A stretch of DNA of 64,000 nt, from the NCBI GenBank assembly GCA_028276365.1, contig JAPYWL010000002.1, forward strand, positions 1 to 64,000, in the 5' to 3' direction. Of the stretch, positions 1 to 64,000 are shown piece by piece. The notes below the pieces were generated by a model, which ran no database searches, was not told the DNA's origin, and worked only from the letters and a program-made list of their open reading frames with translations. How positions within the stretch are numbered: position 1 is the first letter of the stretch; every line of letters starts with the position of its first letter. Source of the DNA: Deltaproteobacteria bacterium (GTDB taxonomy: Bacteria; DRYD01). The translations under genes were made by a program, and so were the position numbers.

Positions 1-360
1 GTCCTAAATAAAGAAATAGAAACTATAAACAAATTAAAAAAAATCCAAGAAATATCCGAAGATTTATATGAACTTATCTCAACTAATGATATAGAAAAAA
101 TAGGATTACTTGTTAAACAAGAATGGGGAGTTAGAAAAACATTAACTAAAGAACATACTAACCCCATAATAGACAATTTCTTAAATGAAGTAGATAAATA
201 TTCCTTTGGGTATAAGCTATGTGGAGCTGCAGGAGGAGGAACTATATTCATTATCACTAACCAAAAAGAAAAAGTACTAAATACTATAAAAGATTTTAAT
301 TTAATCAATTTACCTTTTAAAATAAATACTTCAGGACTAATTACAACCATAGAATTATAA
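1..360 (+). CDS. GHMP-family sugar kinase, C-terminal part (cut by window edge)
   Basis: Reading frame 1 is open from the first base to a TAA at 358-360 and gives about 119 residues. It has no start in the window, so the gene begins upstream. The segment GYKLCGAAGGGTIFIIT, about 40 residues from the end, matches the glycine-rich loop of the GHMP kinase C-terminal domain, as found in heptose-7-phosphate kinase and L-fucokinase types (KLxGAGGGGF-like). GHMP kinases phosphorylate small alcohols or sugars with ATP. The exact substrate cannot be assigned from this fragment. A sugar kinase for surface polysaccharide or lipopolysaccharide precursors is the likeliest role, by inference. The next gene starts 4 nt after the stop, so they are probably co-transcribed. 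Confidence 0.6.
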   Translation, partial: VLNKEIETINKLKKIQEISEDLYELISTNDIEKIGLLVKQEWGVRKTLTKEHTNPIIDNFLNEVDKYSFGYKLCGAAGGGTIFIITNQKEKVLNTIKDFNLINLPFKINTSGLITTIEL

Positions 361-364
361 TTAT

Positions 365-1408
365 ATGTTTATTTCAAAAAATCTAAAGAGTAAAAAAATT
401 AAAATTGACTTATTAAAAATTATTTTTATATTTCTTTCTACTACACTTATTGCTTTATTAATTTCTAATACTTTAACATTTTCTAAGATAGATACAAAAG
501 AAATATATTATTATTTAAATAGAAACGATATATACAATGCTGAAAAACTGGTATATGAAGTACTAAAAGAAGATCAATTTAATCCAGATGCACTCTTTGC
601 TAAGGCTATTATAATCATTGTTAAAACTGATAATAATACATACCTTAAAGAAGAAGATAAAAAAGAATATTACAATGAATCCCTAAATATACTTTTAAGC
701 TTAGAAAAAAAAATGAAAGGATTTTATTATTATCATTATATCCTAGCTAAAAATTATGAAAAATTGAATGATATTCCCAAGGCTTTATTTAACTATGATT
801 ATTCTATTAAACTTAATAGGAAATTTAATGAAGGTTATATATCTCTATCAAATTTATACTGGAAGCTAAGGAAATATAATCAAGCAATAGATAATTTAAA
901 AAATGTTAAAGATATCAAAGCTTACTTAATGCTATCTAATTTCTATTATCAATTATATAAATTTGACGAATCTTTTAAAATGCTAAATAATATATACTTA
1001 ATTCCTACATTTTCAAAATCTAATAAAGAAATAATAAATGAAGTTTATTTTCAAAGTATGTGGATAAAATATAGATATTATTCAAAATACTTAAAAAATA
1101 AAGAAGATCTAAATTATTTTATAGAACAAAATAAAAAATACAACTCAGATGAATACTATAATACAATATCTAATGCTATTGATCTAATATTAAAAGGGGA
1201 TAATATTTCATACGAAAAAGCACTTGAAATATTATTTAATAATATATCCAAATTTCCTAATAAACCTTACTCTTATTTTATAATTTATAAAATACTCCTA
1301 AATTTCAATAAATCTAATGCAGTTTTATTCTTGAAAAAAGCTATTGAAATAGATATATATAACCTAGATTTTCATAGTGAATTAAATAATATAAATTCTA
1401 AAAAATGA
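365..1408 (+). CDS. membrane-anchored TPR protein
   Basis: This 347-residue protein has one strong hydrophobic segment at about residues 17-38, preceded by a Lys-rich stretch. That fits an N-terminal membrane anchor or uncleaved signal with the rest outside the cytoplasm. The remainder is helical and contains tetratricopeptide-like units, clearest at about residues 120-190 (HYILAKNYEKLNDIPKALFNYDYSIKLN and the following units). TPRs are protein-binding scaffolds and no catalytic domain is visible. It starts 4 nt after the upstream GHMP kinase and its stop lies one base before the next ATG, so the three genes look like one operon. The specific role is unknown. Confidence 0.6.
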   Translation: MFISKNLKSKKIKIDLLKIIFIFLSTTLIALLISNTLTFSKIDTKEIYYYLNRNDIYNAEKLVYEVLKEDQFNPDALFAKAIIIIVKTDNNTYLKEEDKKEYYNESLNILLSLEKKMKGFYYYHYILAKNYEKLNDIPKALFNYDYSIKLNRKFNEGYISLSNLYWKLRKYNQAIDNLKNVKDIKAYLMLSNFYYQLYKFDESFKMLNNIYLIPTFSKSNKEIINEVYFQSMWIKYRYYSKYLKNKEDLNYFIEQNKKYNSDEYYNTISNAIDLILKGDNISYEKALEILFNNISKFPNKPYSYFIIYKILLNFNKSNAVLFLKKAIEIDIYNLDFHSELNNINSKK

Positions 1409-1409
1409 A

Positions 1410-2447
1410 ATGAAGTATATAGTAAATACAACAGGTAATAATAAACAAGCAATAGATCTTTTAGTATCATTGCTAAAAAGTAATTACAATTTATTAAAAA
1501 TCCAACAAATAAACTTAAAAGATTTATCTCCTAAAGAAAGCCTAAAATTACTAAAAGAAACTCTATTCCAAAAAGAACTATTTAATACCAATAAAATATT
1601 TATTATTTATTCATTTTCTAATTTAATTTTGGAAATTTCAAAAGATAAGAAAGAAAAAGAAAAACTAATAAACCAACTAAAATTAATACTTCTAAATGTA
1701 ATAGAAAAAAATATAAACCTAATCCTTGACTTAGAAGATTTAAAATTAGAAGAAATAGCAAACATAGATAAAGAAATTTATAAAATTTTAAAAGATAGCT
1801 TTAAAGAATATATAGAAAAAAAAGATGATAAGATAAAACTTTTAGCTAAAATCTATCCCAAAATCCCTGAAAATATAATTGAGCTAATAACTAAAAAGGT
1901 AGATATAATCCAAGCTGAAGTAATTCTTAAAAACTTAGAACTAATCATATCAGATTTAGATCAAGAAGAAATAATAGAATATATAAATGAATTTGAACTA
2001 TTTGATCCTAATTCAATAAACATATTCCTAATAACTCAAGATCTATTTGATATATTGTTTAAAAACAATTATAATAAATATAAAACCTTAATGGGATTAA
2101 TAAATCAAATAGAAAATGGATACTTTAAAAACTTAACAATTGAAGAAATTTGGGGATTAATTTATAGCCAATTAATTTTTCTTATAAAAGTATATAATGA
2201 ATACACCAAGGTAGGAGAAAATGTTAATCTAATTGCTTCGAATTTAAAAGCTAATAGATATAGAATACTAAAACTAATGAATTATGTTAAAGAAATAAAT
2301 TCTATATCCCAAAAATTCCCTAAATTTTTTATAAGCTTAATAAATAAATTTTTTGAATTAGAAAAAGATATAAAGGATGGAAAAATTAGTTATGTAAATG
2401 CAATGGATAATATAATTACTCAATATATTCCACCTAAAACCTTATAA
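1410..2447 (+). CDS. holA: probable DNA polymerase III delta subunit
   Basis: This 345-residue protein resembles HolA, the clamp-loader delta subunit that opens the beta sliding clamp. The best evidence is at the C-terminus (residues about 245-330): a LIYSQLIFLIKVYNEY helix, then ASNLKANRYRILKLM, then a helix ending in EKDIKDGKI. This matches the HolA pattern of HPYRxxKL, a long helix and ExxIKxG. The middle has LEEIANIDKEIYKILKDSFKEY, in the place of the AAA-like lid. HolA lacks a working P-loop, and none is seen here. The order TPR protein then holA on one transcript gives little functional information. The call rests on motif reading and is not certain. Confidence 0.6.
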   Translation: MKYIVNTTGNNKQAIDLLVSLLKSNYNLLKIQQINLKDLSPKESLKLLKETLFQKELFNTNKIFIIYSFSNLILEISKDKKEKEKLINQLKLILLNVIEKNINLILDLEDLKLEEIANIDKEIYKILKDSFKEYIEKKDDKIKLLAKIYPKIPENIIELITKKVDIIQAEVILKNLELIISDLDQEEIIEYINEFELFDPNSINIFLITQDLFDILFKNNYNKYKTLMGLINQIENGYFKNLTIEEIWGLIYSQLIFLIKVYNEYTKVGENVNLIASNLKANRYRILKLMNYVKEINSISQKFPKFFISLINKFFELEKDIKDGKISYVNAMDNIITQYIPPKTL

Positions 2448-2630
2448 AGAATCTCCTGCAAGTTATCCCTGTTATTGTATCTAAACGCAAGCTCCTTTAT
2501 GTAATATAAAAAATTTTCACTCTCAAAATCATGGAACTTCAAAAGTCTCTCCTTAGCATAACTCAAAAACCCTTCTATCACCATTTACATAAACCTTCCC
2601 ATTAGCAAATCTTTTCCCGTAGTCAATCAT
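2420..2630 (-). pseudogene. IS1595-type transposase C-terminal remnant
   Basis: On the minus strand an open stretch reads IEGFLSYAKERLLKFHDF, then ESENFLYYIKELAFRYNNRD, then NLQEILYKVLGGIY and a stop at 2420-2422. This is the typical end of ISXO2/IS1595-family DDE transposases (xVNxIEGFWxxxKxRL ... YLxEFxFRYNNR). The preceding part, YGKRFANGKVYVNG, lies in another frame and joins after a one-base frameshift near 2582. Only about 70 of some 250-300 residues remain, and no terminal repeats were found. The remnant overlaps the 3' end of holA by 28 nt on the opposite strand and touches the stop of the MNT gene, so it marks an old insertion or rearrangement point. Confidence 0.65.
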
Positions 2631-2941
2631 ATTTCTATTCCCTCTTTCAATGCTTCCCTTGTAGTTGTTCCTATAAAATTAGAATAATATTCTATTTCAA
2701 TTGCAGATTTTATCAATACATCACAAGGAATGAAAATTTCAGCAAGCTTTATTCTAATTTCTTTTGAAATTTTCCTTTTATCTTCTAAATCTAATTCATT
2801 GCTAACAATAATCAATAAATCCCAATCACTATTTTCTTTAAAATCCCCCCTTGCCCTTGAGCCAAAAAGAATTATTCTCTCAACCTTTATCCCTTTTTCT
2901 TCTAAAACTTTATTTATTATCTCTTTTATTTTTTCTTTCAT
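2627..2941 (-). CDS. MNT-type nucleotidyltransferase (antitoxin-like), copy 2
   Basis: This 104-residue minimal nucleotidyltransferase has the family signature GSRARGDFKENSDWD (GS-x10-DxD) at about residues 27-41, which binds Mg-ATP. MNT proteins paired with HEPN proteins act as antitoxins that nucleotidylate the partner; that is family knowledge. It overlaps the upstream HEPN gene by ATGA at 2938-2941, showing translational coupling. It is a clear paralogue of the MNT protein at 3344-3658: same length, same MKEKIK start, same IILFGSR and FKENSDWDLLIIV segments. The two therefore flank the HEPN gene as a duplicated pair. The stop falls at the edge of a transposase remnant, but the length equals that of its sibling, so it appears complete. 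Confidence 0.85.
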   Translation of the reverse strand: MKEKIKEIINKVLEEKGIKVERIILFGSRARGDFKENSDWDLLIIVSNELDLEDKRKISKEIRIKLAEIFIPCDVLIKSAIEIEYYSNFIGTTTREALKEGIEI

Positions 2942-3347
2942 AATATGTCCTTCTCAGTTATGTTTAGTTTTTTGAATATAAACTCTTTAACAAAAGTTGC
3001 GCTTTCAAAAGCATTTCTCGCTTCCTCAATTGTAGGAATATAAAAATCATCAGGATACCTTATATCAATTGCATAATCCGTTAAGTTCTTTGTTTTTTCA
3101 TATAGAGATTCAAACTCACTATCAATAGTTGAACAGAGCTTGATCAAGTATTCAATTGTATGAACCTTTTGAAATCCTATCTTATGGTATACAAGAAATG
3201 CTTTTAAAAGTTTTTCTACCACCTGTTGACAGTGAAAACATAAAGTATCAGTTATAATTTCATTTTCAGGAAGATTTATAAGTTTTTCGCTGTTTTATAG
3301 TCATTTATTGCTTTAATAATCCAGTTCTTTGTTTCCTTATCAATCAT
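2938..3347 (-). pseudogene. HEPN-domain protein, frameshifted in an A5 run
   Basis: The ATG at 3347 overlaps the stop of the upstream MNT gene (ATGA, 3344-3347) and opens a frame reading MIDKETKNWIIKAINDYKTA that stops after about 23 codons. A second frame continues as INLPENEIITDTLCFHCQQV, then VEKLLKAFLVYHKIGF, and on to the stop at 2938. Adding one A to the run gcgAAAAAc (near 3284-3288) joins both into a full-length HEPN protein of about 136 residues with the typical CFHxQQxxEKxLKAFL motif and RYPDDF near the end. HEPN proteins are often RNase toxins held in check by an MNT partner. It is either a disabled gene, a sequencing error, or a gene read by slippage. As given, only the C-terminal 94 residues could start from a later codon. 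Confidence 0.8.
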
Positions 3348-3658
3348 AACAAAATCCCTTCCTCAATAGCATTTTTTATAACACTTCCAATCACTTTTTT
3401 TCTTTCTTCTACTTCCTCCCTTGATTTTATAATCACATCAGATGGTATAAATTCATCTGCAAGTTTTCTTCTTATAAAATGTAAAATTTCTACTCTTTCA
3501 TACCTTGAAAGTTTTTCTTCAACTATAATGAGTAAATCCCAATCACTATTTTCCTTAAAATCACCCCTTACCCTTGAACCAAAAAGAATTATTCCCTCAA
3601 GCTTTATTCCTTTTTCTTCTAAAACTTGGTTTATTATCTTCTTTATTTTTTCTTTCAT
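3344..3658 (-). CDS. MNT-type nucleotidyltransferase (antitoxin-like), copy 1
   Basis: This 104-residue MNT protein carries GSRVRGDFKENSDWD (GS-x10-DxD). The start is taken at the ATG at 3658 (MKEKIKKIIN). It has a GGGAG Shine-Dalgarno about 9 nt upstream and aligns with the start of the paralogue at 2941. A longer frame from an ATG at 3673 would overlap the hsdM remnant. The gene overlaps the HEPN frame by ATGA. The run hsdM remnant, MNT, HEPN, MNT has overlaps or gaps of a few bases and is one transcription unit. Nucleotidyl transfer to the HEPN partner is the expected activity; the target has not been shown here. Confidence 0.85.
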   Translation of the reverse strand: MKEKIKKIINQVLEEKGIKLEGIILFGSRVRGDFKENSDWDLLIIVEEKLSRYERVEILHFIRRKLADEFIPSDVIIKSREEVEERKKVIGSVIKNAIEEGILL

Positions 3659-3660
3659 CT

Positions 3661-3888
3661 TCAAATCTCCCATCCCAAAGCCTTAAAAACCTCCTTAATT
3701 TTATAATTTAATTTCTCCTCTTCTTTTAAAAGCTTTGAATATTCTAAGGAAACGTATCTTAAAAATATAAGACTTAAAAATATAAGACCTAAAACTATAT
3801 ACTTATACTCATGAACTTCAACTTTTTTCCTTAACTTATCCGCTGCTTTCCAAAGTTTGTCTTCAAAAGTTAAATCTTTTTCCTTCAT
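3661..3888 (-). pseudogene. truncated type I methyltransferase (HsdM) N-terminal remnant
   Basis: The 75-residue frame begins LTFEDKLWKAADKLRKKVEV and continues HEYKYIVLGLIFL. This is the characteristic start of HsdM, the type I restriction-modification methylase subunit (xLExKLWxAADxLRgxmxxxeYkxvvLGLIFLkYxS). It stops after about 75 residues, where HsdM normally runs to about 500, so the SAM-binding and catalytic NPPF regions are missing. A 15-bp tandem duplication (ttaaaaatataagac twice, within 3759-3790) makes a repeated LIFL in the helix. No hsdS or hsdR is nearby. It looks like the residue of a lost restriction system whose first codons now lead an MNT/HEPN operon. Confidence 0.7.
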
Positions 3889-3906
3889 TATGGAATATTT
3901 TTTTCT

Positions 3907-5970
3907 TTAAGATATTAATTTTAAAAATAATTCAAAAGTATTGTCTTTTGGTAATTGACTTTTATCTTTGTAAATAATAGAAATAGATTTTTTATAAAAT
4001 TTTATATCATCTTTTTTTATCATATTAAATTGATAGTCAATATTTTCAATTTCTTCAATTATTTTTAAAGCCTTTTCTCTTTGATCTAATATATAATATA
4101 TATTTGCCATTGATAGTAAAAATAATAAATAAACTGGAATATTAAACTCAATATTAAAGAAAAATTCTAAATTAGGATTTAAATTGCTATCTTTTATTTT
4201 TTTAACAATATCATTAAAAGGTATAGGTAAAATAGTTTTAATAACAATAAAAAAAGATTCACTTTTAATATTTTCTAAATTTTCCTCAAGCAATTTTAAA
4301 GCATGTTTATAATCCCCATTAACATAGCTAATATATGCTATATTATAAACTACTATACTATCAATATTCTTTTCATAAGATTTTCTATAAAACTCTATAA
4401 GGTATTCATAAGCTTTGTTAATATCATTTATTAGAATATAATAAAAAGCCTTATTGTTAAAAAAATTAATATTATTTGCTAATAAATTAGAATCTAAAAT
4501 CAATTCTATTATTTTAATTTTTTCAATATTTAAAGTGTTAACAGCAGTGTTTATAGTAGATATTATAAAATCAATAAAAATATCTTTTAATTTTTCTATA
4601 TTTTTTAGCTCTATTATATCTATCTCCTCAATATTTATAGATTTATTAGCATATAAATTCTTAAGATTTTTAACTTTGATTAATATAGTTTCCTTTAAAT
4701 TAATCACATTTAAATTAATATCTTTTAAATTAAGTAATAAAAAAGAAATATCTTCAATTTCTTTTATTTTTACAAATAAAAATTTATTACCTAAAAAAGT
4801 CGAAAGCAACCTAAATAATAAAAATAAATTTTTATCAAATTCTTTAATTAAATTTTCTCTTAGATAAATTAATATATTTAATAACTCCTTAGAAGAAGAC
4901 TTAGAAATACTTAACATTATCTGTAAAATATCTTGCCAATTATAAGTATCTAAATTTACTTTACTTAGATATAAAAAAGGATAAATACCAGTATTTCTTT
5001 TTAAACTTTTAATAGAATTGATTATTAAATCTGTTAATACCCAAATATTATCTATATTATTTTTATCGTTATTTTTATCATTATTTACAAAATCTCTAAC
5101 AAATACCTCCTCTAAATAATTATAATAATTATTTAAGATATAACATTTATAAAAAATTTTATCTTTAACATTTAAGTCATATAAAAAAACAAAATCTTTC
5201 ATTTCTTCGTCATTTATATTTCTATACCTATTTAAAAACAAACTAAATAACTTAATAAAATTTTGCTTACTTATTAAATCAATATATCCCTTATTAAAAT
5301 TAAAATTTTCTTCAAGATAATATAATATTTCTTTTATAAAAGTTCTATTAAATGAAATTTTATTATTTAAGTTTTCTTCTACTACTTTAGCTAATATTTC
5401 ATAAACGATGAATAAATCTAAAATAGAATTATTACAATATTTAATTAATTTTATTAAAAAATTATTTGAGAAGTTTTCTCTAAGATTATATCCTAAAAGT
5501 AAGATATTATCTATTAAATTCAAAAACAAGTTAAAATCTAAGTTATCTAAATTGATAATTTTGCTTTGAAATTTTACTAAATTTAATATACGATTATCAA
5601 CTATTAAAAATAAATTATCTTCATTAAAATACTCAAAATAATCAATAATTTTTTTTAAAAAGAAAGAAAATTGTTCTATATTACTTACAAACTCTTCAAG
5701 ATTAATTAGTAAAACTGTATTAATGTAGTTTTGACTAATAAAATTATCAATTTGTTCAGCACTAATTTCAGGATTTTCAAAATTTTTATAATAATTTAAA
5801 AAATTTTCAAATAATTCATTAATAGAAATAATCTTAAGATTAGAAATATTTTCCTTTAAAATATTTATAAATATATTAGCAGATTCTATAATCTCAAATG
5901 AAAAAAAATTAGTTTTATTAAGTTTTATACAATGCTTAAAAGTTCGGAATATAATTTGATATGGTTTCAT
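3907..5970 (-). CDS. large helical protein of unknown function with TPR-like C-terminus
   Basis: A 687-residue protein, very rich in Asn, Ile, Leu and Lys, that I do not recognise. Residues about 85-140 alternate beta and helix (TVLLINLEEF, then NLFLIVDNRIL). This resembles the core strands of a P-loop or AAA-like fold, but no Walker A motif is present. The last third contains helical hairpins like TPRs (YYILINDINKAYEYLIEFYR; YNIAYISYVNGDYKHALKLL; LLSMANIYYILDQREKALKI). A degenerate NTPase fused to TPRs, in the style of STAND regulators, is one possibility but cannot be shown. The ATG lies 15 nt after the 3' end of tRNA-Gly, so it may be read from the tRNA transcript. A lone DNA-binding domain was looked for and not found. 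Confidence 0.55.
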   Translation of the reverse strand: MKPYQIIFRTFKHCIKLNKTNFFSFEIIESANIFINILKENISNLKIISINELFENFLNYYKNFENPEISAEQIDNFISQNYINTVLLINLEEFVSNIEQFSFFLKKIIDYFEYFNEDNLFLIVDNRILNLVKFQSKIINLDNLDFNLFLNLIDNILLLGYNLRENFSNNFLIKLIKYCNNSILDLFIVYEILAKVVEENLNNKISFNRTFIKEILYYLEENFNFNKGYIDLISKQNFIKLFSLFLNRYRNINDEEMKDFVFLYDLNVKDKIFYKCYILNNYYNYLEEVFVRDFVNNDKNNDKNNIDNIWVLTDLIINSIKSLKRNTGIYPFLYLSKVNLDTYNWQDILQIMLSISKSSSKELLNILIYLRENLIKEFDKNLFLLFRLLSTFLGNKFLFVKIKEIEDISFLLLNLKDINLNVINLKETILIKVKNLKNLYANKSINIEEIDIIELKNIEKLKDIFIDFIISTINTAVNTLNIEKIKIIELILDSNLLANNINFFNNKAFYYILINDINKAYEYLIEFYRKSYEKNIDSIVVYNIAYISYVNGDYKHALKLLEENLENIKSESFFIVIKTILPIPFNDIVKKIKDSNLNPNLEFFFNIEFNIPVYLLFLLSMANIYYILDQREKALKIIEEIENIDYQFNMIKKDDIKFYKKSISIIYKDKSQLPKDNTFELFLKLIS

Positions 5971-5984
5971 AAAAAATAAAGAAA

Positions 5985-6057
5985 AGCGGTAGACGGGACT
6001 CGAACCCGCGACATCTAGCTTGGAAGGCTAGAGCTCTACCAACTGAGCTACTACCGC
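5985..6057 (-). tRNA. tRNA-Gly (anticodon TCC)
   Basis: The minus strand folds as a full cloverleaf of 73 nt. The acceptor arm is GCGGTAG with CTACCGC, the D arm is in GCTCAGTTGGTAGAGC, the anticodon stem is CTAGC/GCTAG around loop CTTCCAA (anticodon TCC), and the T arm contains GGTTCGAGTCC. The discriminator base is T, as usual for bacterial tRNA-Gly. CCA is not encoded, so it must be added by the CCA enzyme (a cca gene lies at 36861-38090). The T-rich run after the 3' end leads directly into the next gene. Confidence 0.97.
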
Positions 6058-6161
6058 TCCCATTTTTATTATTATACAACTAATTAATTTCTCCTCCTTT
6101 TTTACTCAAAGCAAACCAAAGGCTATCTAACTACTATATCCTTATATCAACGTATAACATT

Positions 6162-7100
6162 CTAAAATACTTCCCCAAATATGAAACCTTTCTTAAGATT
6201 AAATAACTCTTTCTGACTTAATTTTATATATCTTTTATTAAAATCATTAATAACTTCATTTTTTTTATATTTTTTAGGGATAAAAAATAACAAAGTAGAA
6301 CCACTACCTGATAATAAAAACCTGCATTCTTTTATCCCAATATCTCTTAAAATTTCCTCTACTACATCTTTTACTAAGTCTATATTAGAATATTCCAATA
6401 AAACTACTTTCTCAAATTCATTATAAAAAAAATTATAATCTATTATTTTTTTTTCTCTAAAGTAAATTAAAAAATCTTTAGTTTTAGGTCCTATTAAATT
6501 CAGGTTTTTTTGATCCTTATTTAATAATTCAAAAGCCCTTTTAGTAGAAACACTTATATTAGGAAAAATAAATAAAATATGATAAGGATTAATATAATTA
6601 TGAACTAAAGGTAAAACTATGTCCTGCTTCCCTAAATTTAAAACCAAAATATTTTTTTTATATAAAAACTTAAATAAATAAAGGATAAAAATAGGAAAAA
6701 CATCAGCACCTAATTTTAAAGCCAATTCCTTAGCTATTTTTAAGTTAATAATATTTTTAATAAAAAGATAAAATAAAATTATAGCAGCATTAGCACTACC
6801 ACCACCTAACCCCCCACCAATAGGTATCCTCTTTACTAATTTAACTTCAAGTAAAAATCCACTCAATTCCCTATATCTATTCAACTCGTCAATTAATCTA
6901 AACAAAATATTACTTTTCATAAGTTCTAAATTATTAACATCTAAAACCAATTCCCATTTACTATTTCTTTTTAAATTAATATAAACATCATCATAAATAT
7001 TAACCAATGAAAAAATAGAGGAGATATTATGATAATTATCTTCTCTTTTAGATAAAACCTCTAAAACTAAATTAATCTTCCCATATGACCTTAAATACAT
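6162..7100 (-). CDS. ispE: 4-diphosphocytidyl-2-C-methyl-D-erythritol kinase
   Basis: IspE phosphorylates CDP-methylerythritol with ATP in the MEP pathway to isopentenyl diphosphate. The protein begins MYLRSYGKINLVLEVLSKRE, where the SYGKINLxL motif contains the catalytic-site Lys. It then has NYHNISSIFSLVNIYDDV and the GHMP ATP loop PIGGGLGGGSANAA at about residues 91-104. The C-terminal loop SGSGSTLLFF is near residue 280. At 312 residues it is slightly longer than the usual 280-300. It follows the HepT/MntA pair by 16 nt in the same direction, so it may share their transcript. The tRNA-Gly lies downstream. Confidence 0.93.
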   Translation of the reverse strand: MYLRSYGKINLVLEVLSKREDNYHNISSIFSLVNIYDDVYINLKRNSKWELVLDVNNLELMKSNILFRLIDELNRYRELSGFLLEVKLVKRIPIGGGLGGGSANAAIILFYLFIKNIINLKIAKELALKLGADVFPIFILYLFKFLYKKNILVLNLGKQDIVLPLVHNYINPYHILFIFPNISVSTKRAFELLNKDQKNLNLIGPKTKDFLIYFREKKIIDYNFFYNEFEKVVLLEYSNIDLVKDVVEEILRDIGIKECRFLLSGSGSTLLFFIPKKYKKNEVINDFNKRYIKLSQKELFNLKKGFIFGEVF

Positions 7101-7116
7101 AAATTTAAATTATTAA

Positions 7117-7485
7117 CTATTCTAAGTTTATTATTTTTTCGAATTCAAAAATATATAATTCTTTTATTCTTTTAAAAATATCTCTTGAAGTTTCAAAATC
7201 GTAAATATGAGTAGATAAATTCCTATCTTTTAGCATATTGAGCCATATTTCCTCGTTATTTATTAAATTAAGTTTATAAGCTTCTTTTAAACAACTTTTA
7301 GGACTATTACAGATCAGCCCCTGATCATAAAGATACTCTTTCAAGAATTTCCAAGTTAATTCAAAAGTAAATTCAAATCGTTGAATAACCCCGTCAATTT
7401 CCAAATCAGTTTTTGCCTCCTTAATAGCAGATAATAATCTTAAATAAGCTTTCTTCAATTCATTTTTTAATATATCTTTTTTCAT
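7117..7485 (-). CDS. HepT-like HEPN toxin (HI0074 family)
   Basis: A helical protein of about 122 residues matching the HI0074/HEPN family (FEFTFELTWKFLKEYL, then SPKSCLKEAYKLNLI, then EIWLNMLKDRNLSTHIYDF). It contains RNLSTHIY, an exact RX4HXY motif. In characterised HepT toxins this is the RNase active site and carries the Tyr that is AMPylated by MntA. The MNT gene lies just upstream (gap 17 nt), giving the antitoxin-toxin order. The start is set at the ATG at 7485; a TTG at 7491 is also possible, and neither has a strong ribosome site. All motif residues are present, so this pair looks intact, unlike the frameshifted HEPN near 3284. Confidence 0.85.
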   Translation of the reverse strand: MKKDILKNELKKAYLRLLSAIKEAKTDLEIDGVIQRFEFTFELTWKFLKEYLYDQGLICNSPKSCLKEAYKLNLINNEEIWLNMLKDRNLSTHIYDFETSRDIFKRIKELYIFEFEKIINLE

Positions 7486-7502
7486 CTTCAAGTAAATTTT
7501 AT

Positions 7503-7820
7503 TTAATCAGTACTGTTTTCGTAAATAACTATACCATTTTTTAATATCTCTTGTTTTAAATTTTCGTTAGCTTTATTAAAATGAACAACATCTATTTTTA
7601 AAAGAGTATCTATATCCTCATTAAGTATCTCATTTAAAAAAGAAATATCTTTATAATCGTTAAAAGTTTCTATAGCTATGTCAATATCAGAATTTTTTCT
7701 GAAATTTCCTTTAGAACGTGACCCAAAAATATATATTCTCTTTACCTTACTATACTTTAAAACCTCATTTATTATATCTTTTAATAAACTTTCTTTTATT
7801 CCAAATTTTTGAGTAATCAT
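7503..7820 (-). CDS. MntA-like nucleotidyltransferase antitoxin
   Basis: This 105-residue MNT protein has the signature GSRSKGNFRKNSDIDIA (GS-x10-DxD) at about residues 33-49. It pairs with the HepT-like gene downstream. In studied systems MntA adds AMP units to the HepT Tyr of RX4HXY and silences the toxin; that Tyr is present in the partner. It is not especially close to the two MNT proteins at 2627-3658 outside the motif, so it is a separate pair. It follows feoB by 18 nt and precedes ispE, placing a toxin-antitoxin module inside a housekeeping gene run. Confidence 0.85.
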   Translation of the reverse strand: MITQKFGIKESLLKDIINEVLKYSKVKRIYIFGSRSKGNFRKNSDIDIAIETFNDYKDISFLNEILNEDIDTLLKIDVVHFNKANENLKQEILKNGIVIYENSTD

Positions 7821-7838
7821 TAAAAAAAAATTTAAAAA

Positions 7839-9956
7839 TTAAAAAATAAAACTTAAAACAAATTTAACAATAGTAGATACAAAAACTGCTATAAATAAAG
7901 ACAAAACAACAGAGTAAAAAGTATATTTTGCCCCAATTTCTTTTATCTGAGTAGCAATAGTAGATATACAAGGGGTATAAAGCATAATAAAAACAGTAAA
8001 AACTAACACCTGAGGAATAGTCATAACAAATAAAACATTTTCAGTTTTTAAAGCTGTATATAGCAAAGCTAAAGCATACTCCTTAGCAAGCACCCCAAAT
8101 ATAAGCGGCAACCCCACTACCTCAGGTAAACCTAATAAATTTACTGTTAATAAACTTAAAGCTTTATTTATAACATCCTGTAAATTAAAATAAGCTAAAT
8201 AATTAAGTAAAATAGTTCCAAATATTAAAACAGGTAAAGCATTATAAAAAAATGATTTTATTTTTAAATATGTTTTTAAAATCAATGATTTTAAGGTAGG
8301 GAACCTATAACTAGGTATATGCATAATTAAAGTAGGATATTTTAAATTAGAAAATCTTTGAATAATTAATAAAACAATAGATAATGTAAATAAGCTAAAC
8401 AAGTACATAGATAATCCCCAAATAGGGCCTAAATAAGCTGTAACTAATGCCATAATAACAACAGTTCTTGCAGAACAAGGAATTAACGGTATAACTATCC
8501 CTGCTAATACTCTCTCACTAAAAGAAGTTAAATTTCTTAAACTCATTATAGCAGTAACATTACATCCATAACCCAATATAAAAGCCAATATACTTTTCCC
8601 TGAAAACCCAAATTTCCTTAAAATATTATCAAATAAATAAACCATCCTAGGAATATATCCGCTATCCTCTAAAATAGAAATGAATAAAACCAATGGAATT
8701 AAATAAGGTAATACTATCCCAATTCCTCCATTTATCCCATCAACTAATCCCCTAATTAAAGGACTAATAAAACCTAAAGAATTATTGGTAAGAAAATCAA
8801 TTATAAAATTTATTCCTAGTAAATTCCAAAATCTATCAGCAATACTCTCTACAAAGTCTCCCAATTTACTACCCACAAAAAATACTAATCCAAACGTAAT
8901 TAACAAAATCAAACTTAATAAAACATATCCCCAAATATTATGTAAAACTAATTTATCAAGTATATCATCTAACGTAGGCTTAGGTTTATCATAAGTTATA
9001 ACAAAATCATTTATATTCCTAATTATAAAACTTTTAATCTTAAGTAATTCATTTCTAACTTTTATGTAATAATTTAAATAATTTTGATTTTGTAGTTCTA
9101 TTTTTTCAATATTCATTAAACATGCAGGCATTAATTTACAATCCTTTATATGGCAATTAGTAGATCTAAATACATCTTCTATCAAATTTCTCCATATATT
9201 TTTATACTCTTTTACCAAATATTTTAATTCTTCAACTTGTAAAACTCCCTTATTAACATAATTTTCCAAAGCAACTAAATTATTATCTAAATTATTAACA
9301 TTATTATTTATATCACAATTATCTTTAAAGTTCCTATTATGTAGTTTTTCAATTTCATTTATAATTCTAAAAACAGTTTTATAACAGTTATATCCCTTAC
9401 TTGCTATAGTTTCAATAACAGGAACATTCAATAAATATTCAAGCAATTCAGAATTAATAAAAACCCCTTTAGAACGTGCCTCATCTATCATATTTAAAGC
9501 AATAACTAAAGGAATATCTAATGTTAGTAAATCCATAGTTAATACTAAAGAATGAGCAAAAGCAGGGGTTTCAATAACCTGTATTATACCATCTATTTTC
9601 TCTTTAGTTAATATCTCAAAAGTAACTTTCTCAGCTAAATCTGAATACCCAAACGAATATATCCCAGGTAAATCTATTAATTCAATTTCATAATTCTTAA
9701 CTATAACAGATGTAATATGATAATTAACAGTAGTACCAGCATAATTAGCAGTATTAACTTTAAAATTAGTTAATGAATTAAAAAAAGTGCTTTTACCACT
9801 ATTAGGTTGCCCAACTATCGCTATCCTTAATTTTTTATAACCTTTATAATTTACCAATTTTTGATTTAAATTAGATACATTGCATTTTTCACAACCTGCT
9901 GGTAACTCCCTACTATTTTCCTCACTCTTTAATAAATTTAATCTAAAATTTCTCAT
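7839..9956 (-). CDS. feoB: ferrous iron transporter B
   Basis: A 705-residue FeoB, the inner-membrane Fe(II) permease with an N-terminal G domain. G1 is GQPNSGKST at residues 49-57 (Gln replaces the usual Asn), G2 lies in NYAGTTVNYH, G3 is DLPG and G4 is NMID. The C-terminal half has about eight membrane segments with the FeoB gate motifs GYGCNVTAIMSLR and IPLIPCSART. There are extra cysteines: GCEKC at residues 21-25 ahead of the G domain, and a cluster CHIKDCKLMPAC in the linker before the membrane part. These could bind metal. The start codon overlaps the feoA stop (ATGA at 9953-9956). Confidence 0.96.
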   Translation of the reverse strand: MRNFRLNLLKSEENSRELPAGCEKCNVSNLNQKLVNYKGYKKLRIAIVGQPNSGKSTFFNSLTNFKVNTANYAGTTVNYHITSVIVKNYEIELIDLPGIYSFGYSDLAEKVTFEILTKEKIDGIIQVIETPAFAHSLVLTMDLLTLDIPLVIALNMIDEARSKGVFINSELLEYLLNVPVIETIASKGYNCYKTVFRIINEIEKLHNRNFKDNCDINNNVNNLDNNLVALENYVNKGVLQVEELKYLVKEYKNIWRNLIEDVFRSTNCHIKDCKLMPACLMNIEKIELQNQNYLNYYIKVRNELLKIKSFIIRNINDFVITYDKPKPTLDDILDKLVLHNIWGYVLLSLILLITFGLVFFVGSKLGDFVESIADRFWNLLGINFIIDFLTNNSLGFISPLIRGLVDGINGGIGIVLPYLIPLVLFISILEDSGYIPRMVYLFDNILRKFGFSGKSILAFILGYGCNVTAIMSLRNLTSFSERVLAGIVIPLIPCSARTVVIMALVTAYLGPIWGLSMYLFSLFTLSIVLLIIQRFSNLKYPTLIMHIPSYRFPTLKSLILKTYLKIKSFFYNALPVLIFGTILLNYLAYFNLQDVINKALSLLTVNLLGLPEVVGLPLIFGVLAKEYALALLYTALKTENVLFVMTIPQVLVFTVFIMLYTPCISTIATQIKEIGAKYTFYSVVLSLFIAVFVSTIVKFVLSFIF

Positions 9957-10210
9957 ATATTCCCTACATCTTTATTAATATTATTTAATTCTAAATTATT
10001 TAGTTCCAAAACTTCAAAATCATTGATTAATTCCTTAGATAAAGCTAACTTTCTACCTAATTCAGGGATCTCTATATATATAGTATTACCATCTAGCGAA
10101 ATAGACTTTACCTTTATAACTACTCCTTCTATTATTCCATAATTCATATACAAAACTTCATTATTTTTTATAGATAATATTTTATAAAAATTATTTTCTT
10201 TTAATTCCAT
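9953..10210 (-). CDS. feoA: FeoA-like SH3 domain protein
   Basis: An 85-residue protein with the size and beta-rich pattern of FeoA, the small cytoplasmic SH3-fold partner of FeoB (NNEVLYMNYGIIEGVVIKVK, then GNTIYIEIPELGRKLALSKE). It overlaps feoB by 4 nt, the standard feoAB arrangement. It has an Asn/Leu-rich tail (about residues 68-85) not typical of FeoA. Assignment depends mainly on position and length. No Fur box or other operator was recognised in the 173 nt upstream. Confidence 0.8.
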   Translation of the reverse strand: MELKENNFYKILSIKNNEVLYMNYGIIEGVVIKVKSISLDGNTIYIEIPELGRKLALSKELINDFEVLELNNLELNNINKDVGNI

Positions 10211-10383
10211 AAAGATTATTCATTATATAATATAACCCTCTTTTTTATATATTTCTTATAATTTTATCAAATTACCTTTAACTAACTTTAATAAATAAAA
10301 AATCCCCCACTTTTTACAATCTGAAGGTTTCAATATTAACATATTACGTAATTCTTTAAAGTAAATAATTTTATTTTAACTAT

Positions 10384-11100
10384 CTAAATTAGAGTTACTT
10401 TATTTTTTTTGGGAGGAAATGGAAAAAAAGGTTCTTCTGGATCCTTTTCTTTATTACTTTTTTCAGTTTCATTATTTTTACTATTTACACCGACTTCAGG
10501 ATTTTTTGATCCTTCCAATTTCAAACGAATATCATCCTTTGCTATGTTATAAGCAGCACCAATAAGAGGAGCTAAAGCAAAACCTATTGGACCTAGCGCA
10601 GCAACTCCCAAAGATGTTAATGACCCAATAACTGCTAAATCTAATATTCCATGTCCTAATCCTTTAGCTGCCCCTAATATCCCACCTTTTAAAGCAGCGT
10701 TACTAACTTCGCATTCATTGCCATTATTAACCATTTCTTTAGCTTCTTCCTTTACTTCTTTATAAGAATCTATATACTTAGATATAGCAGGAACTAAAGG
10801 ATAAAGTCCATTTAAAAAAACTACTCCCAATCCTTTAAGAGCACCTTCAAAAGCAGAAGATAAAATCCCAAATACCATACCAAGCCCAAATTGATCTCCT
10901 AACTCAATATACTCCTTTATATTATTCACATCTCCTTCTATTTTAATTAACTTCTCTTTATTTCCATATTTTAATAAAATCCCATCCTTTGTTATTTCTG
11001 ATTCTAATTCATCTTTTAGATCTTTTTTAACTTCAGTATTTTTATTACTTATTAATGACTTATCTAAATTTAATCCTGAATTAATATTGTTTATATTCAT
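10384..11100 (-). CDS. glycine-rich multi-hydrophobic protein, small (238 aa)
   Basis: I do not recognise this protein. It has a polar Asn/Ser/Lys-rich N-terminus of about 45 residues without a signal peptide. Glycine/alanine-rich hydrophobic segments follow (FGLGMVFGILSSAFEGALKG, GGILGAAKGLGHGILDLAVI and LGVAALGPIGFALAPLIGAA), and the tail is charged and Pro-rich (DPEEPFFPFPPKK). The segment LGPIGFALAPL resembles LGPLSFAIPLA in the protein at 43009-44466 and FGPIGTLVFAILPL in the one at 11142-13022. It lies 41 nt downstream of the 626-residue gene on the same strand and is probably in its operon, so it falls under the shared TTAACA/TTACATT element. Membrane insertion or pore formation is possible but not shown. 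Confidence 0.65.
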   Translation of the reverse strand: MNINNINSGLNLDKSLISNKNTEVKKDLKDELESEITKDGILLKYGNKEKLIKIEGDVNNIKEYIELGDQFGLGMVFGILSSAFEGALKGLGVVFLNGLYPLVPAISKYIDSYKEVKEEAKEMVNNGNECEVSNAALKGGILGAAKGLGHGILDLAVIGSLTSLGVAALGPIGFALAPLIGAAYNIAKDDIRLKLEGSKNPEVGVNSKNNETEKSNKEKDPEEPFFPFPPKKNKVTLI

Positions 11101-11141
11101 TTTACACCCCTCATATTTTATAAATAACTTTTATAAATCAC

Positions 11142-13022
11142 CTAAGCCACATTAGCAACCGAATTATTTGGATTTAATTCAATACTTACTTTATTAGATT
11201 CATTTTTAGAATTAACCATAGACATAATTTGATAAACTAACTTTAAAATGCTAATACCAATAGAAATTAATCCAAAAACTCTACCTAGTCCTATAGCAGC
11301 TAAAAACAAAGATGCTCCACCCACTATATTCAATAATCCCATTAAAGCCAAACTTAAACTACTTCTATCATCACTTAATGTCATCATTTTAGCTCCATCA
11401 ACTACATCCTTGGTAGCTCCTATTATACCAAATATAGAAGTTAATCCACCATAACCTCCACCAAATATACTATCCCATCCCATCCAAAAGTTACCCAACG
11501 ATCCCAAGGAATCAAGAAATGTTTCACCAGCAACTCCCATAGCATAACTACTTTTTAATTCTTCTTGTTTTTTATCTGTATTTTGTGTATTATTTTCAGG
11601 ATTATTTTGAATTTTATCATTTTTATTTTGATTTAATTTATTTTTAGCTTCAAATGTTTTTTCTAGCGCCATAAAAACTAAAGGTAAAATAGCAAATACT
11701 AAAGTCCCAATTGGTCCAAATAAAGGACCTAAGAAACTAGCTAATAAAGAAAATCCAGTTAAAAACTTAAATAAACCTACATTCTTTAGCTCAGGTTTAT
11801 TATCTACTGCAGCTTGCTTTAAAATAGAAGTACCTTGATAAGCTTTTATAGTACCACCTACCAATTTCCCTATAAATTGTAATCCATTAGGTTCTTTAGA
11901 TAGTAACTCAGTTATAACAGAAGATAAGGCAGCAAAATCAGAAACTCCATTAACAAAACTAAAAGTAGTTTTACCAAAAGAATCTGCTAATTTCTCCACT
12001 CCTTGATTCTTATAGGGACTATTAGAAGTAAATTCATCTTGTTCTTTAGTTTTCTTATCTTTACTAAATAAACCTTTAATTGAATCAATGACTTTTTTAG
12101 TAGCTCCAATAGCTGCACCTACTGCTCCACCTATTGACCCACCAATTAAAGAAAACACATTCTTAGAAAAATCTTTTAAAGCATTAAAAGCTTTAATCCC
12201 TAAAGGTAACGAAACTACCAACCCTGCCCCTAAAGCACTTAGCAATCCTACTTTACCTACTATCAAAGAAGCAATAAGTAAAGCTAATGGAGACATTAAA
12301 GATAAACCTAAAGCTGCTCCTGTTAAGATCCCTACAATATTTCCACTACTTTCTGAAATCTTTTGACTTACACTAACCCCAACATTAAATCCGTTTCTAA
12401 TATAATCAGTTAATTTATCATTATTATTAAATTTAGCAATAGATTCTTGAATTTCTTTATCTAGTAATTCATTTATATCTATTTCATCAGGATTATTTGA
12501 GTTGAATTTGGTATCTTTAGAAAGGTTTGCAAAAGTTTTAGCTCCTGCTATTGAGCCTACTGCTATAGATCCATACTGAGCACCAACTACTGATAATCCA
12601 AAGATAGTTTGTAATAAATTAAGTATTTGTTGAGGAACACCAAAAGGCAATCCACTACTAACTAAAAGCTGGATAACAAAAGATATAGGATATAAAGCTA
12701 AATTAAAGGTACTAAAAGCTAAAGCTCCGCCTAATACTAACCCTAACAAACTTAGCCCAATTTTCTTTAAACTTAAACTTTTAGTATCTTCTAAAGAAGT
12801 TATCTTTTCTTTTAGCTGATTTGCAAATTCCTGAACTTTAGATTTTATTTCCTCTAAATTAAGCTTATCTTTTAAATCAAACTTATCCTTTAGCTTTTGA
12901 AATATATTATCATCTACGTTTATTATAGAACCTTTTGAATCGCTATCATTTTTAGAATTCAAAAGCTTACTATCATTAAGAGAACTTATCAAAGGTAATT
13001 GATTATTTAAACTTAGATCCAT
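11142..13022 (-). CDS. glycine-rich multi-hydrophobic protein, large (626 aa)
   Basis: Unknown function. The N-terminus (residues 1-90) is Ser/Asn/Lys-rich with an amphipathic part (SKVQEFANQLKEKITSLEDT) and no signal peptide. From about residue 90 there are many Gly/Ala-rich hydrophobic stretches (GLSLLGLVLGGALAFSTFNL; SLIGGSIGGAVGAAIGATKK; GLLNIVGGASLFLAAIGLG) with Gly-xxx-Gly spacing. Polar linkers split them, including an Asn/Gln/Lys-rich spacer near residues 455-485. The segment ANQLKEKI recurs as ANTIKEKI in the protein at 43009. It has a strong ribosome site (GGGAGG). The upstream region carries a 23-nt element identical to that before the gene at 28055. It heads the operon with the 238-residue gene. 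Candidate roles are membrane remodelling, pore formation or a signal-peptide-independent exported protein; all are inference. Confidence 0.7.
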   Translation of the reverse strand: MDLSLNNQLPLISSLNDSKLLNSKNDSDSKGSIINVDDNIFQKLKDKFDLKDKLNLEEIKSKVQEFANQLKEKITSLEDTKSLSLKKIGLSLLGLVLGGALAFSTFNLALYPISFVIQLLVSSGLPFGVPQQILNLLQTIFGLSVVGAQYGSIAVGSIAGAKTFANLSKDTKFNSNNPDEIDINELLDKEIQESIAKFNNNDKLTDYIRNGFNVGVSVSQKISESSGNIVGILTGAALGLSLMSPLALLIASLIVGKVGLLSALGAGLVVSLPLGIKAFNALKDFSKNVFSLIGGSIGGAVGAAIGATKKVIDSIKGLFSKDKKTKEQDEFTSNSPYKNQGVEKLADSFGKTTFSFVNGVSDFAALSSVITELLSKEPNGLQFIGKLVGGTIKAYQGTSILKQAAVDNKPELKNVGLFKFLTGFSLLASFLGPLFGPIGTLVFAILPLVFMALEKTFEAKNKLNQNKNDKIQNNPENNTQNTDKKQEELKSSYAMGVAGETFLDSLGSLGNFWMGWDSIFGGGYGGLTSIFGIIGATKDVVDGAKMMTLSDDRSSLSLALMGLLNIVGGASLFLAAIGLGRVFGLISIGISILKLVYQIMSMVNSKNESNKVSIELNPNNSVANVA

Positions 13023-13089
13023 AAATTTTTCCTCCCTTAGATTATTTTCAGTTTTATTTTTATTTAAGAAATTATATAAAAAAAAATTA

Positions 13090-13112
13090 TTTTAAATGTA
13101 AAAAAAATGTTA
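13090..13112 (-). promoter_or_regulatory. shared upstream element TTAACA-N6-TTACATT (unit 1)
   Basis: On the minus strand this reads TTAACA, six T, then TTACATT followed by TAAA. It is identical over 23 nt to plus-strand 27945-27967, before another gene of the same protein type. The core ends 71 nt before the ATG at 13022. A TATAAT box lies at 13071-13076 (minus strand), so TTTACA could act as a -35 with a long spacer, or the element could be an activator or repressor site. Nothing else in the window outside the four listed copies matches both half-motifs at this spacing. Confidence 0.65.
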
Positions 13113-13390
13113 AAAAACAATATTAAAGCAGGCTTACTAAACTAATGAAATTAGTAAGAAGATATTTACATCTTTTATAGTGTTATAATTTTATACTTTT
13201 GAAAACTCGGTTAATTTCAAAAGGAAAATTTTAACTGATGTTAAAGATATAACTAGTAATATACTTGAATAGATTTTATTTAATAAATTATAAAAAATTT
13301 TAAGGAGGTGTTTAGCAACACTAACGGTTTGACAAAAAAAATTATATCCTTTGCTATACTTTCCTTTTATTTTCAACAACTTAAAATGCG
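13113..13390 (+). other. AT-rich CRISPR leader region
   Basis: This stretch holds no convincing gene; a 62-codon minus-strand frame here has no family features. It lies at the end of the array with perfect repeats, where a leader is expected. TTGACA at 13329-13334 and an extended -10 TGcTATACT ending at 13360 face into the array. The 20-nt spacing is long, so the extended -10 may be the main element. This is a plausible promoter for the pre-crRNA, starting a few bases before the first repeat at 13391. Confidence 0.5.
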
Positions 13391-13879
13391 GTCTTAATAT
13401 GCCAATGAGGAATTTAAAGAAATCTAATGTTTTAACTTTTTCTTTGATTTTTTCTTTGTCTTAATATGCCAATGAGGAATTTAAAGATTATTTCTGTTAA
13501 GTTAAAATTCAAGTTTTCTAAAGTCTTAATATGCCAATGAGGAATTTAAAGTCATTAAATTTTATTCTAAACCTTGTTAAATTTTTGTCTTAATATGCCA
13601 ATGAGGAATTTAAAGTTTCCATATTTGAATTACTTCGCTAAAAGCTAAATTAAGTCTTAATATGCCAATGAGGAATTTAAAGTTTTTATTAACTTAATAA
13701 AAAAATATGTTCCAGCAGTGTTTTAATATGCCAATGAAGAATTTAAAGTTCTTTGAAGTTAATCATTTTGTCTTAATTTATTGTAGTTTTAATATGCCAA
13801 TGAGTAATTTAAAGATCTTTGTAAATATAAGTTCTGGTTCCATTCTATTTATTTTAATATGCCAATGAGGGATTTAAAC
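13391..13879 (+). CRISPR. CRISPR array, 8 repeats of 29 nt and 7 spacers, no adjacent cas genes
   Basis: Repeats start at 13391, 13458, 13523, 13587, 13654, 13720, 13786 and 13851. The first five are identical: GTCTTAATATGCCAATGAGG followed by AATTTAAAG. The last three begin with TTTTAAT in place of TCTTAAT after the first base and carry further changes (AAGAA, AGTAA, and a terminal GGGATTTAAAC). Spacers are 35-38 nt. Degeneration at the right end and the 3' AATTTAAAG (like the ATTGAAAx handle of type I-B/III repeats) put the leader on the left and transcription on the plus strand. No cas gene is encoded within the window, so the processing enzymes must be elsewhere. tdk begins about 100 nt after the last repeat. 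Confidence 0.98.
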
Positions 13880-13981
13880 ATATTGAAAGGGTAGGACCTT
13901 ATTTTCAAAGAATTTATTAATTAGAATTTCAAAAATTAAGAATTTAAAAATACACTTGTAAAAAACAAGAGGTGATAAAAT

Positions 13982-14575
13982 ATGAAATTTGAGATGACAA
14001 AATATGAAGGCGGGTGGATTGAAGTAATAGTAGGCTGTATGTTTAGTGGTAAAAGTGAAGAATTAATTAGAAGAATAAAAAGAGCAATAATAGCTAATCA
14101 AAAAGCTATCGTATTTAAACCTCAAATAGATAATAGATATGAAACTGATAAGGTAGTTAGCCACAATGGAATAAGTATAAAAGCAGTAGTAGTCAATAAT
14201 GCCAATGAAATTAAAGGAATAGCAGAAAATTACGATGTTATAGGGATAGATGAAGCTCAATTTTTTGATAACTCGCTAATAAATATAGTAGAAGACTTAG
14301 CTGACAATGGTAAAAGAGTAATAATAGCAGGCTTAGACCAAGATTTTAGAGGAGAACCATTTGGAATAATCCCTCATTTAATGGCTATAGCTGATAGTGT
14401 AGATAAACTACACGCTATATGTGTAGTATGTGGAGCTGTAGCTACTAAAAGTCAGAGATTGATAAATGATAAACCAGCTTCTTATAATGATCCTACAATA
14501 TTAGTAGGTTCAAAAGAAGTTTATCAGCCTCGATGTAGAAAATGCTATAATAAACCCATCAAAGTCCTTAATTAA
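13982..14575 (+). CDS. tdk: thymidine kinase (type II)
   Basis: This 197-residue type II thymidine kinase phosphorylates thymidine with ATP in nucleotide salvage. The P-loop is [18 protein letters not shown] (residues 18-35). The lasso and Mg region is IDEAQFFD near 90, and [10 protein letters not shown] is the flavin-like loop of the family. The zinc site is formed by CVVCG and CRKCY, with the substrate lasso between them. It has a good ribosome site (GAGGTGATAAAATATG). A short inverted repeat, CTTGT/ACAAG, lies just before it at about 13952-13966. It stands alone between the CRISPR array and a 228-nt gap. Confidence 0.96.
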
Positions 14576-14803
14576 CTAATATATTATAAAAGGAAATCTA
14601 CATTAAAAAACCAATTCTATAAATAGAAATCTTAAAACCTTAAAAATTTAATTTTAATTAGTTTTATAATTTTAACAAAAAAGGCAATAGCATCGATCTT
14701 GTAGAAGGTAGAGATGAATTGATAAACAAGGTACTTATTTTAGACTATAGTTATTACTAAGGAACCTAAGTATTAAATAGCTTTGAAGTTAAGCCTTTAA
14801 ATT

Positions 14804-15403
14804 ATGACTATAAAACACTATTTTAAATTAAACGATAATATAATAGAAATTGAATTTGAAGCAATTGATAATGAAATAGAAATAAAAAAAATTGAGCAAA
14901 TCCAAAAACAAGACCTTAATGCTACTAATTTAGAAATAATAGATTATAAAGATAATACAAACTACATAGAAGTTATATTTAAAATGGAAAATGAAGTAAA
15001 AAAAGCTTTTATTTTAGATAATAATATATATCTCTTAGAAGATAATTTAATAAAATACGAAATAAAAGATTTATCAGATAAAAAATTAACTTTTAAGAAC
15101 TACACTTTAGAACAAAATATAACCCAGATTGAAAATATTACTACTGCTAATATAAAAAACAATGTAAAAAAGGAAAATAATAAATATTATTTAGTACCAC
15201 CATTATCAGGAAAAATAGAAAAAATAAACGTAAAAGAAGGAGATATAATAGAGCCAAATACAAATGCTATAATAATATCTGCAATGAAAATGGAAAATAA
15301 TATAGAGGTTTTTGAAAAATACAAAGTATTAAAAATCTTAGTTAAAGAAGGAGATTTTGTACAAATAAACCAAAACTTAATAGAATTGGAATTAATAAAT
15401 TAG
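14804..15403 (+). CDS. biotin carboxyl carrier-type protein
   Basis: This 199-residue protein has a C-terminal biotinyl domain. PPLSGKIEKINVKEGDIIEP leads to SAMKMENNIEVF, where the Lys between the two Met residues is the expected biotin site, followed by KEGDFVQINQNLIELE. The first about 100 residues are a beta-rich segment like those preceding the carrier domain in propionyl-, methylmalonyl- or oxaloacetate-type carboxylases and decarboxylases. The partner biotin carboxylase and carboxyltransferase subunits are not in the window. The next gene is etfB, 46 nt later. A 10-bp tandem repeat (tagaataaat, three copies, 15401-15430) spans the stop codon and the gap. Confidence 0.85.
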   Translation: MTIKHYFKLNDNIIEIEFEAIDNEIEIKKIEQIQKQDLNATNLEIIDYKDNTNYIEVIFKMENEVKKAFILDNNIYLLEDNLIKYEIKDLSDKKLTFKNYTLEQNITQIENITTANIKNNVKKENNKYYLVPPLSGKIEKINVKEGDIIEPNTNAIIISAMKMENNIEVFEKYKVLKILVKEGDFVQINQNLIELELIN

Positions 15404-15449
15404 AATAAATTAGAATAAATTAGAATAATAAAGAAGGCAGGTTATAAAA

Positions 15450-16220
15450 ATGAAGATAGGAGTTTTAATTAAAGGAGTAATAGATCCTGATGATCCTTTA
15501 TTCATTATAGAAAATAATCAAAGAAAAGGAGATAAAGTAGTTATAAGTACATATGATGAAAATGCTTTAGAAGTAGCCTTAAAACTAAAAGATAAAGATA
15601 ATTCAATAGAAGTTAATGTTATAACAATAACAGATAAAGATTTTTCACAAGGTATAAAAAAAGCCTTAGCAATGGGAGCAGATAAAGCCATTGTTATAAA
15701 TAATTCAGAAAATTTATTCTTAGATACATTTTCTATAGCTAATATCTTATCTAAAATAATAAAAGAAGAAGGATTTGATATTGTTTTAACAGGCTTTGAA
15801 AGTGCAGATTGGTCAAGTAGAACTATTGCTCCTTACTTAGCCGCTAAACTTAATTATAATTATTTAACCTTTTGTCATTACTTAGAACTAATTGAGAATA
15901 ATAATAAAGTATTAGCTTACAAAATTTTTAATGACGATGAATATATAATACAAACTAAATTACCTTCCTTATTTAGTATAACTACTCATCCAAATAATGT
16001 CCCTAGATATCCAAAAGTAAAAGATATTATGTTAGCTTCTAAAAAAACTATTAAAAATTTAAACATATCCGAATTTAAAGATTTAATCAAAAACTATATT
16101 GATTTACATAAAACAGAATTAGTTAATAATGAAATAGAGTGTATGATAATAGAAGGAGATACCCCTGAAGTTAAAGCTCAAAAATTAGTTTCAAAACTTA
16201 AAGAACTTAAAATCATTTAA
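15450..16220 (+). CDS. etfB: electron transfer flavoprotein beta subunit
   Basis: A 256-residue EtfB-like protein. It begins MKIGVLIKGVIDPDDP, followed by VITITDKDFSQGIKKALAMG and ADKAIVINN, which is the adenine-nucleotide binding part. TGFESADWSSRTIAPYLAAK replaces the usual GxxxxDGDTGQVxPxLA segment. EtfB pairs with EtfA to carry electrons between flavin enzymes. No etfA follows; the next gene is an alkaline phosphatase. The partner must be encoded elsewhere, or this protein works differently. The usual etfB-etfA coupling is absent, which is unusual. Confidence 0.85.
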   Translation: MKIGVLIKGVIDPDDPLFIIENNQRKGDKVVISTYDENALEVALKLKDKDNSIEVNVITITDKDFSQGIKKALAMGADKAIVINNSENLFLDTFSIANILSKIIKEEGFDIVLTGFESADWSSRTIAPYLAAKLNYNYLTFCHYLELIENNNKVLAYKIFNDDEYIIQTKLPSLFSITTHPNNVPRYPKVKDIMLASKKTIKNLNISEFKDLIKNYIDLHKTELVNNEIECMIIEGDTPEVKAQKLVSKLKELKII

Positions 16221-16266
16221 TTAAAAACTTACCAAAATTGAAATTATTAAGAAGGAGGTTACAATA

Positions 16267-17430
16267 GTGATCATAATGAATAAATTTTCTAAAAATAGAT
16301 TAGTTGCTATATTATTTTTATTAGCTTTTAGTTTAATCAGTTTAATTTTATTTTTAATTCTTTTAATTTCAAAGATAAAAAGTCAAGAGATAACAAAAGA
16401 TAATAAAAATAGTAAAAGTTTAATTTTAGTAATAGGAGATGGGATGGGATTACCTATTATATCTGCTTGGGATTACTATAAAAAAGATAGTATGGATAAT
16501 AATTATTCAGTATTAGAAAACTTTGATGGTAGTTTTTTAGTAAGGACAAGGAGTAAGGATAAAGTAATAACAGACAGTGCAGCAGCTGCTACCGCATATG
16601 CTACCGGATATAATGTAGATAATTATCAAGTAGGTTTGCTAAAAGATAATAAACGAGTAAAAACAATAATGGATTTAGCAAAAGAAAAAAATAAATCTAC
16701 GGGGATAGTTGTTTTATGTACATTAACTCATGCTACTCCCGCAGCTTTTTATGCTTATTCTGAAAAAAGATCAAATGAAGAACAAATTGCAAAATATCTA
16801 ATTTATTCTAATATAGATGTGGCAATAGGTGGAGGTAAAAAATATTTTAAGAATCTAATCCCTACCTTTAAACAAAAAGGATACACTATATTAGAAAATA
16901 TCAACGAATTAAAAGAAATAAAGCAAAATAAAGAAAAATTAAATAAAACAGAAAAATTATTAGCATTTATAGATGAAAAACATCCCCCAAAACAGGAACT
17001 TAGAAATTACAAACTCTCAGAGTTATCAGAAGTAGCTATAAATATATTATCTAAAAATAAAAATGGATTTTTCTTAATGATAGAAGCAAGTCAAATAGAT
17101 TGGTATGGACATGATAATTTATTTAAAGATCAATTAAATGAAATGAAAGATTATGAAGATACTTTAAATTACTTGTTAAACTATTATAAAACAAATAAAG
17201 ATAATTTAATGATATTAACTTTAGCTGATCATGAATGCGGAGGATTAACTTTAATAGATTACGAAGCTAAAAAACTTGATGATAACTTTAAAATTCATTA
17301 TAGTACTAATTATCACACTGCAGAGCATATTCCAGCTTTCTATAAAGGAATCATAAATTTTAAAATTAATCCCGTAATTAACAATATTGAAGTATTTTCA
17401 ATTATGAAAAAGTACCTAATTGATCAATAA
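16267..17430 (+). CDS. alkaline phosphatase, membrane anchored
   Basis: A 387-residue member of the alkaline phosphatase family that releases phosphate from monoesters outside the cytoplasm. An N-terminal membrane segment (about residues 12-36) is followed by the metal motif VIGDGMG, the nucleophile region TDSAAAATAYATG (Ser after TD), IDWYGHDN and LADHECGGL, and a late His-rich YHTAEHIPAF. All metal-ligand motifs are present. The GTG at 16267 is preferred because GGAGG lies 9 nt upstream; an ATG at 16276 is too far from it. No Pho-box was recognised. Confidence 0.93.
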   Translation: MIIMNKFSKNRLVAILFLLAFSLISLILFLILLISKIKSQEITKDNKNSKSLILVIGDGMGLPIISAWDYYKKDSMDNNYSVLENFDGSFLVRTRSKDKVITDSAAAATAYATGYNVDNYQVGLLKDNKRVKTIMDLAKEKNKSTGIVVLCTLTHATPAAFYAYSEKRSNEEQIAKYLIYSNIDVAIGGGKKYFKNLIPTFKQKGYTILENINELKEIKQNKEKLNKTEKLLAFIDEKHPPKQELRNYKLSELSEVAINILSKNKNGFFLMIEASQIDWYGHDNLFKDQLNEMKDYEDTLNYLLNYYKTNKDNLMILTLADHECGGLTLIDYEAKKLDDNFKIHYSTNYHTAEHIPAFYKGIINFKINPVINNIEVFSIMKKYLIDQ

Positions 17431-17568
17431 AAAGTAGATCTAAGGAAAGTTTTATTGTGATAATTACTATTGTTATATATTTAAAATAAAATAAAAAGGT
17501 AATCTTTTTTATATATTGAATTTTAAAACTGTAAAAAATAAAATTTTTTTTGTATCCCAAAACATAAC

Positions 17569-18723
17569 ATGGATATTTATTTAGATAATTGTAACATAGG
17601 GGAATTAGAGAAGAAGTATGTAATAGAAGCATTAGATAGTGGGTATATTTCTACTAGAGGCCCGTTAGTAAAGAAAGTAGAAGAAGTTTTAGGTGAGTAT
17701 TTAGGAGGTTATGTAGCAGCTACTTACTCAGGTACAGCAGCACTACATCTATCCTTAAAATACGCTATAAAAAAATATAACTTAGATCCTTTAAAAGAAA
17801 AAATAGGGGTAATAATACCTGCTATAACATTTGCTGCTACCTCTCATGCCGCCTTATATAATAACCTTATCCCTGTATTTTGTGATATAGATCCATTTAC
17901 TTTAAATTTAGATCCTAACTCAGCTAATGAAGCCATAAAACTAGCTAAAAGTAAAAGTATAAATGTTAAATTTATCATTCCTGTTCATTTATACGGTAAT
18001 CCCTGTAATATGGATGAAATAATAAAATTGTCAAAAGACTATGATTTAATAATAATAGAAGATGCTGCAGAATCTTTAGCTTCTAAATATAAAGATATAT
18101 TAACTGGTACTTTTGGGGAATTTGGAGCATTTAGCTTTAATGCTAATAAAGTAATAACTGCTTCGTCAGGAGGTATCATTTTTTCAAAAAATAAAGAAGA
18201 CATAGAATATCTGAGATTCCTAACCTTACAAGCAAGAGTAGAAGCTAAAGGGTATTATCATGAAGATTTAGGTTATAATTATAGAATGACCAACATAGAA
18301 GCTGCAATATTATTAGCTCAATTTGAAAAATTAAACTATTTTCTTAACTTAAAGAAAAACTTCTTTAAAATATATTTTGATTATTTTAAAAATTATTTTG
18401 AATTATTAAGGTTTCAACAAACTACTCAAAATTCAACTACTAATTACTGGTTAATAACTGTCGTTTTTAATAAAAAGCTAAATATTACTGAATTTCAAAA
18501 AAAACTAAGCGAATATAATATACCAACAAGAAGAATATTTTATCCGCTTCCTTTAATGGAATTTTATAAGAAATATCAATTAACCGAAAACTTAGAAGAT
18601 TTTTATAAAAACTCAATTTATATTTATAATTATGGACTAAATTTACCATCCTCTACTAAAAATGATTATAGTGCTATAGAATATACAGCTAAAAAAGTTA
18701 TTGAATTAATATCCTTAATATAG
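17569..18723 (+). CDS. DegT/DnrJ/EryC1/StrS-family sugar aminotransferase
   Basis: A 384-residue PLP enzyme of the DegT family, which transaminates nucleotide-linked keto-sugars for surface glycans. Visible motifs are YSGTAALHLSLKY, VIIPAITFAATSHAALY and FCDIDPFTLNLDP. The PLP Asp is in IIEDAAESL, and the PLP Lys in FSFNANKVITASSGG. DLGYNYRMTNIEAAI matches the family GxNxRMxxxxAA. The C-terminus has the usual RRIFYPLP. Its product cannot be assigned. No glycan cluster surrounds it, although a diverged homologue lies at 41661-42872. Confidence 0.9.
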   Translation: MDIYLDNCNIGELEKKYVIEALDSGYISTRGPLVKKVEEVLGEYLGGYVAATYSGTAALHLSLKYAIKKYNLDPLKEKIGVIIPAITFAATSHAALYNNLIPVFCDIDPFTLNLDPNSANEAIKLAKSKSINVKFIIPVHLYGNPCNMDEIIKLSKDYDLIIIEDAAESLASKYKDILTGTFGEFGAFSFNANKVITASSGGIIFSKNKEDIEYLRFLTLQARVEAKGYYHEDLGYNYRMTNIEAAILLAQFEKLNYFLNLKKNFFKIYFDYFKNYFELLRFQQTTQNSTTNYWLITVVFNKKLNITEFQKKLSEYNIPTRRIFYPLPLMEFYKKYQLTENLEDFYKNSIYIYNYGLNLPSSTKNDYSAIEYTAKKVIELISLI

Positions 18724-18729
18724 TTTATG

Positions 18730-20073
18730 TTAGTATATATTTTGATTTAATAGATTTTCTAATTCTTCCTTAGTTCTTATTAGTACTCTAGAGTTATTAA
18801 GTATAATAGTAACTCCATCTTTACCATTAGTTTTTGTATAATATAAATTTTCATCAGCAATTTTGATTAAATTATGTTTATTTTCAGAATCATAAGGAAA
18901 AACAGCTATTCCAACACTTACAGTTATACTTAATACAAAGGATTTATCAATCTCAATTTTAATATTTTGTTTTATATTTTCAATTAGATTAATAACAAAT
19001 TTAAGAGCATCTATTTTATCAGTATCACTAAGTATAATAACAAATTCTTCTCCCCCATATCTTGCTACTATATCGCTTTTTCTCTTTTTAGAATTTAAAA
19101 ACATTCCCAAGCTCCTTAAAACCTCATCACCTATATCATGACCATAGGTATCATTAATTTTTTTAAAATTATCTATATCTAGCATAATTACACTAAAAGA
19201 AGCATCTAAACCTAAGGATTTGTACATATTATTTTTAATAAACATAGCATTATAAAATTTTTCAAATGCTCTTCTATTATAAACCGTAGTTAAAGCATCA
19301 TTAGATGCTAAAGCTTCCAACATAATTAACTGCTGCTCTATAACTTTACCCATCTCTATAAAAGCTTTTTGTAAATTGTTAAACTCCCTAAATAAAAACT
19401 TTTTCTCTTCCAACTTAAATCTCTGCTTCTTTATTTCAATTATAATCTTATTTAAATAGTTAATAGGTAAATAAATCTGAGATATTAAAAATGATAAAAA
19501 GAAAACATAAATTAATATAATACTACTAAAGGTAATAAAAGAAAGATAGTAGATAAAATTAATTCGTTTATCAAGATTTTCTAATGAAAATACAGTAATT
19601 AAATAGCCTATAGTCCTTTCTTCTTGTATATCACTTATAATTTTCTCTTGTATAGGTAAATAAACCAATAAATACCTTTTATTAGATACTTTTATTAATT
19701 TCTTTACTAAATTTTCATTGGGTAAACTATTTAAATCCAAAGGTATATTAATATTAGTAATATTGTAATATAAAATCATTTTTTTTTGATCATCAAAAAA
19801 GTAAATGGAAACCAAATTTTCATCAAGCTTATTAGTCCCTAATTCCTGTTTTATAACTATTTCTAACGCACCATATTGTTTATATTGTATATAATTCCTA
19901 AATCTTGAAGATATATACTTTGAAATACTTTGAAAAAAATTAAAAGTATAATTTTCCAAATCATTTATTAAATTAGTTGTTATAAAATAAAACAAGAAAA
20001 TTAAACTTAAGATAATAATAAAATTAATAAAAATTAAGAAATTTTTTAAATTAAAGCTAAGTTGTAGTTTCAT
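18730..20073 (-). CDS. diguanylate cyclase with membrane sensor region
   Basis: A 447-residue protein with membrane segments at about 10-33 and 172-198 that bracket a periplasmic sensor region of about 140 residues. A linker helix and a C-terminal GGDEF domain follow. The catalytic motif is RYGGEEFVIIL, preceded by DIDNFKKINDTYGHDIGDEV. The inhibitory I-site RKSD sits five residues before GGEEF, so product feedback is expected. It makes cyclic di-GMP in response to an external signal of unknown type. It converges on the DegT gene, with only 6 nt between the stops. Confidence 0.95.
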   Translation of the reverse strand: MKLQLSFNLKNFLIFINFIIILSLIFLFYFITTNLINDLENYTFNFFQSISKYISSRFRNYIQYKQYGALEIVIKQELGTNKLDENLVSIYFFDDQKKMILYYNITNINIPLDLNSLPNENLVKKLIKVSNKRYLLVYLPIQEKIISDIQEERTIGYLITVFSLENLDKRINFIYYLSFITFSSIILIYVFFLSFLISQIYLPINYLNKIIIEIKKQRFKLEEKKFLFREFNNLQKAFIEMGKVIEQQLIMLEALASNDALTTVYNRRAFEKFYNAMFIKNNMYKSLGLDASFSVIMLDIDNFKKINDTYGHDIGDEVLRSLGMFLNSKKRKSDIVARYGGEEFVIILSDTDKIDALKFVINLIENIKQNIKIEIDKSFVLSITVSVGIAVFPYDSENKHNLIKIADENLYYTKTNGKDGVTIILNNSRVLIRTKEELENLLNQNIY

Positions 20074-20379
20074 GAATATTTTTTAGCTATTTACAAATTT
20101 ATTTTACCTAAACAAAAATGAATTATCATAAATATTATCTTTATCTCCAAATTAAACTTTTAGATAATTATAACATTGAGGTAAGCTTGTCATTTTTAGA
20201 GTAGTTTTCATTAATTTCCATTTTCTCTTTTAAAAGATGCTCTTCTTTTACTCTATTATATTATCTTTATACATTTATAGTGTCTGAAAAAAGGACCTAA
20301 TAACTTTATTTATTATACCATAGGTAGAGCATTTTTAACTAATTACTTTAAAAGATATATTTTTAATAGAATAGTTTAT
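20074..20379. other. intergenic region, 306 nt
   Basis: No gene is supported here. On the minus strand a stretch of about 28 codons without a stop near 20170-20260 has no recognisable family match and no ribosome site. The region should contain the promoter for the diguanylate cyclase (start 20073, minus). I see no clear -35/-10 pair, terminator or repeat. Confidence 0.4.
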
Positions 20380-21783
20380 TTATTTTTTAAGAGAGAGGAA
20401 TTCTTGTTGTACTTTATAAATAGATTTTTTAAGTGCATTTATGATAAAGTCTATTTGATCTTTATTAATAATAAGTGGAGGGGCGATATAAGTTTTATCA
20501 ACAGAAGCCCTTGCTAAATAAACTCCATTTTTTAATAATTCTTTTTCTATTTTAGCTGCTACCCAGAATTTAGAACTTATTGGCTTTTTTGTATTTTTAT
20601 CTGAAACGTATTCTATGCTATAGTGTAACCCAATTCCTCTTACATCTCCTACTATATCAAATTCCCTTAGTTCTTCTAATCTCTCCTTTAAATAAAGTCC
20701 CATATTATAAGCATTTTCATAGAGTTTTTCATTAATGATTATATTTATATTAGCAATAGCAGCAGCAGCAGAAGCAGGATGCCCTCCAAATGTATAACCA
20801 TGCATAAACATCCAATCCCTAAAAATTTCTGCTATCTCTTTAGAAACTACAGTAGCACCTAATGGAGCATATCCACTTGTTATACCTTTACCAAATACAA
20901 ACATATCCGGCTTAATTCCAGTATGTTCATAAGCAAATAGTTTTCCAGTTCTACCAAATCCATTATTAACTTCATCAAATATCAATAATATATCATTCTC
21001 TTTACAAACTTTATAAATTCTGTTATAATATTCTTTAATATCAGGTGCATAGACACTACCTAAAGCTGACATAACAGGTTCCACAATAACAGCAGCAATA
21101 GTTTTAGCACCCTCATATTCTATTAACCTTTCCAAATCATCTGCACACCTTAAATTACATTCAGGATACCTGCTATTAAAAGGACACCTATAACAATAAG
21201 GTACCTCAAAATGTAAGAACCCAGGGATTAGTGGCTCAAAAAATATCCTATTTTGCCTTATCCCTGATAAACTTAATGCCCCATAAGTTACACCATGATA
21301 AGAATGCCATCTTCCAATTATCTTATATTTATTCGAATTCCCTTTAAGATAATGATATTGTTTAGCCAATTTTATAGCAGTTTCTATAGCCTCACTACCA
21401 CTATTAGAAAAGAAAACCGCTTCCATCCCTAAAATATTGGTTAATAATTCACTTAGTTCTAATGCTTTCTCATGATAATATCCTCCAAACAATGAAACAT
21501 ATGAAATCTTATTTAGTTGTTCATACATAGCTTCAATTATTTCTTTTCTATTATGCCCAACATTAACAACCCATAATATAGACATCCCATCTATATATTT
21601 ATTATTATTAATATCCCAAAGATAAACCCCATCTCCCTTAGTTATAACTCTTGGCCCTTCATCTATAATCTCTTTCCATATAGCAAAATGAGGTATCATT
21701 TTATATTTAGCTATTTCCCAATACTTTACATATTCATCACTTTTATTATCCATATTTTTCATATTATCTAAGTTTTCAGCCAT
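20380..21783 (-). CDS. class III (omega) aminotransferase
   Basis: A PLP aminotransferase of about 467 residues of the class III family (BioA, taurine-pyruvate, omega-amino acid types). Motifs include SGSEAIETAIKLAKQYH, RWHSYHGVTYGALSLSG, IFDEVNNGFGRTG and the PLP Lys in FGKGITSGYAPLG, then FGGHPASAAAA. A four-cysteine insert, CYRCPFNSRYPECNLRC, is seen in taurine-pyruvate-like members. The start is set at the ATG at 21783, with a GGGGGG ribosome site 5 nt upstream, rather than the TTG at 21804. It lies downstream of pth and a kbl/bioF-type gene. If those two PLP enzymes are BioF and BioA, a biotin role would follow, but the Cys insert argues against it. Confidence 0.88.
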   Translation of the reverse strand: MAENLDNMKNMDNKSDEYVKYWEIAKYKMIPHFAIWKEIIDEGPRVITKGDGVYLWDINNNKYIDGMSILWVVNVGHNRKEIIEAMYEQLNKISYVSLFGGYYHEKALELSELLTNILGMEAVFFSNSGSEAIETAIKLAKQYHYLKGNSNKYKIIGRWHSYHGVTYGALSLSGIRQNRIFFEPLIPGFLHFEVPYCYRCPFNSRYPECNLRCADDLERLIEYEGAKTIAAVIVEPVMSALGSVYAPDIKEYYNRIYKVCKENDILLIFDEVNNGFGRTGKLFAYEHTGIKPDMFVFGKGITSGYAPLGATVVSKEIAEIFRDWMFMHGYTFGGHPASAAAAIANINIIINEKLYENAYNMGLYLKERLEELREFDIVGDVRGIGLHYSIEYVSDKNTKKPISSKFWVAAKIEKELLKNGVYLARASVDKTYIAPPLIINKDQIDFIINALKKSIYKVQQEFLSLKK

Positions 21784-21813
21784 AAAAACCCCCCTTTTTA
21801 TCAATATTTAATT

Positions 21814-22413
21814 TCAATTACTATTTTTTATTAATAACAAACCAATTTTAGATATAGTCTTTTCAATACCTTCTAAAATTATATTTTCAATTATAATATT
21901 TACTTTAGGTAATAAATTCTTTATTTCTATTAATTCTTCGGGAGAAAATTTATTTAAAACATAATCTTTATAATTTCTATCTTGGGGTCTATTAATGCCT
22001 ATTCTTATTCTATAGAAATCTTTTCCGATATAGTTTATTATTGATTGGATTCCATTATGTCCTGCACTACCTCCATTAAATTTTATCTTAAATTCTCCTA
22101 TCTTTATATCCATATCATCATGAATAACAATTATTTCATTTGTATTTATTTTATAGAAATCAACAACCTGCTTAACAGAGATACCTGATAAATTCATATA
22201 AGTAAGTGGCATAAGCATTAAAAATTTATTAGCTTCCTTAGCTAACTCTTCTTTTAAAATTACTTCATAGAAAATCCCCTGGAATCTCAAAGATTTAGTG
22301 TAAGTTATATTTTTATTATTATTAATAAAATATTCAATTATTTCAAATCCAATATTGTGTTTAGTATTTTTATACTGATAACCAGGGTTTCCCAAACCTA
22401 CAAATAAATACAT
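21814..22413 (-). CDS. pth: peptidyl-tRNA hydrolase
   Basis: A 199-residue Pth, which recycles peptidyl-tRNA by hydrolysing the ester bond. It opens MYLFVGLGNPGYQYKNTKHN with the catalytic His in KHNIGFE. It has LMPLTYMNLSG, the catalytic Asp in VIHDDMDI, and NGGSAGHNGIQSI. All active-site residues are present. It sits between the kbl/bioF-type gene (15 nt upstream) and the class III aminotransferase. Confidence 0.96.
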   Translation of the reverse strand: MYLFVGLGNPGYQYKNTKHNIGFEIIEYFINNNKNITYTKSLRFQGIFYEVILKEELAKEANKFLMLMPLTYMNLSGISVKQVVDFYKINTNEIIVIHDDMDIKIGEFKIKFNGGSAGHNGIQSIINYIGKDFYRIRIGINRPQDRNYKDYVLNKFSPEELIEIKNLLPKVNIIIENIILEGIEKTISKIGLLLIKNSN

Positions 22414-22428
22414 TTATTTTTATTTCTT

Positions 22429-23607
22429 TTATATTTTAAATTTGGTTTTAATTTTATAGAATTTTTGTAAAGCAAATTCCAAGTCTTGTTTAGAATGAAT
22501 TGCACTAACAATTACCCTAATTCTGGCTTTAGATTTAGGTACAGTTGGATAAAATATTGGCATAGCGAATACATCTTCTTCAAATAATTCCTTAGCAAAT
22601 TCCTGAGTTAATTTTTCATCGTAAAGCATTATAGGTATTATTGGGGTTTTACTATTTAGGGTATCAAAACCTAAGTTTTGGATTTCTTTTCTAAAGAAAT
22701 TCGTATTTTCCCATAATTTTTGAACTATATCAGTATTTAGCATTAGATCTATAGCAGCTAAAGCGGCAGCTACATCAGGAACTGTAAGTGCTGAAGAAAA
22801 TAAAAACGGTCTTGCTTTTTGCTTTAAGTATTCTACAACTAATTTATTAGAGCTTACAAACCCTCCTACTACTCCAAAAGCTTTAGATAAAGTACCTACC
22901 TCAATATCCACTTTATTATGTAAATTAAAATGATCTACTATCCCTCTACCGTTCCTCCCTAAAACCCCTTCTCCATGAGCATCATCTACCATAACCATTG
23001 CGTTATATTTATCAGCTAATTCAACTATTTCACTTAAGGGAGCAATATCTCCATCCATAGAGAAAACTCCATCAGTAACTATTAGGATTCTCCTACTGCC
23101 TTGAGCTTCTTTTAATTTTTGTTCTAAATCATTCATATCTAAATGTTTATAAACAAATCTTTTAGCTTTAGATAACCTTATAGAGTCTATAATAGAAGCG
23201 TGATTAAGTTCATCAGATATAACAGCATCTTCATTACTATCTAATAAAGTAGGAACCACACTTAAATTAGCATTAAATCCCGATTGTAATAAAATTGTGC
23301 TTTCGGTGTGTTTAAAATTAGATAATTTTTGTTCTAACTCTTGGTGAATTGTCATAGTACCAGCAATAGATCTAACAGCTCCAGGTCCTATTCCATATTT
23401 ATCTATATATTCTTTCACTTTGCTTTTTATATATTCATTATTAGCAAATCCTAAGTAATTATTTGAGCATAAGTTTAGTTTGGGTTTATTATCTATAACA
23501 ACCCATGCTCCCTGAGGACTTTCTATCACTCTAATCTTATTATATCTTCCTTCCAATTTTAATTTATTAAGTTCTTCCTCTATAAAGCTAAATTTACTTG
23601 CTATCAT
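22429..23607 (-). CDS. glycine C-acetyltransferase / 8-amino-7-oxononanoate synthase-type enzyme
   Basis: A 392-residue alpha-oxoamine synthase, a PLP enzyme that condenses an amino acid with an acyl-Co[30 protein letters not shown] and [19 protein letters not shown] are the family hallmarks. The PLP Asp and His are in [12 protein letters not shown], and the PLP Lys in VGTLSKAFG. The [17 protein letters not shown] form resembles Kbl (2-amino-3-ketobutyrate CoA ligase), but BioF cannot be excluded. Its 5' region contains a GC-rich nest of interleaved inverted repeats at 23628-23682. Confidence 0.88.
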
Positions 23608-23627
23608 AACTGATTAAATACATTAAA

Positions 23628-23682
23628 GCCAAGGTATTTATATACCGCCTCGTTTAGGTACCTTGACCTTGGCAGGCGGTAT
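23628..23682 (-). promoter_or_regulatory. GC-rich interleaved inverted repeats, possible pseudoknot in the 5' region of the kbl-type gene
   Basis: Two perfect inverted repeats interlock. GCCAAGGT (23628-23635) pairs with ACCTTGGC (23666-23673), and ATACCGCCT (23642-23650) pairs with AGGCGGTAT (23674-23682). The order A, B, A', B' is that of an H-type pseudoknot. A palindrome AGGTACCT sits between them at 23656-23663, and TTTAGG(T/C)ACCT occurs twice. The island is much richer in G+C than its surroundings and lies 21-75 nt before the start at 23607. The rest of the 23608-23983 gap holds only a terminator at 23899 and AT-rich sequence. Confidence 0.55.
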
Positions 23683-23898
23683 TTAGGCACCTAATTCCCC
23701 TATTTTATTTTTTAACCTTACCTATTAAAACCCTTTAAAAATACTTTTAAAATATTAGAAAATATTTAACCTATATCTTTAATTCCAAAGTTTTAAGAAA
23801 ACCTTTTTTACTACAAGTATTCCTCATATTTTTCTTCCAATAAAGATATTTGTAATACTCTTAAACAACTACACTAAAATTTTTATATAATAATAAAA

Positions 23899-23923
23899 AG
23901 GGGGGCTTTTCTTTAGCCCCCTT
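23899..23923 (-). terminator. rho-independent terminator
   Basis: GGGGGCT at 23901-23907 pairs with AGCCCCC at 23915-23921 around a 7-nt loop. On the minus strand the stem is followed by TTTTTATTATTAT. It lies 61 nt after the stop of the Cys-rich protein gene (23984) and separates it from the kbl-type gene. Confidence 0.85.
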
Positions 23924-23983
23924 GATAATTTTAAACTTCAAAAAATATTAATTAAATAATTTATAAAAATAATTTACAAAAAA

Positions 23984-24790
23984 CTAATGTCCACATTTAC
24001 ATTCCTTACCTTCTTTACATCCACAGTTACAATTGCCACCACAATTACAACTCTTTTCTTTTTTCTTTGATTTATTATCATCCATTTTTTTATCTTCTTT
24101 CATTTCTTTTTTTGTATTATTTTCTTCCATTTTTTTATTCTTTTCATTCATAGAGCAGTTATCTTTAGCTTTAGTTAATTTACAATGCTCACACCAACCA
24201 ATCAGCTTCTTTAAATGCCCTTGATCCAATTTATTTGTTGTATTAACTACTACACCATTAACAACATAATAAACAGTAGGATACTCCTTAACCCCTAAAG
24301 AAGAAACCAAGTTAGAAGTAGGCCATAATGCCATATCTAATTTATTTTGTTTAACTAAATTAACTAACTGAGTTTTTTCACTCTCTTTTCCATTAACAAA
24401 TACTACAAATTGAATATTATTATATCCTTCTTTAGTAAGCCAACTCTTGAAATTCCTTACTTGAACATAATCTCTAACAGTTTCTTTATCTAAAAAGAAA
24501 ACTAAAGCTTCATTAGATAAATTCAAATTATAATTCTTATTATCAACTAAATTAAAAAATGCTTGATTAAACCAATTACTAACATTTAAATCAGCAGCAA
24601 CTGCTATATCAAAACCATCAGCTTTACAACACGTAGTTTTTTTAGAACTACAACATTGAGATTTTTCAGTTTTATTTTCACTTTTACCTGTAGTTTGATC
24701 CTGTGTTAATGCTACATTTATAAAAGAAAATATAAGCAAAATAGCAACAATAATAACACTTAGTTTTTTATAAATTATACCTTTTTTCAT
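23984..24790 (-). CDS. exported Cys-rich protein with thioredoxin-like centre and metallothionein-like tail
   Basis: This 268-residue protein has an N-terminal signal peptide (hydrophobic about residues 9-28, likely cut after LTQ). Next come paired cysteines (QCCSS, TTCCK at about 45-56). A central region of about 130 residues reads like a thioredoxin fold, with LGVKEYPTVYYVVNG carrying the typical cis-Pro, but lacks the usual CxxC at the first helix. After WCEHC there is a Lys/Glu/Asn-rich linker, then a tail with nine Cys in 21 residues in CxC and CxxxxC spacing (CNCGGNCNCG, then CKEGKECKCGH). Metal binding or redox buffering in the periplasm is likely by inference. The family is not recognised. 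Confidence 0.75.
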   Translation of the reverse strand: MKKGIIYKKLSVIIVAILLIFSFINVALTQDQTTGKSENKTEKSQCCSSKKTTCCKADGFDIAVAADLNVSNWFNQAFFNLVDNKNYNLNLSNEALVFFLDKETVRDYVQVRNFKSWLTKEGYNNIQFVVFVNGKESEKTQLVNLVKQNKLDMALWPTSNLVSSLGVKEYPTVYYVVNGVVVNTTNKLDQGHLKKLIGWCEHCKLTKAKDNCSMNEKNKKMEENNTKKEMKEDKKMDDNKSKKKEKSCNCGGNCNCGCKEGKECKCGH

Positions 24791-24864
24791 AATGTTTATC
24801 CCCTCCTTTTGATTTTAATATTTTAGTTTATTACAGCATACTTTAATAACCTTTTTTTTACCCA

Positions 24865-25006
24865 CTAACCACCTCTTTTTTTATTTTATTTATATCCTCT
24901 CTTGCAATATTTTCTATCTATTTATTCTTTTCCTTCTAACCATCTCCTTTTTTATTTTATTTATATCCTCTCTTGCAATATTCTCTATCTATTTATTCTT
25001 TTCCTT
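24865..25006. repeat. two tandem copies of a 71-bp sequence
   Basis: 24865-24935 and 24936-25006 match over nearly their whole length. Both contain TTTATTTTATTTATATCCTC, then TCTTGCAATATT, then CTATCTATTTATTCTTTTCC. Differences are only a few bases. The pair fills the space between the M42 peptidase stop (25008) and the upstream region of the Cys-rich protein gene. It could duplicate a promoter or mRNA element of that gene. Confidence 0.85.
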
Positions 25007-25007
25007 T

Positions 25008-26309
25008 CTAAATTTGTATATCTTTAAGGTATTTAATAAAATCAGCGTTTTGGATAATATTTTTAATTAATTTTATAGTATTTTGGATATCAGTTAAATG
25101 AACAATTTGGTAATTAGTGTGAATATATTTAGCAGGAACAGAGATAACAATAGTATTCCCTAAATCTTGGAGATAAGCTGCGTCAGTACCCCCAATATTC
25201 GGTTTCTTTATTTGTAAAGGTATATCTAAGGTATTAGCCATAAATTTTACAAAATCAATTAACTTAGGATTAGCTATATAGCTCTTATCCATTATTGTTA
25301 AAACAGGACCTTTAGATACATAAGAAACTTGAGAATCAGTATAAGGTGATTCCCCAGAAGTAGTTTCTAAAATTATAATTAAATCAGCATTAAACTTTTC
25401 ATTATTAAGAATAAATCTAGCTCCTCTTAATCCTAACTCTTCTTGAACCGTAAATATATGTAAAACATCTACATAAGGATCTATATTTTTCAATAAATGT
25501 AAATTGATATAAGTACCAACTCTATTATCAAAAGCTTTACCCATAACACTGTAAGGAGAAATAACTTCAAAATAACTTTCTAAAGTTAAAGGATCCCCAA
25601 CATCCACTAAATCATAATTACAATCTACATCAACATATAAATCATTAAACTCTTTTAGATTAAAATCTTTTTTTATATGAGGAGGTAAAGAAGCAAAAAC
25701 CCCTTTAACATATCCGCTTTTAGTCTTTATAACTACTTTAGAGGATAATAAATTCCTAATATCCCATCCCCCAATAGGCTCTACTTTTACATAAGGATAC
25801 TTATATTTCTCACTAACTATAAATCCTACTTCATCTATATGACTTACTAAAGCTACTTTAAATTCTTCATTTGGTATATCTTTAAAAACACTTATATTCC
25901 CCTTAAGATCAACAGTATAAGTGTAATTATAACTTTCAATAAAGTTAGTTATAATAGATCTAACATCATCTTCAAAATTAGAAACCCCAAAAGCATTAGA
26001 TAACATACTTAATAAATTTAAATCAATAGAATCTTTATCTCTAAAGTATTCGTCTATATCTTGATCACTTATATTAAAATATTCTCTAAGATCTATATAC
26101 TCTACAGTAGCATTTGATATATTTTCTTTTACTTCTTTTGATATTTCTGATAATCTTTTAGATAAATTATTTTCCTTGCCTTTATTTTCATTACCTTTAT
26201 TTTCATTACCTTCATCTTTAGCTTCTACATTTTTATTTTCAATATTTTGATTTTGAAGAAGAATTTCTTTTTCATCTTGTTGGAACCCCTTTTGTTTTAC
26301 ATTATACAT
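25008..26309 (-). CDS. M42-family metallo-aminopeptidase
   Basis: A 433-residue dinuclear zinc peptidase of family M42 (glutamyl aminopeptidase / FrvX type), usually a cytoplasmic peptide-degrading oligomer. The metal and catalytic residues are in VSHIDEVGF, GKAFDNRVG, TVQEELGLRGAR and the last-His segment AKYIHTNYQIVH; IGGTDAAYLQ is also present. The first about 65 residues are an added polar stretch with repeats of NENKGNENKGKEN (near residues 34-47). This is not part of the fold and is unusual for the family. It has a strong ribosome site. Confidence 0.92.
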   Translation of the reverse strand: MYNVKQKGFQQDEKEILLQNQNIENKNVEAKDEGNENKGNENKGKENNLSKRLSEISKEVKENISNATVEYIDLREYFNISDQDIDEYFRDKDSIDLNLLSMLSNAFGVSNFEDDVRSIITNFIESYNYTYTVDLKGNISVFKDIPNEEFKVALVSHIDEVGFIVSEKYKYPYVKVEPIGGWDIRNLLSSKVVIKTKSGYVKGVFASLPPHIKKDFNLKEFNDLYVDVDCNYDLVDVGDPLTLESYFEVISPYSVMGKAFDNRVGTYINLHLLKNIDPYVDVLHIFTVQEELGLRGARFILNNEKFNADLIIILETTSGESPYTDSQVSYVSKGPVLTIMDKSYIANPKLIDFVKFMANTLDIPLQIKKPNIGGTDAAYLQDLGNTIVISVPAKYIHTNYQIVHLTDIQNTIKLIKNIIQNADFIKYLKDIQI

Positions 26310-26350
26310 AATTTCTCCTCCTTAACATCTCCTATAATTTAAATAGCTAA

Positions 26351-27154
26351 TTATAATTTAAAAACATCTACATCTTTAAAATAATAACTCCCTAAATCTT
26401 GATATACTTTATACTCATTAATCTTAAAACTCTTAATAGTATTATATTTAGTATTTAAAAACTTAAAATAAAAATTGTTATTGTAATAAAAAGCCTCATA
26501 CAAAATTATTTCAGGTTTATTTAAATTATTAAAAGCTTTAAGATAATTTAAAAAATCAGCGTACTCTTTACAATTATTTTGCTCATTATTAGATTTTACT
26601 TTTAAAACCATTATCTGATTAATTAAAACCTTTATATTATCTTCAAGGGGATAAATTAAAGAAGCTAACAATGGATCAATATATTTATAAAAATTTGGGG
26701 TAGCATAATCATAAAGGTACATAACTTGTAATTTATTATCATAATATTTTTTTAAGTAAGCGATAGTTCCAAAAGCTGTTGGATTATTCTTTAATTTATT
26801 TTTTGTTAGCTTTTCTTTTGAAATAGGAGGATAATAATAAATAGGTAATTCTTTACCCCTTAGATTATATAATTCATTTAAAATATTAAAAGAATACTGA
26901 TCTAAAGGAAACAAATAAATTTTGTTATTAGTATAATCAACTATCTCTTGGAAATTATCAAATAAAAAATACTCTATATTACTCTTTAAGTTATAATCGT
27001 AATATTTAAAAGATAAAACATATTTAGGAAAATTAAATTTATCAAAATTATCATTAGCTAAAGAAAATTTAATAAAATATATAACAAAAACTAATAAATA
27101 AAAAGTATGAACTAAAAAATTCTTACTTACATTTATTTTAAGTTTACAATTCAT
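26351..27154 (-). CDS. putative exported protein of unknown function
   Basis: This 267-residue protein has a hydrophobic segment at about residues 14-33 and then LANDNFDKF, which fits a signal peptide or anchor. The rest is rich in Tyr, Asn, Phe and Leu with alternating beta-strand pattern and no motif that I know. It contains YYYPPISKEKLTKNKL and a C-terminal KYNTIKSFKINEYKVYQDLG. It lies between clpP and the M42 gene on the same strand, with gaps of 31 and 41 nt. A periplasmic or surface location is inferred from the leader only. Confidence 0.5.
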   Translation of the reverse strand: MNCKLKINVSKNFLVHTFYLLVFVIYFIKFSLANDNFDKFNFPKYVLSFKYYDYNLKSNIEYFLFDNFQEIVDYTNNKIYLFPLDQYSFNILNELYNLRGKELPIYYYPPISKEKLTKNKLKNNPTAFGTIAYLKKYYDNKLQVMYLYDYATPNFYKYIDPLLASLIYPLEDNIKVLINQIMVLKVKSNNEQNNCKEYADFLNYLKAFNNLNKPEIILYEAFYYNNNFYFKFLNTKYNTIKSFKINEYKVYQDLGSYYFKDVDVFKL

Positions 27155-27185
27155 TTAATTAGAGTTAATTGATATTCGTTTAATT

Positions 27186-27830
27186 TTATAGAGGTTGTTG
27201 AGTTAAAGGAGTTATATTCCTATTTTCAGGAGTAATAATATCATCAATTATTCCGTATTCTTTGGCTTCTAAAGCTGACATATAATAATCTCTATCAGTA
27301 TCTAATTCAATTTTTTCTATAGGTTGTCCTGTATGATTAGCTAAAATTTCATTAATAATTTTTTTAAGTCTCATGATTTCTTTAGCATGAATTTCGATAT
27401 CCTTAGCTTGTCCCCCTATACCTTTAATCCATGGTTGATGTATCATAATTCTGGAATAAGGTAAAGCAAATCTTTTGCCTTTAGCACCACCCGCTAACAA
27501 AACAGCAGCAGCACTTGCTGCCATACCTACACATATTGTAGATACATCAGGCTTTATTACTCTCATTGTATCATATATAGCCAAAGCAGCAGTTATACTA
27601 CCTCCAGGACTATTTATATATAAATCTATATCTTTATCAGGATCCTCCTTCTCTAAAAATAATAGTTGTGCTATTATCAAATTAGCTATATGATCTTCAA
27701 TAGCATCACCTAAAAAAACTATCCGCTCTTTTAATAATCTTGAATATATATCATAAGATCTTTCTCCTCTTGGAGTCTGCTCAACTACTATTGGTACTAA
27801 TGTATTACGATATATACTTAATTCCTTCAT
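27186..27830 (-). CDS. clpP: ATP-dependent Clp protease proteolytic subunit
   Basis: This 214-residue ClpP is the serine-protease barrel that degrades proteins unfolded by ClpX/ClpA. It has [20 protein letters not shown] and [20 protein letters not shown]. The nucleophile Ser is in [15 protein letters not shown] (Met replaces the usual Gln, and Ala-Ala the Met-Gly), the His is in SRIMIHQP, and the Asp in the DTDRD region. All triad residues are present. No clpX follows in the window. Confidence 0.97.
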
Positions 27831-27944
27831 ACTTACCTCCTTAATATCATAATTCTTATTTATCCCTTTTTATTTTATTCTATATCTTATATAATAAACC
27901 TTCTTATTTTTATTTTTCTAAAATTAAATAAATAACTATAAAAA

Positions 27945-27967
27945 TTAACATTTTTTTTACATTTAAA
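27945..27967 (+). promoter_or_regulatory. shared upstream element TTAACA-N6-TTACATT (unit 2)
   Basis: TTAACA (27945-27950), six T, TTACATT (27957-27963) then TAAA. It is identical over 23 nt to the minus-strand copy at 13090-13112 and ends 91 nt before the ATG at 28055. Outside this element the two upstream regions are not similar beyond general AT-richness, so the match is not explained by a long duplication. Confidence 0.65.
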
Positions 27968-28054
27968 CACTATCTTTTTAAATTTACCCTTTAATAATTA
28001 AATAGAAAAAAAATTAAATATAAATTAAACTAAAAAATAATGGGAGGGATAGAA

Positions 28055-28837
28055 ATGTCAAAGCTAAATACAGATAATAAAATAAATATAAATTTAACAA
28101 ACGGTAAAGTGAATAATACCATATCAGTAAGCAATAATGAATCAAATAGCAATAACTTAAAAATAGATTTAAATACTAATAGTAATTCCTCATTAACTAA
28201 TAAAGTTAGTGATATATTAGCTTACACTCAAGATGGAGTAAGTAGCTTAACAGAAACAGCACAAACTTTTGTAGAAAATAATCCTGCTTTTATATTCCAA
28301 AAAACAGCAGAGCAATTAAAAAGTTCCATAGTTAGCGGGATATATAGCACTTTTAGTGAAGTAGTAGATAAGGTTTTATTAGGTGCTTTTAGAGGTGTTA
28401 CTTTAGCATTTGATGCTTGGCAATTTATTAAAAAACTAAAAGAAAAACAAAATCTAAAACAAGAATTAGAAAAACTAAATACTTTAATAAATCAAACTAA
28501 TCTTGATAAATCAAACAAAACAGAATTAGAACAAAAAATAAATAAACTACTCAATGATATTGATGAAAATAAACTTGATTTAGGTGTAAATGCTGGTAGA
28601 TTGATAACAGATTTATTAGGAGTAGTAGGATCAATAGCTGCATTAGGATTTTTAGGAGGAGCATTAGCTGCTGCTGCACCATATCTAATTGGAACCGCTT
28701 TAGTAGGAGATATCGCAGGAATATCCTATTATGCCTATAAAGCTATTAAAAACGGGGTTAATTCTTTCCAACAAAAATTAGCCCAACGAAGAGAACTTGA
28801 ACTAAAACAAAAAGAAGCTCAAATCAAAAATACTTAA
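28055..28837 (+). CDS. glycine-rich hydrophobic protein with coiled coil (260 aa)
   Basis: Unrecognised protein. It starts MSKLNTDNKININLTNGKVN with a highly Asn/Ser-rich polar N-terminus of about 50 residues and no signal peptide. The middle contains a hydrophobic amphipathic part (SGIYSTFSEVVDKVLLGAFR), then a heptad-like coiled coil (about residues 132-170: KKLKEKQNLKQELEKLNTLI and following). Near 190-230 is a Gly/Ala-rich membrane-like hairpin (LLGVVGSIAALGFLGG, ALAAAAPYLIGTALVGDIAG), then a basic/Gln-rich tail. The ATG at 28055 is chosen because GGGAGGG lies just before it; the ATG at 28040 overlaps that ribosome site. A terminator follows at 28863. It shares its upstream element with the operon at 13022. 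Confidence 0.7.
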   Translation: MSKLNTDNKININLTNGKVNNTISVSNNESNSNNLKIDLNTNSNSSLTNKVSDILAYTQDGVSSLTETAQTFVENNPAFIFQKTAEQLKSSIVSGIYSTFSEVVDKVLLGAFRGVTLAFDAWQFIKKLKEKQNLKQELEKLNTLINQTNLDKSNKTELEQKINKLLNDIDENKLDLGVNAGRLITDLLGVVGSIAALGFLGGALAAAAPYLIGTALVGDIAGISYYAYKAIKNGVNSFQQKLAQRRELELKQKEAQIKNT

Positions 28838-28862
28838 TAAAAATTTATATAAAAATAAAATA

Positions 28863-28883
28863 AAGGGGGCTTTTAGCCCCCTT
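28863..28883. terminator. bidirectional rho-independent terminator
   Basis: AAGGGGGCT (28863-28871) pairs with AGCCCCCTT (28875-28883) in a 9-bp stem with a 3-nt loop. It lies 25 nt after the plus-strand stop at 28837 and 43 nt beyond the minus-strand stop at 28927. The minus-strand side has the better T-rich tail (TTTATTTTATTTTTAT), so it probably serves both converging genes. Confidence 0.85.
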
Positions 28884-28926
28884 CTAAATTTATATTCGTT
28901 TTTCAATTTTTAATTTCATTAAATAA

Positions 28927-29601
28927 CTATATTTTAAATTTTAAACCTACACCAAATCTCGTATAATCTATATTACTATTATTATCCAATGAATTAAATC
29001 TATTAGAAAGTACATTTAAGTAAGCTTGAAGCTTAGGATTTATAGTATACCTAAAAGCTCCTCCTATCTCAAATAAACTATAATCAGGTATATTTGAACT
29101 ATCTAAAGTAGGATAGTAATTTAAATTTAAATCAATACCATACTTATCTTTATTAAACTCATAACTTAACCCTACACCTAATCCACTCCAAGTATCACTA
29201 TCACTTAAATTTCCCCATTCACTACTTAGTTTAAATGATTTTAAATTAGTATTAAAATATAATTTGGAATTAACTTGTTCTAACAATATGTAAGATAATC
29301 TTACATTTAAATCATTAATCTTTACTTTAAAATCGAAATTACCTACCTGCTCAGAATCTTGACCAAATAGATAACTTAAACTAATTTTATATTTATCTAC
29401 TTTATATTCTAAATTCAAGCAAGGAGCAAAAAAATTAAAAGTTGATGTATTAAATTTTAAATTAACAGCATTAAAATCTATTGAAGGTTCAAATACTCCT
29501 TTATTATTAACCTCTTCCGCTTTAGAGTTAGTTAACAATCCAAAAATTAAAAGTAAAAATATTATAATTATATTTAGATATCTATAGAAAAACTTCAGCA
29601 T
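28927..29601 (-). CDS. small outer-membrane beta-barrel protein
   Basis: This 224-residue protein has a clear signal peptide (hydrophobic about residues 10-26, cut near SKA-EE). It is followed by alternating amphipathic strands of 8-12 residues (YKISLSYLFGQ, KINDLNVRLSYILL, YGIDLNLNYYPTL, KLQAYLNVLSNRF, YTRFGVGLKFKI). This is the pattern of an 8- to 10-stranded outer-membrane barrel. The last strand ends GVGLKFKI rather than in Phe, which is a slight departure. It supports a diderm cell envelope. The ligand or function is unknown. It is transcribed after the NIDO-like lipoprotein gene, 40 nt downstream of it. Confidence 0.7.
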   Translation of the reverse strand: MLKFFYRYLNIIIIFLLLIFGLLTNSKAEEVNNKGVFEPSIDFNAVNLKFNTSTFNFFAPCLNLEYKVDKYKISLSYLFGQDSEQVGNFDFKVKINDLNVRLSYILLEQVNSKLYFNTNLKSFKLSSEWGNLSDSDTWSGLGVGLSYEFNKDKYGIDLNLNYYPTLDSSNIPDYSLFEIGGAFRYTINPKLQAYLNVLSNRFNSLDNNSNIDYTRFGVGLKFKI

Positions 29602-29641
29602 ACTCTACCAACTCCTTTTATCAATTTTTTATCGCTAATTT

Positions 29642-30703
29642 TTACCTATGACTTCTGTTTCCTCTTATACTATTAACAAAATTCATAAACTCTTGGATTG
29701 TATTAGTTCTATAGAAATATCTAAAATTAGTAGATCTTGGTTGCTTATTCTTTACATTTTGATTTCGATTAGTTCTTAAATTAGGATTAAAAACATTTAG
29801 AACTAAATCATTAATAGCAACATTACCAGTATATATATCATAATTATTTCTGGATGAATTATACTTAAAGTAAACATAATAAGCTTGTGTAGAAATAGAA
29901 GGAATAGAAGGGAAGAAAGCAGAATAAACAGAGAAATAGGGATTAGCTCCACCTGCAAGCAATCCAATAAATGATCCACTACCATTAACTGCCCCATCAT
30001 CACCATTACTATCATCATTATTTACATCTTCCATTTTAGCATAAGTAAATTGTATATCATTAGTACCTTCAAATAATATAGTCTGAAAAACTAATTTATT
30101 ATCCTCGTTTGTAATATCACTAGCAAAGTATTGAACAATAAATTTCCTATTAGGAGCACTACCTACTACTTCATACCAAGCCCCAGAACCTGAATAAGAA
30201 TCCATTACCAAATCACTCCAAAATGGAGCAATCAATGAATTATATGGACCATAACTATCACCAACTAAGACATCATCTATATCATATGCAGGATCATAAC
30301 TATCAAAATCATCACTATCTATATCACTATCAAAAGAAAACCAACCGTTAGTACAAAAAACAATATCACTACCAGCATTGAAAGTATTACCAAATAAAGA
30401 AAAATTGAAAGGTAAAACACCACTAGCTAAATACAATCCATCATCAGTACCATCAAAATCATTATTAGGATCTATAAAAGTAGCATCAGGATTATTAGAC
30501 AAATCATCAAAAGGAACAGGAGTAATATTAGCACTACCTCCACCACTGCCACTACCTCCACTATTACCTATTAAAATATTATTTAATCCTCCTACACTAC
30601 TACCTCCTCCACAACTAACAACAACAAATAAAGCAACTACTGATAATACTACCCCTAAAAATAATAACCTTATTTTCATTATTACACTTAGTTTATTGTT
30701 CAT
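29642..30703 (-). CDS. surface lipoprotein with NIDO-like beta domain
   Basis: A 353-residue lipoprotein. The signal peptide ends in the lipobox VVVSCGGGSS, then a Gly/Ser-rich tether (about residues 31-55). The main domain (about 75-275) has LPFNFSLFGNTFNAGSDIVF, CTNGWFSF, LIAPFWSDL, RKFIVQYFAS and FQTILFEGTNDIQFTYAKM. This is the LPFxFxFFGxxY-NGxxxF-IAPFW-NRxFVxQ pattern of NIDO-type extracellular domains. The C-terminus is basic, Arg/Asn-rich (about 300-353). The ribosome site is GGAGG, 8 nt before the ATG at 30703. Upstream is a T17 tract element (30837-30860), and between them an AAGGAGGTGAT ribosome site precedes a five-codon frame at 30785. Confidence 0.75.
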   Translation of the reverse strand: MNNKLSVIMKIRLLFLGVVLSVVALFVVVSCGGGSSVGGLNNILIGNSGGSGSGGGSANITPVPFDDLSNNPDATFIDPNNDFDGTDDGLYLASGVLPFNFSLFGNTFNAGSDIVFCTNGWFSFDSDIDSDDFDSYDPAYDIDDVLVGDSYGPYNSLIAPFWSDLVMDSYSGSGAWYEVVGSAPNRKFIVQYFASDITNEDNKLVFQTILFEGTNDIQFTYAKMEDVNNDDSNGDDGAVNGSGSFIGLLAGGANPYFSVYSAFFPSIPSISTQAYYVYFKYNSSRNNYDIYTGNVAINDLVLNVFNPNLRTNRNQNVKNKQPRSTNFRYFYRTNTIQEFMNFVNSIRGNRSHR

Positions 30704-30836
30704 AATAAACTACCTCCTTTTTTATTAGTTTTTTATTTTATCAATTTTTTATTTTGTTTTAATATCCTCATTTTTTTAAGCTCATACAACATCACCTCCT
30801 TTATTTAAAAATTATATTTACTAATATTATTAATTC

Positions 30837-30860
30837 AAAAAAAAAAAAAAAAATCCTGCT
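30837..30860 (-). repeat. T17 tract preceded by AGCAGGA, upstream of a lipoprotein gene
   Basis: On the plus strand there are 17 A (30837-30853) then TCCTGCT and more A. The minus strand reads AGCAGGA then T17. The same arrangement with T16 is at 33569-33591, before the other lipoprotein gene. Downstream on the minus strand a TATAAT lies about 20 nt past the tract, followed by a strong ribosome site near 30795. A homopolymer of this length is prone to length change. Confidence 0.75.
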
Positions 30861-30946
30861 AAAAAATTCAATTAAAATTTTTTAATTTTATTTTAATATT
30901 TTTAAAATTAGGCAAAAATGATTTATAATTTTGCGAGCTTTTAACT

Positions 30947-31426
30947 TTATTTTTTTAATTGAATTTTCATAATTAGAGCATCTTCTTTGTTAAAATAGTA
31001 ATTTTTTCTTATATTTATTTCTTTATAACCAATTTTTTTATACAAATTAATAGCTTTATGATTATTAATATTAACTTCTAAGTAATTTTGTTTAACTTCA
31101 AATAAAGTTAAATAAGTTAAATGTAATCCAAGTAATAATTTTCCAAAACCTAAATTTTGATAATCCTTAGAAATAGCAATTTTATATAATTCACTTTCAA
31201 CATTAGAGATAAAAGATAAACAAAAACCTATAACTGAATTATTATACTTTAAAACTGAAAATATATAATTCTTAGATAAAATATAAAATAAAAAATCTTG
31301 CTTATCCCACCTATAAAAAAAATCAAAATTTTGATTATCTATTAAACATATTTCTTCTAAATCTTTTTTAGTTAAATTAAATGCACTTAAATTAGAAAAA
31401 ATAACCATTAAAAATCCTTTTATCAA
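30947..31426 (-). CDS. GNAT-family N-acetyltransferase (RimI-like)
   Basis: A protein of about 155 residues with the acetyl-CoA binding signature AISKDYQNLGFGKLLLGLHL (motif A, Q-N-L-G-F-G-K). It also has EVNINNHKAINLYKKIGYKE (motif B), typical of ribosomal-protein or other N-terminal acetyltransferases. The start could be the TTG at 31426, which has GGAG 5 nt before it, or the ATG at 31408, which has AAGGA 6 nt before it. The substrate is unknown. It follows the first AAA/PD-(D/E)XK gene by about 60 nt. Confidence 0.85.
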   Translation of the reverse strand: MIKGFLMVIFSNLSAFNLTKKDLEEICLIDNQNFDFFYRWDKQDFLFYILSKNYIFSVLKYNNSVIGFCLSFISNVESELYKIAISKDYQNLGFGKLLLGLHLTYLTLFEVKQNYLEVNINNHKAINLYKKIGYKEINIRKNYYFNKEDALIMKIQLKK

Positions 31427-31489
31427 TTAATCTCCTTCTTACATTAGTTTTAGATTCTTTGAAAATTAAGATATTTTTAAAATATTTCT

Positions 31490-33013
31490 TTATTTTACCT
31501 TCTTATATTCAAAATTCACTATTTGTTTTTTAGTTTTATCAAGTTCTATCCCTATTATGTAGATCTTATCATAATTTAAATATTTTTTATAATATTCTTT
31601 TTCTTTTATTTGTTTTAAAGCTTTCCCTTTTTCTTTCTCATCTTTTAGCACTTTGAATTCTATTATATACGCTATGCTCTTATTTAACAATATTGTTAAA
31701 TCTATTCTCCCTTTTGAAGTGTTATCTTCTATTATTACATTAAAACCTGTAGAATATATTAATCCATAAATTGCTGCTTGATATACATACTCATTTCTAA
31801 GTATATTATAACTTATTGAATTAATAAAAATTTCTATTTGTTCCTTTATTTTTTCTATTTCCTCATTTATTATTGCTATCTTTAAATTATATATTCTATC
31901 TGTATGATAGCTCTTAGTTATATAGAATACTAAATCTCTGTTAAACGATTGTCTTACTTCTTTATTTGGATAATCCAAAAGATACATCTCTTCCGATTCT
32001 ATTGTTTTTACTTCTTTTATTGTTAAATATCCAGTTTGAAACATTAGCGCTTCTATGCTTATATGCTCTATATCAAATTTATCTAATATATCACTGGTAT
32101 AATATAATTTATTTAGATAAGGAAGCTCATAGTTTCTAGTTTTTAAAAGCTTAAATAAGAATTCACTCTTTCCTGTTTCATACCAATAATTCCTCAATAC
32201 TTTATTTTTCAAATATAACAACATATCAAAAGGATTATAAAGTGTATCTTGTAAGAAATAATATCCATTATACCATTCTTTAATTTCTTCTAAATTTAGA
32301 TTATCTAAATAGTCTTTAAAATATAATTCTAATTCTTTTTGAGTATAACCGCATATATTTCCATATTCTTTATTTAGTGAGATATCTTCTAACTGATTTA
32401 ATCCACTAAATAGAGATACTTTTGAGAATTTACTTACCCCTGTTATTAAGACAAACCTTATATATTTATCTAAGCCTTTTAGAACAGAATAGAATGCTTT
32501 TAGCTGTTTTCTAATATTTTGAGCTTGTTTGATATATTCTATTAGATCTAGTATAGGCTTATCATATTCATCTACCAATACTACTACTTGCTTTCCATAG
32601 CTTTTATATATAGTTATTATCAACTTTTCAAATAAGCTTATCTCATCTTCTCCTTTTTCCAACATCTCTATTCCATTATTAATATAGTTCTTTTCCAGTT
32701 CTTGTATTACCCTTTTTTTATAGTCTTCTTTTTTTAGTATATCTTTTGAAAAATCTATTCTTATTACTGGATAAACCTCTTCCCAATTAAATTTATCTTG
32801 TATATATAAACCTTTAAATAATTCTTCTTCTCCTTTAAATAGATATTCGAGTGTAGAAATTAGTAAAGATTTCCCAAAACGTCTTGGCCTACTTAAAAAG
32901 TAATATTTCCCACTATTTATTAATTTATAAATATACTCTGTTTTATCCACATATATATAATTTCCTTGAATTAATTCCTTAAAATCACTTATCCCTACAC
33001 TTAACTTCTTCAT
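31490..33013 (-). CDS. AAA-ATPase / PD-(D/E)XK nuclease-like protein, copy A
   Basis: This 507-residue protein belongs to the family with an N-terminal AAA-ATPase-like domain and a C-terminal PD-(D/E)XK nuclease-like domain (formerly DUF1703). Walker A is SRPRRFGKSLLISTLEY (residues about 39-55), and Walker B is VVLVDEYDKPILD. The sensor region is VLITGVSKFSKVSLFSGLNQ. The C-terminal nuclease core reads GRIDLTILLNKSIAYIIEFK, with the D and ExK residues. Such genes are repeated in many thermophile and anaerobe genomes and their role is not settled; defence or mobile-element functions are suggested. It is highly similar to copy B at 33670-35199. Confidence 0.9.
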   Translation of the reverse strand: MKKLSVGISDFKELIQGNYIYVDKTEYIYKLINSGKYYFLSRPRRFGKSLLISTLEYLFKGEEELFKGLYIQDKFNWEEVYPVIRIDFSKDILKKEDYKKRVIQELEKNYINNGIEMLEKGEDEISLFEKLIITIYKSYGKQVVVLVDEYDKPILDLIEYIKQAQNIRKQLKAFYSVLKGLDKYIRFVLITGVSKFSKVSLFSGLNQLEDISLNKEYGNICGYTQKELELYFKDYLDNLNLEEIKEWYNGYYFLQDTLYNPFDMLLYLKNKVLRNYWYETGKSEFLFKLLKTRNYELPYLNKLYYTSDILDKFDIEHISIEALMFQTGYLTIKEVKTIESEEMYLLDYPNKEVRQSFNRDLVFYITKSYHTDRIYNLKIAIINEEIEKIKEQIEIFINSISYNILRNEYVYQAAIYGLIYSTGFNVIIEDNTSKGRIDLTILLNKSIAYIIEFKVLKDEKEKGKALKQIKEKEYYKKYLNYDKIYIIGIELDKTKKQIVNFEYKKVK

Positions 33014-33122
33014 CTTTCTACACCTCTAAAAATAAATTTCCTAATTTAGTATTATATTTTTTGTTTTGACTTTCCTATTTTTAAAGATTTCAACATTTAG
33101 AATAATTAATAAAAAATAAAAA

Positions 33123-33146
33123 GGGGCAGTTTTAATACTACCCCCT
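33123..33146 (-). terminator. rho-independent terminator
   Basis: GGGG-C-AGT (33123-33130) pairs with ACT-A-CCCC (33137-33144) with one C/A mismatch and a 6-nt loop. The minus-strand tail is TTTTTATTTTTTATTAAT. It lies 34 nt after the stop of the short lipoprotein gene (33180). Confidence 0.75.
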
Positions 33147-33179
33147 ACATCTTTTTCTTTCTTTTATTTAATCTACTTC

Positions 33180-33527
33180 CTACCTATACTTCCATATCAC
33201 CATATCTTTATTACTACCATTCCAACTAAAACCGGTTACATATATCTTACCAGTATTATCTACATAGATTGAATTACCTATATCATAACCATTACCGCCC
33301 GCTGCATTATTATGTACTACATACCCTGTACCATTAAAAGAAGTATCTAATACTCCTATTGCTGGGCTATATTCACTTCCACCTCCAGATCCACTACCTC
33401 CACCAGAACTCCCATTTCCTATTAAATTGTTAAAACTATTATTACATCCGCTGCTTCCTCCTATACATCCTGTCATCATTGATATCATTATATATGCTAC
33501 TATTATCCATAATATCCATTTTCTCAT
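33180..33527 (-). CDS. short lipoprotein with a single delta-60 repeat
   Basis: This 115-residue protein has a signal peptide with lipobox MMTGCIGGSS and a Gly/Ser-rich tether (about 38-50). It carries one unit of the delta-60 beta-propeller-like repeat: LDTSFNGTGYVV, then GNSIYVDNTGKIYVTGFSWN, then DMVIWKYR and stop. Proteins of this type normally have many such units and several hundred residues, so this copy is short or truncated. It has a strong ribosome site (AAGGAGGTGA). It lies between two paralogous AAA/PD-(D/E)XK genes and downstream of a T16 tract element. Confidence 0.75.
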   Translation of the reverse strand: MRKWILWIIVAYIMISMMTGCIGGSSGCNNSFNNLIGNGSSGGGSGSGGGSEYSPAIGVLDTSFNGTGYVVHNNAAGGNGYDIGNSIYVDNTGKIYVTGFSWNGSNKDMVIWKYR

Positions 33528-33568
33528 TTTTTCACCTCCTTATTAGATTGATTAATATATTATTTTAG

Positions 33569-33591
33569 AAAAAAAAAAAAAAAATCCTGCT
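33569..33591 (-). repeat. T16 tract preceded by AGCAGGA, upstream of a lipoprotein gene
   Basis: The plus strand has 16 A (33569-33584), then TCCTGCT and AAAA. The minus strand reads TTTTAGCAGGA followed by T16. The start codon of the delta-60 lipoprotein is 41 nt downstream, behind TATATT and an AAGGAGGTGA ribosome site. It matches the element at 30837-30860. Confidence 0.75.
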
Positions 33592-33669
33592 AAAATTTCT
33601 TTAATTTTAATATCTGTAAACATGGTTTTAAAACTCTTTTAAGCTTAAATTCCTTAAATATTTTTTTCT

Positions 33670-35199
33670 TTATTTAATTTGTTGATATTCAAAATTAACA
33701 ATTTGTTTTTTTGTTTTATCAAGTTCTATTCCTATTATGTAGATTTTATCATAATCTAAATATTTTTTGTAATATTCTTTTTCTTTTATTTGTTTTAAAG
33801 CTTTTCCCTTCTCTTTTTCATTTTCTATTACCTTAAATTCAAGAATATAAACAATAGAATTATTAACTATAACAGTTAAATCAATTCTACCTTTAGAAGT
33901 ATTATCTTCTGTTATTACATTTAAACCAGTAGAATAAAGCAAAACAAAAACAGCTAATACATAACTTGCTTCATTTCCTAAATACATATAACTTATATTG
34001 CTTATTAATATTTCCAGTTTTTCTTTTAGTTTTTTTATCTCTTCTTTTTTTAATATTGTTATTATTTCATCTACTAGTTTATATCTTACCTCTTCTTTTA
34101 TTGTAAATTCTAATATGTTTTCATTAAATGAGATTTTTACTTCTTTATTAGGGAAGCCCAGTTTATATTCTTGTCCATATTCCTTTTTATAAACTTCCTT
34201 AATAGTTAAATAACCAGTTTGAAACATTAATGCTTCTATCTTTATTTCTTCTATATCAAATTTTTCTAAGATGTTTTCTCTTAGTATAATATTATCTAAT
34301 TTAGTTATATCATATTTTTGTTGCTTTATTAGTTTTATTAGAAAAGTTGGTGTACCTGTTTTGTACCAATAACTCCTAAATTCTCTATTCTTTAAATATA
34401 ACAATATGTCAAAAGGATTATAAAGTGTATCTTGTAAGAAATAATATCCATTATACCATTCTTTAATTTCTTCTAAATTTAGTTTTTCTAAATAGTCTTT
34501 AAAATACAATTCTAATTCTTTTTGAGTATAACCACATATATTCCCATATTCTTTATTAAAGGAAATATCTTCTAATTGATTTAATCCACTAAATAATGAC
34601 ACTTTTGAAAATTTGCTTACCCCTGTTATTAGCATAAACCTTATGTATTTATCTAAGCCTTTTAGAGTTGTATAAAATCCTTTTAATGTTTCTCTTATTT
34701 TTTCTACCTCTTTTTTCTTTTCTATATTATCTAGTATCGGTTTATCATACTCGTCTATTAATATTATCATCTGTTTTTTACTTACTTCGTAAATCTTTTC
34801 TATTAATAACCTTAAATTCCTATTTATTGTATATTCTTCATTGTATTCATAACTATATACTTTCCCTGTTTCAATTATTATTGCTTTTAGCTCCTTTTCC
34901 AATTCCCTTCCGTTTCTTACCTGTGTATCTCCAAAATCTATCCTTATTACTGGATACTTCTCTTCCCAATTCCATTTATCGTAGATATATAAGTTTTTAA
35001 ATATTTCTTTTTCTCCTCTAGATAAATATTCTACTGTTGAAATTAATAAAGATTTTCCAAAACGTCTAGGACGGCTTAAAAAGTAATATCCTCCACCTTC
35101 TGTTATTAATTTATATATGTACTGAGTTTTATCTACATATATAAAATTTTCTTCCCTTAGTTTTTTGAAATCACTTATTCCTATTGGTAATTTTCTCAT
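33670..35199 (-). CDS. AAA-ATPase / PD-(D/E)XK nuclease-like protein, copy B
   Basis: A 509-residue paralogue of the protein at 31490-33013. It has Walker A SRPRRFGKSLLISTVEYLS, Walker B IILIDEYDKPILD, the sensor segment LITGVSKFSKVSLFSGLNQL and the nuclease core GRIDLTVIVNNSIVYILEFK. The two proteins are nearly identical at the Walker regions, mid-domain (residues about 200-255) and extreme C-terminus, but differ strongly at about 75-150 and 290-420. This is uneven divergence that suggests recombination between copies. Both are followed (minus direction) by the T16-17 element and a lipoprotein gene; copy A has the GNAT gene in between. Confidence 0.9.
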   Translation of the reverse strand: MRKLPIGISDFKKLREENFIYVDKTQYIYKLITEGGGYYFLSRPRRFGKSLLISTVEYLSRGEKEIFKNLYIYDKWNWEEKYPVIRIDFGDTQVRNGRELEKELKAIIIETGKVYSYEYNEEYTINRNLRLLIEKIYEVSKKQMIILIDEYDKPILDNIEKKKEVEKIRETLKGFYTTLKGLDKYIRFMLITGVSKFSKVSLFSGLNQLEDISFNKEYGNICGYTQKELELYFKDYLEKLNLEEIKEWYNGYYFLQDTLYNPFDILLYLKNREFRSYWYKTGTPTFLIKLIKQQKYDITKLDNIILRENILEKFDIEEIKIEALMFQTGYLTIKEVYKKEYGQEYKLGFPNKEVKISFNENILEFTIKEEVRYKLVDEIITILKKEEIKKLKEKLEILISNISYMYLGNEASYVLAVFVLLYSTGLNVITEDNTSKGRIDLTVIVNNSIVYILEFKVIENEKEKGKALKQIKEKEYYKKYLDYDKIYIIGIELDKTKKQIVNFEYQQIK

Positions 35200-35316
35200 C
35201 TTTTTTATCTTCTTTTTTTTTTATTTTTTTTAACATTTTATTTTTCTTGACACATTTTTTAACATTACTCTTATCTTTTTCATTTATTAAATAGATAGTT
35301 TTTTTAAATTTTTTAT

Positions 35317-36006
35317 TTAAATACCTTTAAAAGAAAATAAAGTTATATCTGAATTTAATTTTAATTCAGATAATTCTAAACTTAACTTAGATTCATTTAT
35401 TAATTTTTGTAGATCTAAAATAACATTAGGGTTTTGAGTAAAAATAATAAAACTAATTTTATTATAAAAGTCAGTTAATATTTTTAAAAAAGCACAATAA
35501 GAATAATAATCTAATCCTAAAAACGGTTCATCTATTAAAATCAATTCCTTAAAAGTAATTAATTCCCTTATTATTAATATTTTTTGTTTATAACCAAATG
35601 ATAATTCATTGATATTTTTACTTAAGTAATCTTTTTTTATACTAAAATAGCTAAAAAATAAATCAATATATTTATAAAATTCTTGGTTATTAAGCATTTG
35701 ATTTCCCTTAGATAATTCAAAATAAAGTTTTAAATTTTGTAAAACAGTTAAATTATTATAGAAATTATGGAAATCTCTAATAAAGCCAATGCTATTTGTA
35801 TTTATTTTAATAAAACCTTGATAAAAGTTATATATATAATTATAAAAGATTGCTTTAATTAGAGTAGTTTTTCCACTACCATTTTTACCAATAACAAAAT
35901 TAATACTTTTACTAAAAATACTAAAAGAAACATCCTTAAAAATATAATCTTCTTCTTTTTTATACCTAAAGGAAAAATTATTAAAAATTAATAAACTTTT
36001 AAGCAT
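35317..36006 (-). CDS. ABC transporter ATP-binding protein
   Basis: A 229-residue ABC ATPase. Walker A is VIGKNGSGKTTLI, the signature is degenerate (LSFGYKQKI instead of LSGGQ), Walker B is LILIDEPFLGLD, and the switch His is replaced in IIFTQNP. Size and order are those of single-domain exporters such as CcmA-like subunits. No permease gene is adjacent, so the substrate is unknown. It is followed 25 nt upstream on the same strand by trmI, so the two could be co-transcribed (trmI first). Confidence 0.88.
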   Translation of the reverse strand: MLKSLLIFNNFSFRYKKEEDYIFKDVSFSIFSKSINFVIGKNGSGKTTLIKAIFYNYIYNFYQGFIKINTNSIGFIRDFHNFYNNLTVLQNLKLYFELSKGNQMLNNQEFYKYIDLFFSYFSIKKDYLSKNINELSFGYKQKILIIRELITFKELILIDEPFLGLDYYSYCAFLKILTDFYNKISFIIFTQNPNVILDLQKLINESKLSLELSELKLNSDITLFSFKGI

Positions 36007-36031
36007 CCAAGATTAAAGAACTTCTTTATTT

Positions 36032-36805
36032 TTAATTTTTAATTTTTTTAGCAAAAGTTAAAAATATGGAATGATTTAAATATTTTTCATAAGGTCGAGA
36101 ACCTACTTCCCTAATTAACCATTCTCTTTCTATTAATTCATAAGTTCTAAAATAAACAAATCCTGATTTAGCAAATATTTCCCGTGATTGCTTAACTTGC
36201 TCTATATTAGGTACCAAAAATACCAAATCTCCTCCATCTTTCAAAACACTTACTATTAAATCCAAATAAATATAAGGTTCAGGTAAATCTATTATAATAG
36301 CATCAAAATAATTTTTACTCTTTATAGGTAATTTATTTAATTTATTTTCAATTAGTAAGGTTAATACATAATCAATATCTCCATATTTTTTTATATTGCT
36401 TACTGAGTTCTTAAGATTTTTAAAGTTTATATCAATAGATAATATTGCCTTATTAATAAAATGAGATAAAAATAAGGAAAAAGCCCCACTACCAGTACCT
36501 ATTTCCAATACTTTAGAATTTTTATTTATAGAAGTATTAACTAAAATATGAGCTATATCTTTTGAATTAATTGTATTAGTAGTCCTATTTATTTTTAAAA
36601 TTATATCCTTATAAGTAGGCTTTAAAATATAATAAAATTTACCTTTAGTTGTAAAAACCTTTTGACCATAATCTCTTAAATTATTAGTTAAATCATTATT
36701 TATTAATATTTTTCCTTTATGAGTAATTATAGAATCTAAATTAGTTATATCAGAAATTAATATTTTTGATTCTACAGAGTTATACAACAAATATCCTTTT
36801 GACAT
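36032..36805 (-). CDS. trmI: tRNA (adenine-58-N1)-methyltransferase, TrmI type
   Basis: This 257-residue SAM-dependent enzyme is predicted to make m1A58 in the tRNA T-loop. It has an N-terminal beta domain (SKGYLLYNSVESKILISDIT). The Rossmann core has VLEIGTGSGAFSLFLSHFIN (motif I), DAIIIDLPEPYIYLD (motif IV region, DLPEP typical of TrmI) and GGDLVFLVPNIEQV. The C-terminal EREWLIREVGSRPYEKYL is also family-typical. The modification is common in thermophiles but is not restricted to them. It sits between cca and the ABC ATPase in one direction, and the trmI-cca pair fits a tRNA-maturation theme. Confidence 0.9.
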   Translation of the reverse strand: MSKGYLLYNSVESKILISDITNLDSIITHKGKILINNDLTNNLRDYGQKVFTTKGKFYYILKPTYKDIILKINRTTNTINSKDIAHILVNTSINKNSKVLEIGTGSGAFSLFLSHFINKAILSIDINFKNLKNSVSNIKKYGDIDYVLTLLIENKLNKLPIKSKNYFDAIIIDLPEPYIYLDLIVSVLKDGGDLVFLVPNIEQVKQSREIFAKSGFVYFRTYELIEREWLIREVGSRPYEKYLNHSIFLTFAKKIKN

Positions 36806-36860
36806 ATAAAACTAAACCTCTAAAAAACTAAAAATAACTTTAAAATAATTCAAAATAAAT

Positions 36861-38090
36861 TTAAACAGTTAATTCCATTAAATAATCCAAGTAATTTTCA
36901 TATTTGTTATCATTAAATAAGATTTTAAATTCATCAAAAGATAATAATTTTCTCTTAAATTGGCAAACATATCTACATAATTGCAATAATTTCTCTAAAG
37001 TTTGTAAGTAATCCTTATTATTTAATTTTTTTAAATTTAGTAAGAAGTTATAATAAATAAATTCAAAGCCTATGTAATTTTTTTTATGTTTAAATATCTC
37101 AATAAGGATTTTTTTATTATCTCTTTTATTCCAAAGTTCAATTAATTTTTTAGCTTTTTGATAAATATTTTCACCTAATATGTAATTTAACAAACTTTGA
37201 ACAATTTCATTGTTAATTAAAGACATCATTATTAAAATGGAAACTGCTTTACTTTTTTCATAAATCTCTAAATCATATTCTTTTTTTAATAATTCCTTAT
37301 AAAAATTAAAAGTCAAATCCAAAATCTTAACAGATTCTACTAAATCATCATTAGGTTCTAAATTAAATAATCTACTAATTCCAAATAACCTAAAATCTAA
37401 TAAAGCATTAAAAACAAATTCCAACTCAAATATCTTAAATAATTCTTGTTTCACTCTTACATGATTTAAGGAAAGAAGAGAGGAAATATTCTCTTGAATG
37501 TATTTTAAGGTATTATCTTCTATATTTAAGTTATATTTATTTTTAAATCTTATAGCTCTTAAAATTCTAATTGGATCTTCTGTTAAGCTCTCTAATCTAT
37601 AAGTTCTTAAAATCTTATTTTCTATATCTTTTAGCGAATCTGTTAAATCTATTAATTTTTTTTCAAAAACATTAAAATATAAACTATTAATAGTAAAATC
37701 TCTTCTTATAGCATCTTGAAAAAGATCAGTAGTATATGTAGTGTCAATAACAACCTTAGGCTCACAATCTATTACTATCCTATATATATGCCTATTGGTA
37801 TCTAACTCAATTAATTTATAATTATACCCTTTATAACAATCAGTACATATTTTTAAAATAGCTTCCTTATAAACTGAAATATCATTGTTTTTTAATAAAA
37901 AAACTATATCTAATTCATTATCTGTTTTATTTTCAAAAATAAGATTCCTTATAAATCCGCCCACCAAATATAACTCATAATCCAATTTATTACATTCTCT
38001 ACAAAAAAGTTTATCTAATTTATAAAAACTTACAACTTCGGTTAACTTTTTTTCAATTTCCCAAATATTACTAATCATATATTTTTCCAA
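36861..38090 (-). CDS. cca: CCA-adding enzyme / poly(A) polymerase-family tRNA nucleotidyltransferase
   Basis: A 409-residue class II nucleotidyltransferase. It has YLVGGFIRNLIFENKTDNEL then DIVFL (head domain), QDAIRRDFTINSLYFN, and LTEDPIRILRAIRFKNKYNL (nucleotide-selecting neck). The helical tail lacks an HD domain. It adds or repairs the 3' CCA, needed here because the tRNA-Gly gene lacks it. The first metal-binding Asp of the DxD motif appears as Glu (ELD), and the GGxxRD Asp is Asn (GGFIRN). Both are unusual in an active enzyme. It could be an A-adding or CC-adding partner of a second enzyme elsewhere. Confidence 0.88.
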   Translation of the reverse strand: MEKYMISNIWEIEKKLTEVVSFYKLDKLFCRECNKLDYELYLVGGFIRNLIFENKTDNELDIVFLLKNNDISVYKEAILKICTDCYKGYNYKLIELDTNRHIYRIVIDCEPKVVIDTTYTTDLFQDAIRRDFTINSLYFNVFEKKLIDLTDSLKDIENKILRTYRLESLTEDPIRILRAIRFKNKYNLNIEDNTLKYIQENISSLLSLNHVRVKQELFKIFELEFVFNALLDFRLFGISRLFNLEPNDDLVESVKILDLTFNFYKELLKKEYDLEIYEKSKAVSILIMMSLINNEIVQSLLNYILGENIYQKAKKLIELWNKRDNKKILIEIFKHKKNYIGFEFIYYNFLLNLKKLNNKDYLQTLEKLLQLCRYVCQFKRKLLSFDEFKILFNDNKYENYLDYLMELTV

Positions 38091-38237
38091 TTTTTTAGTA
38101 TATTCTTTTATTATATTATCTTTTTACTAAAAAAAATCCTTTCTAATTTTTATTTTATTCTTCTTTCCTAAAAATTACCGTTAAATAATTATGATTAAAC
38201 AAAAGGTAATTGTAATATTTTAGTAAATAATATAAAT

Positions 38238-40346
38238 ATGGGAGTAGCAAACAGTATAAAATATAATATAAAAAATTTATTAGAGCCAGAAAGTATAGCT
38301 ATAATTGGTGTTTCAAGTAACAAAGAACACATAAGCTATTCATTTTTAGAAAATTTAATAAACTCTAATTATGAAGGGGTAATATATCCTGTTAATCCCA
38401 AACTAAAAGCAATAAAAGGGCTAAAAGTATATAATGATATTACTCAAATTCCGTTAGTAGATTTAGCAGTAGTAATCTTAAAACCTAACATAGCGTTAGA
38501 AGTAATAGAAAAAGGGGCAATTAAAGGAATTAAAAACTTTATTGTACTTAGTAGTGGATTTGCTGAAATAGAAGAAGGCGAAATCTATCAAAATCAATTA
38601 CAAGAATTAAGTAATAAATATAATTTAACTATTTTAGGTCCTAACTGTGTAGGAGTTATAAACACATATTATAATCTAAACGCTTCATTTGCTACTAAAT
38701 ATCTACCAAAACAAGGACATATTTCCATAATCTCACAAAGCGGAGGATTTACTATAGGTGTAGTTAAATTCTTAAATAGAAGGAACTTAGGAATAAGTAA
38801 ATTAATTAGCGTAGGGAATAAAGCAGTTTTACAAGAAAGCCATTTCTTAGAATATCTATATAATGACGAAAAAACAAAAGCTATTATCCTATATTTTGAA
38901 GATATAAAAAACATTGACGAATTTGAACAAATATCCTTAAAATTATTAGAAATAAATAAGCCAATTGTAGTTTTTAAAGGTGGTATAACTCCTAAAGGTC
39001 AAATAGCATCATCCTCTCATACCGCAGCATTAGCAGGACATAATGAAATATTTGATTCACTCATAAATAAACTTAACCTAATAAAAGCAGATACTATAAA
39101 AGATCTTTACAATATAACTTTATTACTTTCTAAAAATTTTGAATTATTTAAAGATAAGAAATCAAAAAGAGTATTAATAATAACAAATTGTGGCGGCTGT
39201 GGAGTAATAACTACTGATATGGCAGTAAAAAATAATTTAGAAGTTAATTCTATTTCCGAATCCTTTAAGAATGAATTATTAACAATATTACCAAAAGCTG
39301 CAGGACTAAATAACCCTATAGATATAGTAGGCGATGCCGATGATATACGATTTAAACAAACCCTACAAATTACTTTAAATCATAAAGAAGAATATGATAT
39401 TTTATTAGTAGTTCCTGCTCAACAATCAACAATAAATATAGAAAAAGTTAGTAACTCCATAGCTTCCTTAGAACCTGAATTTACCAAAAGTAATATTCCA
39501 ATTGTATGCTGCATGTATTCCTTAAATACTTTATCAAAAGAATTTGAAAAAATAAATCAAACAAATATACCCATATATGAATATCCCGAAGATGCTACCT
39601 ATGCTATTTCTAAAATAATAGAATATAATCTTAATAGGCAAAAACTATTAAAGAATAAAAATCTACCTTTAATAGAAATTGATATCGATTATAGTTTAAT
39701 ACAAAAAATTATTTTAGATAATAAAAATGAGTTTTTACCTTTAAGCGAATGTATCAAAATCCTAAAAATTTTAGACTTAAATACTCCTAAATACAAGATA
39801 ATAGATAATATTCAAGATTTAGAAAATATTAATTTAGAATATCCATTAGTAATGAAATCCTTATCTTCTGAAATAATTCACAAAACAGAAAAACAAGCAA
39901 TTATTTTAAATATAAAAAATTATCAAGAATTACTAAATAGCTATAATAAATTAAAAGAACTATATCCTTCTGTTTTAATCCAAGAAATGATAATAGAAAA
40001 AGATTTAGAATTAATAATAGGTTATAAAAAAGACAAAATCTTAAATAAGGGGTTTATTTTATTAGGATTAGGCGGAATATTTACAGAAATATTTAAGAAA
40101 TTTGAAACAATTTTAGTTCCTTTAAATGAAGAAGATATTATAAATGCTCTAAACAAACTCAATCTAATTAAAATCTTCCAAAATTATAGAAATAAAAATT
40201 ACAACCTACAAAATATAATAGATATAGTATTAAAGATAAATGAATTAGTTATAAAAATTGATAAAATAGAAGAAATTGATTTAAATCCTGTTATAATAAA
40301 TAATAAAGGGGCTTTTGTAGTTGATATAAGATTAAAAAAAAATTAG
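38238..40346 (+). CDS. ADP-forming acetyl/acyl-CoA synthetase, fused alpha-beta
   Basis: A 702-residue fusion. The alpha part contains the CoA-binding domain (LEPESIAIIGVSSNKEHI; PVNPKLKAIKGLKVY) and ligase region with ISQSGGF. The phospho-His segment is SSSHTAALAGH, near residue 260. The beta ATP-grasp part starts at about residue 500 (LPLSECIKILKILDLNTPKY; YPLVMKSLSSEIIHKTE; GLGGIFTEIF). It makes acetate (or another acid) from acyl-CoA with ATP gain, a common energy step in fermenting anaerobes. It is divergent from cca and shares a 147-nt promoter gap with it. Confidence 0.92.
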   Translation: MGVANSIKYNIKNLLEPESIAIIGVSSNKEHISYSFLENLINSNYEGVIYPVNPKLKAIKGLKVYNDITQIPLVDLAVVILKPNIALEVIEKGAIKGIKNFIVLSSGFAEIEEGEIYQNQLQELSNKYNLTILGPNCVGVINTYYNLNASFATKYLPKQGHISIISQSGGFTIGVVKFLNRRNLGISKLISVGNKAVLQESHFLEYLYNDEKTKAIILYFEDIKNIDEFEQISLKLLEINKPIVVFKGGITPKGQIASSSHTAALAGHNEIFDSLINKLNLIKADTIKDLYNITLLLSKNFELFKDKKSKRVLIITNCGGCGVITTDMAVKNNLEVNSISESFKNELLTILPKAAGLNNPIDIVGDADDIRFKQTLQITLNHKEEYDILLVVPAQQSTINIEKVSNSIASLEPEFTKSNIPIVCCMYSLNTLSKEFEKINQTNIPIYEYPEDATYAISKIIEYNLNRQKLLKNKNLPLIEIDIDYSLIQKIILDNKNEFLPLSECIKILKILDLNTPKYKIIDNIQDLENINLEYPLVMKSLSSEIIHKTEKQAIILNIKNYQELLNSYNKLKELYPSVLIQEMIIEKDLELIIGYKKDKILNKGFILLGLGGIFTEIFKKFETILVPLNEEDIINALNKLNLIKIFQNYRNKNYNLQNIIDIVLKINELVIKIDKIEEIDLNPVIINNKGAFVVDIRLKKN

Positions 40347-40390
40347 TTAAAAATTTAATTTTTTAAATAAAGCAAAAATAAATTAAAAAG

Positions 40391-41629
40391 GTGGGAAAAA
40401 TGGATATTATAACACAAGAAATAACAAAAAAAGAAATAAAAAATAATGAAATAACAAAAGAAGAAATAAATAATTTACTTGAGGCTATAGAATCTAATTT
40501 AGATTATGTAAAAAAGGATGCTGTAATAGCAGTAGGATTAAGTGGTGGCGTAGATTCTTCTACCACTTTATTATTACTAAAACTATTAAACTTTAAAGTA
40601 ATTGGTTTAACAATGAAAATCTGGGATGAAAAATATAATGAGCTATTTAAATTCAATAAAATAGAAAATAAAATTCATGGATGCTTTGGACCCGAAGAAT
40701 TTGAAGATATCCAAGATTGTATTAAACTAACTAAACAATTAAATGTAGATTATCATATTATTGATTTAACTAAGGAATATGAAAAAATAATTCTAAATTA
40801 TTTTAAAGAAGAATATCTAAGTGGGAGAACTCCTAATCCCTGTGTAATGTGTAACTGGAAAATGAAATTCGAATATCTACTAGAAAAAGCAATTAATAGT
40901 AATATAAAATTTGATTACTTTTCTACAGGGCATTATGTAAAAAAAATAAGATTTAAAAATTCATTTACTCTACAAAAAGCTAATTACCTTAAAAAAGATC
41001 AAACCTATTATCTTTCTTTTTTAAATCAAAAACACTTAGAAAAATCAATATTCCCTTTAGGCTTAGTACAATCAAAAGAACAAGTTAGATTAATCGCTAA
41101 ATATTATAATCTACCAACTTATAACAAAATAGATAGCCAAAACTTTATATCTACTAACTATATAGAGATTTTTAAAAACGAGCAAATAAAAGATGGAATA
41201 ATTGTAGATAAATACAACAATATTTTAGGAGAACATAAAGGAATACATAACTACACTATAGGACAACGAAAACATATTGGAATCTCATCAAATAAAAGAT
41301 TATATGTAATATCAATTGATAAAGAGAGAAATCTAATAATAGTAGGAGAAAAAGAGGATCTATATCAACAAAAGTTTATAGTTAAAAACCTAAACTGGAT
41401 CATAAATCTAAACGAAATAAAAGAATTAAATGAAAAAGGGGAAATATTAGTAAAAATAAGATATACTCATAAAGAATCTCCTGCTAAACTATATTTTATT
41501 GATAATGACAAAATTTTAGTAGAATTTAAAGAAAAGCAATTAGCAATTACACCAGGGCAAATCTCAGCATTCTATTATAATGATATCCTCTTAGGTGCAG
41601 GAATAATCGATAAAATCATTTTTAATTGA
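40391..41629 (+). CDS. mnmA: tRNA 2-thiouridine(34) synthase, MnmA subfamily lacking the second catalytic Cys
   Basis: This 412-residue protein has the PP-loop VGLSGGVDSSTTLLLL and the Cys region GRTPNPCVMCNWKMKF that holds the first catalytic Cys. The tRNA-binding IGQRKHIG and beta-barrel end are also present. MnmA thiolates U34 of Lys, Glu and Gln tRNAs. The second Cys of classical MnmA (in SQDICF) is absent: the segment reads DSQNFISTNYIEIF. The loop HGCFGPEEFEDIQDC, with two Cys, replaces the usual GCCS. I recall a similar GCFGP...SQDFI form from other anaerobes, so this is probably a working subfamily. The first 25 residues form an added Lys/Glu/Ile-rich stretch with ITKKEIKNNEITKEEIN repeats. 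Confidence 0.9.
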   Translation: MGKMDIITQEITKKEIKNNEITKEEINNLLEAIESNLDYVKKDAVIAVGLSGGVDSSTTLLLLKLLNFKVIGLTMKIWDEKYNELFKFNKIENKIHGCFGPEEFEDIQDCIKLTKQLNVDYHIIDLTKEYEKIILNYFKEEYLSGRTPNPCVMCNWKMKFEYLLEKAINSNIKFDYFSTGHYVKKIRFKNSFTLQKANYLKKDQTYYLSFLNQKHLEKSIFPLGLVQSKEQVRLIAKYYNLPTYNKIDSQNFISTNYIEIFKNEQIKDGIIVDKYNNILGEHKGIHNYTIGQRKHIGISSNKRLYVISIDKERNLIIVGEKEDLYQQKFIVKNLNWIINLNEIKELNEKGEILVKIRYTHKESPAKLYFIDNDKILVEFKEKQLAITPGQISAFYYNDILLGAGIIDKIIFN

Positions 41630-41660
41630 TAAATCTTCAATTTAGCCAAATTCTTAATTA

Positions 41661-42872
41661 TTATATTTCTTTAACAAAATCCCCAATAACTTTAAGAAAT
41701 TTCTCAATATAATTAGAATTTAAATAAATATTGTTTTTAGGTAAAAAATTATTATCAATAACTAAATGATTATTAAAAACATTAATGACTTTAAGCCAAT
41801 GTTTAGAAGAATTATTAAAACTACTTTTAAAAATAGGATCAATTAAAAATAAATTGGCTACAACCGGAAATAGCCTACTAACAAAAACTCCATTATCAAA
41901 TAATTTTTTTAGTAACCTATCTCTATTAAAATTAACTCTTATATTAAATCTCCAAGAAAATAAATTATTATCTATTAATTCAAGATATATATTTGAACTA
42001 TTTAATTCTTTAGCTAACTCTTTTAAATTTGAATAGTAATATAAATTTACATTTCTTTTCAAATTTAGTAAAGAAAAATAAGAAATATTAAACCCATTTC
42101 TTAATTTTATTTCAAAATCAACATTATTTAATATCTTATTTATTAAATTATCTAATTCTAAAGCAGTGGATAAATCTAATTCTGAATTATAACAATAAAA
42201 AACATTCTTATTATTTAAAATTTTATTTAAAACTTTAACTTTATATTGTTTATCTTGAGAATAAAAAATATTACTACCTTTAAAGATTTTATCTACCTTA
42301 TTAATTAACTTAGGAATATTATCTTTATTTATTCGTAGTTTTAAATTAGTATCTAATTTAAAGGAACTAATTAATAAGCTACCGTATCCTAATTCTAATT
42401 GTTTAGCATAAGAAAAACTAAATACAAAAAAATCTTGTTTAAATAAATCTGAATTATCTAAAATAAAATTAATAACTTCTTTAGTAATCATAACTAAAGC
42501 CATGTCCCATAAAATTAATACTAATTTATTATCCTGTCTTATAGATTTATTTATTTTATTTATCTCCTTTTTTAAAGTTAATATTTTTTTAGATTCAAAA
42601 TTACCATAAGGGATAACTATAATTACTAAAATTAAAGAATCTTTAGGATAAAAAGATATAATATCTCCTAAATCTAAGGGATAAAGAGTATTATAATCTA
42701 TATCATAAAAAGAAATTTTAAAATTAGAATATAAAGATGCTAAAGGGAAAGTATAACATATATTAGCAGGAAAAGAAATAAACATATTTTTAAAATCTTT
42801 AAAAATATTTTGTAAATTTAATAGAATTTTTAATAATGAATTAGAAGCCCTGGGTAAATAATAAATATCCAT
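41661..42872 (-). CDS. diverged DegT-like PLP aminotransferase homologue
   Basis: A 403-residue protein whose layout follows the DegT/DnrJ family. ISFPANICYTFPLASLYSNF, then ISFYDIDYNTLYPLDLGD (cf. VDIDPxTLxLDP), then VIIVIPYGN. FSFSYAKQLELGYGSLLISS stands in the place of the PLP-Lys segment, with Lys kept. The EDAAQ Asp segment appears as WDMALVM. The C-terminus has VFVSRLFPVVANLF, comparable to the RRxYPxP region. Conservation is low and no close subfamily is evident, so enzymatic activity is uncertain. It is convergent with mnmA (31 nt between stops). Confidence 0.6.
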   Translation of the reverse strand: MDIYYLPRASNSLLKILLNLQNIFKDFKNMFISFPANICYTFPLASLYSNFKISFYDIDYNTLYPLDLGDIISFYPKDSLILVIIVIPYGNFESKKILTLKKEINKINKSIRQDNKLVLILWDMALVMITKEVINFILDNSDLFKQDFFVFSFSYAKQLELGYGSLLISSFKLDTNLKLRINKDNIPKLINKVDKIFKGSNIFYSQDKQYKVKVLNKILNNKNVFYCYNSELDLSTALELDNLINKILNNVDFEIKLRNGFNISYFSLLNLKRNVNLYYYSNLKELAKELNSSNIYLELIDNNLFSWRFNIRVNFNRDRLLKKLFDNGVFVSRLFPVVANLFLIDPIFKSSFNNSSKHWLKVINVFNNHLVIDNNFLPKNNIYLNSNYIEKFLKVIGDFVKEI

Positions 42873-42911
42873 AATTAAAATTTTTATTGATTTTTTTTAA
42901 AACCTCTTTAG

Positions 42912-42930
42912 TTAACATAAATTTTACATT
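42912..42930 (+). promoter_or_regulatory. shared upstream element TTAACA-N6-TTACATT (unit 3)
   Basis: TTAACA (42912-42917), TAAATT, TTACATT (42924-42930). The core half-motifs and 6-nt spacing are those of the copies at 13094, 27945 and 52331, but the N6 differs. It ends 78 nt before the ATG at 43009. A separate TATAAA at 42975-42980 may be the -10, in which case the element would be upstream of the core promoter. Confidence 0.55.
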
Positions 42931-43008
42931 TTTTTTAAAAATCTTTAAAGGATTTTTACATAAAAATAAATAATTATAAAATAGCTTATGGCTTAATGAG
43001 GAATAAAT

Positions 43009-44466
43009 ATGGAAATAAAAAATAATACAAATGCCTTAAATGTAAATAATAAAATAGAAAACTTAAATAATAAAAATGAAATTTTATCAAATTTTATAAA
43101 TTCCCAAAACAGTGAAATATTAAAAATTTTAGACCAAATAGATTTAACTAAAATAAATGAAAATCTAAAAAATTTAGCAAATACGATAAAGGAAAAAATA
43201 AATAAAGAGCTAAAAGAATTTAAAAACACTCCTGTATCAAAAGAGTTAAATCCTTCATTATTAAGAGGTTTAATTTCAAGTGGAATACTAAGCAGTATTT
43301 TTCTTTTAGGTAATCCCTTTTTAGCTTTGGTACCGTTATTATCCACAGCAATATCATATAAAATCGGTGAGAAAATTGAAAATCCATTATATTCATTAAT
43401 ATCATCTTTTACTCTACCACTTGCTATAAACTCACTTATCTTATTATCAAACTCTATAAATCCCATAAATTCTATTTCATTATTATTAACCTCATCCATC
43501 ATATCTACAGTAGGATTATTAAACTCAACTACCTCCAAAGAGGTAAATGATATAAAAAACTTTTCAATGCAAACTTTACCTATTAATTATCTTTTAGGTA
43601 TTCCATTAACAGTAAATTTAGTATCAAACTTTTCTTCAAGTTTAAGTAGTATATTTGAGATGGATGAAAATAAAAAAATAATATTTTCAACATTACTAAA
43701 TATAGGATTATCATCGTTATTAGCTTTACCTTTTGGTATTACTAATTTTGCTATATTTAGTGCTTTAAGTTCTTTATATTCGATTATCAATTTAAAAGCT
43801 GCTTCCAAAATTGAAAATTTACTAAATAAATCACAAAATTACTTATCAAATAAAATATCTAATTTCTTAAAAGATAAACTAAGTTTTTTAAGAAAATTAC
43901 CAACAGCTTTAAGGTCTTTAATTGCAGGTTTAACAATAGGTGGATTAAGCTCATTATCTACTTCAATATTAGCTGGATTACTAAATCCAATTTTAGGGCC
44001 ATTAAGCTTTGCTATCCCCTTAGCTACTTTCTTAATAACTACATTCTCCACTACTAAATCATTCTATACAATGCTAAAAGCTAAAGAACAATCACTAAAA
44101 ATTATAAATGATTTAGAATCATTAATAGAAAATAATCAAATTTCTAAAGCAGTCCAAACCTATAAAGATCACTTGCTAAATAATAATTCAAAAATGGATT
44201 TATCAAAAGTATCAGATGAAGAATTAAAAATATCAATGTTCAATGAATTAATACAATATCATTTAGCTAAGATGATATATTATTATAATGATAAAAAACT
44301 AAGTGAAGCTATAAAAGAGTTTAAATATATCCAATTTTTACAATTACTCTTTAATACCAATGATATAACCAAAGCTAAAGAAATAGCTGATAACCTTGAT
44401 AAAGATCAAGCTCTTAAAGCTATTGAAAACTTTATTAATTCTTTAAATAATGCTAACCCCCATTAG
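43009..44466 (+). CDS. multi-hydrophobic protein of the Asn-rich N-terminus group (485 aa)
   Basis: Unrecognised protein. The N-terminal about 45 residues are extremely Asn/Lys-rich (MEIKNNTNALNVNNKIENLN) with no signal peptide. An amphipathic helix (LKNLANTIKEKINKELKEF) follows, like VQEFANQLKEKI in the 626-residue protein. Then come repeated hydrophobic Ser/Gly/Leu segments (about 85-350), including LRSLIAGLTIGGLSSLSTSI and LGPLSFAIPLATFLITT. The C-terminal about 120 residues are soluble and helical with TPR-like pairs (LAKMIYYYNDKKLSEAIKEF; AKEIADNLDKDQALKAIENF). The ribosome site is GAGG. It is probably a membrane protein with both ends in one compartment. It shares the TTAACA/TTACATT element with three other units. 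Confidence 0.7.
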   Translation: MEIKNNTNALNVNNKIENLNNKNEILSNFINSQNSEILKILDQIDLTKINENLKNLANTIKEKINKELKEFKNTPVSKELNPSLLRGLISSGILSSIFLLGNPFLALVPLLSTAISYKIGEKIENPLYSLISSFTLPLAINSLILLSNSINPINSISLLLTSSIISTVGLLNSTTSKEVNDIKNFSMQTLPINYLLGIPLTVNLVSNFSSSLSSIFEMDENKKIIFSTLLNIGLSSLLALPFGITNFAIFSALSSLYSIINLKAASKIENLLNKSQNYLSNKISNFLKDKLSFLRKLPTALRSLIAGLTIGGLSSLSTSILAGLLNPILGPLSFAIPLATFLITTFSTTKSFYTMLKAKEQSLKIINDLESLIENNQISKAVQTYKDHLLNNNSKMDLSKVSDEELKISMFNELIQYHLAKMIYYYNDKKLSEAIKEFKYIQFLQLLFNTNDITKAKEIADNLDKDQALKAIENFINSLNNANPH

Positions 44467-44509
44467 ATCAATTTCCCTAAATTTTTAAAAACCACAATGA
44501 ATTTATAGT

Positions 44510-46027
44510 TTAGTAAATTTCAATATAATCAGAAGAAAATAAAGTAGCTTTTTTATTAAAATTAGGACCAATTATATAAGCTTTAGTATCTATTAAAAGA
44601 GGTAAAATATAAAAAGTATTAATTAATTCTTTTTGTAATTCAATTAAATATTGTTTTTGATTATAAGAATAACCTTGCATTATTTTATCAACTAAGTCAT
44701 CATCTACATTAACTTTATAAAAATTATAAATACCTTTACTATTATAAATTTTTGAGTAATTAAAATAAGGCTTAAAATTTACTGAAATAATAACAAAATC
44801 ATAATTACCTAAATTTACATAATTTTCTAATGAAAAATTCGAGCTTTCTTCAGATAAGTTAAATAAAAAAGGTTCAAAATTAAAATTATTCCTTAGAGTA
44901 TCAGTTATCAAATTTGCAAGCATTTTTTCATTAAAACTCCTGTATATTATCACACCCTGTAACTTATTTTTAGATAATTTTAGCTCTTTACTTTTATTAA
45001 TAATCTGATTAATAACTTTATCAGTATCATATAAAGCAAAATGATTATAAAGTAAGTAATAAGAATAAAGAGTATAATTAGAAGTTAGCTTATTTGATAA
45101 GTTTTTTCTTAAAAGGTAATAAACTACTTCTCGATCCTGAATATTTAACTTTGGATTAAACAAAATAAAAAATATGTTTTCATTAGGTAAAATCTTAACT
45201 TGAAAATCTTTAGGAATTTTGATTAGATTAACAACTTTAGGATCTAATTTAATCAAATCTAAACTAAAGATCTCTTTATTTAAATCTTCATAATTTCTAT
45301 AACTAATAAACTCAATTAATCTTTTATTTTTTTGATTATATATAGTAAAAGTGTTTTTATCACTATTTTTATTATTTTTAATATCTTTTAGCTGATAAAA
45401 GTCAGAATTTTTTAAATCAGAAGAATAGGGAGTCAAAAAATCAAAATTAACTTTATCTTTATAAACAAAATCCAATATCTGCTGTTGATAATTAGAAAAA
45501 TATTTACCTATTAAAATAACAGGGTAAGGGAAATATGGTAAAGAATAAGTATCATTATATTCAATTCTTAAAGAATCTCCAAAAATTATCATTCTATTTA
45601 TACTAGAATTCTGCTTATATATCCATTTATTAGATAATAAATCCACAGAAAATAAAGAAGGAGTTTGTAATATATCATTTAAACTAATTAAATTTATTTC
45701 TTTTTTAAAATCTCCTTTATTTATAACTATAACAGTTTTTATAGAATTTAAATCTTTAATATAATTCATTTTTTGGTTATCTAAAGAAGGAATATTTTGT
45801 AAAACCTTAGATTTAGGTAAATAATTATTATCATAATAAAACAAAGATGGACAAATTAAATTAAAAATATTTAAAGCTAAAAAATTAGGCTCATCTATGT
45901 AATTTAGATTTATATTATCACCTAATAAAGCTATCCTTAAATATGGTCTTACATTACAAGAACTAAAAAATAAAAAAACTATTAAAAATAAGCTCAAAAC
46001 TAAACTAAAATATATTATCTTTTTCAT
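44510..46027 (-). CDS. diverged extracellular solute-binding lipoprotein (family 5-like)
   Basis: This 505-residue lipoprotein has a signal ending in FFSSCNVRP (lipobox Cys at about residue 24). It then resembles family 5 (oligopeptide/nickel) binding proteins. LNYIDEPNFLALNIFNLICPSLFYYD fits the opening lobe and VLQNIPSL comes early. Near the C-terminus, LGNYDFVIISVNFKPYFNYS and QYLIELQKELINTFYILPLL match the usual QxxLxxxAPxIPLY end. Similarity is weak throughout. No permease genes are adjacent, so it may serve a distant transporter. It follows the glycosyltransferase gene on the same strand. Confidence 0.6.
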   Translation of the reverse strand: MKKIIYFSLVLSLFLIVFLFFSSCNVRPYLRIALLGDNINLNYIDEPNFLALNIFNLICPSLFYYDNNYLPKSKVLQNIPSLDNQKMNYIKDLNSIKTVIVINKGDFKKEINLISLNDILQTPSLFSVDLLSNKWIYKQNSSINRMIIFGDSLRIEYNDTYSLPYFPYPVILIGKYFSNYQQQILDFVYKDKVNFDFLTPYSSDLKNSDFYQLKDIKNNKNSDKNTFTIYNQKNKRLIEFISYRNYEDLNKEIFSLDLIKLDPKVVNLIKIPKDFQVKILPNENIFFILFNPKLNIQDREVVYYLLRKNLSNKLTSNYTLYSYYLLYNHFALYDTDKVINQIINKSKELKLSKNKLQGVIIYRSFNEKMLANLITDTLRNNFNFEPFLFNLSEESSNFSLENYVNLGNYDFVIISVNFKPYFNYSKIYNSKGIYNFYKVNVDDDLVDKIMQGYSYNQKQYLIELQKELINTFYILPLLIDTKAYIIGPNFNKKATLFSSDYIEIY

Positions 46028-46055
46028 AAATAATTACAAAATAATTAATAAACTA

Positions 46056-46870
46056 TTAATCCCTAAATTCCTTATAATTCCCAATGTTTATCTTTATAAT
46101 AAATAATTCCTGTAATATTTTAAAAATAAATTTAATAATTTTAAAAAAATTAAAAGTGGAAAATTTTTCAGTTTCTTTGTTAAATAAAGGATAAACATTT
46201 TCAATTTTAAAATTATTTAAAACTGCAAAAATCAATATTTCCAATTGAATTAAAGAAGTATTAGAAACAAAATTTTTATCTTTTATAAAATTAAAAAATT
46301 TATTATTAAATGCTTTAAAACCACCCACAAAATCGTCTATTTTATACAAAATCCTAAAAAAAAGAAACTTAGTAATATAAATTAATCCTTTATGTAAAAT
46401 CTTTCTAAAAAAAGATACATTATAAGATTCTTTTAATTTAGTTCTATCAATATTTACTAAATCACAATATCTTAATTTATTTATTGATTCATTAATAATA
46501 GACAAATCAAAAGGTAAATCAAAATCCATTATAAAAACTAAATTCTCTTTATTAATAAATTTTGGTTTATCATAGATATTTTTTAATTTATTAAAAGCAA
46601 ACCTAATAGCGTATCCAACTCCTCGATTTTCTAAATAACTAAAATAATAAATAAACCCCTTCTTTGAATTTATATCTTTATAATACTCTCTTAAAAAAAA
46701 CTTTAAATGATTTAATGTTTTATCTATACTACCATCATTAACAATAAAAATATAAAAAAAAAATCACTATTTACATTACAAAAATTATTTAAATAATCAA
46801 TTAACGTTGATAAAGAAGATTCAATTATATTTTCAGAATTATAAACAGGTAATATAAAAATTAAATTCAT
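46056..46870 (-). pseudogene. family 2 glycosyltransferase, frameshifted at a T10 tract
   Basis: The ATG at 46870 opens MNLIFILPVYNSENIIESSL, the usual start of a GT2 enzyme, but the frame ends after about 48 codons, just beyond ten T on the minus strand (46754-46763). Shifting by one base there continues as FIVNDGSIDKTL (NDGS motif), ENRGVGYAIRFAF, FIMDFDLPFDLSII (DxD) and DDFVGGFKAFNNKFF, to the stop at 46056. This is a full GT2/DPM1-like protein of about 271 residues. Eleven or eight T would restore the frame. Only the last 157 residues have their own Met. It lies 9 nt after glyS. It is broken, switched off by slippage, or a sequencing error. Confidence 0.8.
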
Positions 46871-46879
46871 AAAATATCA

Positions 46880-49141
46880 CTATTTAAAAGATAATTGAGA
46901 AAAATCAGCAAACTTTGTTGTTAATAAAAATACATAATAAAGAGTTAATATTCTATTTAATCTCTTTTGTTTATCTTCAACCATTATCATTACATTAGTA
47001 AAGTAATTATCAACATATTTAGCCAAATTCTTAATAAATTCAAAAGCTTCCTCATATTTGCCTTTACTTATATTACTTAAATACAACTCCTTATTATTTT
47101 CAACAAAATTAATCAATTCAAACTCAGTATTATTATCAAATAATTGCTTATCTATCTTAATAAAATCCAAGTTTTCAGGGTAATCTATTATATCTATATT
47201 ATTATATTTCCTATATAGATATTTAAAAATAGAATCAGAATCAGAATCAAAATCAGAATCAAACTCAGATTTAACTTTAATATTCCTAAAGTAATCATTA
47301 AAAATAATATTCTTTAATCTTTTAGAAAGTAATGCAACATTCTTTAAAGTTTCGTCATCTTTATTAAAAATATCATTGATAAATTCAAGAATTTCAATTC
47401 CTTGCTTATATCTACAAAATAAAATATGCAAAACACTTCTAATAAAATCGTATCTATAACTTTCCAATTTCAAATTATCTTCCACTCTATTAAAGAAAAA
47501 TTCCTTCAAATCCCTAATTATAGTACTAAATGGAACTGTTACTTCTATTTTATCAGAATAATTCTTGTCTTTTAGTAGATTATAAGAATATCTAAAAATA
47601 CTTTCTAAATTTATAGGTAACCTAAAATTATGTAATAATAGAATAAGTTGAGCAAAAGTTCTTTTAAGGCCAAAAGGATCCTTAGATCCAGAAATCCTAA
47701 ACCCAATAGAGTAAAAAGCAATAAGAGTATCAATTCTATCAGCTATCCCAACTATAATACCTGGGTAATCTGAAGGGAACTTAGGATTTTCTAAAGAATC
47801 AGGTAAATAATGTTCATATATTGCATTAGCTACAATCTGGTCCTCCCCTTGCCTTAAAGCTATATATCTACCAATAACTCCCTGTAAATTAGGAAACTCA
47901 AAAACTATTTTAGTATCCCTATCAGCTTTACACAAATGCGCAGCCTTTATTATACTATCCTTAATCCTTGCATCTTCTATCAATAAATCCGAAAGATAAA
48001 TAGCAATATTTTTAATCCTCATTGTTTTATCATATAAAGAACCTAATTTTTCATAGAAAGAGATATTTTTTAATTTAGGAACTCTGGAAGCTAATGGTAC
48101 TTTTTCATCCTCTTCAAGTAAATGTAAAGAATCTCTAAATCTAGCTTCTACTACCTTCCTGTAATTATAACTCAATATCTCTTTATCTTCTACAATACCT
48201 TCTTTAAATACTAAAAATGAATTAATTATATTATCCCCTTTTTTAAGGGGAATAAATTTCTGCTGATTAATTAGCACATTAATAATTATTTCATCAGGCA
48301 AATCTAAATAATCCTCATTAAAATTACTATCTACTAAAACCGGATACTCATACATATAAACTAATAAATCTAGGAACTCATCATAAATAACAGCCTTAAG
48401 ATCATTTTTTAATTCATACTTACTTATACTATCTAAAATAATATTCCTTCTTTCATCAGCAAATATAATAACCCCTGCTTCCCTTAAAATTTCCGTATAT
48501 TTACTTACATCCCTTATTCTTAAAACCTTATTACTAAATATTCTATGACCATATGTACTATTAGAAGTTTTTAAATTTAAAATATCAAACTCAATACTTT
48601 CATTATCTAACATGACTACTATCCATCTAATAGGCCTTATAAATCTAACCTTTTTATCATACCAATACATTGTCTTTTCAAATCTAAAACTACTAATGAA
48701 TTTATTGACTATATCAGGTAAAATATCCTTGATATTTTTAGATTCTTGTTCTAATTTATAAAAAATATACTCCTTATCTCCTATTCTCTTTATTTCTAAT
48801 CCTTCTATTTGTTCTATACTAATATCTCTATTAAAAGAATTTAAATCAATTCCAACATTTTTCAAAAAACCAACTAATTCGTTCGTAACATTTCCATTAA
48901 CATCAAATGCTTTATTAACAGGTGGTCCCTTCTTTTCTATAAAACTTCTCTCCTGATATTCATTAACATTATTTAAAATAAATCCTATTCTTCTATTAGT
49001 TAGTATATAATCAATATCTTTATAAACTAATCTATATTCACTTAAAATTTTAGGTAAAAAATCCATCATTTGATTATATATATCTTTACATTGACTAGCA
49101 GGTAAATCTTCTACTCCTATCTCTACTAATAAATTTCTCAT
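46880..49141 (-). CDS. glyS: glycyl-tRNA synthetase beta subunit
   Basis: This 753-residue GlyS is the beta chain of the bacterial alpha2/beta2 enzyme, involved in tRNA binding. It starts MRNLLVEIGVEDLPASQCKD and has ILTNRRIGFILNN, KKGPPVNKAFD, KTMYWYDKKVRFIRPIRWIV, NSTYGHRIF, FEFPNLQGVIGRYIALRQGE and ADRIDTLIAFYSIGFRISGS (HD-like). The alpha subunit (glyQ) is not in the window. A hexanucleotide repeat at 47231-47268 encodes an Asp/Ser/Phe-rich insert (SEFDSDFDSDSDSIF) near residue 630, a local expansion. It is followed 9 nt later by the frameshifted glycosyltransferase. Confidence 0.96.
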   Translation of the reverse strand: MRNLLVEIGVEDLPASQCKDIYNQMMDFLPKILSEYRLVYKDIDYILTNRRIGFILNNVNEYQERSFIEKKGPPVNKAFDVNGNVTNELVGFLKNVGIDLNSFNRDISIEQIEGLEIKRIGDKEYIFYKLEQESKNIKDILPDIVNKFISSFRFEKTMYWYDKKVRFIRPIRWIVVMLDNESIEFDILNLKTSNSTYGHRIFSNKVLRIRDVSKYTEILREAGVIIFADERRNIILDSISKYELKNDLKAVIYDEFLDLLVYMYEYPVLVDSNFNEDYLDLPDEIIINVLINQQKFIPLKKGDNIINSFLVFKEGIVEDKEILSYNYRKVVEARFRDSLHLLEEDEKVPLASRVPKLKNISFYEKLGSLYDKTMRIKNIAIYLSDLLIEDARIKDSIIKAAHLCKADRDTKIVFEFPNLQGVIGRYIALRQGEDQIVANAIYEHYLPDSLENPKFPSDYPGIIVGIADRIDTLIAFYSIGFRISGSKDPFGLKRTFAQLILLLHNFRLPINLESIFRYSYNLLKDKNYSDKIEVTVPFSTIIRDLKEFFFNRVEDNLKLESYRYDFIRSVLHILFCRYKQGIEILEFINDIFNKDDETLKNVALLSKRLKNIIFNDYFRNIKVKSEFDSDFDSDSDSIFKYLYRKYNNIDIIDYPENLDFIKIDKQLFDNNTEFELINFVENNKELYLSNISKGKYEEAFEFIKNLAKYVDNYFTNVMIMVEDKQKRLNRILTLYYVFLLTTKFADFSQLSFK

Positions 49142-49175
49142 AATTCTATTTTTATTTCACCCTTTTGATTTCGGC

Positions 49176-50423
49176 CTATTTGACATTATTTTTTATACTA
49201 AAAAAATCTTTTAATTTTTCACTTAAATCAGTTTTTTCCCAACTAAGATTTAAATCTTTCCTACCAAAATGACCATACGAAGATAAAGGAGTATATTCAA
49301 CATTAAATAAATCAAAATTTCTAATAATTCCACCAGGTGTTAAATCACATAATTTTTCTATAGCTTTTATTATCTCACTTTCTTCTATAATAGATGTATT
49401 AAAAGTATTAATATAAATAGAAACAGGTTTCTCTTCACCAATAACATAAGCTAACTGAACTTCTACCTTTTTTGCTAAATTAGCTTTCACAATATTTTTA
49501 GCAATATACCTAGCCATATAAGCACCAGTTCTATCCACTTTTGTAGGATCCTTACCAGAAAATGAACCTCCACCATGAGCATATCCACCATAGGTATCTA
49601 CTATTACTTTTCTACCTGTTAATCCGCTATCCGCTCTTGGCCCTCCTATTACAAATTTTCCCGTAGGGTTTATATGAATATTAGTTTTATTACTAAAAAA
49701 ATCTTTATTTAAATTATTTTCTTCAATAAATTCATTTAAGACAGGCTGTATAACAGTCTCTAAAATATCCCTACGTAAATCTTCATATGATTTTCCGTCT
49801 TTATGTTGAGTAGATAAAACTATATCTTTTAGAAAAACAGGTTTAGAATCCTGATAATATATACTTACTTGAGTTTTTCCGTCAGGTCCCAAATAATCTA
49901 ATATCTTCTGTTTTCTAACTTGAGCAAGTCTATAAGCTAACCTATGAGCTAATAAAATAGGGGCAGGCATTAACTCTGCTGTTTCATCACACGCAAATCC
50001 AAACATCATCCCTTGATCTCCTGCTCCAAAATGCCAATCATCATTAACAACATCTTTTCCTCTGATTTCTGCAGGCTTTTCAACTCCTACAGATATATCT
50101 GGAGATTGGGGATCTATTGAAGTTATAACTGCTATATATTCAGGATCATATCCCCATTCTATATTATATCCTATATCCTTTATTGTCTGTCTTACTATTA
50201 AAGGTATATTAACAAAAGATTTAGAAGTAACTTGCCCTACTAATAAACAACCACCAGTAAAGACAATGGTTTCAACTGCAACTCTTGAAAATTCTTTAGG
50301 TTTTCTGTTATTTTTTCTATCTTCTTTTAAATAAGCATCTAAGATGGCATCTGAAATCCTATCAGCTACCTTATCTGGATGCCCCTCAGTAACTGATTCC
50401 GATGTAAATACATATTCCTTCAT
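49176..50423 (-). CDS. metK: S-adenosylmethionine synthetase
   Basis: A 415-residue MetK, which makes SAM from methionine and ATP. It has FTSESVTEGHPDKVADRISD, GAGDQGMMFGFA, NPTGKFVIGGPRADSGLTGR and GGGSFSGKDPTKVDRTGAYM (phosphate loop). All metal- and K-binding motifs are present and the length is near normal (380-400). No SAM or other riboswitch was recognised in the 96 nt upstream, before the DUF948-like gene. Confidence 0.98.
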   Translation of the reverse strand: MKEYVFTSESVTEGHPDKVADRISDAILDAYLKEDRKNNRKPKEFSRVAVETIVFTGGCLLVGQVTSKSFVNIPLIVRQTIKDIGYNIEWGYDPEYIAVITSIDPQSPDISVGVEKPAEIRGKDVVNDDWHFGAGDQGMMFGFACDETAELMPAPILLAHRLAYRLAQVRKQKILDYLGPDGKTQVSIYYQDSKPVFLKDIVLSTQHKDGKSYEDLRRDILETVIQPVLNEFIEENNLNKDFFSNKTNIHINPTGKFVIGGPRADSGLTGRKVIVDTYGGYAHGGGSFSGKDPTKVDRTGAYMARYIAKNIVKANLAKKVEVQLAYVIGEEKPVSIYINTFNTSIIEESEIIKAIEKLCDLTPGGIIRNFDLFNVEYTPLSSYGHFGRKDLNLSWEKTDLSEKLKDFFSIKNNVK

Positions 50424-50519
50424 TATTTTCCTCCCCTTCCACTATATTTTTTTAATTCATTTAGTATTTTACTATAGAAATTCAACAAATGATAAAAAAA
50501 ACCTCTAAATACTATTATT

Positions 50520-50927
50520 TTATTCTTTCTTAATCTTATCTTCTTTATCTTTCTCTGATGACTTTAACACTCTTTTAATCATATCAGTTATAAAAACCAA
50601 CGAATTAGAAGCTATTTTCTGTGTGTTATCCACTAACAACCTTATATTCTTTGTAATAAAGTTAATATCTTCTGTTATATTACCAACATTATTAGATATT
50701 TTTTTAGCATTAGATGTAACCTCTGTTATATTATACAATATTGGCTTAGAATTTTCTATAATTTCTTGTAATTTTCTTAAAGTATTATTAGTTTCATCAA
50801 CAACCGTTATTAATCTATCTATCTTTGAATTTAAATTATTTATAAAATTAACAAGAACAAAGATAAAAAATATAATCGGTATTATTATAATAACAGCTAT
50901 TATTAAAATCAAAGTATTCAAATCCAT
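50520..50927 (-). CDS. DUF948-like membrane-anchored coiled-coil protein
   Basis: This 135-residue protein has one N-terminal membrane helix (about residues 5-29) and a long helical region with heptads (LNSKIDRLITVVDETNNTLR; LQEIIENSKPILYNITEVTS; NAKKISNNVGNITEDINFIT). This is the DUF948 / YtxG-like arrangement, of unknown biochemical role and often linked with the cell envelope or stress. It ends in a Lys/Glu-rich tail. It lies between the zinc-ribbon gene and metK in one direction. Confidence 0.75.
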   Translation of the reverse strand: MDLNTLILIIAVIIIIPIIFFIFVLVNFINNLNSKIDRLITVVDETNNTLRKLQEIIENSKPILYNITEVTSNAKKISNNVGNITEDINFITKNIRLLVDNTQKIASNSLVFITDMIKRVLKSSEKDKEDKIKKE

Positions 50928-50963
50928 TTTATAATCTCCTTTTCTTTTTTAAGTAAATAAAAA

Positions 50964-51458
50964 TTACCATTCATCTTCTTCATCAGAAGATCTATATATT
51001 TTAGAATATTCTTCAAAATTGTCAAATTCAGTAATAGGTAAGCCACAACTAGGGCATTCTTCTAATCTTTTTAAGCGCTCTACCTCAATAATTTCACCAC
51101 AATTAGGACATAATATTAAGTCATCCTCACTAACTAAATACTCCTCATTCTCATTAATAACTTCTTCATCCTCATCTTCATAACCCAAATCCATATCATA
51201 AAGATCCTCAACATCTATTTCATCTAAACTAAATTCTTCTAAATTATTATTATCATCATCATTATCAATGTTTTTCATATCTTCTTTTTTGCTTTTTTTA
51301 GATTTATCAGAATTAGATTTATTAGAAACTACATTTTTAACCAATTCTTTTTCTTCTAATTCATTATTATTTTCATTATTAGTTATATTTTTTTTCTTAG
51401 GTGATTTCTTAAGACTACCATTATTATTATTTTCATTGGCTTTATTTTTTTTAGGCAT
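50964..51458 (-). CDS. acidic low-complexity protein with C-terminal zinc ribbon
   Basis: The first 70 residues are Lys/Asn/Ser/Glu-rich low complexity (KKNKANENNNNGSLKKSPKK). A strongly acidic stretch follows (DEIDVEDLYDMDLGYEDEDE, residues about 78-97). A compact zinc ribbon, CPNCGEIIEVERLKRLEECP with SCG, supplies the four Cys ligands near residues 118-142. The function is not recognised; a small RNA- or polymerase-associated factor would fit but is a guess. Gene order rpe, this gene, DUF948-like, metK suggests an operon. Confidence 0.7.
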   Translation of the reverse strand: MPKKNKANENNNNGSLKKSPKKKNITNNENNNELEEKELVKNVVSNKSNSDKSKKSKKEDMKNIDNDDDNNNLEEFSLDEIDVEDLYDMDLGYEDEDEEVINENEEYLVSEDDLILCPNCGEIIEVERLKRLEECPSCGLPITEFDNFEEYSKIYRSSDEEDEW

Positions 51459-51489
51459 TAAAATCTCCCCCTTACTGTAAAATAAATTA

Positions 51490-52188
51490 CTATATTACTT
51501 TTTGGATTACACTTTTTATTTTTTCAACATTTTTAATAATATTTCCTTTATATAAAAAAGAAGATAAAACAATATAATTAGCCCCAGCTTTTATTACCTT
51601 TTCTATATTTGTATCATTTATCCCTCCATCTACACTAATAAAAACATCATCACAATCCCTTACTATTTCTCTTACTAACGATATCTTAATTAACATATTT
51701 TCAATAAATTTTTGTCCAAAAAAACCAGGATCCACTGTCATAATTAGTATACTATCCACATACCCCCTTAAATATTTCAAAAAATTAATTTCAGTTATAG
51801 GATTTATTGCTATGCCTACTTTTACTTTTAATCCTTTAGTAAATATCATCTCCTTTATATTTTCAATAAATCTAAAAGGAAATCTAACTGCTTCTATATG
51901 AAAATTTAAAATATCAACATACTCAATAACTTCTTTTATATAATTTTCTGGATTATTAACCATCAGATGTATATCTAAAGGTAAATTAGTTATACTTTTT
52001 ATTTTCTTAGCAATAGAAACCCCGAAAGTTATATTAGGAACAAAATTACCATCCATAACATCTAAATGTAAATAATCAACACTAGCTTCCTCAGTTTCTT
52101 TTATTAATTTTTCAATATTATAAAAATCTCCCGCTATTATTGAAGCTGATATCTTTATGTCTTTTATTTTTTTATCTTTTACTTCCAT
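51490..52188 (-). CDS. rpe: ribulose-phosphate 3-epimerase
   Basis: A 232-residue TIM-barrel Rpe of the pentose phosphate pathway (ribulose-5-P to xylulose-5-P). Motifs: ISASIIAGDFYNI, LHLDVMDGNFVPNITFG (catalytic Asp and metal His), LDIHLMVNNPENYI, MTVDPGFFGQKFI, and VDGGINDTNI (second catalytic Asp). All active-site residues are present. It is divergent from the M15-type peptidase gene, with 239 nt between them that contain the fourth TTAACA/TTACATT element. Confidence 0.96.
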   Translation of the reverse strand: MEVKDKKIKDIKISASIIAGDFYNIEKLIKETEEASVDYLHLDVMDGNFVPNITFGVSIAKKIKSITNLPLDIHLMVNNPENYIKEVIEYVDILNFHIEAVRFPFRFIENIKEMIFTKGLKVKVGIAINPITEINFLKYLRGYVDSILIMTVDPGFFGQKFIENMLIKISLVREIVRDCDDVFISVDGGINDTNIEKVIKAGANYIVLSSFLYKGNIIKNVEKIKSVIQKVI

Positions 52189-52330
52189 AATAAACTACTT
52201 TAAATATAAACTTTTTTAACTCCTGGTTTTAATATTTTCCTCTTGGTTTTAATATTTTTTTTTAAAAATAAAAAAAATCCTTCCAAAATTTTATAAATAA
52301 TTTAAAAATCTAATTAGATTTCAAATTAAA

Positions 52331-52349
52331 TTAACAATTAATTTACATT
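52331..52349 (+). promoter_or_regulatory. shared upstream element TTAACA-N6-TTACATT (unit 4)
   Basis: TTAACA (52331-52336), ATTAAT, TTACATT (52343-52349). It lies 78 nt before the ATG at 52428, the same distance as for the copy at 42912. It links the peptidase gene with the three glycine-rich protein units. Upstream of it (52189-52330) is AT-rich sequence without other recognised features. Confidence 0.55.
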
Positions 52350-52427
52350 ATTTTTACTTATTTTTAACTTTTTTAAATCAATAAATAATTAAAATGAGTT
52401 AAATTAATTTTAAGAGGTGTAAAAATT

Positions 52428-52973
52428 ATGAGAGAAATATCCAATAAAATAGAAAACAAAATAAATATAATAGACCAAAAATTTAATAACATAAATACTA
52501 AAATATCAGAAATAGATAATAAATTCGAAACAATTTTTAATAAATCTATTAATCAAAATCAAAATGTTAATCAAAATCAATCAAACCTAGAAGATTTATT
52601 AAAAATATTAAACAATAATAATTCAGTGTTTAGTAATTCACTAAGCAATATAAAAGGGGATAGTATAATAGAGTTTAGGGGCTTTAAAATGAGAGCAGAT
52701 GTAGCAGCTAAATTCCTTCAATTAGAAGAAATGATAAAAAAAGAATTCCCTAACAGACAAATAATACTAACTTCAGGAATGGATGGACAACATATGCCAG
52801 GTAGCAAACATTACGATGGTAAAGCTATAGACTTTGTAGTTGAACCACTTACAATAGAAGAATCCCAAAGAATAGAAGAATTAGCTAAAAAAGCAGGATT
52901 TGATGTATATAACGAATACATATATGACAGCCCCTATAAAACAGGACCCCATATGCATATACAAATCCCATAA
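52428..52973 (+). CDS. M15-type (D-Ala-D-Ala carboxypeptidase/endolysin-like) peptidase with coiled-coil N-terminus
   Basis: This 181-residue protein opens MREISNKIENKINIIDQKFN, a coiled coil of about 45 residues, then an Asn/Gln-rich linker (NQNQNVNQNQSN). The C-terminal domain (about 85-181) has zinc-site motifs of the M15/Hedgehog-fold peptidases: TSGMDGQHMPGSKHYDGKAI (SxHxxGxAxD) and the last His in GPHMHIQIP. Such enzymes cut peptidoglycan stem peptides. There is no signal peptide, so export would need another route or a holin. It stands alone with its own promoter element and a terminator at 53029. Confidence 0.8.
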   Translation: MREISNKIENKINIIDQKFNNINTKISEIDNKFETIFNKSINQNQNVNQNQSNLEDLLKILNNNNSVFSNSLSNIKGDSIIEFRGFKMRADVAAKFLQLEEMIKKEFPNRQIILTSGMDGQHMPGSKHYDGKAIDFVVEPLTIEESQRIEELAKKAGFDVYNEYIYDSPYKTGPHMHIQIP

Positions 52974-53005
52974 TACAATTACAAAACCCATATTTCAAAA
53001 AAAAA

Positions 53006-53024
53006 CCCCAAAAGGGATTTGGGG
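53006..53024 (-). terminator. rho-independent terminator (minus strand, after dprA)
   Basis: CCCCAAA (53006-53012) pairs with TTTGGGG (53018-53024) around a 5-nt loop. The minus strand continues TTTTTTTTT. It lies 166 nt past the dprA stop at 53190 and would end the tpiA-dprA transcript. Between it and the stop, 53101-53169 is unusually pyrimidine-rich on the plus strand. Confidence 0.75.
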
Positions 53025-53028
53025 GGTT

Positions 53029-53048
53029 GCTAGGGCTTATGCCCTAGC
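53029..53048 (+). terminator. rho-independent terminator (plus strand, after M15-type peptidase)
   Basis: GCTAGGGC (53029-53036) pairs with GCCCTAGC (53041-53048) around a TTAT loop, a perfect 8-bp stem. The tail is T-rich (TATTCTATTCATTTTTT). It lies 56 nt after the stop at 52973. Confidence 0.8.
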
Positions 53049-53189
53049 TATTCTATTCATTTTTTAAAAATCAAAAAAAACAAAGAAAAACAACAAAAAC
53101 TAAAACTCCCTCCTCACAATCCCTCTCTCTATCTCCACTTCCCTTTATCCCTCCTATTCTTTCTATTTTTGGTTGTAATTATTTCTATA

Positions 53190-54422
53190 TTAAAACAAAA
53201 CCCTATATATACTACCATATTTACTCTCTATTTTCCCTAATAACTCAAGCTTACTTAAAATAGAAACTAAATTAGTAATACTTATTTCATAATTATTTTC
53301 CTTTAGTTTTTGATTTATTTCATTTATAGATAACTCTTGATATTCACTTAAAATCTCTAAAATCAAGTTCTCTAAAATCTCATTTTGATTACTTTCAACA
53401 GATTCAACCAAATTAGATAAATCACTATAATTTGAATCAAATAATTTATTTTGAAAAAACTTATTATTTTCTTGTTCTTGAGATCTATAGAAATTATAAT
53501 TACCCAATTTTAAATAATTAGCTAAAATTTCAGCTAATTCATCAATAGAAGAGATTAATTTTCCTCCAGAGTTTATAAGCTTTTTAGATCCACTAAAAGA
53601 ATACCCAAAACCCAAAAATGGAACAATCAACTCCTTCCCAAATTCTAAAGCATATCTTCCAGTTATAATACTTCCACTTTTTTCTGATGCCTGAAAAACT
53701 ACCACAATATCCGAAATCAAAGAAATTATCCTATTCCTATAAGGGAAATAATACTTTTTAGGACTAATATTATCAGGATATTCAGCTAAAAGTAACCCCT
53801 TTTTAGGTATTTTTAGTTGTAATTCTTTATTAACAGAAGGATAGTAATAAAATATGCCATTCCCTAAAACCGCTATTGTTTTTATATTATTATCTAAAGA
53901 ATATTTATGTATCAAAGAATCAACACCAACAGCTAATCCACTAACAACTACAAAATTCTTTATTAAATCACTATACTTTTCAAAAAAAGAATCAATAAAT
54001 CTAATAGTTTTATTTTCAGGTTTTCGTGATCCTACTATCGCTATTTTCTTATAATTCTTACTTAACAAACTATAATCTCCTTTATAAAATAAAACCCCTA
54101 CAGGATAATCATTAAAAATTAATAAATCTAAGAATCCTTCTTCCCAAAAAAACTTAACCTTACTTTTAATGCCGTCTAAACTTAAATTATTAATATTAAA
54201 TTTATTACCCTCTTTACCATTAATATTATTTAAAATCTTTGAATCAATTTGATTTTCTAAGTTTTTTAAAACTTCATAAATTTTTGGTAAATCATATGGA
54301 AAATTAATTAAATTATTATCCTCTAAAACCTTATATATCTTATAAAAATCAAAATGATAATAGTAATAGAGTTTTAAAAAAGTATTTTTTAGATCTTTAT
54401 CTAAATCACTATCATTAACCAT
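53190..54422 (-). CDS. dprA: DNA processing protein A (natural transformation)
   Basis: A DprA of about 410 residues, which loads RecA on incoming single-stranded DNA. The Rossmann-like core has AIVGSRKPENKTIRFIDSFF, VVSGLAVGVDSLIHKYSL, VLGNGIFYYYPSVN, YFPYRNRIISLISDIVVVFQ and ASEKSGSIITGRYALEFGK. The C-terminus (about 345-410) is the DprA winged-helix (ILSEYQELSINEINQKLKEN; LSKLELLGKIESKYGSIYRV). The ATG at 54422 is used; a TTG at 54428 is possible. It overlaps the end of tpiA, so translation may be coupled. Confidence 0.95.
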   Translation of the reverse strand: MVNDSDLDKDLKNTFLKLYYYYHFDFYKIYKVLEDNNLINFPYDLPKIYEVLKNLENQIDSKILNNINGKEGNKFNINNLSLDGIKSKVKFFWEEGFLDLLIFNDYPVGVLFYKGDYSLLSKNYKKIAIVGSRKPENKTIRFIDSFFEKYSDLIKNFVVVSGLAVGVDSLIHKYSLDNNIKTIAVLGNGIFYYYPSVNKELQLKIPKKGLLLAEYPDNISPKKYYFPYRNRIISLISDIVVVFQASEKSGSIITGRYALEFGKELIVPFLGFGYSFSGSKKLINSGGKLISSIDELAEILANYLKLGNYNFYRSQEQENNKFFQNKLFDSNYSDLSNLVESVESNQNEILENLILEILSEYQELSINEINQKLKENNYEISITNLVSILSKLELLGKIESKYGSIYRVLF

Positions 54423-55206
54423 TAGCAAAGTGTTCTATATCAAATTGTATATTATTAACTCCACTAAAAGTTAGAGTAATAATTCTTTCAAATTCTACAG
54501 GATCTAAGCTTTTAGAACCAACCAATACACCAGATAATCCAGTATCAAAAGTAGCAAAATAAGCAGTATTCTCTTCCACACTACCACCATATAATACAGG
54601 CACTTCCTTATAATTTTGTTTTAAATATTGTAAAATAAAGTTAGCAGCTTCTTTAATATCATTAATTTCCATAGGTACTCCAGTACCAATAGCCCAAACA
54701 GGCTCATAAGCTAATATCATCAATTCAAACTTACTAAATCCCTTTAAAGCATTATCCAACTGCTTTTTAATAACCTCAAAAGCTAAGCCCTTTTGCCTTT
54801 GCTCTAAATTCTCACCAACACACAAAATAAACGGCATATCATAATCCTGACAAATTAAAACCTTCTTATTTATTAAATCATCTGTTTCATTAAATATATT
54901 TCTTCTTTCAGAATGCCCCAATATAACCCCATCACAATTTATAGACTTTAACATACTAATAGTAACTTCCCCAGTATAAGCTCCCTTTAAAACATGAGAA
55001 ACATTTTGTGCATATATCTTAGTTCTTTTAGCTAAATCTTTCAAAGGTTTAATATAAACATAAGGTACCGCAGCAATTATATTAATATATTCCTGATAAT
55101 CCAAAATAACTCTTGTTACATCATTTTCAATATACTTAATCCAATTAACAGCCTGATCAAAAGTTAAATTAGCTTTCCAATTAGCAGCAGGAATAGAAAC
55201 CTTCAT
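54415..55206 (-). CDS. tpiA: triosephosphate isomerase
   Basis: A 263-residue TpiA, interconverting glyceraldehyde-3-P and dihydroxyacetone-P. It has AANWKANLTFDQAVNW (Lys of the NWK motif), DGVILGHSERRNIFNE (catalytic His), LAYEPVWAIGTG (catalytic Glu and flexible loop) and VLYGGSVEENTAYF. The usual GNWKMN is ANWKAN here, a mild change. The stop overlaps the dprA start, and the YchF-like gene is 26 nt upstream, so the three may form an operon. Confidence 0.97.
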   Translation of the reverse strand: MKVSIPAANWKANLTFDQAVNWIKYIENDVTRVILDYQEYINIIAAVPYVYIKPLKDLAKRTKIYAQNVSHVLKGAYTGEVTISMLKSINCDGVILGHSERRNIFNETDDLINKKVLICQDYDMPFILCVGENLEQRQKGLAFEVIKKQLDNALKGFSKFELMILAYEPVWAIGTGVPMEINDIKEAANFILQYLKQNYKEVPVLYGGSVEENTAYFATFDTGLSGVLVGSKSLDPVEFERIITLTFSGVNNIQFDIEHFANG

Positions 55207-55232
55207 AAAAACACCTCCTATTTTATACTAAT

Positions 55233-56213
55233 CTAACTATTAGTCTTAATAGAAAGATAGTCATGATCCTTAACAATATAATTCTTAGTATAATTTTGAA
55301 ATACAGGAAATTTAGAATCCTTTAAATCCTGAATATTACAAACCATAGCAGAAATAAAATTTTTCCCTATTTCAGTATGTATCTTATAAGAAGCATCCAA
55401 TACAGTTTTTCCCCTTGTAATTAAATAAGCCTTAACTTCCTTTTTATTACCCGTATAAAAAATAACCCAATACCTTAAAATATTACTTAATATCAAATTC
55501 AAAATAAATTCAATAAAACTTTCTTTAGATAAATCATTTAAATTATCTTCTTTTAATAAATAATTTAACCCAAATTCATTAAATAACTCTAAAAATTCAA
55601 GAGCCTCTAAATCAATTAACTCACTAACAATATTAATAGGTAAAAATAAAATTCTAAATAAATTAGTATTAACCAAAATATTCTCACTCTTTTCAAATTT
55701 AGAATCTATTATAAACAAAGATTTCTTAAAATAACCTAAAGCCAAAGAATTAATTAACTCCTCAAAATTAGTATTATAATAAATAAATTTTTCTAAATCA
55801 AATTGATTTTTATTTATAATTTCTATAAGATTTTCAATATCTTTTTCTGAGTATTTAGTTTGCTTTTTAAAATTCTTAGAATTTAAAAAATTATTTAATA
55901 TTTCTAAATCCCTCGTTTTTAATTTTTCAATTTCATCAATAAAATCGTTAATATTATCAAAAAGCAAAACAAAGTAATCAGATTTAGATATTTCTTTTAA
56001 AGGTTCTATTTCTTTAGTATAAAATAAAATAGATTCATAAGTTACTTTATCAGGTTTAAAATAATCAATTAGTTTTTGAAAATTCTCGTTTTTTATATTT
56101 ATTACCAATTGTTTAATATTTTCCTTATATTCCTTTTTAATATAAAAAGATAACAGCTTAAAAAAATAAGAAACTAAATTTAAGTTATTAGAAAAAACAA
56201 ATGTAGTAATCAT
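55233..56213 (-). CDS. YchF/Obg-like protein without GTPase motifs
   Basis: A 326-residue protein whose C-terminus (about 260-326) matches the YchF TGS-like end: KEVKAYLITRGKTVLDASYK, IHTEIGKNFISAMV, NYIVKDHDYLSIKTN (cf. xxRAWTIxxGxxAPxAAGxIHTDFExGFIxAEV ... DYIVQDGDxxxF). The middle keeps SDYFVLLFDNINDF and RDLEILNNFL, like the AIVHVVRCFED and RDxEIINxEL of YchF. At the N-terminus, where YchF has a GxPNVGKST P-loop, this reads VFSNNLNLVSYFFKLLSFYI, so there is no P-loop. NKxD and DxPG are also absent. It seems to be a non-GTPase derivative; a scaffold or ribosome-linked role is possible. Confidence 0.65.
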   Translation of the reverse strand: MITTFVFSNNLNLVSYFFKLLSFYIKKEYKENIKQLVINIKNENFQKLIDYFKPDKVTYESILFYTKEIEPLKEISKSDYFVLLFDNINDFIDEIEKLKTRDLEILNNFLNSKNFKKQTKYSEKDIENLIEIINKNQFDLEKFIYYNTNFEELINSLALGYFKKSLFIIDSKFEKSENILVNTNLFRILFLPINIVSELIDLEALEFLELFNEFGLNYLLKEDNLNDLSKESFIEFILNLILSNILRYWVIFYTGNKKEVKAYLITRGKTVLDASYKIHTEIGKNFISAMVCNIQDLKDSKFPVFQNYTKNYIVKDHDYLSIKTNS

Positions 56214-56236
56214 GTTTTACATATTTATTTAATTTT

Positions 56237-58216
56237 TTATCCAAAAAGCATAATAGCAAAAGCTTTAGTCCAGTATTTAATAGCAGTATTTAGATCTTTG
56301 TTATTAAAATAAATCACAGCAATATTAAAGTAAGCTAACCAGTATTTAGGATTAATTTCAATAACTCTTTCCCATTCCATAATAGCTAACTTATATTTTC
56401 CTTCAATATAATAAGCTTCACCTAAATTATAATGAGCTTGCCAATGTTTCTTATTCAAAGATGTAACCTTTTGCCAGTTTTTAACAGCAGTTTCTAAATC
56501 CCCAAACTCAAAATAACTAACATTAGCAATATTCCAATAAGGTTCCCAAATATCAGGATTATAAAAAGTAGTTTTCTTCCAATATTCTAGTGCTAACTCT
56601 ACATTACCTTGTAAGTAATAAGCATTAGCTAAATTATAATAAGCCTTCCATAATTTAGGGTTATAATTAACTGCTTTTAACCAAAAATCTATTGCACTAA
56701 TAATATCAGATGCTTCAAAATAAAGATTACCTAAATTATAATAAGCTTCAGCAAAAGAAGGATTTAATTCTATACATTTTTCAAACATTTCTTGAGCCTT
56801 AGCATAATCCCCAATCTCTAAATTATACAAAGCTAGACTATAATAACTCATAACAAAGTTAGGATCAACCTCAATAACTTTATTCCAATAATGTATAGCT
56901 TCCTCAATTCTATCTTGAGAGTAATAAGCATTACCTAAATTATACATAGCATCAACCAAGTTAGGATTAATAACCAAAGCCTTCTGCCAATTATCAATAG
57001 CTTCTTCTACAAATCCCTTCTTATAAAGCGCATTTGCTAAATTATGATACCCCGCAGCAAATTTAGGATTCAATAACACAACCTTCCTATAATGATCTAT
57101 AGCTTTATCTAAGTCATTTAACCTATAATAAGCAGAAGCTATATTATAATGAGTAACAAAATTATTAGGACTTAACTCTACCGCTTTCTTATACTCATTC
57201 AACGCAATATCTAATTTAGATAACCCATCATAAGCAGTTCCTAAATTATTATGGATTAAAGGATTAAAAGGATCATAATCTGCAGCTTTCTCCCATTCCA
57301 ATATTGCTAACTCTAAATTTCCTTGCTTATAATAATTTGTCCCTAAAGTATTATGCATTACAGCTTTTGCTGGAGAAATATTCCATTTCTTAGATTCTTT
57401 TTTTATCTCTATTAAACTTTCTATTATCTGTCTAAAACTATCTGGCCTTAATTCAGGATCTTTATATAAACATTTAGATATCAGATCACTTAAAGCTATC
57501 GGTACTCTATTATTAATTTTATTTAAATCAGTTAATTTATCATTTATAATACTTTCAATAGTTTTAGTAATAGAATCTTTTAAGAATGGATGAACCCCAC
57601 TAATAAAATAGTAAAATAATAAAGCCCAAGAAAATATATCGGTTTTCTTGGTTATATTAGGAGATTTAGAACACTGCTCAGGAGCCCAAAATATTAATTT
57701 CTCACTAAATTGATTACTATTAAATAAATAATTAGAATCAACATATCCAAACGCTAAATTAGTTATCTTAAAATTATCCCCAGTAAATATTATATTCTTG
57801 GGCTTTAGATCTTTAAACAATACATTGTATTCATGAATATAAGCTAAAGTCTTTGCTAATTCCAAAAAGAAATCAATATATTTTTCTAATTCCTTGTCAT
57901 CTGTTACTTTTTTAGGTTGAAGAACTTCAGTAGAAATTAAACCATCTACTTTCTCAAAAGCTATATAAAATATCCCATCTTGCTCATTAAGCTCATAAAT
58001 ATGAGCAACATTAGGATGCTTAATTTTAGAAGCTAACTGAATCTCTTTTAATAAATTATCCTTATTTTCAGAATCTTCTAATAAAATAGGACTTAATAAC
58101 CTTAAAAAAACATCTTTATTTAAAATAGGATCATAAGCAATGTATATCTGTCCCAATGGGCTGGAATCATATTCCTCTTTTACTTGATACCTACCAATAG
58201 TAGCAGTAAATTGCAT
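56237..58216 (-). CDS. protein kinase-like (pseudokinase) domain fused to 11 TPRs
   Basis: A 659-residue protein. Residues 8-270 fold like a Hanks-type Ser/Thr kinase. The glycine loop is degenerate (YDSSPLGQIYIA), the VAIK Lys is Arg (VFLRLL, R39), and the HRD motif is FKD with D136 and N141 kept. DFG is NLA (residues 153-155), so the metal-binding Asp is missing; WAPEQ and DIFSW are kept. From about residue 280 there are eleven TPRs of the W/Y-rich type (YYNLANAYYLQGNVELALEY, WKKTTFYNP and so on). No membrane segment is seen. It probably binds partners rather than phosphorylating. It is the first gene of the run leading to tpiA and dprA (same strand). Confidence 0.88.
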   Translation of the reverse strand: MQFTATIGRYQVKEEYDSSPLGQIYIAYDPILNKDVFLRLLSPILLEDSENKDNLLKEIQLASKIKHPNVAHIYELNEQDGIFYIAFEKVDGLISTEVLQPKKVTDDKELEKYIDFFLELAKTLAYIHEYNVLFKDLKPKNIIFTGDNFKITNLAFGYVDSNYLFNSNQFSEKLIFWAPEQCSKSPNITKKTDIFSWALLFYYFISGVHPFLKDSITKTIESIINDKLTDLNKINNRVPIALSDLISKCLYKDPELRPDSFRQIIESLIEIKKESKKWNISPAKAVMHNTLGTNYYKQGNLELAILEWEKAADYDPFNPLIHNNLGTAYDGLSKLDIALNEYKKAVELSPNNFVTHYNIASAYYRLNDLDKAIDHYRKVVLLNPKFAAGYHNLANALYKKGFVEEAIDNWQKALVINPNLVDAMYNLGNAYYSQDRIEEAIHYWNKVIEVDPNFVMSYYSLALYNLEIGDYAKAQEMFEKCIELNPSFAEAYYNLGNLYFEASDIISAIDFWLKAVNYNPKLWKAYYNLANAYYLQGNVELALEYWKKTTFYNPDIWEPYWNIANVSYFEFGDLETAVKNWQKVTSLNKKHWQAHYNLGEAYYIEGKYKLAIMEWERVIEINPKYWLAYFNIAVIYFNNKDLNTAIKYWTKAFAIMLFG

Positions 58217-58611
58217 ATCTTATAATAAATTTTAATAATAAATTTTAAACTAAATAAATTACAAACTTAATAACTTACCTTAAAAATAACCAAATATCTA
58301 TTTTTAAAATTCAACAATTCCTTTAAAATCCCCTTTAATTATATTTATTTTACATTATAAAATTAAATGATAAAACAGGATAATTTTAAAATAAAGAAAA
58401 TAATTAATAGGAATTTACTTTGCAAATTAAGAAAATAAAAAAAATAAAAAAATATGGTAATAACCGGTTATTACATCTTTCAATTCCCCTATGGGTAAGC
58501 TAAACTCGTATGCTATATATCTGCTACAATATAATAATTAAGTTAAAAAATAAAAAATCCTTCATAATAAAAAAAAACTGTTAATGTGAAATAGGGTAGT
58601 TTTTTTGCTAA
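58217..58611. other. intergenic region with a perfect 18-bp palindrome
   Basis: The 395 nt between the kinase-like gene and the decayed dehydrogenase hold no gene. The notable feature is GTAATAACCGGTTATTAC at 58457-58474, a perfect palindrome without a loop, the form of a dimeric regulator site. Downstream on the plus strand is a TATAAT (58530-58535) that could belong to a promoter for the old dehydrogenase gene, about 75 nt before its first recognisable codons. Confidence 0.55.
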
Positions 58612-59560
58612 AGATCAATTAATAAAAAGCAAAAAGAAATACCTTACCTAAAAGAAGATGAAGTATTAATAAAAATAGAATACTGTGCTTTTTGTAGGAC
58701 AGATTTACATGTTATAGACAGTGAAATAGATGCTAAATACCCAATAATTCCAGGACACCAAATAGTTGGATACATCATCAAAAAAGGCCCTAAATTTAAT
58801 AATTTTAATATAAACTATAAAGTAGGAGTTATATTCTAGCTGCTTAGAATGTAAGTATTATAAAAAAGGCTTAGAAAATTTATGCAATAATGCATTATTT
58901 ACAGGATTTAATGTAGATGGTGGATATTCCGATTATATCATTGCTAAAAAAGACTATATAATTAATGACTTGAAAAATTATAGTGATTACGAATTAGCAC
59001 CTATGTTATGCGGTGGGGTTATTGGATATAGAGCTTTTAATTTTATCCAAGATAAAGATATTATTGGGATATATGGTTTAGGTTCAAGTGGGCATATCAT
59101 CTCACAAATAGCAATTAATCTAAATAAAAAATTAATAGCATTTATAAAACGAGATGATAAAAAAGGTAAAGAATTAGCAATTGATTTGGGAATCAATGAG
59201 ATATATTATAGTGACGAAATCATAAAAACTAAATTAGAAGCTGGCATTATCTTTGCTCCTGTTGGAGATTTAGTAAAATACGCTCTAATGAATTTAGAAA
59301 AAGGTGGAAGTATAATCTCCGCAGGAATCCATATGTCAGATATACCATCTTTTGAGTATAAATACTTATGGGGAGAAAGAAGTATAAAAAGTGTAGCAAA
59401 TGTAACACGAAATGATGCCATAAATTTCTTTAAAATCATCTCTAAAATTTCCAAAATCAATATACATTACCAAATATTTAACCTAAATGAAGTAAATAAA
59501 ATAATTAACGATATAAGAGAATCTAAATTAAAACCATCTGTTGTCTTTAAAATAGATTAG
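58612..59560 (+). pseudogene. zinc-dependent alcohol dehydrogenase, decayed
   Basis: This is a medium-chain zinc alcohol dehydrogenase in two frames. The first reads EIPYLKEDEVLIKIEYCAFC, then RTDLHVIDSE (catalytic Cys), PIIPGHQIVGYI (His) and KVGVIF, then a stop near 58838. After a shift the second frame continues SSCLECKYYKKGLENLC (three of the four structural-zinc Cys), GFNVDGGYSDYIIAKKDY, then GIYGLGSSGHIISQIAINLN (NAD loop), to the TAG at 59560. The N-terminal Met and about 15 residues are missing, and some residues are lost at the shift (VGVxxxxSSC). The intact 196-residue part from 58970 would lack the catalytic domain. Confidence 0.85.
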
Positions 59561-61079
59561 TATCTTTTATTACATTTAAATAATCGTCTAAACTAAAAAT
59601 AAAAAATGGCCAATACCTGGTTGATAAATCTAAAACATTACTTTTTATAAATAATACCTTCTTATTTAATTCTAAAACTAATTCCCTTAAATTATTTATA
59701 TCTTCCCTTAATAAATCTTTGATAGATTTATTAACTTTTTCTAATTCTTTTGTTAGTTCTTTTTTAATTTTTCTATTAGCAGGATCACTTATCTTTCTTA
59801 TTAATTCTCTCTTATAAGATATTAACTCTTTACTATTTTCACCATTAATTTTACTTAAAATTAAATCTATGTAAAACTTAGTTTTACTAAATAAATCATC
59901 AAATTCATTAATTAAGAAATTAGGTAAATTTTGAAAGAGACTATTTAACTTTTCAAAAACTTTTGGTAAATTCTCTATATTATACTCTAAACCAGATAAT
60001 ATCCCATTTATAACACTTAAAATATTATCCAATAACAAACCTAAATCAGCTATTAAATTATAATCAAATGGATAAAGAGTAGTAGTAATAATATCAGTTT
60101 TCTTTAGTTTTAAACTTTTTACATATTTTAAGTAATAATTAAATAATAGATAATCAGAAACAAAAGTATAATAAGAACTCCCAATTCCCAATATATCTAT
60201 ATTAGAAAAGTAAATTCTTCTAAAAGCAGCCCATACAACAGCCTTTGGTCTAATTAAATCCATTATTTTGTCATCTTTTATATCAATATAAACTCTTTGA
60301 TTACCATCTAAGTAAAAAACATCATTATCTTCAATATATAAAGTATTTCTAAAACCTTTATTACTTATAAACCAAAATGGTAATTCATATAACTCTATTT
60401 TTCTAACCGTTTTCATATTATTACTGTATAAAATATCAACAGCTTCATTATATAAAATATTTAAATCCCGATAATTTAAAACATAATTAACAAAAAAACG
60501 CTTAAACTCATCCGTTTTAGAAATTTCACTTACAGTCTTAAATTTTATCTCAAATCCTTTATTAAAGAATTCAAAATATTTATTAATAACAAAGTAAATA
60601 AAATCACTAAAACTAAAAATATCCTTTAAATCAATAGAAGAAAATAAATTAATAAAATACAATATATTATCCTTAAAATCCTCTCTCTTAAAATAAATAC
60701 CAAATTTAAAATTAATCTCTTTTAAAAAATTACAATAATAATTTAGAAATTCTTTGATATATTTTAAAGATAGTGTTTCATAAGGGATATCTAATTCCCA
60801 TGTTTTATTCAAAATATTAATAAAAAATTTATCAGAATCATTAAATATAATTAATTTATTTTTAAAATTAGTTTTAAATAGATAAACAAACTTAATAAAT
60901 GTTCCAGGATAAAATAAATTAGGTTGATGTGAAACCGTTATATCATCACTATTAAATAACTGATTATATATTAATATTTCTTTAAAGATTAACTCTTCTT
61001 TAGTAGGTATATAAACTTGCTTTATAGAGTTTATAAAATCTGATAAATAAAAATTATAGTCTATAACTGATAACTCCAT
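59547..61079 (-). CDS. conserved protein with HQP motif, possibly BshC-related
   Basis: A 510-residue protein. Near residue 50 it has VSHQPNLFYPGTFIKFVYLF, resembling a hypothetical-protein family with HQPxLFHPGxWxKNF and, more loosely, the TGQQAGxxxGPLY segment of BshC, the bacillithiol cysteine-adding enzyme. A long charged coiled coil lies near residues 400-470 (SYKRELIRKISDPANRKIKK; ELTKELEKVNKSIKDLLRED), a region where BshC also has a coiled coil. The end is STRYWPFFIFSLDDYL. No other bacillithiol genes are in the window. Its stop overlaps the end of the decayed dehydrogenase by 14 nt on the opposite strand. Confidence 0.45.
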   Translation of the reverse strand: MELSVIDYNFYLSDFINSIKQVYIPTKEELIFKEILIYNQLFNSDDITVSHQPNLFYPGTFIKFVYLFKTNFKNKLIIFNDSDKFFINILNKTWELDIPYETLSLKYIKEFLNYYCNFLKEINFKFGIYFKREDFKDNILYFINLFSSIDLKDIFSFSDFIYFVINKYFEFFNKGFEIKFKTVSEISKTDEFKRFFVNYVLNYRDLNILYNEAVDILYSNNMKTVRKIELYELPFWFISNKGFRNTLYIEDNDVFYLDGNQRVYIDIKDDKIMDLIRPKAVVWAAFRRIYFSNIDILGIGSSYYTFVSDYLLFNYYLKYVKSLKLKKTDIITTTLYPFDYNLIADLGLLLDNILSVINGILSGLEYNIENLPKVFEKLNSLFQNLPNFLINEFDDLFSKTKFYIDLILSKINGENSKELISYKRELIRKISDPANRKIKKELTKELEKVNKSIKDLLREDINNLRELVLELNKKVLFIKSNVLDLSTRYWPFFIFSLDDYLNVIKDTNLF

Positions 61080-61127
61080 TTATTATGATAATTTATTTAT
61101 TATAAAGCTTTTTTCTTATTGTAAAGT

Positions 61128-62099
61128 TTATTTTGATTCAATTAACTGTTGTTCCCACTTATTTATAACACTAACAAAAATATCTTCCATCCTTAATTCT
61201 CTTTTATCTACATAAATTAACTTATAATTATTATCAAACAGATATTTATTAAGCTTATATAGATTATCTTCAATAGAATAGTCTGCTTTGATAGAAAATC
61301 CATCGTTATTAATTGTAACTTGTACATCTCTTAAAATATTTTTAATAGTATTTAGTAAATCATTATTATAACTAAAATCTTTAAATACATAATTAATAAA
61401 TAATCCACTACCTTCTTTAGCTAATTCATTTACTTCCTTACTTAATAATATATTTCCCTTATGAATGATAACAATATCATCACAAATAGCTTCCACTTCT
61501 TGCATAATATGAGTACTTAAAATAACACTTCTATTTTTAGACAATTCCTTTATAAGTTTTCTTATCTCAATTATTTGAATAGGGTCAAGCCCTTGAGTAG
61601 GTTCATCTAGTATAATAACCTTAGGATTACCTAAAATAGCTTGTGCTAAACCTACTCTTTGCTTATATCCCTTAGATAATTCCCTTAAAAAATAATCCTT
61701 ATAGTTAAGGATTCCAACCATCTGCATAACCTTAAAAACTTCTTCTTTAACATTATCAACACCCTTAATATCCGCAACAAATTCTAAAAACTCATTAACT
61801 TTTAAATCTTCATAAATAGGGAAATTCTCAGGCAAATAACCCACAACTTTTCTAACACTAAGAGGATTCTCTATTACATTAATATTATCAACAAAAACTT
61901 CTCCACTATCTGGTTTTAAATAAGTAGTAATAATTTTCATAGTAGTAGTTTTCCCCGCTCCATTTAATCCTAAAAACCCTGTTACCCTGTTCTTCCTAAA
62001 ATCCACACTTATATTATTCAATACCTTTGATAATCCTCCATAATAACTTTTATTAACATTCTTTAAACTAACTATTACATTTTCTTCCATAAAATCCAC
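61128..62099 (-). CDS. ABC-2 type transporter ATP-binding protein
   Basis: A 323-residue ABC ATPase of the GldA/NodI/CcmA-like group. Walker A is GFLGLNGAGKTTTMKII, Q-loop region YLPENFPIYEDLKVNEFL, signature LSKGYKQRVGLAQAI, Walker B VIILDEPTQGLDPIQI, and switch LSTHIMQEVEAICD. The C-terminal about 90 residues are the usual regulatory extension. No permease gene adjoins it; the HQP-motif gene follows 49 nt downstream. The substrate is unknown. Confidence 0.92.
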   Translation of the reverse strand: MDFMEENVIVSLKNVNKSYYGGLSKVLNNISVDFRKNRVTGFLGLNGAGKTTTMKIITTYLKPDSGEVFVDNINVIENPLSVRKVVGYLPENFPIYEDLKVNEFLEFVADIKGVDNVKEEVFKVMQMVGILNYKDYFLRELSKGYKQRVGLAQAILGNPKVIILDEPTQGLDPIQIIEIRKLIKELSKNRSVILSTHIMQEVEAICDDIVIIHKGNILLSKEVNELAKEGSGLFINYVFKDFSYNNDLLNTIKNILRDVQVTINNDGFSIKADYSIEDNLYKLNKYLFDNNYKLIYVDKRELRMEDIFVSVINKWEQQLIESK

Positions 62100-62147
62100 C
62101 CTCTTATTTAAAACTTTTATTTTTTATAAATTTTATATTTTATTTTT

Positions 62148-63632
<1,485 letters not shown>

Positions 63633-63646
63633 TTACCTCCTTTATA

Positions 63647-64000
63647 TTACCTCCTTTTTATAGAATAAAGATCATTAAGATTATTTAAATACATATCAAA
63701 AAATTCATTAATAATTTCAGAAGAAATATTCTCAAAAGGCTTTATAACTACTCTAAATGTATATGAATTTAGTTCTTTATAGTAATCTAATAAATATACA
63801 TCAATTATTTTAAATTTTAATGAACTAAATTTACTATTAAAATCATTTTCAATCTTTAGTAACTTTCTCTTTAAATCAAATAAAATATTACTATTAAAGA
63901 ATTTATCTTCAATAACAATAGAAAAATCCCTATAAATAAGTGGAATCTCAACTAATTCATAATTTTCCTTTAATTTATTAATTAAGCCCTGTTCCATTAA
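63647..64000 (-). CDS. pheT: phenylalanyl-tRNA synthetase beta subunit, C-terminal end (cut by window edge)
   Basis: The frame is open to the window edge at 64000 and ends at 63647, giving about 117 residues. It matches the ferredoxin-fold anticodon-binding domain at the end of PheT: IPLIYRDFSIVIEDKFFN (RDxS), KFKIIDVYLLDYYKE (DVY), NSYTFRVVIKPFENISSEII. PheT is the large chain of the alpha2/beta2 enzyme that charges tRNA-Phe. A Met at 63997 is only internal; the start is outside the window. It precedes atpD by 23 nt, which is an unusual neighbour. Confidence 0.8.
   Translation of the reverse strand, partial: LMEQGLINKLKENYELVEIPLIYRDFSIVIEDKFFNSNILFDLKRKLLKIENDFNSKFSSLKFKIIDVYLLDYYKELNSYTFRVVIKPFENISSEIINEFFDMYLNNLNDLYSIKRR

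What the first reader, a model, noticed from the sequence alone, without database searches (positions are those of the whole stretch)
13090..52973. Dispersed regulon: one upstream element, TTAACA-N6-TTACATT, before four transcription units of membrane-like and peptidase proteins
Seen in the sequence: the element occurs at 13094-13112 (minus), 27945-27963, 42912-42930 and 52331-52349, 71, 91, 78 and 78 nt before start codons. Two copies are identical over 23 nt. The genes are three Gly/Ser-rich multi-hydrophobic proteins with Asn-rich N-termini, plus an M15-type peptidase with an Asn-rich coiled coil; none has a signal peptide. By eye the pattern was not found elsewhere in the window. Inference: a co-regulated envelope system, with possible pore-like or holin-like proteins and a wall-cutting enzyme, or a set of proteins exported without Sec signals. 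AT-rich sequence raises the chance of accidental matches, but the fixed spacing and the gene types argue against chance.
Basis: partly seen in the sequence, partly recalled or inferred. Interest (0 to 1): 0.85.

Follow-up and report, generated by a model that had tools for sequence, protein, structure and literature searches.

The report
WalR-like box controls flagellar-type secretion genes
The four matching DNA elements belong to a real genome-wide control switch that governs proteins lacking export signals (wall-cutting enzymes, proteases, hydrophobic proteins) together with parts of a flagellum-like machine that has lost its filament and motor, which suggests an unexplored bacterial group has turned its flagellum into a protein-secretion device.

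Summary
TTAACA-N6-TTACATT occurs exactly four times in the window (0.04 expected) and eight times in the 1.59-Mb genome. Aligning 40 sites gives TTAACATTTTTTTTACATT: two TTWACA half-sites 11 bp apart. Read on the other strand this is TGTAAA-N5-TGTTAA, an exact WalR/VicR box. The genome has one detectable OmpR/PhoB-type regulator, and its DNA-binding domain is closest to WalR. In the own genome 18 sites have a ribosome-binding site and ORF 47-111 nt downstream; 17 of these proteins lack an N-terminal hydrophobic segment. They include M14, M15, S8, C11 and NlpC/P60 peptidases, lytic transglycosylase, polysaccharide deacetylase, Asn-rich coiled coils and hydrophobic proteins. The element also precedes flagellar operons (SLT-SLT-FliK-hook-like; FlgF/G; FlgB-FliE-FlgC). 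All seven genomes of the order keep rod proteins, but none has detectable flagellin, MotB or FlgI. The M15 peptidase shares an N-terminal module with the transglycosylase of the FliK operon, and in a relative it adjoins the gene for the 485-aa hydrophobic protein. Best reading: a WalR-like regulon for a filament-less, motor-less flagellar type III system and its leaderless cargo. Co-regulation is well supported by sequence; export by this machine is inferred and untested.

The parts
13095..13113 (-). WalR/PhoP-type direct-repeat element TTAACATTTTTTTTACATT, 72 nt before the 626-aa gene
   Evidence: PWM score 28.9, trained on sites outside the window; footprint conserved in G001
11142..13022 (-). 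Leaderless 626-aa hydrophobic Gly/Ser-rich protein with an Asn-rich N-terminus (P0001)
   Evidence: 71% identical ortholog in G001 with the element upstream; no significant Pfam family
10384..11100 (-). Second gene of the same unit, 238 aa, Asn-rich leaderless N-terminus
   Evidence: homologs L155:4438-5549 in G002 also lie behind an element
27945..27963 (+). Element TTAACATTTTTTTTACATT, 91 nt before ATG 28055
   Evidence: score 26.1; conserved in G001 and G003
28055..28837 (+). Leaderless 260-aa protein: Asn-rich N-terminus, predicted helices, hydrophobic hairpin (P0002)
   Evidence: orthologs 81% (G001) and 52% (G003), both behind the element
42912..42930 (+). Element TTAACATAAATTTTACATT, 78 nt before the 485-aa gene
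   Evidence: score 18.4
43009..44466 (+). Leaderless 485-aa hydrophobic protein with an Asn-rich N-terminus (P0003)
   Evidence: 37% identical ortholog in G002, directly behind the M15 gene
52331..52369 (+). Element TTAACAATTAATTTACATT extended to four half-sites at 11-bp steps (52331, 52342, 52353, 52364)
   Evidence: three half-sites before the G001 ortholog
52428..52973 (+). Leaderless 181-aa LAS/M15-type metallopeptidase; its N-terminal module is shared with the lytic transglycosylase of the FliK operon (P0004)

Best explanation
The element is the binding site of the genome's WalR/PhoP-like response regulator (L053, 233 aa, followed by a histidine kinase). Two or more regulator protomers bind TTWACA half-sites 11 bp apart and switch on a dispersed regulon. 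The regulon holds rod, hook-like and ruler genes of a flagellar type III export apparatus that has no detectable filament, stator or P ring, together with the proteins it exports. Those cargo proteins have no Sec signal but Asn-rich, probably disordered N-termini. They are peptidoglycan-cutting enzymes that open the wall for the rod (SLT, M15), other hydrolases (M14, S8, C11, NlpC/P60, nuclease, deacetylase), coiled coils, and hydrophobic proteins that may sit in or cross membranes. Shown here: the element, its conservation, its position before cargo-like and flagellar operons, the apparatus genes present, and the failure to find flagellin, MotB and FlgI. Inferred: binding by L053, export through this apparatus, and the role of the hydrophobic proteins.
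For: Exact matches exceed chance. A 40-site alignment shows two C positions 11 bp apart, each in 39 of 40 sites (sites were selected by pattern, so the fixed columns partly reflect that selection, but the T-rich spacer does not). The site equals the footprinted nlmC VicR site TGTAAA-N5-TGTTAA (PMC4168254). One OmpR-type regulator is detectable in the own genome, and the best PDB match of its DNA-binding domain is B. subtilis YycF/WalR, with recognition region RTVDVHIRRLRQKIE vs RTVDVTVRRLREKIE. Of 18 own-genome sites with RBS and ORF, 17 encode proteins with no N-terminal hydrophobic segment, including enzyme families that are normally secreted. Asn in the first 40 residues is 18.5% vs 9.4% in other window genes, p = 1.6e-6 (the regulon set was curated and includes orthologs). 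The element lies before SLT-FliK-coil-hook-like operons in G000 and G001 and FlgF/G in G003 and G005. Weaker sites lie before FlgB-FliE-FlgC and FlgF/G in G000 and G001. FlhA, FlhB, FliG and (G002) FliH-FliI-FliJ are present. Flagellin 0/7, MotB 0/7, FlgI 0/7 while rods 7/7. The M15 N-terminus matches the SLT N-terminus (z 4.1-7.2, against 1.8 or less for nearly all other Asn-rich N-termini). M15 and P0003 are adjacent in G002.
Against: There is no binding, expression or secretion data. At one mismatch a large share of sites is background even in the own genus (36 vs 14 and 36 vs 13), and G005 shows no excess. Some sites precede Sec-signal or other genes (L033, L086, L089, L093; a sigma-factor-like gene in L088; a lysine aminomutase-like gene in L055). 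The weak sites before FlgB and FlgF/G (scores 14-20) lie partly in the range that chance gives now and then. FliG is retained and MotA was not tested, so loss of rotation rests on MotB. Other leaderless-export systems (types I, IV, VI) were not searched. FlgI is absent, so passage through the outer membrane is unexplained. The genomes are 71-90% complete, and a divergent flagellin could be missed.
Confidence: 0.66

Rival explanations
1. A WalR-like regulator controls these genes as an envelope-maintenance regulon; the leaderless proteins are cytoplasmic or leave by another route (type I, IV or VI secretion, or lysis), and the flagellar link is incidental.
For: WalR regulons in Firmicutes are wall-hydrolase regulons, and M15, SLT and NlpC/P60 enzymes are here. 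Other secretion systems were not searched. FlgI is absent, so passage through the outer membrane is unclear.
Against: The element heads operons containing FliK and hook-like genes in two species and FlgF/G in two others. The M15 N-terminus matches that of the SLT of the FliK operon.
Confidence: 0.22
2. The element is a basal promoter or AT-rich upstream sequence common in this 24% GC genome, not a specific regulatory site.
For: The genome is extremely AT-rich. With 2 mismatches counts reach only 23 vs 16 expected, and the backward control also gives 13-31 hits at 1 mismatch in G000-G002.
Against: Exact matches are 100 times expectation in the window, orthologous sites are conserved where flanks have diverged, and downstream genes are strongly biased to leaderless proteins. 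The backward control is nearly mirror-symmetric to the element, so it counts some real sites and is conservative.
Confidence: 0.06
3. The hydrophobic proteins are holin-like or pore-forming lysis proteins acting with the M15 endolysin-like enzyme.
For: M15 folds occur in endolysins; P0001-P0003 have several hydrophobic segments.
Against: Proteins are 260-626 aa with long Asn-rich N-termini and no significant Pfam or NCBIfam family; no phage genes were noticed among the flanking window genes (no dedicated phage-family search was run); orthologs keep the element across genera.
Confidence: 0.03

Closest known systems
WalR/VicR (YycF) regulon of Firmicutes, and the PhoP/PhoB class of boxes
   Same: Same direct repeat TGTWAH-N5-TGTWAH (here TGTAAA-N5-TGTTAA, the nlmC site; PMC4168254), nearly the same recognition helix, wall hydrolases among the targets.
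   Different: Found in an isolated order with outer-membrane-type proteins; targets include flagellar rod/hook/ruler operons and leaderless proteins; the histidine kinase has no obvious membrane segment.
Flagellar type III export apparatus (FlhA/FlhB/FliHIJ, rod, FliK)
   Same: FlhA, FlhB, FliG, FliH, FliI, FliJ, FliE, FlgB, FlgC, FlgF/G, rod-binding FlgJ domain, FliK and a hook-like protein are encoded.
   Different: No flagellin, MotB or FlgI found in any of seven genomes; the hook-like protein is only about 270 aa; genes are scattered.
Buchnera basal bodies
   Same: Basal body plus export gate without flagellin and motor, proposed to secrete proteins (PMC8109811).
   Different: Buchnera has no known secreted cargo and keeps FlgI/FlgH; here there is a candidate cargo regulon and no FlgI.
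Flagellar T3SS of non-flagellated Lysobacter enzymogenes
   Same: Export gate retained without filament or stator; FlgD and antifungal toxins are reported to be secreted (PMC9927559).
   Different: Lysobacter lost rod FlgB/FliE and FliG, which are kept here; here one box links apparatus and cargo.
Non-flagellar T3SS (injectisome), including the Myxococcales form
   Same: Descends from a flagellum that lost motility parts; leaderless cargo (PMC3459982).
   Different: Here true flagellar rods, FliK and a flagellar-type gate (FlhB next to FlhA, with flagellar rod genes elsewhere); secretin not tested.

Membership tests
WalR/PhoP-class regulon | Direct repeat of two TGTWAH half-sites with 5-bp spacer | tested here: met
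   against PMC4168254
WalR/PhoP-class regulon | OmpR/PhoB-type regulator with WalR-like recognition helix in the genome | tested here: met
   single detectable copy in the own genome
WalR/PhoP-class regulon | Regulator binds the element and changes transcription | not testable with these tools
   needs EMSA/footprint and RNA-seq
Flagellar type III apparatus | Export gate FlhA/FlhB and ATPase complex FliH/FliI/FliJ | tested here: met
   FlhA and FlhB in the own genome; FliH-I-J seen in relative G002 only; FliP/Q/R not tested
Flagellar type III apparatus | Rod proteins, FliE, FliK | tested here: met
Complete motile flagellum | Flagellin | tested here: not met
   0 of 7 genomes, controls positive
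Complete motile flagellum | Stator MotB | tested here: not met
   0 of 7 genomes, controls positive; MotA not tested
Complete motile flagellum | P ring FlgI | tested here: not met
   0 of 7 genomes, controls positive
Type III secretion cargo | Exported in an FlhA-dependent way by an N-terminal signal | not testable with these tools
   only composition and co-regulation
Injectisome (non-flagellar T3SS) | Lacks flagellar rod proteins | tested here: not met
   flagellar rods FlgB/C/F/G are present
Injectisome (non-flagellar T3SS) | SctF needle and secretin | not tested
M15/LAS peptidase (P0004) | Zinc motif SxHxxGxAxD plus HxH | tested here: met
   the hedgehog fold relative is the best PDB hit, E 2e-4
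Holin/endolysin cassette | Small holin next to endolysin in a phage region | tested here: not met
   proteins are 260-626 aa, not adjacent to the M15 gene in the window, no holin family hit; phage-family libraries were not searched

The most novel reading that the evidence does not exclude
An entire bacterial order has converted its flagellum into a dedicated secretion machine without filament, stator and P ring, and runs it through a WalR-type box that jointly controls the apparatus and a large set of leaderless effectors (proteases, deiminase, nuclease, transglycosylases, membrane-active proteins), some of which may be delivered into neighbouring cells through translocator-like hydrophobic proteins.
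Probability: 0.4. Interest if true: 0.88.

Novelty: new variant of a known kind. Interest (0 to 1): 0.72.

Why it matters
Flagella are thought to have been turned into secretion systems more than once, but examples of the stage with a motor-less, filament-less flagellar base and a defined cargo are few (Buchnera has no known cargo; Lysobacter is one case). A cis-element that marks cargo and apparatus together gives a direct way to list the cargo from sequence alone and to test secretion. It also places a WalR-type box, known as a cell-wall regulon of Firmicutes, in control of a type III export system in an unrelated, uncultured order.

Tried and rejected
Holin/prophage reading: no support. Sigma-factor promoter reading: no conserved -10 at a fixed distance was found in 40 aligned sites, so the 11-bp direct repeat read as an activator box is preferred. 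AlphaFold models of P0002 (pLDDT 44) and P0001 (pLDDT 33) were too poor for fold searches, so none was run. PDB profile search with P0002 gave nothing. The backward-pattern control proved nearly mirror-symmetric to the element and so is conservative rather than neutral. Taxonomy could not be named: the closest named records are unnamed MAGs, and outside its own order all sampled genomes are only 'same domain'. Literature search found no description of this lineage's system, within a library that lacks most subscription journals. Extra half-sites downstream of the core at +22 and +33 are only weakly enriched over all sites (9 and 6 of 38); clear longer arrays are seen at 52331 and before FlgB in G001. 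Two exact or near-exact sites (L002, L029) have no ORF in the right place, and two (L004, L009) lie in the opposite orientation before leaderless ORFs.
Full report
OBSERVATION. The pattern TTAACA-N6-TTACATT has exactly four matches in the window, against 0.04 expected, and no shuffle reached four. Allowing two mismatches brings the count close to background (23 vs 16.3), so only exact and near-exact sites are informative. In the whole genome (1.59 Mb, 124 contigs, 87% complete; window GC 24%) there are eight exact sites and none of the backward pattern. With TTAACA-N5-TTTACATT and one mismatch there are 36 sites vs 14 control sites.

WHAT THE ELEMENT IS. Forty sites from the own genome and relatives were aligned. 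The consensus is TTAACATTTTTTTTACATT: half-sites TTWACA and TTTACA with an 11-bp step and a T-rich spacer. The alignment was seeded by the pattern, so the fixed columns partly reflect selection; the spacer preference does not. A weight matrix trained only on sites outside the window ranks the four window sites first (28.9, 26.1, 18.7, 18.4; about 0.1 or fewer expected above 14 per 64 kb). The next window hits are further half-sites of the same arrays: at 52331 there are four half-sites in 11-bp register. On the other strand the element reads TGTAAA-N5-TGTTAA. This fits the WalR/VicR consensus TGTWAH-N5-TGTWAH exactly and equals the footprinted S. mutans nlmC site (PMC4168254). The B. subtilis PhoP box (TTNACA repeats) is the same kind of site (own knowledge). 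The own genome has one detectable OmpR/PhoB-type DNA-binding regulator, followed by a histidine kinase gene. Its DNA-binding domain matches B. subtilis YycF/WalR best among solved structures, and the recognition region is nearly identical.

WHAT IT CONTROLS. All own-genome sites with at most one mismatch were tested for an ATG ORF of at least 60 aa starting 35-125 nt downstream. Nineteen have one; one of these has no RBS and lies inside another ORF. Of the remaining 18, 17 proteins have no N-terminal hydrophobic segment, although several belong to families normally exported by Sec: M14 (two), M15, S8, C11, NlpC/P60, SLT, polysaccharide deacetylase. An endonuclease/exonuclease/phosphatase protein follows another site with a GTG start. 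Relatives add a peptidyl-arginine-deiminase-type protein, an acid phosphatase, a GH57 protein and a further M14. RBS sequences directly before the start codons argue against mis-called starts hiding signal peptides. Asn in residues 2-41 is 18.5% vs 9.4% in other window genes (p = 1.6e-6; the set was curated and contains orthologs). Exceptions exist: L033 and its G001 counterpart have a Sec-type signal, and a few G001/G002 sites precede unrelated genes.

CONSERVATION. Orthologs of P0001 (71%), P0002 (81% and 52%) and P0004 (82%) carry the element upstream in G001, and for P0002 also in G003, in otherwise diverged upstream sequence. In G002 the P0003 ortholog (37%) starts about 15 nt after the M15 gene, so two of the four window units form one likely operon there.

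FLAGELLAR LINK. Following the element outside the window leads to flagellar operons. In the own genome and in G001 it heads SLT-(SLT)-FliK-coiled coil-FlgE/F/G-like; in G003 the same operon has a weaker site. In G003 and G005 it lies 37 nt before FlgF/G. Weaker sites precede FlgB-FliE-FlgC and FlgF/G in the own genome and G001. FlhB-FlhA, FliG, FliH-FliI-FliJ (G002) and rods in 7 of 7 genomes are present. Flagellin, MotB and FlgI were found in none of the seven genomes of the order, while control genomes were positive. With completeness of 71-90% each, chance absence of a universally present gene from all seven is very unlikely (about 4e-6 if independent; inference).

N-TERMINAL MODULE. The first 60 residues of the M15 peptidase align with those of the SLT transglycosylase of the FliK operon (z 4.1-7.2) and of its G006 homolog (z 5.9-7.0). 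Nearly all other Asn-rich regulon N-termini score 1.8 or less (one, L034, scores 2.0-3.5). Two unrelated wall-cutting domains thus carry the same leader, as expected if both are delivered to the rod by one export machine (inference).

MECHANISM. Phosphorylated WalR-like regulator binds tandem half-sites upstream of the promoters and activates rod/hook-like/ruler genes and cargo together; the export gate threads leaderless cargo by disordered N-termini; SLT and M15 open the peptidoglycan; other hydrolases act in the periplasm or outside. Binding, export and outer-membrane passage are not shown. The hydrophobic proteins could be membrane-inserting cargo, but structure models were unusable.

COMPARISON AND NOVELTY. 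Parts are known: WalR boxes, flagellar T3SS, basal bodies without filament in Buchnera (PMC8109811), and a working export gate in non-flagellated Lysobacter (PMC9927559). Abby and Rocha note that flagellar systems were probably exapted for secretion more than once (PMC3459982). New here is the combination: a conserved cis-element that joins apparatus and leaderless cargo across an isolated order. I call it a new variant of a known kind.

LIMITS. One-mismatch sites contain much background, and G005 shows no excess. The lineage could not be named.

Noticed in passing
L145:9235-10344 (G000:C100), on the same contig as the regulator gene: Leaderless Asn-rich protein with a RelA/SpoT domain (Pfam E 8e-10), a possible nucleotide-alarmone effector; no strong element was found upstream.
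   Followed up: partly
L076:904-2091 (G001): Leaderless protein of the Porphyromonas-type peptidyl-arginine deiminase family behind the element.
   Followed up: partly
L088 (G001:C37:6537): A one-mismatch element lies 123 nt before a gene that looks like a SigH-type sigma factor (by eye); it could be a relay in the regulon.
   Followed up: no
31490-33013 and 33670-35199; also L137, L054, L145: A repeated gene family beginning LPIGISDFKKL...YVDKT (AAA-ATPase/nuclease-like, by eye) is expanded in the genome.
   Followed up: no
2627-2941, 3344-3673, 7117-7820: Several small nucleotidyltransferase-like ORFs with possible HEPN-type partners, resembling MNT/HEPN toxin-antitoxin pairs (by eye).
   Followed up: no
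L033 and L086: Small Sec-signal proteins with repeats YVSPVYVNPVYVNRVY behind one-mismatch elements.
   Followed up: no
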